This document shows positions 1-31,171 of a stretch of DNA of 31,171 nt, one piece after another. The DNA is from a virus. The notes under the pieces were generated by a model. The model saw nothing but the letters and a program-made list of their open reading frames with translations. It had not been told where the DNA came from and did not search any database. Numbering within the stretch: the stretch's first letter is position 1; each line of letters starts with the position of its first letter. The DNA is taken from positions 1 through 31,171 of IMG/VR virus record IMGVR_UViG_3300018405_000046; one strand, 5' to 3'. A program made the position numbers and the translations under genes.

Positions 1-150
1 CAGGCCCCTGAGCGTACCCTGAGCGCTCTAGCAGGCCCCTGAGCGTACCCTGAGCGCTCTAGCAGGCCCCTGAGCGTACCCTGAGCGCTCTAGCAGGCCC
101 CTGAGCGTACCCTGAGCGCTCTAGCAGGCCCCTGAGCGTACCCTGAGCGC
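1..150. repeat. 31-bp tandem repeat array (about 4.8 copies)
   Basis: Four perfect 31-bp units start at 1, 32, 63 and 94, and a fifth partial copy runs from 125 to about 150. Each unit contains two CCCTGAGCG motifs separated by TA and ends in CTCTAG. A degenerate copy (about 18 of 24 bases) is visible at 308-331. The array lies beyond the last gene, at the end of the genome that carries the terminase genes. By analogy with T7, whose terminal redundancy is flanked by short-repeat arrays, it probably sits next to the terminal direct repeat or concatemer junction. Whether position 1 is the physical end or a cut through a longer array cannot be seen here. Confidence 0.9.
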
Positions 151-424
151 CCCCTGTCCGAACGGTCAGCCCCAGAGAGAACGGCGCTCACAAGGGCGCT
201 CTGGCCCCCTATGGGGGAGTGCGGGCGCGGGCGGGCGGGAAAGTGCCCTTCCATAACCAGACCAAATTTTTGACTCTGGTTAATTTCTGACCAATCCCTA
301 TCCCGCTCCCTGAACGATCCCTGATCTGTCTCGGCTGGCTATGTGTCTTTCATAGAGCGCTCTTAGTCCGAGCCAGATCGTGCTACTACCCAGAGGGTAG
401 GAAGATGCAGAAGAGGTAGGCTGT
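151..424. other. untranslated genome-end region with hairpins and a G4 motif
   Basis: No convincing gene is present on either strand. The stretch holds a 5-bp hairpin with a TAT loop (205-217), a G-rich motif (223-239), an 8-bp inverted repeat with a 13-base loop (254-261 with 275-282), a degenerate copy of the tandem repeat (308-331) and a 6-bp hairpin (386-400). No promoter matching the phage consensus is seen here. This density of structure fits a packaging or concatemer-processing region, but that role is inferred from position only. Confidence 0.6.
223..239 (+). other. putative G-quadruplex motif
   Basis: Four GGG runs at 223-225, 229-231, 233-235 and 237-239 are separated by loops of 3, 1 and 1 bases, a canonical short-loop G4 pattern, and a GGGGG run lies just upstream at 213-217. 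The G-rich strand is the plus strand, opposite to the coding strand of all genes. It may simply reflect local GC richness. Confidence 0.45.
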
Positions 425-432
425 TTAGCCTA
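386..432 (-). terminator. hairpin pair at the end of the last gene
   Basis: Two perfect 6-bp hairpins follow one another at the 3' end of the last gene. The first (417-432) is TAGGCT/AGCCTA with a 4-base loop and contains the TAA stop codon. The second (386-400) is CTACCC/GGGTAG with a 3-base loop. Neither is followed by a clear T-tract, so they are better read as transcript 3'-end stabilisers or weak terminators than as standard intrinsic terminators. Confidence 0.4.
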
Positions 433-670
433 TGAAGGTTGCTTGAGGGCTATAGGTTTCCTCGAAACTCTCAGCTACAACCAGCTCGTTACCTTTCTCT
501 GTCTGGACGATGTAGTCGCCCCACAGAACTTCCTTAGCCTTCACAGAAACCTGAGAAGGATACTCGGAGTAGGTAAAGATACCCTTGGGCTTCTCGGTGA
601 GATTGCCACGCTCTCGAACTCTCACAGCTAGGACAGGTTTGCCATCCTTGCTCTTATAAACTTGGTACAT
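425..670 (-). CDS. hypothetical protein, last gene before the genome end
   Basis: An 81-residue protein of unknown function. It is hydrophilic and has no membrane segment, Cys pair or nuclease motif; several predicted beta-strand stretches (VLAVRVRE, VSVKAKEVLW, DYIVQTEKG, ELVVAESF) suggest a small beta-rich fold. The ATG start is supported by GGAG six bases upstream. That GGAG is also the start of the transcript expected from the promoter variant at 675-697. The gene occupies the position of T7 gene 19.5, between large terminase and the right end, but I see no sequence reason to call it a homologue. The TAA stop is embedded in a perfect 6-bp hairpin. Confidence 0.75.
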   Translation of the reverse strand: MYQVYKSKDGKPVLAVRVRERGNLTEKPKGIFTYSEYPSQVSVKAKEVLWGDYIVQTEKGNELVVAESFEETYSPQATFIG

Positions 671-674
671 ACTT

Positions 675-697
675 GTCTCCTATGTTCGGGGTTATTT
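675..697 (-). promoter_or_regulatory. phage RNA polymerase promoter, variant copy
   Basis: Read on the minus strand this matches the window's 23-bp promoter consensus at 19 of 23 positions; the mismatches are at -15, -7, -4 and +6. The expected transcript starts at 680 with GGAG, leaving a 10-base leader before the ATG at 670, so the initiation sequence also serves as Shine-Dalgarno. T7 has a comparable promoter (phiOR) near its right end that is linked to replication; the analogy is positional. Confidence 0.6.
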
Positions 698-726
698 TGA
701 GAGGAGAGGTAACACGCCAGGGAGTG

Positions 727-1158
727 TCACTTGGAGTAACCTTCCCTTCCAGCCTTGATCCTATCTCTTATAGTTGAGATTGCTATCCTGGTGCATCTAC
801 TTGCTTCCGATATAGAGCGGTATGACTCTCCTTCTACGATGCAAGAGTGACTACGTGATCTCTTCACATTCTCCTCTAAGGATACCCACTCAAGATTGGT
901 GTAGTGGTTGTTACTCTTGTCCTCATCAAGATGATCAACAGTCAGACCGTATTCATAACCTTCACAGAAATGTCTTGCTACTAGCCGGTGGAGTCTGAAA
1001 GTCTTCTTTGCATTGGTCTTTGGGCATCTAAGTTTGACCATTACATAGCCTTTGCTATCTCTTGGTTGTGCCAAGGTGTAGCTACCTTTGTTGCGAACTA
1101 TCGTACCGTCCTCGTAGATGGTGTAGTTCTCGAACCCTTCTATTGGCTTACTTCTCAA
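727..1158 (-). CDS. HNH homing endonuclease with NUMOD4 domain
   Basis: A 143-residue free-standing HNH endonuclease. Residues 4-22 (IEGFENYTIYEDGTI) are a NUMOD4-type motif. The HNH core spans about 55-92, with LHRLVARHF around H57, VDHLDEDKSNN with D75-H76, and TNLEWVS. The C-terminal 35 residues resemble a NUMOD1-type DNA-binding segment (SISEASRCTRIAISTIRDR). The apparent start is TTG at 1158, with GAGG seven bases upstream. The gene lies downstream of the terminator that ends the decoration-protein transcript, so its expression depends on read-through. Such genes are selfish or intron-less homing elements; nothing suggests a structural role. Confidence 0.85.
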   Translation of the reverse strand: MRSKPIEGFENYTIYEDGTIVRNKGSYTLAQPRDSKGYVMVKLRCPKTNAKKTFRLHRLVARHFCEGYEYGLTVDHLDEDKSNNHYTNLEWVSLEENVKRSRSHSCIVEGESYRSISEASRCTRIAISTIRDRIKAGREGYSK

Positions 1159-1171
1159 TGTGTACCCTCAA

Positions 1172-1200
1172 AGTTAAAACGAGGCGGGTCGTAACCCGCC
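1172..1200 (-). terminator. intrinsic terminator after the decoration-protein gene
   Basis: On the minus strand a GC-rich 7-bp stem (GGCGGGT/ACCCGCC, 1183-1200) with a TACG loop is followed by TCGTTTTAA. It begins 10 bases after the stop codon of the preceding gene and closes a one-gene transcript started at the promoter at 1621-1643. Confidence 0.8.
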
Positions 1201-1210
1201 AGATTAGGTA

Positions 1211-1483
1211 TCAGGCAGGAACTACCGGCACTTCACCTGCATCGCTTACCAAATGCCACGGGTCAGTCGGAGCTGTACCCTGAGCGATAGCGATGTCTGA
1301 TACGTTAGTGCCGTCTGATACCAGATAGGCAGCACCGAAGCGCTTACCGGATACCAGAGCGTCATTCACTGCGGCAGTTGCAGATGCAAGGTCTGTTGCC
1401 AGAACCACAGAGATCGGCAGGGATGCTACAGTTGCGTTTACAGCTTTACGGGGCAGATCGCCCACTTGGTTTGAAGTAGCCAT
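1211..1483 (-). CDS. probable capsid decoration / head-fibre-like protein
   Basis: A 90-residue protein rich in Ala, Val, Ser and Thr with no charged clusters. Its segment GKRFGAAYLVSDG, followed by an AQGTAPTDPW motif and a C-terminal VVPA, resembles small phage head-fibre or decoration proteins; this is a recollection of family style, not an alignment. The ATG at 1483 has AAGGAG upstream. Context supports abundant expression: a perfect-consensus promoter (1621-1643), a structured leader that shares a conserved element with the major capsid leader, and an intrinsic terminator straight after the stop, which make it a dedicated strong cassette. T7 has no equivalent gene after large terminase. 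Alternatives are another minor virion protein or an unrelated abundant late protein. Confidence 0.55.
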   Translation of the reverse strand: MATSNQVGDLPRKAVNATVASLPISVVLATDLASATAAVNDALVSGKRFGAAYLVSDGTNVSDIAIAQGTAPTDPWHLVSDAGEVPVVPA

Positions 1484-1620
1484 TCTTGTTTCTCCTTATT
1501 TCATTATTGATATATAATAGAGTGGGGTAGGAACCCCTCCCCGGAGGGGGAGGGGACTAGGGCGCTCTATGCAATCTAGTCGTCCTATACTCTCTATACT
1601 CTCCTGTTATTTCTTCCCCG
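1484..1620 (-). promoter_or_regulatory. structured 5' leader of the decoration-protein gene
   Basis: This untranslated leader holds a perfect 9-bp all-GC-but-one stem (CCCCTCCCC/GGGGAGGGG, 1534-1555) with a 4-base loop, and next to it the conserved GACTAG/CTAGTC element at 1555-1581. The second element recurs in the capsid leader at 18841-18867 with 25 of 27 bases identical. A shared ATAGAGAGTATAG tract lies upstream of the element in both leaders. A role in RNase III-type processing or mRNA stabilisation is plausible but not shown. Confidence 0.65.
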
Positions 1621-1643
1621 CTCTCCTATATTAGGGGTTAATT
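1621..1643 (-). promoter_or_regulatory. phage RNA polymerase promoter (perfect consensus)
   Basis: On the minus strand it reads AATTAACCCCTAATATA followed by GGAGAG, with transcription expected to start at 1626. It is identical to the copies at 18897-18919 and 28546-28568. Spacing and the AATTAACCC upstream half closely resemble the phage T3 promoter. It drives the decoration-protein cassette. Confidence 0.9.
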
Positions 1644-1696
1644 CCAAGCCCTTGATTTACAATGACTTTTTGAGATGTAATTCTGACGCCTCAGGG

Positions 1697-3532
1697 CTAC
1701 CCGAAGCGGTTACGTCTTCCGGCCTTCCGGGCACCTAATGCACTGCGACCCGTCTGAGGGCGCTCAGGGATGCCTGTGAGCCATTCTCTGCGAGTAACAG
1801 GGTCATTCCATGCCTGAAGCTTAGCGACCTCCTCAGCGCGTCTACGGGCCTCCAGAGCGGTCTGGGTATCGAAGTCCAATCGCTCAACCACATAGCGCAC
1901 TGCACCGGCCAAAGCGTCAAGGCGGTCATCATGCCGCAGAGCGCCCTTGTCGCGTGTGATCATCGCCATCTGGTGTATGAGTCGGTAGGTGCTCCGAACC
2001 TCAACAGGGTACTTCTCCGTGCTCTCAGCGTCCTTCTCGACCACCTCCGGGCTGATTACGATGCGACCTGAGCTGATCAGTGGTTCAAGGGTGTCAATGA
2101 TGCGAAGCTCTTTCTGACCCGTCTCCCACGTCTCCTCTATCGTGACAGGGTGATCCTTGGCGAACAGGGGCTTCAGCATGGACGCGTGAGCGCCGTTACC
2201 AAAGTTCCGCTCTATCACCACGGTCTTGACCGAATGCCGCTTAGCGACCTCCACGAGGCGCTGTAGCTTGTCCTCTTCATAGCCGCCCGGAACGCCACCT
2301 GTGTCCACGATGTAGACGAAGGCACCAATCAGCTTGATGACCGCATAGGCCATCTCGTCTGCGTTCTTTCCGCCACCAGCCGGGTCAATATACATGACTG
2401 CTTGATCATAAGGACGGTATTCATAGGAGTTCGGGACAGCCCTGTACATCTTGAACTTGTTCCCGAGGCAGACCGAGTGATACCGATTGCGATCATCTGA
2501 GGACCGAACAGGCAAGCAAGGGCCTTGATCCGTAGTGAAGTCAGCAACAATCAAGTTGTGAACCTTCAGTGGGAAGCGTTCCTCGTCAGTCAATGCAGTG
2601 TTAAGCATGTACTGAAGCTGGAACTTGGCCTTGCCCATAGAGATTTCTTTCTCTATAAGGGTCTCTTCTGGGAACATCTCAGGGCAAGTAGGTTTACCCA
2701 AGTCACCATTCATGCCACCGCCGGTCTGCAAGCTTGGGTCTTTCTCTATATCCCTACGGATAAGAGGTGCAAGCATGGCCCCGTATGTCTCGATCTCCTT
2801 CTCTGTCGGGTATCGACCCGGCCAGATGCGGATTTCATAGCCACGGGCAGGAAGGTTATTGTAGATGGACTCAGCGGACTGAGGTGTGCCAAGGTATATT
2901 ATATCACCCTCAGCACAGATTGACTCGAACTCTTTGGTCAGCTCCTCAAGGACCTCCCTTGATCCAACCGTCCTTGAGTTCTTCATGGACTCAATATCAT
3001 CCGCAATGAGTACGTCAGCTCGGGAGCCCTGAGCGTTCGTGTCCACACCTAAGCACTTAACCGATGGAGACTTGTCCACACCTTTCAAGAACCAGTGAAC
3101 ATCGAATGCCTCTACTGAGGCCCGATCCCCTGCGTTCTCATCTGGAACAAGCATCCAAAGGAAGTCCAAACCTTTGATGATCTGGATTACGAAAGATGCA
3201 ATCTCCTTGGACATCTTACCGCCTGCGGAGAATATGAGTACCCTTGTGCTTGGGTTATGTATCAGCCGGAACACAGCATAGATTGCCGTGAGAGTAGTCT
3301 TCGCCTGCCCTCGCTGGGCTTCCACCATGCGGTACTTAGGTCCGCCGAACAGCCACAAGCAGATGTCTGCCTGTATCCTGTTCATGTTTGGATTGCCACG
3401 GATCAGGGTGTTGATAACAACCTGAGCGAAGAGAAGGAAGCCATCCTCTGTGAAAGGGAAAGCTTCCTGAACTTCAGTGAGTGCATTGAGGCGAGACCTT
3501 CCATCAACGGTACTGATCTCGCGTTTAGCCAT
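1697..3532 (-). CDS. terL: terminase large subunit (ATPase-nuclease)
   Basis: 611 residues, close to T7 gp19 (586). It packages concatemeric DNA into the prohead and cuts at the terminal repeat. A Walker A-like segment EAQRGQAKTT lies at 71-80 and a Walker B VLIADDIES at 174-182. The C-terminal RNase H-like nuclease has the acidic residues expected of the family: D383 in YIDPAGGG, E441 in VVIERNFG, and D535/D536/D539 in RHDDRLDAL. The ATG at 3532 is preceded by GGAGAG that belongs to the promoter at 3538-3560, so the transcript from that promoter has an 11-base leader. It lies immediately after the small subunit, as in T7. Confidence 0.97.
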   Translation of the reverse strand: MAKREISTVDGRSRLNALTEVQEAFPFTEDGFLLFAQVVINTLIRGNPNMNRIQADICLWLFGGPKYRMVEAQRGQAKTTLTAIYAVFRLIHNPSTRVLIFSAGGKMSKEIASFVIQIIKGLDFLWMLVPDENAGDRASVEAFDVHWFLKGVDKSPSVKCLGVDTNAQGSRADVLIADDIESMKNSRTVGSREVLEELTKEFESICAEGDIIYLGTPQSAESIYNNLPARGYEIRIWPGRYPTEKEIETYGAMLAPLIRRDIEKDPSLQTGGGMNGDLGKPTCPEMFPEETLIEKEISMGKAKFQLQYMLNTALTDEERFPLKVHNLIVADFTTDQGPCLPVRSSDDRNRYHSVCLGNKFKMYRAVPNSYEYRPYDQAVMYIDPAGGGKNADEMAYAVIKLIGAFVYIVDTGGVPGGYEEDKLQRLVEVAKRHSVKTVVIERNFGNGAHASMLKPLFAKDHPVTIEETWETGQKELRIIDTLEPLISSGRIVISPEVVEKDAESTEKYPVEVRSTYRLIHQMAMITRDKGALRHDDRLDALAGAVRYVVERLDFDTQTALEARRRAEEVAKLQAWNDPVTRREWLTGIPERPQTGRSALGARKAGRRNRFG

Positions 3533-3537
3533 CTTGT

Positions 3538-3560
3538 CTCTCCTATATTAGGGGTTTATT
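3538..3560 (-). promoter_or_regulatory. phage RNA polymerase promoter driving terL
   Basis: Matches the consensus at 22 of 23 positions (AATAAACCCCTAATATA then GGAGAG). Transcription is expected from 3543. The promoter overlaps the stop codon of the small terminase gene, and its +1 to +6 GGAGAG supplies the ribosome binding site of the large terminase gene. Confidence 0.88.
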
Positions 3561-3852
3561 CTTCCCTAACGAACTTGACCACGTTGCCCTGTTGGGCAGA
3601 CCTGATCTTGTCCAGACGCTGCTTAAGTTCAGACTGAGCATCGTCTTCCATCGGAGCGCAGCCAACACCGTTGACCTCAACCCACTTGCCAGCAGCTTGT
3701 AGGGCACGAATGTCGATAACTGCATCTGCATCTGCACCTTCCTCCAGAAGCTCAATCATATGCTCTACTCTTTTGGTGTAAGCCTTAGACACAAGTCCGT
3801 GAAGTTTACCTAGAGAGTCTTCTGAAGCGCTATTCTTGTTTCCTTTGTCCAT
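3556..3852 (-). CDS. terS: terminase small subunit
   Basis: 98 residues, against 89 for T7 gp18. It should recognise DNA and regulate TerL during packaging. The protein is mostly helical and acidic in the middle (MIELLEEGADADAVID at about 32-47), with a C-terminal charged helix (ELKQRLDKIRSAQQG) that would contact the large subunit. No direct motif proves the function; the call rests on size, helical character and position between the holin-like/HNH genes and terL. The stop codon overlaps the terL promoter. The start codon at 3852 is 2 bases from the stop of the upstream HNH gene, with GGAGG upstream. Confidence 0.82.
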   Translation of the reverse strand: MDKGNKNSASEDSLGKLHGLVSKAYTKRVEHMIELLEEGADADAVIDIRALQAAGKWVEVNGVGCAPMEDDAQSELKQRLDKIRSAQQGNVVKFVREE

Positions 3853-3854
3853 TG

Positions 3855-4310
3855 TTAGCCTCCTTTGGTCCAGCCTTTGTATTGAGTCTTCTTACCTCGA
3901 TTGACAAGACTCATGTTTCGTTTACACAAGCCTTTCTCTCGACACAGCTTACTAAGATTACTGCCTGTGACTTTGTTCCCTTCAGGGTCGATCAGGAAAT
4001 ACTCCTTTGCTTTGGAGTATTCCGAGTTGTACTGATTACTGCACCACTCTAGGTTTGCTACCGAGTTGTCTGCCTTGTCCTCGTTTATGTGATTTACTTG
4101 AGGCAGGCCTTCCGGGTTGTCCAAGAAGTGCGATGCAACGAGACGGTGCAAGTACATTCGCTCCGTCTTTCCGTTGGTGCTAAGTGTCACTCTAGCATAC
4201 CCATCTTTGGTTAGCTGAGGTTTAAGCTCCCTCCCTCTAGTTACATTGAATACCCTCCCTTCAGAGGTTACACGGTAATTAGGGTGGCCCTCTACTATCC
4301 TCTCGCTCAT
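3855..4310 (-). CDS. HNH homing endonuclease with NUMOD4 domain
   Basis: 151 residues. An N-terminal NUMOD4-like segment (IVEGHPNYRVTSEGRV) is followed by the HNH core at about 53-90 with LHRLVASHF (H55), VNHINEDKADNS (N73-H74) and ANLEW. The last 45 residues (from about FLIDPEGNK to GWTK) look like a C-terminal NUMOD DNA-binding repeat. The 5' end overlaps the holin-like gene by 32 bases in another frame, and the gene sits between it and terS, splitting the usual T7 order 17.5-18-19. The start is ATG at 4310 with GAGGT eight bases upstream. It is related in layout to the HNH gene at 727-1158, but the two proteins are clearly diverged. Confidence 0.88.
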   Translation of the reverse strand: MSERIVEGHPNYRVTSEGRVFNVTRGRELKPQLTKDGYARVTLSTNGKTERMYLHRLVASHFLDNPEGLPQVNHINEDKADNSVANLEWCSNQYNSEYSKAKEYFLIDPEGNKVTGSNLSKLCREKGLCKRNMSLVNRGKKTQYKGWTKGG

Positions 4311-4566
4311 TGTTATTACCTCGCTGGCTTAGTGCTCTGTGAATGAATTTATTAAATTGAACCAAGGTGGTGTCTAGGTTCTTAATGGCCTGAGTGTTCA
4401 AGGCCAACTGTTTGCCTAGCTCTGACCTGACTTCTGCTACTTCCAGCTTGTCAGCCTTAGTTTCTTTCAACTTCTGTACGTCTGAGTACATGAAGATCAG
4501 ACCAGCTGCTACAGGCACCAACAAGGCAACAACGGCCCCGAGCAGGCCGTCACTGCTTATCCTCAT
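4279..4566 (-). CDS. holin-like single-TM protein
   Basis: 95 residues. Residues about 8-27 form one strongly hydrophobic segment (LLGAVVALLVPVAAGLIFMY), followed by a charged, coiled-coil-like helix (about 30-75) and a hydrophilic, highly charged C-terminus. Position directly after the tail fibre genes equals that of T7 gene 17.5 (class II holin, one membrane segment, 67 residues). A signal-anchored membrane protein with a long coiled coil could equally be an inner-membrane spanin. Only one such gene is visible, so holin is preferred from position. The ATG has AAGGAGG upstream; the 3' end overlaps the HNH gene. Confidence 0.6.
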   Translation of the reverse strand: MRISSDGLLGAVVALLVPVAAGLIFMYSDVQKLKETKADKLEVAEVRSELGKQLALNTQAIKNLDTTLVQFNKFIHRALSQRGNNNEREDSRGPP

Positions 4567-4575
4567 CTATCCTCC

Positions 4576-4923
4576 TTAAGCTGGCTTGGTAGGCCAATCT
4601 ATGTTGTCAGGGAACCCTTCTTGATCCGGGACATCCCTAAGGGCTTGCCTGTATGATCGTGCTTCTTTCTCAAAGATAGGGTCTCCAAGGTCAAGAGCTT
4701 TGTTCACAAGGTTGTCAGCTTCTGTCAATAGAGTGTTACGCTTTTCACGAACTTCTTGTTCTATTACAGAGGAGGGTACTACAAACCTATTGGATTTGAA
4801 ATCAAATTCCTTACCTGAATATTCTTCTGCTGAGGCCACCTCAACTTCTATCCAGTTCTCTTTATCTGTAGGTACTGGGAACTCCTGAACACCACTTCCA
4901 TCTGTTTTAACGTAAACTATCAT
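4576..4923 (-). CDS. tail fibre assembly chaperone-like protein
   Basis: 115 residues. The C-terminal half carries the signature of phage tail-assembly chaperones: a basic/Leu start (REKRNTLLTEADNL), then ARSYRQALRDVPDQEGFP and a terminal DIDWP-type motif, here DNIDWPTKP. The N-terminal half (IVYVKTDGSGVQEFPVP) is a small beta-rich head. Its start overlaps the fibre stop as ATGA (4920-4923), so translation is coupled to the fibre gene, as expected for a protein that helps fibre folding or attachment. T7 itself lacks this gene at that site; fibre chaperones are common beside exchangeable fibres in other phages. Confidence 0.75.
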   Translation of the reverse strand: MIVYVKTDGSGVQEFPVPTDKENWIEVEVASAEEYSGKEFDFKSNRFVVPSSVIEQEVREKRNTLLTEADNLVNKALDLGDPIFEKEARSYRQALRDVPDQEGFPDNIDWPTKPA

Positions 4924-6578
4924 ACTTTTACCCCCATTATCCGTTTGACGGTCCTTGATGCTATCTGGTCGGTTGTCCCATCAACTACAAAGGTATTGTT
5001 ACCTGTCCTCTTTATCCCGATAGTTGGTGATCTTCCTCCCATCAACCCGACACCTGTCCAAGTCCCCACGTGAATCCAGCCCGAGATTTGCTCTCCGTTG
5101 TACTCCCCGTTTACGATCAGCCAATTATAGTCATCCCAGTTTGTTGCTATATTGCTAGATGAACCTTTGGTAATCTGCCCAATCCATTCTAAAGACAGTT
5201 CAGTGCCCCCGCCCAACAAGGACACCCAAGGTCCCCATCCGCCACTTATAGATGACGATCTGTAAAGAATCTCTGAGCTTGTGTAGTCTGTGGCGATCTG
5301 GGCAATTGTGTCAGCCCCGGGGTTTCTTAGCACAAGTACGTTGCCATAATGTACAGATAAAGGCAGGTTTGTGTTTGTTTCCACCCGGTAAGACCCTGCT
5401 ATATTGAGCAGGTCCATGTCTCCTGCGTAACCGCCTACTACCATAAGATGGTCAGTGTCTATGGAAGCAGCAGCAGCAGCAGCATCCAGTGCAGACTGCT
5501 CAGCATCCTGAGCATGACCAAGCGCTGTGTTTGAATGGCCAAGTGCATTTTGGGCGTACCCTTGAGCGTCCTCAGAGAATCCAAGAGCTGCCAAAGCGCT
5601 ACCGTTTGAGTTAGTGGCCCACTGTTGAGCCTTCTTGCTGTAGTGCTTTGAGCTGTACTCCGTGCCGTTACCTTCAACCACAGGAACGTCTTCAGCAGTC
5701 TCAGCCCAATTCTTAGACTCAGTTGCAGAGTCGGAAGAGTCATCCGCGAAGTTAGCTGAATTATTAGCGCTGGACAGTGCGTTTCCTTCTGAGATGCCAG
5801 CAGCGGTTGCACTAGCCTGAGCGTTGTCCGCGTACCCAGATGCCTGACCTGCGCTGATCCCTGCCTGAGTAGCAGAGTTACCTGCATCTCCTGCAAACCC
5901 TTGGGCTGCATCCCGTGCTACTTCTGCTAATACCCGTGCTGCCTGAGCTGCATTGCGAGCAACGATAGCAGCATCCTTTGCAGACTCGGACAACACACGA
6001 GAGTTATCGGACTTCACCGAGTAGTGGTAAGAGCTATACTCAGAACCACTACCTTCGGGGACTGGTGCATCTACAGGATACTGTGCCCAGTTGTAAGCCT
6101 CAGCAATTGAGTCACCGAGGGACAGCCCTTCTTCACCTATGATAACATCTGATACCTGAAGTGTACCCACGTTGTTCAGATCGTACCCTTCAAAGTCAAT
6201 GTCCGCCGAGAATCTTACAGAGGAAAGGAACCGGAACCCGTCAGGGAACCAACCATCCTGAAACTCATGCACGGTGTACAGAGTCTGCAAGAAGCTGTTG
6301 TTCAGGTTTGCCTCTCCAAACTTATTGCCACGGGAGAAGTCGGTGTACGGTGCGTCCTTGGGCATCACTCTCCTGATTCTTACGACAGCTCCAGTGGAAG
6401 GTGCCACATCCAGCTCCAGAGAGTTTGAGCTTGTAAGCTGGAAGTTAAGATCAGGGACACCATCGACAAGGACCACGATGTCTGTATTCCGAATGTAGCC
6501 TTTGTCAGGCCCGGTGAACCCGAACGTAAAAGTCCGGGTGGAACCATCACCGATGTACTCGTTATAGCTAAAGGCCAT
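4920..6578 (-). CDS. tail fibre protein (T7 gp17-type N-terminus)
   Basis: 552 residues (T7 gp17: 553). Residues 1-115 are the conserved tail-binding domain of T7-type fibres (YNEYIGDGSTRTFTFGF, PYTDFSRGNKF, LNNSFLQTLYTVHEFQDG). Residues about 190-375 are an Ala/Ser-rich rod, predicted to trimerise. It is flanked or interrupted by two copies of a repeat, NWA then about five residues, then DxPVxEGxGxEYSSxHYS, at about 163-189 and 290-316. The C-terminal region contains a pyocin-knob-like stretch (GSYRVETNTNLP, VLVLRNPG, YRSS, GGWGPWVSL at about 397-455) and a unique tip that should determine the receptor. No auto-cleaving chaperone domain is evident. The ATG has AAGGAGG upstream. Confidence 0.93.
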   Translation of the reverse strand: MAFSYNEYIGDGSTRTFTFGFTGPDKGYIRNTDIVVLVDGVPDLNFQLTSSNSLELDVAPSTGAVVRIRRVMPKDAPYTDFSRGNKFGEANLNNSFLQTLYTVHEFQDGWFPDGFRFLSSVRFSADIDFEGYDLNNVGTLQVSDVIIGEEGLSLGDSIAEAYNWAQYPVDAPVPEGSGSEYSSYHYSVKSDNSRVLSESAKDAAIVARNAAQAARVLAEVARDAAQGFAGDAGNSATQAGISAGQASGYADNAQASATAAGISEGNALSSANNSANFADDSSDSATESKNWAETAEDVPVVEGNGTEYSSKHYSKKAQQWATNSNGSALAALGFSEDAQGYAQNALGHSNTALGHAQDAEQSALDAAAAAASIDTDHLMVVGGYAGDMDLLNIAGSYRVETNTNLPLSVHYGNVLVLRNPGADTIAQIATDYTSSEILYRSSSISGGWGPWVSLLGGGTELSLEWIGQITKGSSSNIATNWDDYNWLIVNGEYNGEQISGWIHVGTWTGVGLMGGRSPTIGIKRTGNNTFVVDGTTDQIASRTVKRIMGVKV

Positions 6579-6587
6579 GTTGCCTCC

Positions 6588-9500
6588 TTATTCAAGTTCA
6601 TCTTCGATTGCGTTGAACGCTTGGTTGATACCAACTGCCTTACCAAACGGTATGACTTTCTGCCACTGGTTGATAACGTCCTCTGACCCGTAATTAGAGT
6701 CAGGGTCGAATAGGAAGTCTGAAGTCTTCCTAACTGTCCTGACAGCATCCTCAGCAAGGCCAAGGGACGGAACAGAGTTGAAACCGTAGCTTCTGAAGCC
6801 ATACCTGTTAGGCGCTGCCATGAGATCATCAGGGAGGGCACCTATTGTGGCCAGACCGTCTGCTGCGATGCCAAGAGCGGAAACCTGACCCATCCTGTTC
6901 CATGTGCCAAAAAGCAGGTTCTGAGTGTCAAAGGCATTCTCATTCATGTTTAGAGCACCGGCTACTGAGTGCGTCATCATCCCCAGACCAGCAGACCATG
7001 CAAGGATCAGAGCGCCTGCTGCCCTATCGTGCTTGATGTCATGTATTAGCTGCTTGTCCAGTGATGTGATTGAGAAGGTACGGAACTGGTAAAGAGTCAT
7101 ACCCAACAGTCTGTGCATGAAGGTTGGGGTCTCCCCTACGAAAGACCTCTGCATGGAGCGAGCAACTAATCGGTGGACACCAATCGTGTATCTCTCTCTC
7201 ATCTCCTCTGGCATTCTGTCGAAGTCAAATGTTGTTATAGACTTACCATCGTACTCATCTATATTAGGGTTATCCTTTGACCAAGCTTTTAGGTCATCAA
7301 GAAACCCATCAGACCATCCGGCATCCTTCATCTCCTGCTCTCGTAGCCTCAAATCCTCTCCTTCAAATATCCATCTTCTTATGTTCCTGTTCAAGGAGCG
7401 AGCTGCTATCTTCTCTCCACCACCCTGAAACATCCTGAAGAACGAGGTAAGCTCTTGCACTCTTCTTCCTTGAGCAAGCCACATATCAAGCTTACCCCCA
7501 AAGCCTTGCTTGAACCCTGCCTCTTCAATCTCCTCGGAGCGCATTGTGTTAGGGTAGATCACATGGTCCTCACCTGCGTACTGCATCACCTCATCAAGCT
7601 CTCTCAGCTCTGGGTCTTTCATTGCACCTGAGAACTTACCGCCTTCCCTTTGTGCTCTTGATCCTTTGATTATAGTGGCAGCGGCAGGGACCTCTCTTGC
7701 CACGTTGATCAGACCACGGTCAGTCAGCGCACGAGACAACTCGGGTATTGCAGAGAGACCTACTGCCTGAAGCCTCAGCATTGCCGTGATGTCACGAAGC
7801 CGTGACAGGTTTCTGCTCCACCCTGTGTGAGCGTACTTGTTGATAGATCGACCATAGAGCATGTCCACACCTTCCTTGATCATCCCGATCTGGACCTCAA
7901 CCTCTTTCGGGTTCATGCCTTGGTTTAGTGCGTGCTGGTGCGTAGCCTCAAGTACCTCGTTGAACTCTGCTCTGGTCCTGAAGCCAAGCTTGGCCATAGC
8001 TGCACCACCCGCTGCGTCAATCGTGTAAGACTCAAGCAGCTTGGGCAGGTTGGTATCAAACAAGTCGATTGCTGAAAGGCCGTTTACCTCTACCTTCACG
8101 TTGGGGGAGAAGGAGATGCGAGCACGGTCACTCATGTGCTTAACTGCTTCATCCTTGGCTGTGGACTCAAGGAACTCTTCGATCACATCCCTTGGTACTC
8201 CAGCCTCTTCAAGATGACCCCTTAGTTCATCAATGTCCTTCCCTGTTGTCTGACGGTAGGACTCAGCCAGAGAGGTCTTGTTCTTCCTTGCACGTGCAAT
8301 ATACGCATCAGCAACTGCATCAGCACCTTCTGGCCTCAGCTTGTAGCGGCCATTCTGGTATGCCCGTGACAGAACTTCCCGCACCTTGTCTTCACCGTGT
8401 TGACGAAGGGCCATGAAGATTGCATGGTCATCTACAATTGTCGGAGCGTAGTTCTTGTCAAGGTCAAGGTTCTCAAAGCCAGCCTCTCCTGCATCTTTCC
8501 TTATCTTCCCTGCTGTGTGGAACTGATCACGGACACCCGCAGCGGCGTGCTTCACTCCGGGATCATTGTAAGTTCCGGGATACTTTGCCTCCATGAATAC
8601 TTTCTTGTGGAACTCCTCTCGAAGCTCTCTGTCCAGCTGTGAGCCGATATACTGACCGTGCTTTCCGGGTATCTTGTATTGCTTCCCAGATGCAGCAGCA
8701 TAGTCCTCGAAGCCTTCTTCAAGCCTGTACCGCATAGCTGCCCTGATTCTTCTCTGGTTGATCTGGACTCTAGCAGCCGCTGTGACCTTAGCTGCCTCGC
8801 CACCCTGAGGTGCCTCAAACAAATGGTAGTTCAACCCACGGATAACATAGTTCTGGGAGTTGGACAGGTAGGTGTGCAAGCCTTGCGCGTACTTAGCCAC
8901 TGTCTTACCAAGAGGCATGGAGCCTATCAAGGAGGTGGGCACATTGGCACCATCCTGCAAGAACGGCATTATCTTCCGTACCATACGCTCTGGTATGTTG
9001 AAGGTGTTCCCTATCTTGTTCTGAGAGAACCCTACCCTCGCAGCACTCGCTGAGTCCGCACCATCAACAGGCTGAACTGTCCCAAGAGCTGGTGCCGGTG
9101 TAGCCTCATCAAGAGCCTTGGGTGCGTCAGGTTCGGCCTCTGGTCGCTTGGCCTTTAGGGCCTCCACGTTCTCCCGGTACAGGACGGACTTCATAGGTAC
9201 ATCGAAGCCGCCGCCCTCTTGTGAGTGAACCCACGCAATCTGCTTACTTCGCGGCATACCTCTGAGCTTCTTGAGCTGGCTTGCTGCTCTCTTGGCATTC
9301 CTTGCATTATCCACCCGGCTTCTGATCTTGGCTAGACGCCCTTCGATCTCGGCCTTAGTCATCTTGCTCCGTGCGCTCCTGTCTCCCAGCTCCTTACGAT
9401 AGCGGTGCTGGGCGTCACGGACAGCCGCTCTGGCGCTTTCGATCTCCCTTCTGATCTCTGCATCTCTCCTTGCAACGGCGTCCTCAAGATCGTTCTGGGC

Positions 9501-10634
9501 CGAGTAGAGGCGTCTGTTGGCCTTACGGGGGTCAGTAGCGTTTCGGACCTTCTCTGCCAGCTCGTCCACCTTGGCCTGAGCCTTGGCGATCTTGTCTGCG
9601 TGCTTGGCTTCGATGTCCGCCCTAGAGGCGCTCAGGCGCTCTGCCTGCTCCGATTCCACTCTGGCTATATTATCCCTCATGGATTGAAGATCGGCCTTAT
9701 TCTGCCCCTGCTGTGCCTCTTCCTGACGGACCCGCTCTCTCAGCTCGGCCTCTTCCGCCTTGAGGACCTTAGCCTCTTGACGGGACAAGGGGCCTTGACC
9801 TACTTGTTCCTGAAGCCTCAGCTCGTACAGGTAGGCGTTGTGCTCCATACGGACCTCGTCAACCTCCTCTCTCGCCACACCACGGACCTTAGGTATTTCT
9901 AAAGGCTCACGCGTGAGACCTGCGTTTCTAGCCGCATCAACGGCTCTCCCAACAGCGTAAGCGTCAGAGTCCGCCACTGCTGCCTCATCAGCTAAAGCAG
10001 CGCCCTTGCGTGCCCTAGAGAGCGATGCAAGACCACCACCTATTACAGCGCCTGCACCCAGTGCAAACACAAGATCAGACGCCTCGGCCTGTGTGTTGCC
10101 CCCGTACAAGGCAGCTTCAAGTGCCATTGACTCTACACCCACCAGTCCTGCATTCTTCAGAATACGGGCAGCTTTGGTGCCCTTCTGCATGAACCCTAGA
10201 CCACCAGTGGCCAGACCAAGTACGATGCCAGCAGGGTCGAACAGTGCCATCGTGAGGTTGGTTGCTACGCCTGCACCACCAGCGCTTGCGATAATACGCT
10301 CCCGCTCTTGGTCCTCAGCGATGTACTTCTTCCTAGCCAAGAACTCCTGCTCTGATCTTGAACCCTTTAGGTAATCAACATCCTCTGGCCTGTACTCGGC
10401 AACAAGGTCTTTCTCAATCTCCGGGTCCACTGAGAAGCTGTTGTCAGCCTTGAACTGAGATGACCTTCTTTCGTACATACGTCCCGCAGCGTTCCATACA
10501 AACGCATCATCATAGGCCGCACCAAGAAGGTCCATAGTATCCACTTCTGGCTTGTTCTGCTCAAGCAAGTACCGCTCAGCGTCACTTACATTGATCCGGC
10601 CCCCTTGTAGTTCCTCGTAATACTTGCTTGGCAT
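6588..10634 (-). CDS. gp16-like internal virion protein (ejectosome component)
   Basis: 1348 residues, matching T7 gp16 (1318) in size, position and general build. In T7 this protein sits in the internal core and is ejected into the cell envelope to form the DNA channel. Here an N-terminal region is followed by Gly/Ala-rich hydrophobic stretches (about 117-205), a long charged coiled coil (about 255-460), and a helical C-terminus with LYQFRTFSITSLDKQL and a hydrophobic AGALILAWSAGLG segment. The lytic transglycosylase domain that opens T7 gp16 is not recognisable: no conserved Glu-Ser catalytic motif is seen in the first 120 residues. That function may be carried by the gene just upstream (10644-11756). 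The gap to it is 9 bases. Confidence 0.88.
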   Translation of the reverse strand: MPSKYYEELQGGRINVSDAERYLLEQNKPEVDTMDLLGAAYDDAFVWNAAGRMYERRSSQFKADNSFSVDPEIEKDLVAEYRPEDVDYLKGSRSEQEFLARKKYIAEDQERERIIASAGGAGVATNLTMALFDPAGIVLGLATGGLGFMQKGTKAARILKNAGLVGVESMALEAALYGGNTQAEASDLVFALGAGAVIGGGLASLSRARKGAALADEAAVADSDAYAVGRAVDAARNAGLTREPLEIPKVRGVAREEVDEVRMEHNAYLYELRLQEQVGQGPLSRQEAKVLKAEEAELRERVRQEEAQQGQNKADLQSMRDNIARVESEQAERLSASRADIEAKHADKIAKAQAKVDELAEKVRNATDPRKANRRLYSAQNDLEDAVARRDAEIRREIESARAAVRDAQHRYRKELGDRSARSKMTKAEIEGRLAKIRSRVDNARNAKRAASQLKKLRGMPRSKQIAWVHSQEGGGFDVPMKSVLYRENVEALKAKRPEAEPDAPKALDEATPAPALGTVQPVDGADSASAARVGFSQNKIGNTFNIPERMVRKIMPFLQDGANVPTSLIGSMPLGKTVAKYAQGLHTYLSNSQNYVIRGLNYHLFEAPQGGEAAKVTAAARVQINQRRIRAAMRYRLEEGFEDYAAASGKQYKIPGKHGQYIGSQLDRELREEFHKKVFMEAKYPGTYNDPGVKHAAAGVRDQFHTAGKIRKDAGEAGFENLDLDKNYAPTIVDDHAIFMALRQHGEDKVREVLSRAYQNGRYKLRPEGADAVADAYIARARKNKTSLAESYRQTTGKDIDELRGHLEEAGVPRDVIEEFLESTAKDEAVKHMSDRARISFSPNVKVEVNGLSAIDLFDTNLPKLLESYTIDAAGGAAMAKLGFRTRAEFNEVLEATHQHALNQGMNPKEVEVQIGMIKEGVDMLYGRSINKYAHTGWSRNLSRLRDITAMLRLQAVGLSAIPELSRALTDRGLINVAREVPAAATIIKGSRAQREGGKFSGAMKDPELRELDEVMQYAGEDHVIYPNTMRSEEIEEAGFKQGFGGKLDMWLAQGRRVQELTSFFRMFQGGGEKIAARSLNRNIRRWIFEGEDLRLREQEMKDAGWSDGFLDDLKAWSKDNPNIDEYDGKSITTFDFDRMPEEMRERYTIGVHRLVARSMQRSFVGETPTFMHRLLGMTLYQFRTFSITSLDKQLIHDIKHDRAAGALILAWSAGLGMMTHSVAGALNMNENAFDTQNLLFGTWNRMGQVSALGIAADGLATIGALPDDLMAAPNRYGFRSYGFNSVPSLGLAEDAVRTVRKTSDFLFDPDSNYGSEDVINQWQKVIPFGKAVGINQAFNAIEDELE

Positions 10635-10643
10635 ATCGCCTCC

Positions 10644-11756
10644 TTAATTGAATTTGAAATTATCATCAAGCTGGAATGTCTCCTGCTTGTCTCCTGTACC
10701 TTTCGTGACTGTGTACCAGCCTCCTGCTTTGTTAATCCTGTCACGGAACCTCTTGGATACCTTGTCCGTTGTGATGTCAGATGCGAATTTAACTCTGATC
10801 CCTTCTGGACCCCAGCTATATTCTTCTACGGCAGGTAGTCCGGATATTTCAGATGATGCAAGATTGAACATGTTGAGCCTCCTATTCAGAAGCCCTCTGG
10901 TTTTATTGCCACCTGCACCTATGAAGTCAAAGGTTCGGATCATGGACTCAGCCGAGTATCCATCCTTGGCAGCTTTGGTTGCCTTGGGGTTCTTCCCGGT
11001 GACACCCTGACCTCCATTGTAAGTCATATCCGTCCAATACTGTTGTTCCCATGCTGTCATCTTGTCGAAGCCGGGGACTTTACTAGATGCACTGGATCGG
11101 GCAGACTCCAAAGAGGACTGCATAAGAGCCTTTGCCTGACGCTCAGTCAGACCCTCCTTGACATTAACAGGTACACCTTCCACCACAGGCCACTTACTCT
11201 GGTCATCAGATAGCCAAGCTTGTGGTATCTTGTTTCCGAACCCAATTTCCATATCAGAGAAGGTCTTTCCATCAGGACCTTTACCTTCCAATGACTTGAA
11301 CGGGAAGTACATAGGTTTACCATTGGCACCTGTCTTACGTCCTTTTCCTTGGGAGTTCTCAATTCCTTGTAGAATCCTAATGTATTCGTCCTCAGCCATA
11401 TCCTTATCAGCCGGGGCAGCTAGGGTGCCCTCTTCACTCTTCTGTATAGCCATCTGGTCCAGTGACTCTTCCCTTCGGTTCCTTAGCTCTTCCTCCGAAG
11501 GGTCAGCATAAACAAAATCATCGTCACCCAAAGGATCGAAATCAATAGGGCCGAAGTCAGGGACCGCGAAGCTAGTTGCTTCATACTCTACCTCTCCTTG
11601 TGGTTCGATTGCCTCTTGCAGAGGCTGTTGCTCAACAGGAACTGGATCAGCCGCTGTTCGTCTTTCTTCAACTGGAGGCCGGAAGGACACCTTGCTGGTA
11701 TCCTCAATCCCGAACCCCTCCGCTATTGCCTTTCCTATATCTTCAAGTACTGCCAT
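10644..11756 (-). CDS. lysozyme-like (GH24-type) virion protein
   Basis: 370 residues. The first 120 are acidic and low complexity, probably disordered. Residues about 124-300 resemble a T4-lysozyme-type muramidase: GIENSQG with candidate catalytic E133, MEIGFGNKI at 169-177 (compare TIGYG of GH24 enzymes), YNGGQG at 246-251, and TRGLLNRRLNMFN at 286-298 (compare the GLxNRRxxE endolysin motif). The last 70 residues are beta-rich. It lies between the gp15-like and gp16-like genes, so a virion-associated peptidoglycan hydrolase used at DNA entry is more likely than the lysis endolysin. The start overlaps the upstream stop as TAATG. Confidence 0.65.
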   Translation of the reverse strand: MAVLEDIGKAIAEGFGIEDTSKVSFRPPVEERRTAADPVPVEQQPLQEAIEPQGEVEYEATSFAVPDFGPIDFDPLGDDDFVYADPSEEELRNRREESLDQMAIQKSEEGTLAAPADKDMAEDEYIRILQGIENSQGKGRKTGANGKPMYFPFKSLEGKGPDGKTFSDMEIGFGNKIPQAWLSDDQSKWPVVEGVPVNVKEGLTERQAKALMQSSLESARSSASSKVPGFDKMTAWEQQYWTDMTYNGGQGVTGKNPKATKAAKDGYSAESMIRTFDFIGAGGNKTRGLLNRRLNMFNLASSEISGLPAVEEYSWGPEGIRVKFASDITTDKVSKRFRDRINKAGGWYTVTKGTGDKQETFQLDDNFKFN

Positions 11757-13834
11757 TAGAACCCTCCTATTCCAGCTTCTTCAAGGCTCTTAAAGTTTCT
11801 CTCCTTCAGTCTCTTCTCTTGTGCTGTTTTGAACCTCATGTACTCAGTACGCATCTGAGTGAGAGGCACTGGCCTTGTGTTGAGGACTTCTCCTGCTGGC
11901 CCAACGAAGCTTACCATCCCGCCCTCTGGGTCTACCTCAGGGATCAACTGATCAAAGTCGTATCCATAGGTTGCAAGCAGAGGTTCGATCTGATCTCTCT
12001 GTCCCTCAAGGATTGCTTGGAAGCCCATGTCCAAGGCATCTGGGTGTAGCCCGGTAAGCTGCCTCATTCTCTGAGGCGACCCTTTCACTCGAACACCGCT
12101 ACCCAGTGTAGTCCAGTTGTTGCTGAAGTACGCCTTGACTTGTCTCTTGGCTACCTCAGATGTTGGGTCAGGGAAGGAAGCGATCTTCTTGCGTACCTCC
12201 GCCATGTAGTACGGCCTTGCATAGTCCGGGATGTCAGTGACAAAGATGCCATCATCAATGGAGGACGTTACATCAGCCACTGCTTCTTCAATGTCCCTCT
12301 GGCTGCGAGGTATAGGGTTCCTGTCCCTCCTCTGGGCCATAGAGAGTGCCTGAGGCGCAGTCATACCCATCTCTCTCAGGGCGAGGGTGTTGTTCAGGAT
12401 GTCACGCTCACGAGCCTTCAAGCTGCTCATGTAGAAGTCTTGAGCTGACGGGGACATCTGTTCGATCCTGTCCATTGTGACCTTCAGGTTATCTGGCAAG
12501 TCCTCTATCTGCCCTGACCCTACAATCGCAGCCACGTTGCTGTTAGCAAGGGCAGAGAACGCAGCCTTCCATTCAGGGATGGGAACACCGAGCCGTGCGG
12601 AGTTGTCACCCCACATCTGGTCCGCTCTGATCTGCAATGCAGCGATCTCCTTAGCCTGCTCTTCCTCCGGGACATTCTTGCGAATCTGAGTGATGCCAGC
12701 CTGAAGGTACTGTTTCCACCCGGCTGTGATTGCACCTTCAATCTCCTTAGGCTCAGCACCGGGGATCGTTGTTCTCTCACCAGACTGTACAGCTTGGATT
12801 AACTGCTGCTGTCTTGTTCGTGCTGCTATTGACTCCCTTGCCTTTGAGAACATGGAGGCAGCCTGAGCCTGAGTCATAAACCTACCCTCAGTCTCCTTGT
12901 TGCGCTTGTCGATGTAGCGAGTAGCTTCTTCCGCTGTCATCTTTCCAGAAAGGAAATCGGAGGTGAAGGTAGAGAACTCAAGACCAAGCTCACCTGCATT
13001 AACCGAATACTTCTCGTTCTTGAGCTGGTCATGCTTAGATTGTAGCTGACCCTTTCGCTCGTACAGTGTGCTGCCACGCTCTCCCTTGAACTGGCGGGTA
13101 AGCTCGATTGCTGTCTCGCTGTCAGAGTTCAAGGCGACCTCGGTTAAGATAGCCTCCTTCTGGCTCTGAGTCAGCTTCATGGCAGCGGTCCTCTCCTCGA
13201 ACCTCTTCAGGATTGAGGCTGCGTCTCCAGACATACCTATCTCTGAGATAAGAACATCCTGCTCGTCTTGCATACGCTTCTTGATCTCATGGTCAAGCTT
13301 TGCGGCCTCACGAGAGGACACAACCTGAGGCATGATCTCAGCGAGGCTGAGGGTTGTGAGCTTCTGTATCTCCTGATAGTTGTCGTAATCCTTGTACTCA
13401 CTAGCCAGCTCTCCGTCCACCTCAGCATAGGTGTCACGTACAATCTCTTCCCATTCCTCGTCAGAGTAGTCCTGCTCTGCAAGCTGGTTGAGCTTTGCCT
13501 GAGCTTTAAGAGTCTTGTTCTTGACAGAGACAACCATGTGTGCCTTGTACCCGCCTTCTGTCGAATCGGGTGTAGGCATCATGCCAAGGACCGCCCGTTG
13601 AGTCTGGATGATCTTGTCCGCCTCAACCTGCTTATCAAGCTTTGCAGCGTAAGCCTCACCAGCAACACCTGCGAAGTCCACCAAGCCTTTCACTATATCA
13701 ATCGCGCTTGTCTTCTGCTCAACCTGGAACTCTGAACGGTTGACCGATGCAGGGTTTACAGAGACTCCTTGGAATCTCTGTGCTTCAGGTTGGCGATCAA
13801 ACGGATTCTGAACCCCTCTTCTTTGTATCGCCAT
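11756..13834 (-). CDS. gp15-like internal virion protein
   Basis: 692 residues (T7 gp15: 747). It is the second ejected core protein and forms the periplasmic tunnel with gp16 in T7. The sequence is almost entirely helical and charged, with no membrane segment. It has a family-like start (residues 8-60, FDRQPEAQRFQGVSVNPASV then a VKGLVDFAGVAGEAYAAKLD helix) and repeated helical hairpins rich in Gln and Glu. The assignment rests on size, composition and place between the gp14-like and gp16-like genes. Both its start and stop use TAATG overlaps with its neighbours (13834 and 11756), indicating coupled translation of the core proteins. Confidence 0.85.
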   Translation of the reverse strand: MAIQRRGVQNPFDRQPEAQRFQGVSVNPASVNRSEFQVEQKTSAIDIVKGLVDFAGVAGEAYAAKLDKQVEADKIIQTQRAVLGMMPTPDSTEGGYKAHMVVSVKNKTLKAQAKLNQLAEQDYSDEEWEEIVRDTYAEVDGELASEYKDYDNYQEIQKLTTLSLAEIMPQVVSSREAAKLDHEIKKRMQDEQDVLISEIGMSGDAASILKRFEERTAAMKLTQSQKEAILTEVALNSDSETAIELTRQFKGERGSTLYERKGQLQSKHDQLKNEKYSVNAGELGLEFSTFTSDFLSGKMTAEEATRYIDKRNKETEGRFMTQAQAASMFSKARESIAARTRQQQLIQAVQSGERTTIPGAEPKEIEGAITAGWKQYLQAGITQIRKNVPEEEQAKEIAALQIRADQMWGDNSARLGVPIPEWKAAFSALANSNVAAIVGSGQIEDLPDNLKVTMDRIEQMSPSAQDFYMSSLKARERDILNNTLALREMGMTAPQALSMAQRRDRNPIPRSQRDIEEAVADVTSSIDDGIFVTDIPDYARPYYMAEVRKKIASFPDPTSEVAKRQVKAYFSNNWTTLGSGVRVKGSPQRMRQLTGLHPDALDMGFQAILEGQRDQIEPLLATYGYDFDQLIPEVDPEGGMVSFVGPAGEVLNTRPVPLTQMRTEYMRFKTAQEKRLKERNFKSLEEAGIGGF

Positions 13835-14439
13835 TATCCCCTCCTTATTGCTTCACTACGGGAAGTTGACACCCTAGTACCAAGTTTTCCTGCTGCACTT
13901 CCAAGAGATATACCAGCTCCAATTGCCTCGAACATGGACGGTTGTTTGATCGGTGAACGGTCTAGGTTGGAATCTGACTGAGACCGAATGCCCTCGGCAG
14001 TCTGGTTTATCCTGTCAAGGTTCGAATCTCTTCTGTACACAATGTCAGCCGTTCTCTGGCCTAATCCAGTTCCAAGGTCAGCAAGCGCAACATCCACTGT
14101 CTGGCCATATGTCCCTGACGCAGCAGACTGAAGCTCAATGCTTGAGCGAGCCTGCATATATTCCTTCTGGGCCTGCAAGGATTGAGCGTGGCTGTCATAC
14201 AGGATGTCAGCCTCTTCATCATCAAGCTCTCCGTACTGACGGATAGCCTCCTCCTTGACCCTTTGATTGTACGCCTCCTGCTGCTTGGCTTGCGCCTTAG
14301 CTTGCTGAGACTGAGACACGTAGGACAATGCCGTACCTGCCAGAGCAATCCAGCCTGCGTTGGCAGCGGCAAAGGTCGCAGCCGCACCAGCAGCGGAAGA
14401 GGCAGCGCTAACCAGCGCCGGTATAGCTGCTACTGCCAT
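13834..14439 (-). CDS. gp14-like internal virion protein
   Basis: 201 residues (T7 gp14: 196). Residues 1-40 are Ala-rich and hydrophobic, suited to membrane insertion, as expected for the protein that forms the outer-membrane pore when ejected. A Gln/Ala/Lys-rich helix follows (QQAKAQAKQQEAYNQRV), then a region with GTYGQTVDVAL and two imperfect SNLDR repeats (about 141-167). Start and stop both overlap neighbouring genes as TAATG. The identity is inferred from length, hydrophobic start and position between tail tube B and the gp15-like gene. Confidence 0.86.
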   Translation of the reverse strand: MAVAAIPALVSAASSAAGAAATFAAANAGWIALAGTALSYVSQSQQAKAQAKQQEAYNQRVKEEAIRQYGELDDEEADILYDSHAQSLQAQKEYMQARSSIELQSAASGTYGQTVDVALADLGTGLGQRTADIVYRRDSNLDRINQTAEGIRSQSDSNLDRSPIKQPSMFEAIGAGISLGSAAGKLGTRVSTSRSEAIRRG

Positions 14440-16949
14440 TAGATTCTCCTTCCTCTTCTTGAGAACACACCATCGAACTGGAAGTCCCGTACCTCAAAAG
14501 GTCTGTGGTCTTTAGTCCTAAGCTCAAGTGTGTACGTGTTAGCCTTTCGGCGAATTGGTATAACGTGTTGGCCCGGAACAAGAGGTGCGTACCCTACAAG
14601 GTTCTCTGGTCCACCCATGGTCCTGTTTCCGTACTGATAGGTGCGTGATTGATTATACTGGTTAGTTACAACAGCCTCGACATCTCCTGTCCTATCATAA
14701 GTTACGTGGTACTTGCCAACAGTCAGACGGTCAAGGTTAATTGCCTCCCCATTCTGATCTTTCGCAACAGGGTTCGTAGGTATGTAGGTGCAAAGGAAGC
14801 TAAGCCCTATAACCACGTTTACCGGAGACTGGTCACTCTCTGCTATGTCCTCATACGTGACAAGCAGACCTCCCTCTCGGATGAAAGAGATTGCCAGACC
14901 GGGCTGGTTGCACCCTTGGTTATTTGGACAGGCATCAGCCCTCACAAGGACTATATCCTCTTCAGACTCATCAGGGTAAGGGTCATCCATTTCCCATCGC
15001 TCAAGAGTTGGGTTCCACGCCATAGGTGTCCTGAATCTTCCATCCAGACGAACCTGATAGTCAAGCCCGTACTCCAGTGGGTCCCCAAGGTCAATACGCT
15101 CAACTACCGTACCATTCCCTCTTCTTATAACCAAGAGAAGATCGGTTGTGTTGAACCTGACATCGCTGATCACTGCATCATCACCAAACACCCACTTACC
15201 CCAAGCACTCTGAACCTTCTCATTTCCTTGCCAAAGCCACTCGTACACGTACAAGGCGTTAGGGACATCTGCTGTCCTGATGACTAGCATATTCAGCGAT
15301 GTAGAAGAGGCCATGATAAGAGGCTCACCCTCTATGTACTGGTTGACATGATCTGTCACGGGCCTTGCACGCTTGGTGTCTGTCACAGAGTCTGTGAAAT
15401 ACTCCCTGACCCCTGTGAATCTTCCGTAGTCGAAAGCGAAGAAGATGTTCTCACCAGATGCAACAGGAGGGACAGACAGGTTACTCTCAAAGGAGGTAGT
15501 CTGTATCATGGTTGCGTTTGAAGGGGATACTGCATCTTGTCCGGGCAAGAGGAACTGACCGTTCTCGCTGAAGAACACAATGTCCCCATCGAAGGGTATT
15601 GAGGATTGAAGGATGTTAACCTTGGCTGCATCCGCGTAGATGTCTATCGGGTCAGTGTCTGTTGCAACCTGTGCAGACTCCCTGAAGAAATCATAGAACC
15701 TGCCTGATCGGGTCATAACTACTGCCTCACCCGATGTAAAGAACAGCCTGTTTTGGAAGATACCTATTGACTGTATTCGTTGAGGGGTATCAGTGTCAAT
15801 GAAAGTAGGCAAAGGGTTAGTTCTGTCGTCACCAACTCTTCTTTCTTCCCATGGAGCAAGCTCTAGGCTGAACTGGGAAACACCACCTATTACGCCTGTT
15901 CGTACAAGCTGCACCGGCATGGTGGCAGGGTCTGCCCCTTTCACTATTCCGGGCGCTGGGGCTTCAACCCAAGATACCATATCCCCATTAGTTGGCTCCG
16001 CCTTAAGCCAGAAGTTTGCGTTCTTGTCCTTCGACCCCGGTGGGTCTATCTCCACCAGCATCCCCGCTGGTGCAACAGGTGGGAGTTTTGAAATCTCAGA
16101 TACGGAATCCTTGACCACAATTAGGTTGTTTCCATCAGAATCATCTGTAGAGGAAATCTTGAAATCAGAACCATCCTTTCTTTTAATCTGGATAACATTA
16201 TCCGCTATCATTGAGAAGTCATAGTTGTCAGAAATTCCACCTGTCTCAGCGGCATAATCTGTACCCCAATCCATTCCAGAGAATGTTGAACCCGGATACG
16301 GACCGGGGCTTGCCTCTGACCATCCCTCCATTGCCTCTCTCAACTTAGATGCTGCAACAGATGGTCTTACTCCTTCAACGTGATCAGATGCTGCACCAGT
16401 AGGGGCCTTATACCACACTGCTGCCTCTCCTCCTCCGGGAAGGTCAACCCTAACTGTTTGCTGCTGACCATAGTTTATATACTGAACGTAGATCAATGCA
16501 ACATTACCAGCTCCCTCAGAGGTTAGATCCTTTGAGGCTGATACTTGTTTAGATTTGTTCACCAAGAATGTGACATCACCTATAGTCTGTGCTTGGATGT
16601 TCTCTCTAGCGTTATCAGACTGTAGGTACGTTGCGGCATCTGAATCAGTGACTGCAACTACCTGCTCTGTTCCATCCCTTCTCCACACTCTGACATTTCC
16701 ATTGTCGCTAACGGAGAGGAAGTATTCTTCTCCTGTCCCGCGATCATAGTAATGCCACTTAATGTTGTCCGGGAACGCAATGTCGTCCAGCTTGCCTTCA
16801 AATATTGTACCCGGTCTTGTTACCAGACCTCTCACAACGTCAGGTCTGAAATTGACAGACTCTGTGCATTGTCCTGCAAGCCTAACCTTGTCAGGCTGCT
16901 GACTTACTCCCTGCACCGGCCTGCCTTGTGTAGATGTAATGTAGCTCAT
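14439..16949 (-). CDS. tail tubular protein B (nozzle, gp12-like)
   Basis: 836 residues (T7 gp12: 794). It forms the hexameric tail nozzle below the gatekeeper ring. The N-terminus MSYITSTQGRPVQGVSQQPD followed by GQCTESVNFRPDVVRGLVTRPGT is highly characteristic of this family. The rest is beta-rich, as expected for beta-propeller and jellyroll domains, with QRIQSIGIFQNRLFFTSGEAVVM-like stretches typical of the central part. The ATG at 16949 is 2 bases after the tail tube A stop, with GGGAG upstream; the stop overlaps the gp14-like start as TAATG. Confidence 0.96.
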   Translation of the reverse strand: MSYITSTQGRPVQGVSQQPDKVRLAGQCTESVNFRPDVVRGLVTRPGTIFEGKLDDIAFPDNIKWHYYDRGTGEEYFLSVSDNGNVRVWRRDGTEQVVAVTDSDAATYLQSDNARENIQAQTIGDVTFLVNKSKQVSASKDLTSEGAGNVALIYVQYINYGQQQTVRVDLPGGGEAAVWYKAPTGAASDHVEGVRPSVAASKLREAMEGWSEASPGPYPGSTFSGMDWGTDYAAETGGISDNYDFSMIADNVIQIKRKDGSDFKISSTDDSDGNNLIVVKDSVSEISKLPPVAPAGMLVEIDPPGSKDKNANFWLKAEPTNGDMVSWVEAPAPGIVKGADPATMPVQLVRTGVIGGVSQFSLELAPWEERRVGDDRTNPLPTFIDTDTPQRIQSIGIFQNRLFFTSGEAVVMTRSGRFYDFFRESAQVATDTDPIDIYADAAKVNILQSSIPFDGDIVFFSENGQFLLPGQDAVSPSNATMIQTTSFESNLSVPPVASGENIFFAFDYGRFTGVREYFTDSVTDTKRARPVTDHVNQYIEGEPLIMASSTSLNMLVIRTADVPNALYVYEWLWQGNEKVQSAWGKWVFGDDAVISDVRFNTTDLLLVIRRGNGTVVERIDLGDPLEYGLDYQVRLDGRFRTPMAWNPTLERWEMDDPYPDESEEDIVLVRADACPNNQGCNQPGLAISFIREGGLLVTYEDIAESDQSPVNVVIGLSFLCTYIPTNPVAKDQNGEAINLDRLTVGKYHVTYDRTGDVEAVVTNQYNQSRTYQYGNRTMGGPENLVGYAPLVPGQHVIPIRRKANTYTLELRTKDHRPFEVRDFQFDGVFSRRGRRI

Positions 16950-16951
16950 AT

Positions 16952-17599
16952 TCAGCTCCCGATATAATCACGGCGAGGGAAGATGCGAGAGGCATACGAA
17001 TTGCTATTAGGGCCTCCCATCTGAGCGATTGCAGATGCAGCCTCAGCATTGTCTGAAAGGTAGTTCCTGCGTCTGTGTCTCGCTTCTTCTCGCTCAAGCC
17101 TAGACATTGCACGATTCTCGTCTTCAACCTGAAACTGCCAACGAGTGCTGTCCACCTCCAAGTCCTGAGCGAACATCCGTCTTGCAACGTATGCAACTGC
17201 CATCCTGAACACAGGAGGGGTCTGCTCGAACTCAAGCTCTATGATGAATGACAGCTCTATCTTGCCATCAACAAGACGAGGTGTAAGGTCATAGGTGTGG
17301 TTTATCATATCGTAGAGTTTGTTCCCACGAATCACCACCCAGTTGCCACGGTTTGCACCTTCAGGCAGAACTGATAGGGCGTTGTTCGGAACGATCACTT
17401 CGCCTGTTGTGCTACCGGAAAGCTTCCAATTGTACTCTTTGTTGAACCACCAGCCCTGTGTCTGTATGTCAATGCTGACCTGCTCGATAGTGCTAAGTGC
17501 CATAGCCGAGTCAAGATCAGGGTCATCAACTGAAGCAACAGGGTCCCTTCCGATACCTCGGAGCGCCATATTGATTGCGCTTAGTTTGGTTGTTGCCAT
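16952..17599 (-). CDS. tail tubular protein A (gatekeeper, gp11-like)
   Basis: 215 residues (T7 gp11: 196). It forms the dodecameric adaptor between portal and nozzle. Family features visible are the start TTKLSAINMALRGIGRDPVAS, the TQGWWFNKEYNW block near 50-60, and a C-terminal arginine-rich helix (SRLEREEARHRRRNYL). The ATG at 17599 has AAGGAGGT upstream, directly after the capsid terminator at 17612-17648, so transcription reaches it only by read-through. This is the same arrangement as T7 gene 10 - Tphi - gene 11. Confidence 0.94.
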   Translation of the reverse strand: MATTKLSAINMALRGIGRDPVASVDDPDLDSAMALSTIEQVSIDIQTQGWWFNKEYNWKLSGSTTGEVIVPNNALSVLPEGANRGNWVVIRGNKLYDMINHTYDLTPRLVDGKIELSFIIELEFEQTPPVFRMAVAYVARRMFAQDLEVDSTRWQFQVEDENRAMSRLEREEARHRRRNYLSDNAEAASAIAQMGGPNSNSYASRIFPRRDYIGS

Positions 17600-17611
17600 A
17601 TTACCTCCTTA

Positions 17612-17648
17612 ACGAAAGAACCCCGCTACCAGTGATCAGGTAACGGGG
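17612..17648 (-). terminator. intrinsic terminator after the major capsid gene (Tphi-like)
   Basis: On the minus strand a 10-bp stem, CCCCGTTACC/GGTAGCGGGG with one G-T pair and an 8-base loop, is followed by TTCTTTCG. It lies between the capsid stop and the tail tube A ribosome binding site, the position of T7 Tphi, where partial termination boosts capsid over tail transcripts. Confidence 0.88.
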
Positions 17649-17652
17649 CAGA

Positions 17653-17668
17653 GTCTCACATGTGAGAC
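17653..17668 (-). repeat. 16-bp perfect palindrome behind the capsid stop codon
   Basis: GTCTCACATGTGAGAC is perfectly self-complementary and starts 5 bases beyond the capsid stop codon, just upstream of the terminator. A closely similar element (GTCTCACACGTTAGAC, 14 of 16 identical) overlaps the stop-codon hairpin of the gene at 27336-27611. Possible roles are transcript 3'-end stability or protein binding; none is demonstrated. Confidence 0.7.
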
Positions 17669-17673
17669 AAGGA

Positions 17674-18795
17674 TCAGGCGATGGTACGGGTAGCTTTCGC
17701 CTTACCCTTAGCCTTCGCAGTGATCAGATCGGACTGTCCAGCACCGGCAGATGCACGGCGTACAACAGCGATGTTGTCATAGCGATCCGGGATCGCACCC
17801 TCAGCCATCCAAGAGTCGATGAAGTAGCTCTTGGTCTTCTTATCGAAGTAGATGTCACCTTGCATGGAAATGGTGCGACCAGCCAGCAGTGCATCCGGGC
17901 CGAAGATGACAGCCATGGCGTCATCCTTCATCCACTGAAGAACATCGTATCGGTTGCCGTTGTTGTCGTTTGACAGCAAGTGGTGCGCTGCACCTTCGTG
18001 CGGGTTCAGTTTCATCTGAGTGAACTCAGCGGAACCCATGATCGGCAGTCCGTAGCCCTTCAGAGTGCCAGTCAGCGCATTGAACGCCATACCACCAGTC
18101 TCGTTGTCACCGCCCTGAGACTGTGCAACCAGACCGTAGTCAACCAGCAGTCCGAACTCATGGATCGGTACGATGATCTTCATGCCCTGAATCGGTGTGC
18201 GCTGTGCAACCAGACCCATGATAGCAACTTCGATAGCTGCAATCAGTTTGTACGGATCACCGTCATCTGACTCATCAGAGTTCAGCTCAACCTTGATCGC
18301 TACACCATGACCAGACACCCGGCGGACACCACCAGTGATAGTGTTGGCATACGGATCGTACACACCACCAGTGCCAGCGCCTGCCAGCAACTGCTGAATA
18401 ACCATCTGGTCTTCGAGCTGCTTGATCTTGCCCATCTGGTTGCTGGCCAGCTTCTGCTGTACCTTAACATCAGACTGGATGTCATGCAGTGAGTGAACAG
18501 TGTTACGGCCCAGAACGATGGTATCAACTACCAGTGCGTTCTTATCCATCTCAGTGCTGGTTGCTTCCGGCTCTTGTCCCGGAGTCAGCTTCTGGAGCTG
18601 GGTATCACCGATGTACTTGTTGGACACCATGTTGGTGCCGGTAACTTCTTCGACGTTGAAGTTCGCCAGCAGGTTCTCGCCCTTCTGGTACGCCTCATGC
18701 ACGACGTTGTTGAATCGCTCGATCAGGAGCGTATCGACCTCACCAGAAGCGGATACTGCCGGGTTAGTCAGGTTGTTATCGTTGGAACCAGCCAT
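17674..18795 (-). CDS. major capsid protein (gp10A-like, HK97 fold)
   Basis: 373 residues (T7 gp10A: 345). Family traits include the long N-terminal arm with VDTLLIERFNNVVHEAYQK, the segment VVDTIVLGRNTVHSLHDIQSD, a Gly/Pro-rich E-loop and central domain (IQGMKIIVPIHEFGLLVDYG), and a late QWMKDDAMAVIFGPDALLAG block. The C-terminus carries an unusual Lys/Ala-rich tail (about 355-373, TAKAKGKAKATRT). The gene has its own perfect-consensus promoter (18897-18919), a 107-base leader with a conserved hairpin, and a terminator, which together explain high expression. No 10A/10B-type frameshift extension is possible: the palindrome and terminator follow the stop directly. The ATG has AAGGAG upstream. 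Confidence 0.96.
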   Translation of the reverse strand: MAGSNDNNLTNPAVSASGEVDTLLIERFNNVVHEAYQKGENLLANFNVEEVTGTNMVSNKYIGDTQLQKLTPGQEPEATSTEMDKNALVVDTIVLGRNTVHSLHDIQSDVKVQQKLASNQMGKIKQLEDQMVIQQLLAGAGTGGVYDPYANTITGGVRRVSGHGVAIKVELNSDESDDGDPYKLIAAIEVAIMGLVAQRTPIQGMKIIVPIHEFGLLVDYGLVAQSQGGDNETGGMAFNALTGTLKGYGLPIMGSAEFTQMKLNPHEGAAHHLLSNDNNGNRYDVLQWMKDDAMAVIFGPDALLAGRTISMQGDIYFDKKTKSYFIDSWMAEGAIPDRYDNIAVVRRASAGAGQSDLITAKAKGKAKATRTIA

Positions 18796-18896
18796 TCAAA
18801 TTCTCCTTCTATTGAATACGGAAGGAGGAGGGAAGAGGGAGACTAGGGCGCTCTGAGCAATCTAGTCGCTCTATACTCTCTATTCTTTCTTTCCCG
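18796..18896 (-). promoter_or_regulatory. capsid leader with element shared with the decoration gene
   Basis: The untranslated leader contains GACTAG/CTAGTC arms at 18841-18867 enclosing ATTGCTCAGAGCGCC. The same block occurs at 1555-1581 with two differences, and the preceding ATAGAGAGTATAG tract is also shared. The rest, including the pyrimidine-rich stretch before the ribosome binding site, differs. A processing or stability signal common to two abundant late messages is the simplest reading. Confidence 0.7.
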
Positions 18897-18919
18897 CTCT
18901 CCTATATTAGGGGTTAATT
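18897..18919 (-). promoter_or_regulatory. phage RNA polymerase promoter (perfect consensus), capsid
   Basis: Identical to the copies at 1621-1643 and 28546-28568; transcription is expected from 18902. It overlaps the last base of the scaffold gene and corresponds to T7 phi10, the strongest late promoter. Confidence 0.92.
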
Positions 18920-19797
18920 CAAATTCCCTTCTGAATACCCGCTCTACGGCGTGCATCAAGGGCCTGCATTTCCTGTGGTGAAAGCGAGCTTGACCACATC
19001 TGACGGTATTCTTGGGCAGTGATAGCACCACCTGCATCTGATCGGGAGTCCCCTCCCTGAGCCTCAATTAGCTCAAGAGAGCCTTTTGACTGTCCGGCCA
19101 TGCTACCGCTTGCCTGAGCGGGATGTCCGCCCTGAGGGGCTGCTGAGGGCTTCAGACCGGCACGGTTGGCCAAGTCCTGAATTGCCAGCCGCTGCATTGT
19201 CCAGTTGTCAGACTCCATGATCTCGTCCCACTCGGCACGCTCTTGATCTGTGAAGTTCTCTTCTGCCCAATCAACGGCTTCGTTCCAGCCTTCCTCAGAG
19301 CCAACGATGCCCAGTGTCTCCGTCCAAGCGGCCTGTGCGGCCTCCTGAGCGGCTTTCCCCTCTGTCTCGAACCGAGAGAGGGTCAGATCGTTCTGGGCCT
19401 TCAGGCCGTTCAGGTAGCTGTCTACGGCGAACTTCCCGAACTGCTCATACAGTTTGCCCTTAGTCTCTTCGGACAGGCCGAACTCGTCACCAGAGTACAG
19501 CTCAGCGGCCAGAGTCTGAGCGTCAAGGCCCTTCTCGGACAGCATACCGGACAGGTCATCGCTGATCTCAATCTCAACGGCCTGACCTGCATATGTGTAC
19601 TCAGGTGCTTCAGAGTCTTCAGATTCTCCCTCTGCGGGCTTCTGTTCGGACTCCACACCTTCGGTCGGCTCAGGCGTTTTATCGCCTTCAGCAGTCATTG
19701 TGGACGTGTCAGCCGGATTCTGGCCTACAGCTTGCTCCGGCGCTGGCTGTGCGGTCTGATCAGTGGCCTGTTCTACGGGTGCATTAGGGTCTGGCAT
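18919..19797 (-). CDS. scaffolding (capsid assembly) protein
   Basis: 292 residues (T7 gp9: 307), very acidic in its first 110 residues and rich in Glu, Gln, Pro and Ala. Helical middle and C-terminal parts follow, and a basic end (LSPQEMQALDARRRAGIQKG) that would contact capsid protein. It guides prohead assembly and is lost on maturation. The identity is supported by acidity, size and position between portal and capsid. Its ATG overlaps the portal stop as TAATG (19795-19799), so translation is coupled. Confidence 0.92.
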   Translation of the reverse strand: MPDPNAPVEQATDQTAQPAPEQAVGQNPADTSTMTAEGDKTPEPTEGVESEQKPAEGESEDSEAPEYTYAGQAVEIEISDDLSGMLSEKGLDAQTLAAELYSGDEFGLSEETKGKLYEQFGKFAVDSYLNGLKAQNDLTLSRFETEGKAAQEAAQAAWTETLGIVGSEEGWNEAVDWAEENFTDQERAEWDEIMESDNWTMQRLAIQDLANRAGLKPSAAPQGGHPAQASGSMAGQSKGSLELIEAQGGDSRSDAGGAITAQEYRQMWSSSLSPQEMQALDARRRAGIQKGI

Positions 19798-21380
19798 TAT
19801 TGTCCTCCCATACCTTGATTAACTTGTTGCTTAATAACATCAGGCGCTGCCTTAGATGCCTCCTTCATTAACTGCTGGTTCTGCATCTGCTCTGCCTGAG
19901 CTTGCTTCATCTGCTGGTACTCTTCGTCACTCATCATCCAGTTCATCTCCATGCTCAATGACGCTGCGATCTCTCGTGCGTACACATCGAACTTGGTTCT
20001 CTCCTGAACAGACTGAGGCCACGTTTGCGGCAACTGCATAAGCTCGGTGAACTGAGCGATCTTGTTCAAATCCCCAGCCCTGCCCAATGCCTCCAGACCT
20101 GTCAGGATTGACGGTATGACCATCTCCTCTGGAACCGGGAAGCCTACACGGCGAAGAAGCAGCCATGCGAACGGTCGCTGCAAGGTCTGAGCGAGGAGCG
20201 AGTACACACCACCGAGGGAGGTCTCCAACTCCTGAGCGTCAAGCCTCAACTCATAAGTTGTGACACGCTCTGCATCTCTTCGAACTGCTGAGTTAAGCAT
20301 GAACGCCTGACCCACCCTGCGCTTGTAGTCTTCAAGTACAGCGCTGATAGGACTGAAGTCAGCATACTTCTGTAGCTGAAGAACACCGATGTCATCTATG
20401 TTACCGAAGATATACTCACCTGTAGGCGATCTGGAAAGCTCATCAATGTCTGTAACCGAACCCGGTCGAACCAGATACTTGATGTCTGCCATCAGGACCA
20501 TGCCCTTAGCTATTGCCTCAGACAGGAACTCGATAACGTACAAGTCACCAGCGTGATCCTCGCACAAGCCACGGCCATAGTCCTCGCCATAAGAAGAGTT
20601 CCAACGAAGAGGAATCCAAGGCAAGTCGTCCTTCTTGACAAGCTGTTTGTCTCTCAGAAGAACTCCGTTAGCAGTCTGTGCAACACCATAGGTGTCCTCA
20701 TCCTCCTCTGTTCGGTACACATACGTGTAAAGCTTTACCTTCTCGGAGCTGTTTGTGGGCGCACGCTTCGCAACTCGAAGTGCCTCCTTTACAGACTCAG
20801 GGTAGGCCATGAATTCCTTCTCTTGTACAGTGATCAACTCAAGCATGACACCATCTAGCGTTCGGTTAATTACATACCGATCCAGAGGGACAGCGCGGAG
20901 TGGCTTGTCTCCGGGCATTACATGCAGGAGCACGTTACCTGAGATGAGTAGATGCTTCATTACTTCTACAAGGGCAACGCGAGATGCGATGCGGTCTTGG
21001 AACATCCTTGCCTTCTTCTCGGCAGATACAAGAAGCTCTGCCAACTGGGTCGGATCATACCCTGCCTCTTTCAGGGAAGCCTTTGCCTCCTCAGTGAACT
21101 CCAATTTGAAGAACGATGCCTGAGGAGGGAACATTGAAATCACCAGCTTGTTTGCCAAGTGATTAACGGCTTGGGCACCAATACTTGAGAAGCCGTGCTG
21201 ATTGGCCTCTCCCGTTCTTGTCTTGGTCTCAGGCAGGATATACGGCAGAGTCATCCTGCTGTACGCCTGACCGCGATCAAGGTATTGGTTTCGGGTAGAG
21301 GCGAGGGACGAATAGCGCCCCTCTATGTCTACAAGTGTGCCCTTGCCCTCGTCTATCTTACGCTGCAAGGTCTGTGACAT
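19797..21380 (-). CDS. portal protein (head-tail connector, gp8-like)
   Basis: 527 residues (T7 gp8: 536). It forms the dodecameric portal through which DNA is packaged and ejected. Typical stretches are the N-terminal YSSLASTRNQYLDRGQAYSRM followed by LPYILPE, QHGFSSIGAQAVNHLANKLV, MFPPQASFFKLE, and the late RRVGFPVPEEMV region. A C-terminal Met/Gln-rich helix (EEYQQMKQAQAEQMQNQQLM) matches the barrel or C-terminal helices of the family. The ATG at 21380 has AAGGAGGT upstream; the stop overlaps the scaffold start. Confidence 0.96.
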   Translation of the reverse strand: MSQTLQRKIDEGKGTLVDIEGRYSSLASTRNQYLDRGQAYSRMTLPYILPETKTRTGEANQHGFSSIGAQAVNHLANKLVISMFPPQASFFKLEFTEEAKASLKEAGYDPTQLAELLVSAEKKARMFQDRIASRVALVEVMKHLLISGNVLLHVMPGDKPLRAVPLDRYVINRTLDGVMLELITVQEKEFMAYPESVKEALRVAKRAPTNSSEKVKLYTYVYRTEEDEDTYGVAQTANGVLLRDKQLVKKDDLPWIPLRWNSSYGEDYGRGLCEDHAGDLYVIEFLSEAIAKGMVLMADIKYLVRPGSVTDIDELSRSPTGEYIFGNIDDIGVLQLQKYADFSPISAVLEDYKRRVGQAFMLNSAVRRDAERVTTYELRLDAQELETSLGGVYSLLAQTLQRPFAWLLLRRVGFPVPEEMVIPSILTGLEALGRAGDLNKIAQFTELMQLPQTWPQSVQERTKFDVYAREIAASLSMEMNWMMSDEEYQQMKQAQAEQMQNQQLMKEASKAAPDVIKQQVNQGMGGQ

Positions 21381-21389
21381 CTTACCTCC

Positions 21390-21587
21390 TTATACTTGCA
21401 AGCCGCCGCTTCCAGACATTCCAGTAGCCCCGGTAGGTCTGAGAAGGCTTCGCTTGCCTTTGGTTTTCAACGGATCAGCATCATCACCGGATTCGGTTCC
21501 GAGCTGAATATCCTCCGGCTCAATGTCAACATTACGTTCCGGTCTCTGAGCGGGAGGCTCTGGTGTTTTTGGTTTGGACATACCCAT
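21390..21587 (-). CDS. gp7.3-like small virion/tail assembly protein
   Basis: 65 residues, Pro-rich and charged, without predicted fold. The C-terminus (KRSLLRPTG, then a Gly/Ser run and LQV) resembles the end of T7 gp7.3, which also finishes in a KSL, Gly/Ser-rich and short hydrophobic tail. The gene lies directly before the portal gene, as 7.3 does in T7. T7 gp7.3 is needed for tail assembly and adsorption. The similarity is short and partly compositional, so position carries most of the weight. The ATG at 21587 has AGGAG; an internal Met at codon 3 is an alternative start. Confidence 0.6.
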   Translation of the reverse strand: MGMSKPKTPEPPAQRPERNVDIEPEDIQLGTESGDDADPLKTKGKRSLLRPTGATGMSGSGGLQV

Positions 21588-21590
21588 TAG

Positions 21591-22064
21591 TTAGTCTCCT
21601 ATCTTCTTGATAAAATCAAAGCCGAGAGGACTGTATCCACGCCTGCGGTACAAGACCTCGGCCCCTCTGTTGCCCTTTATGTTGGAGTTAGCACCTACCG
21701 ATACGGCAGACGCCCCTTTACCTTTCGCCCACTCCTCGAAGAAAGAAACGATCTCGTTTGCTGTCCACAAGTCACGGTACTCAGGCAAGACATAGAGGAA
21801 CAAATCCCTTGCTAGGGTGGCTCTAGTCATAACCAAAGGGCAGATACCACCCCACATTCCACCCACTACCTTTCCCTCTACATCGGCCACAATCACAGCG
21901 TGGTCTTCCGAGTGGATAGCAGACAGCAGGTTAAGGAACAGGACATCGCCATCAAGATCGAACCAATCCCACCCCTCACCAGAGGAAGCCTCGTTGAAGT
22001 AAGCCTCAGACAAGGACAGGAGGGGCAGGATGTCTGCCTCCTCAGCGTGTCTTATGGTACGCAT
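21591..22064 (-). CDS. GNAT-family N-acetyltransferase
   Basis: 157 residues from the ATG at 22064, chosen because AAGGTGG precedes it and the longer frame would overlap the upstream gene extensively. The fold features of acetyl-CoA-dependent GNAT enzymes are visible: an N-terminal MRTIRHAEEADI strand-helix, the central strands AVIVADVEGKVVGGMWGG (beta-2/3), LYVLPEYRDLWTANEIVSFFEEWAK (beta-4 and the acetyl-CoA-binding helix), and a C-terminal YRRRGYSPLGFDFIKKI (beta-6/7). The usual Q/RxxGxG/A pyrophosphate loop is degenerate (YRDLWTANE). The substrate is unknown; phage GNATs may modify host proteins or occur as virion-associated proteins. The 5' end overlaps the gene at 22042-22242 by 23 bases. 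Confidence 0.78.
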   Translation of the reverse strand: MRTIRHAEEADILPLLSLSEAYFNEASSGEGWDWFDLDGDVLFLNLLSAIHSEDHAVIVADVEGKVVGGMWGGICPLVMTRATLARDLFLYVLPEYRDLWTANEIVSFFEEWAKGKGASAVSVGANSNIKGNRGAEVLYRRRGYSPLGFDFIKKIGD

Positions 22065-22242
22065 GGTCCACCTTCGCCTTGATCTCAGCGAGTACAGCGT
22101 GCCGGATATGCTCAGCGATAGGCTCTTCATATCCGGGGACACCCTCGTCAAGGATTGAGTTTAGGAATAGGTACACATCGTCTGGGATGAAGATGCCAGA
22201 TGGTTTACCAGTCACTCCCGTCATCTTCGGTGATTGTGCCAT
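22042..22242 (-). CDS. hypothetical protein
   Basis: 66 residues, no recognised family. It reads as a short disordered start (to about residue 16), then a compact helical domain (IFIPDDVYLFLNSILDEG at about 17-34 and EPIAEHIRHAVLAEIKAKVD at about 40-59) and a basic tail. The ATG at 22242 has GGAGGG upstream. It overlaps both neighbours by 38 and 23 bases, typical of tightly packed small phage genes in the slot corresponding to T7 6.5-7. Confidence 0.65.
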   Translation of the reverse strand: MAQSPKMTGVTGKPSGIFIPDDVYLFLNSILDEGVPGYEEPIAEHIRHAVLAEIKAKVDHAYHKTR

Positions 22243-22390
22243 GAAGTCCCTCCGCTACCAATTTGATCTCTTCGATGTTAAGTCCAAGCTCAATTGCTCG
22301 GTTTAGTTCTTCGCCGGTTGGAGTGACACCCATACCATACTTGGATACAAGGGTGTCAACCAGATCAACGGCTTCAATCTCGGTACACAT
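22205..22390 (-). CDS. hypothetical acidic protein
   Basis: 61 residues, acidic and helical, ending in a very acidic tail (TITEDDGSDW). No known family is recognised. The ATG at 22390 has AAGGAGGT seven bases upstream, a strong ribosome binding site that argues for a real gene. It follows the ligase gene by 11 bases and overlaps the next small gene. Confidence 0.65.
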   Translation of the reverse strand: MCTEIEAVDLVDTLVSKYGMGVTPTGEELNRAIELGLNIEEIKLVAEGLHGTITEDDGSDW

Positions 22391-22401
22391 TCTGCACCTC
22401 C

Positions 22402-28458: not shown

Positions 28459-28545
28459 ATGCTGTCTCCTTCTTCTGCATCTATTAAGAGTTATGGAAGG
28501 AGGAGGCTATAGAGTCCCAGACACTCTGGTTCTTTCTATCGCGCT
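28459..28545 (-). promoter_or_regulatory. leader of the ssDNA-binding candidate gene
   Basis: An 87-base untranslated leader. It has a small perfect hairpin (CCAGA/TCTGG with a 3-base loop, 28517-28529) and a CCTCCTCCTTCC pyrimidine tract that also occurs in the capsid leader at about the same distance from the ribosome binding site. The larger capsid/decoration element is absent. Confidence 0.5.
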
Positions 28546-28568
28546 CTCTCCTATATTAGGGGTTAATT
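28546..28568 (-). promoter_or_regulatory. phage RNA polymerase promoter (perfect consensus)
   Basis: Identical to the copies at 1621-1643 and 18897-18919; transcription is expected from 28551. It overlaps the stop codon of the coiled-coil gene by two bases and drives the ssDNA-binding candidate and what follows. Confidence 0.92.
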
Positions 28569-28890
28569 ACTCGTTGAGCAGTGCGTCATGCTCTTTGGCA
28601 AGTGCGGCGATACGCTTATCACGCTTGGCCACAGCACGCTCACGGGCACGCTCAGCGGCTTCCTTGGCGAGCTTGGCCTTACGCTCTGCCTCCAGCTTCT
28701 CGGCCTCAGCGCGGCGCTCTGCGGCCACAGCGGCCTCCCGCTCCCGGTTGTGCTCGGCCTCGATCTCCTCCAGCTCCCGGTTGATCCGGTCCGTCAGCCG
28801 CTGGATCAGTCGGTCTGACAGTGCGTTCAGGCCACGCTGAAGGGCCGCCACTGCGCGTTTGACGAGTCTCAGTAGTTTGGTCAGGGTCAT
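28567..28890 (-). CDS. hypothetical coiled-coil protein
   Basis: 107 residues from the ATG at 28890, which has AAGGAG upstream; the longer frame to 28974 would overlap the HNH gene. The N-terminal 35 residues form an amphipathic basic helix (LTKLLRLVKRAVAALQRGLN). From about 45 to the end the sequence is a continuous Glu/Arg/Lys/Ala helix, a coiled coil or single alpha-helix, without Pro or Gly. No signal peptide or clear membrane anchor is seen, so a spanin role is unlikely. It lies between the polymerase/HNH genes and the ssDNA-binding candidate. Function unknown. Confidence 0.7.
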   Translation of the reverse strand: MTLTKLLRLVKRAVAALQRGLNALSDRLIQRLTDRINRELEEIEAEHNREREAAVAAERRAEAEKLEAERKAKLAKEAAERARERAVAKRDKRIAALAKEHDALLNE

Positions 28891-28909
28891 TGGTAAATCT
28901 CCTTGTGCG

Positions 28910-29308
28910 TTAAATGTGACCGTCTCTGCGCCATTTGCACACAGAGCCGAAGGATATACCGATCTGGTCGGCAATCCACGTCATGGGTTTGTTAGGGTAA
29001 GAGGCGATAAGGTTACGCGCCTCCTGTCTCTTGTCCTCATATCTTCCTGCGTTATCCTTTACAGTATGCTCAGCATTACTTAGCATCTGTAGGTGAGAGA
29101 TGTTGCAGCAAGCTCTGTTCTTGCATACGTGATCTATCTCGTATCCATCAGGGATAAGCCCATGCACCCACTGCCATACAAGCCTATGGTACATGATGAG
29201 CTTACCGTCCGATCTCTTACGGAAGTATCCGTCACTGTTTAACTTATGACTCGTAGGAACTATGCAACCAGAGTCAAGCTGATTGAGGATTAGTTTCTTC
29301 TTGGCCAT
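28910..29308 (-). CDS. HNH endonuclease with C-terminal HTH
   Basis: 132 residues. The HNH core is at about 40-80: YHRLVWQWVHG (H41), GYEIDHVCKNRACCNISHL (D59-H60, N69, H72) and SNAEHT. This is the short HNH_3-like type, different from the NUMOD4 enzymes at 727 and 3855. Residues about 98-130 form a helix-turn-helix (IASYPNKPMTWIADQIGISF then SVCKWRRDGHI) for DNA recognition. It is placed 14 bases after the DNA polymerase gene, a favoured neighbourhood for phage homing endonucleases. The ATG at 29308 has AAGGAGG upstream. Confidence 0.88.
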   Translation of the reverse strand: MAKKKLILNQLDSGCIVPTSHKLNSDGYFRKRSDGKLIMYHRLVWQWVHGLIPDGYEIDHVCKNRACCNISHLQMLSNAEHTVKDNAGRYEDKRQEARNLIASYPNKPMTWIADQIGISFGSVCKWRRDGHI

Positions 29309-29322
29309 AGCCCCTCCTTATG

Positions 29323-31171
29323 TCAATGTGTTTCTTGCCAGCTATCTCCTATCATATATTCCCCGTCACAAGGACAGCGAAGGGATAAAGTATCTGCGGT
29401 TTGCTGAAGAGCCTTGCAATAGATGTGACCAAAGAGATGGAAGCGTCTCTCTATCACCTGAGCATTGTCGTTAGATTCAACGATGCGGGGTGCAGACCAG
29501 ATCATCCCTTCTTCATCCACGTACTGCTTCTTCTCTTCTGCTTTCCAGTCTTCCTTGTTCGGACCTATCTCATACCGCATGTACTTAACTTCATCCCGAG
29601 GCACCTCCATCTGCGCTTCATCGTGCTGGTGAGCGATGATAGGGAAGTCATTCACGTCCTCGATAAGTCCAGCCTCAACTGCCATATCCTCAGCAGCTAC
29701 GTGCGCCCACTTCATAGTCAGAGAACCTGTCATCTGAAGCAGTACGTTGAGTGCTGTGTGCAAGGCAAGCTGTCCTGACTTACGGCGGATGCGTCCCCAT
29801 CTTCCATCCAGAGACATCAGGTATCCGAACTTCTTACCGGCAGCTTCGACTGCATCCAGCAAGCTTGCAAGCTTGGGCAGCTCGCGCTTGAATCGTGCAA
29901 CAGCCTCCGCCATCTCGTGCTCAGGCAGGCCAAGCTGTGCGGCAAGGTTAGGTATGCCGGAACCGTAGAGGAAGGCATAGATAAAGGTCTTAGCCATATC
30001 CCTTGTTGGCAGACCAGCCAGCTCTTGGTTGTACGTGTGGATGTCACCGTTCAGTACAGTGTCCTGATAGACAGCATCTGCCATGAAGTGGCTGAGCATA
30101 CGAAGCTCAAGGCCAGCACCATCACAACCAAGAACCATCTTGCCCGGACCCGCGATGAAGCAACGTCGCATCTCCTTGCCGTACAATCCACGAGATGGGA
30201 TGTTCACAACCACGCGATGCCTCATGCGGAAGGTGTTCGTTGCCGCATGGAATGCAATTGCAGGCACACGCCAGTGACCAGAGGTGGGCCACTTGCCTTC
30301 ACGCTCGAAGTAATCCTGAGCAGACTCACCTCCGTACTTTGCTCCATCCTTGTAGATGCGAGCGCGTGGAAGGATACCTCGGCACTCCCTCTTTCCGTTG
30401 GTCTGCTTCTTCCACTTCCCGTTCTCTTGGAAGTACACAGGGTCATCAGCATTCAGGAGCTGTCCACGGCGAGACTTCAGGATGTACCAAGCGGCTATCC
30501 CTTCTGCCCAGTCAGGAATGGTGTGCTTCTCTCGCCACTTGTCCATTGAGTCTTCGTCAATCTTCCCGGCCCAAGGCTTAGGAAGCTCTCCGTTCTCGTC
30601 AATGTAATCTCGCTCAGTGTCGTTGAAGTTCACACCACGCCAGCCCAGCTCGTACAGAATCTTCTTGACCTCCTCACGGTTGCCAAGTGGAATCTCCTCG
30701 AACTCAACAGGGGTGAACGGTCCATCAACCAAGGGGTCAGGGTGGTCCTGCTTGAACCCTCTGGCCTGCGGGAACAGCTTCGTTATTGCAGCAATATACT
30801 GGCCTTTCTTGGTGACAAGCTCCCACTTGGTAGTGTGGTAAGCTCCTCTACGCTCAAGAATCTCCTGCTCTGCCTCCCAAGTGTAGGCAAGAGAGGGATC
30901 GCCTGATCGGTTTCGCAACTCCTGTACGTCACTCTCGATCTGAGCTGGAGTACGCTTCTTCTTCTTGATGCGAGGTGGCATGTGTGGGCGGAACGCCTCA
31001 TAGGTAGCGTTGATCTGTTCATCAAGCTCATTGAGAAGGTCGCCTATAAACTTAACGTCTATGGCGAAGCCGCGTTGTGCCTGTCGTGCCACCGTGTTTG
31101 CCATGCGAAGCTCACACCAGTACGCATTTGCAATACTCATACCTGTCTTAGGGTTAGGACGTTGGGCTTGA
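29323..31171 (-). CDS. T7-type DNA polymerase (family A), 5' end cut by window
   Basis: The frame stays open to the window edge upstream of the ATG at 31140 (ten more codons, no stop and no clear ribosome binding site), so this is the polymerase domain of a longer gene. The proofreading exonuclease domain, about 200 residues in T7, lies outside. Numbering from the internal Met at 31140, motif A is GCDGAGLELRMLSHF (D340), motif B is RDMAKTFIYAFLYG (R380, K384, Y388), and motif C is HQHDEAQM (D507, E508). The junction region ARQAQRGFAIDVK matches the T7 segment after the exonuclease domain. As in T7 the last residue is His. The dNTP-discriminating Tyr is retained. Confidence 0.95.
   Translation of the reverse strand, partial: QAQRPNPKTGMSIANAYWCELRMANTVARQAQRGFAIDVKFIGDLLNELDEQINATYEAFRPHMPPRIKKKKRTPAQIESDVQELRNRSGDPSLAYTWEAEQEILERRGAYHTTKWELVTKKGQYIAAITKLFPQARGFKQDHPDPLVDGPFTPVEFEEIPLGNREEVKKILYELGWRGVNFNDTERDYIDENGELPKPWAGKIDEDSMDKWREKHTIPDWAEGIAAWYILKSRRGQLLNADDPVYFQENGKWKKQTNGKRECRGILPRARIYKDGAKYGGESAQDYFEREGKWPTSGHWRVPAIAFHAATNTFRMRHRVVVNIPSRGLYGKEMRRCFIAGPGKMVLGCDGAGLELRMLSHFMADAVYQDTVLNGDIHTYNQELAGLPTRDMAKTFIYAFLYGSGIPNLAAQLGLPEHEMAEAVARFKRELPKLASLLDAVEAAGKKFGYLMSLDGRWGRIRRKSGQLALHTALNVLLQMTGSLTMKWAHVAAEDMAVEAGLIEDVNDFPIIAHQHDEAQMEVPRDEVKYMRYEIGPNKEDWKAEEKKQYVDEEGMIWSAPRIVESNDNAQVIERRFHLFGHIYCKALQQTADTLSLRCPCDGEYMIGDSWQETH

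Follow-up and report, generated by a model that had tools for sequence, protein, structure and literature searches.

The two 27-nt blocks shared by the leaders of the major capsid gene and of the gene following terL are the same part of a cassette, consisting of a late promoter and an untranslated leader, which is located after terL and was copied before the capsid gene. Rather than standing alone between leaders that are otherwise unrelated, the 27-nt block is one section of this copied cassette. It belongs to an array of short units, and the interest lies in the array and not in the 27-mer; where SP6-like phages have duplicated leader blocks, these should be understood as portions of periodic arrays. 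SP6 RNA polymerase is in standard laboratory use, and phages of the SP6 group serve as models and in therapy; a strongly periodic element at the main non-coding sites of these genomes is a concrete target for questions on the start of replication and the protection of late mRNA.

The sequence analysed (the window) is an IMG/VR virus record of 31,171 bases from an SP6-like podophage, with the late genes on the minus strand and recognisable genes for terL, scaffold, capsid, portal and a family-A DNA polymerase. Its capsid protein shares 64–71% identity with those of other IMG/VR phages and 45–48% with those of SP6, K1-5, PP1 and Era103. The features under study are listed in Table 1. Two HNH endonuclease genes were located near the terL region (727–1158 and 3855–4310), and a tRNA gene on the minus strand (27177–27250). 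A search of the window against Rfam at the gathering score gave a tRNA as the sole match and no known RNA family at the leaders. It was also noticed that terL of Vibrio phage VEN (L087/L088) and of record G005 (L092/L095) consists of two pieces with about 0.7 kb between them, which looks like interruption by an insert.

Table 1. Positions of genes, putative promoters and leader elements in the window
Feature	Position	Strand	Remarks
90-aa gene after terL	1211..1483	-	SP6 gp41/gp42 family, phrog_2725
GC hairpin, CCCTCCCC-CTCC-GGGGAGGG	1535..1554	-	Directly after the block; relatives have counterpart hairpins
Shared block copy 1, GACTAGATTGCATAGAGCGCCCTAGTC	1555..1581	-	Predicted hairpin: 6 bp, 2x2 internal loop, 3 bp
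Array in leader after terL	1555..1604	-	TAG spacing 9,9,9,10; last two steps = 27-mer
Late promoter of SP6 gp41/42-like gene	1617..1641	-	Putative +1 at ~1626
Terminase large subunit (terL)	1697..3532	-	Immediately precedes leader copy 1
Major capsid gene, 373 aa	17674..18795	-	phrog_267
GC hairpin remnant, capsid leader	18827..18840	-	5′ arm kept, 3′ arm absent
Shared block copy 2, GACTAGATTGCTCAGAGCGCCCTAGTC	18841..18867	-	Stem predicted at only 3% within the leader
Array copy in capsid leader	18841..18884	-	TAG/CAG spacing 9,9,9,10; one unit less than in copy 1
Late promoter of major capsid gene	18893..18917	-	Putative +1 at ~18902

As the sequence-only reading had reported, the block is present at both places on the minus strand with two differences (0 matches expected from 100 shuffles); both differences sit in the loop, and the 27-mer occurs exactly twice in the window. 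Each copy is preceded by a 25-mer, TTAACCCCTAATATAGGAGAGCGGG, which is identical at the two sites and has a TATAG start as in SP6-type promoters; judged by this sequence, the two 25-mers are putative late promoters. The block lies about 45 nt into the leader after terL and about 35 nt into that before the capsid gene, and the tract previously said to be common to the two leaders, ATAGAGAGTATAG, was found in both. Weaker copies of the promoter core were located at 3540, 23670, 27674 and 28548, with leaders in which the block is absent. Elsewhere in IMG/VR, the exact block was present in no records other than two contigs of sample set 3300018411, apparently from the same phage as the window. The block sequence was not found in the capsid leaders or after-terL leaders of the relatives compared; these phages keep the genes and not the 27-nt element, an outcome that the sequence-only reading had named as refuting its proposal.

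Outside the block the two leaders had been described as divergent. Global alignment revealed, on the contrary, that the similarity extends from near −24 of the promoter until some 20 nt beyond the block, interrupted by two main gaps of 10 nt each, the first corresponding to AACAGGAGAG, which is one repeat unit, and the second to the 3′ arm of the GC hairpin. The capsid leader does lack the GC hairpin of the after-terL leader, as had been observed, and the alignment located the loss in this 3′ arm. Since the aligned part spans the promoter, the block and the sequence that follows it, we conclude that the promoter-leader cassette was copied, with small insertions or deletions. The duplication suggested earlier is supported, and it comprises the whole promoter-leader segment, with unit-sized gaps. 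An unusual likeness between the capsid and terL leaders of one genome was seen in Aeromonas phage Aer_P220 and IMG/VR record G005, too. The capsid leader of Aer_P220 (L064, L083) resembles the terL leader of its own genome with a score of 25.5, against a mean of 10.3, and is apparently a second, independent case of such likeness.

Although the block is a genuine duplicate, it is not isolated, being part of a 9–10-nt periodicity that the sequence-only reading had missed; by the predicted fold, the 27-mer would be two array steps folded into a hairpin. TAG was not in excess over shuffles, only its spacing being unusual. When the window was scanned in 60-nt segments at 5-nt steps, 5 of 6,108 other segments reached the periodicity of the terL leader; the array of the capsid leader was not exceptional, with 40 other segments of the same scan reaching it. 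At one end of the window (1–160), a 31-nt tandem repeat, CAGGCCCCTGAGCGTACCCTGAGCGCTCTAG, was observed that amounts to three AG-headed steps of 9–11 nt on the minus strand, and Era103, Alpheus and AS51 have similar arrays close to the ends of their genomes.

The same periodicity was detected in the relatives. Self-similarity at lag 10 was found in 20 of 23 after-terL leaders (combined z 12.4), and the values at lags 12–18 and 21–35 were mostly near 0. In 34 pooled leaders (24 after terL and 10 after RNAP), identical 4-mers recurred 222 and 276 times at spacings of 9 and 10 nt, respectively, versus 38 expected at each spacing (z 22 and 27, values that overstate independence since some pooled leaders are from related phages). 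Recurrence was also seen at 18–20 and 27–30 nt, as harmonics near 19 and 28; at 8 nt there was little of it, and at 11 nt almost none. The weighted spacing of about 9.5 nt differs from the 10.5-bp pitch of DNA. The units are headed by AG and are 1) of the AGGTA type in SP6, 2) AGTAGC in Alpheus, 3) AGAGC in AS51, and 4) AGTAAGC in VL73 and ECBP5, the unit AGAGAGTA being common to G003, G005, G006 and the window; the purine content of the leaders is 60–87% in most cases. When ten genomes were scanned, the terL leader exceeded all other segments in six and was equalled or beaten by one or two in three, G003 being the exception, and the RNAP leader exceeded all other segments in seven, a count that is biased for VL73, ECBP5 and G003, the RNAP-side sites of which were chosen from the scan itself. 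On the RNAP side, the array of Era103 failed to stand out, and those of AS51 and VL73 were only moderate. Unit words were shared between the two sites at 0.43 within genomes versus 0.21 between genomes, a difference reached in 0 of 20,000 permutations, which partly mirrors shared ancestry within genera. With regard to RNA structure alone, the initial 80 nt of the terL leaders were only slightly more stable than shuffles (mean z −1.0), and the leaders after RNAP folded more stably (mean z −2.2, n = 10). The possibility that the units are copies of the promoter start region was weak (p 0.05 with TATA included, 0.18 for representatives, and 0.002 for +1 to +12 only) and no weight is placed on it.

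A literature search on repeats or origins of SP6-like phages returned nothing relevant, and an AG-headed 9–10-nt array after the promoters that follow RNAP and packaging genes has apparently not been described before. We tentatively suggest, at somewhat less than an even chance, that it represents a new kind of element near RNAP and terL, in which the spacing is kept across genera and the units drift together within each genome, and which might be recognised by a phage-specific reader of RNA or of opened DNA.

Hairpins are a further part of these leaders. The leader layout of the group is a phage promoter, a purine-rich AG-headed array with 9–10-nt spacing and at least one hairpin, followed by the ribosome site. 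Compared with dinucleotide shuffles, 14 of 24 leaders before the capsid gene and 16 of 25 after terL had a folding z below −1.5, and in many relatives a hairpin lies between promoter and ribosome site, with stem sequences that are unrelated. The capsid-leader hairpin begins at +1 to +6 in SP6, K1-5, PM85, Klebsiella phage K13PH07C1S, Alpheus and VL73, which resembles T7 phi10, and for the capsid mRNA of SP6, K1-5, PM85, Alpheus and VL73 a stable 5′-terminal hairpin is predicted. Folding against shuffles revealed no notable hairpin in the capsid leaders of AS51, VEN, L005 and G004, and the group can therefore express its capsid without the structure. The terL leader ends in a hairpin with compensatory changes, five pairs being changed on both sides among eight SP6/K1-5-type phages; the hairpin preceding it gives no covariation because it is almost invariant in the same eight phages. 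In a set of 12 phages, 8 of 8 stem positions of the end hairpin had several pair types, a count inflated by the choice of this set by eye. One record labels the end hairpin as a predicted terminator.

For the window itself, both copies of the block, taken alone, were predicted to fold into 9–10 pairs (−8.6 and −9.0 kcal/mol). Within the leaders, the GACTAG/CTAGTC stem had a predicted pair probability of 0.84–0.97 after terL and of 0.03 before the capsid gene, where it loses to another fold, and the capsid leader as a whole did not fold better than shuffles (z −1.1 to −1.2). The proposal of selection on RNA can be retained for the architecture, as hairpins with unrelated stems occur in many relatives, but not for this particular stem.

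The reading that we favour, giving it about an even chance, is that of a structured late-mRNA leader which was copied to the capsid gene. The cassette would give abundant late mRNAs a structured 5′ untranslated leader, in which hairpins and long-range pairing may shield the 5′ part of the RNA while the ribosome site stays open. We infer these two properties from those attributed to the T7 gene 10 leader. T7 gene 10 (phi10) has a late phage-RNAP promoter, a hairpin directly after it and an open ribosome site before the major capsid gene, and the capsid gene of the window likewise has a phage-RNAP-type promoter and then an untranslated leader. The T7 hairpin is at +1 and there is no array, whereas here the leader is longer, the shared hairpin lies about 45 nt (terL) or 35 nt (capsid) in, and the cassette is common to the capsid gene and the gene after terL. 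An arrangement similar to that of T7 phi10 was noticed at 27655–27688, where the transcript from a promoter would begin with a hairpin at +1 (GGAGAGAGCAATTTGTTCTCTCC).

A stabilising leader does not explain the fixed 9–10-nt spacing, the recurrence after the RNAP gene and the arrays at genome ends. The main rival, which we consider rather unlikely, holds that promoter plus array are transcription-primed origins of DNA replication or auxiliary sites, at which a purine-rich transcript would persist as an R-loop and prime synthesis, and the array would guide the helicase-primase or a single-strand binding protein; the capsid copy would then be a secondary origin. In T7, phiOR and phi1.1A/B are replication origins, phi1.1A/B being the primary one, and the SP6-like sites resemble them in having a promoter and a non-coding stretch directly after terL and the RNAP gene, respectively; the window displays only the terL-side promoter and tract, the RNAP-side sites being known from relatives. 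Such a role is in line with the position of the genome-wide outlier arrays, directly after terL as for phiOR (except in G003) and directly after RNAP as for phi1.1A/B (SP6, K1-5, AS51, Alpheus, G005, G006 and G003), with the purine-rich leaders, with the unit motifs common to both sites of one genome, and with the arrays at genome ends, including that of the window. However, T7, T3 and K11 have no 9–10-nt array: the lag-10 signal is absent from phiOR of all three and from T7 phi1.1B, T7 phiOR having a signal at lag 11 only (z 3.5), and the same array at these phiOR sites is thereby ruled out. In addition, the RNAP leader of Era103 is no outlier, origin mapping of SP6-like phages was not found in the literature, and hairpins and ribosome site are left unexplained; the SP6-like sites are candidate origins. 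The arrays also recall T7 SRL/SRR, short-repeat arrays at the genome ends, in being non-coding and composed of short imperfect units, and SP6-like phages, too, have arrays near their ends; SRL differs in its spacing of about 13 nt, which falls among the control lags, and in its restriction to the ends, whereas the leader arrays are spaced by 9–10 nt inside transcribed leaders.

Still less probable, in our view, is that the cassette has no function of its own and results from recombination between homologous promoters, by which leaders are copied, and from slippage, by which short units expand. Such an origin would agree with a copied segment that begins at the promoter, with unit-sized gaps and with the likeness of within-genome copies in only some phages. 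Slippage alone, however, is not expected to yield the same 9–10-nt spacing with differing units across many genera, with spacings of 8 and 11 nt much less enriched, nor would it confine the arrays to the same two loci. Processing by RNase III at the shared hairpin, as raised by the sequence-only reading, is the most improbable: processing sites of the T7 group (R0.3 to R18.5) are typically hairpins that follow phage promoters, and the leaders of Era103 and Aer_P220 are predicted to be able to form long rods, but the 27-nt block with its 9–10 pairs is much shorter and weaker than annotated T3 R18.5 (51 nt, −21.3 kcal/mol), lacks the stacked stem of about 20 bp with internal loop, in about 50 nt, of the T7-group sites, is barely formed in the capsid leader by prediction, and has no Rfam match.

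The gene at 1211–1483 had been taken for a decoration gene, for which sequence, structure search and literature gave no support. The predicted model of its product had no significant match in a PDB structure search, and the protein is a member of phrog_2725, the family that includes SP6 gp41/gp42. The database label of this family, 'acetyl-CoA acetyltransferase', looks like a transferred misnomer. This small gp41/gp42-like protein has the conserved pattern N..SGK..GA...A.G...W...ITPA.
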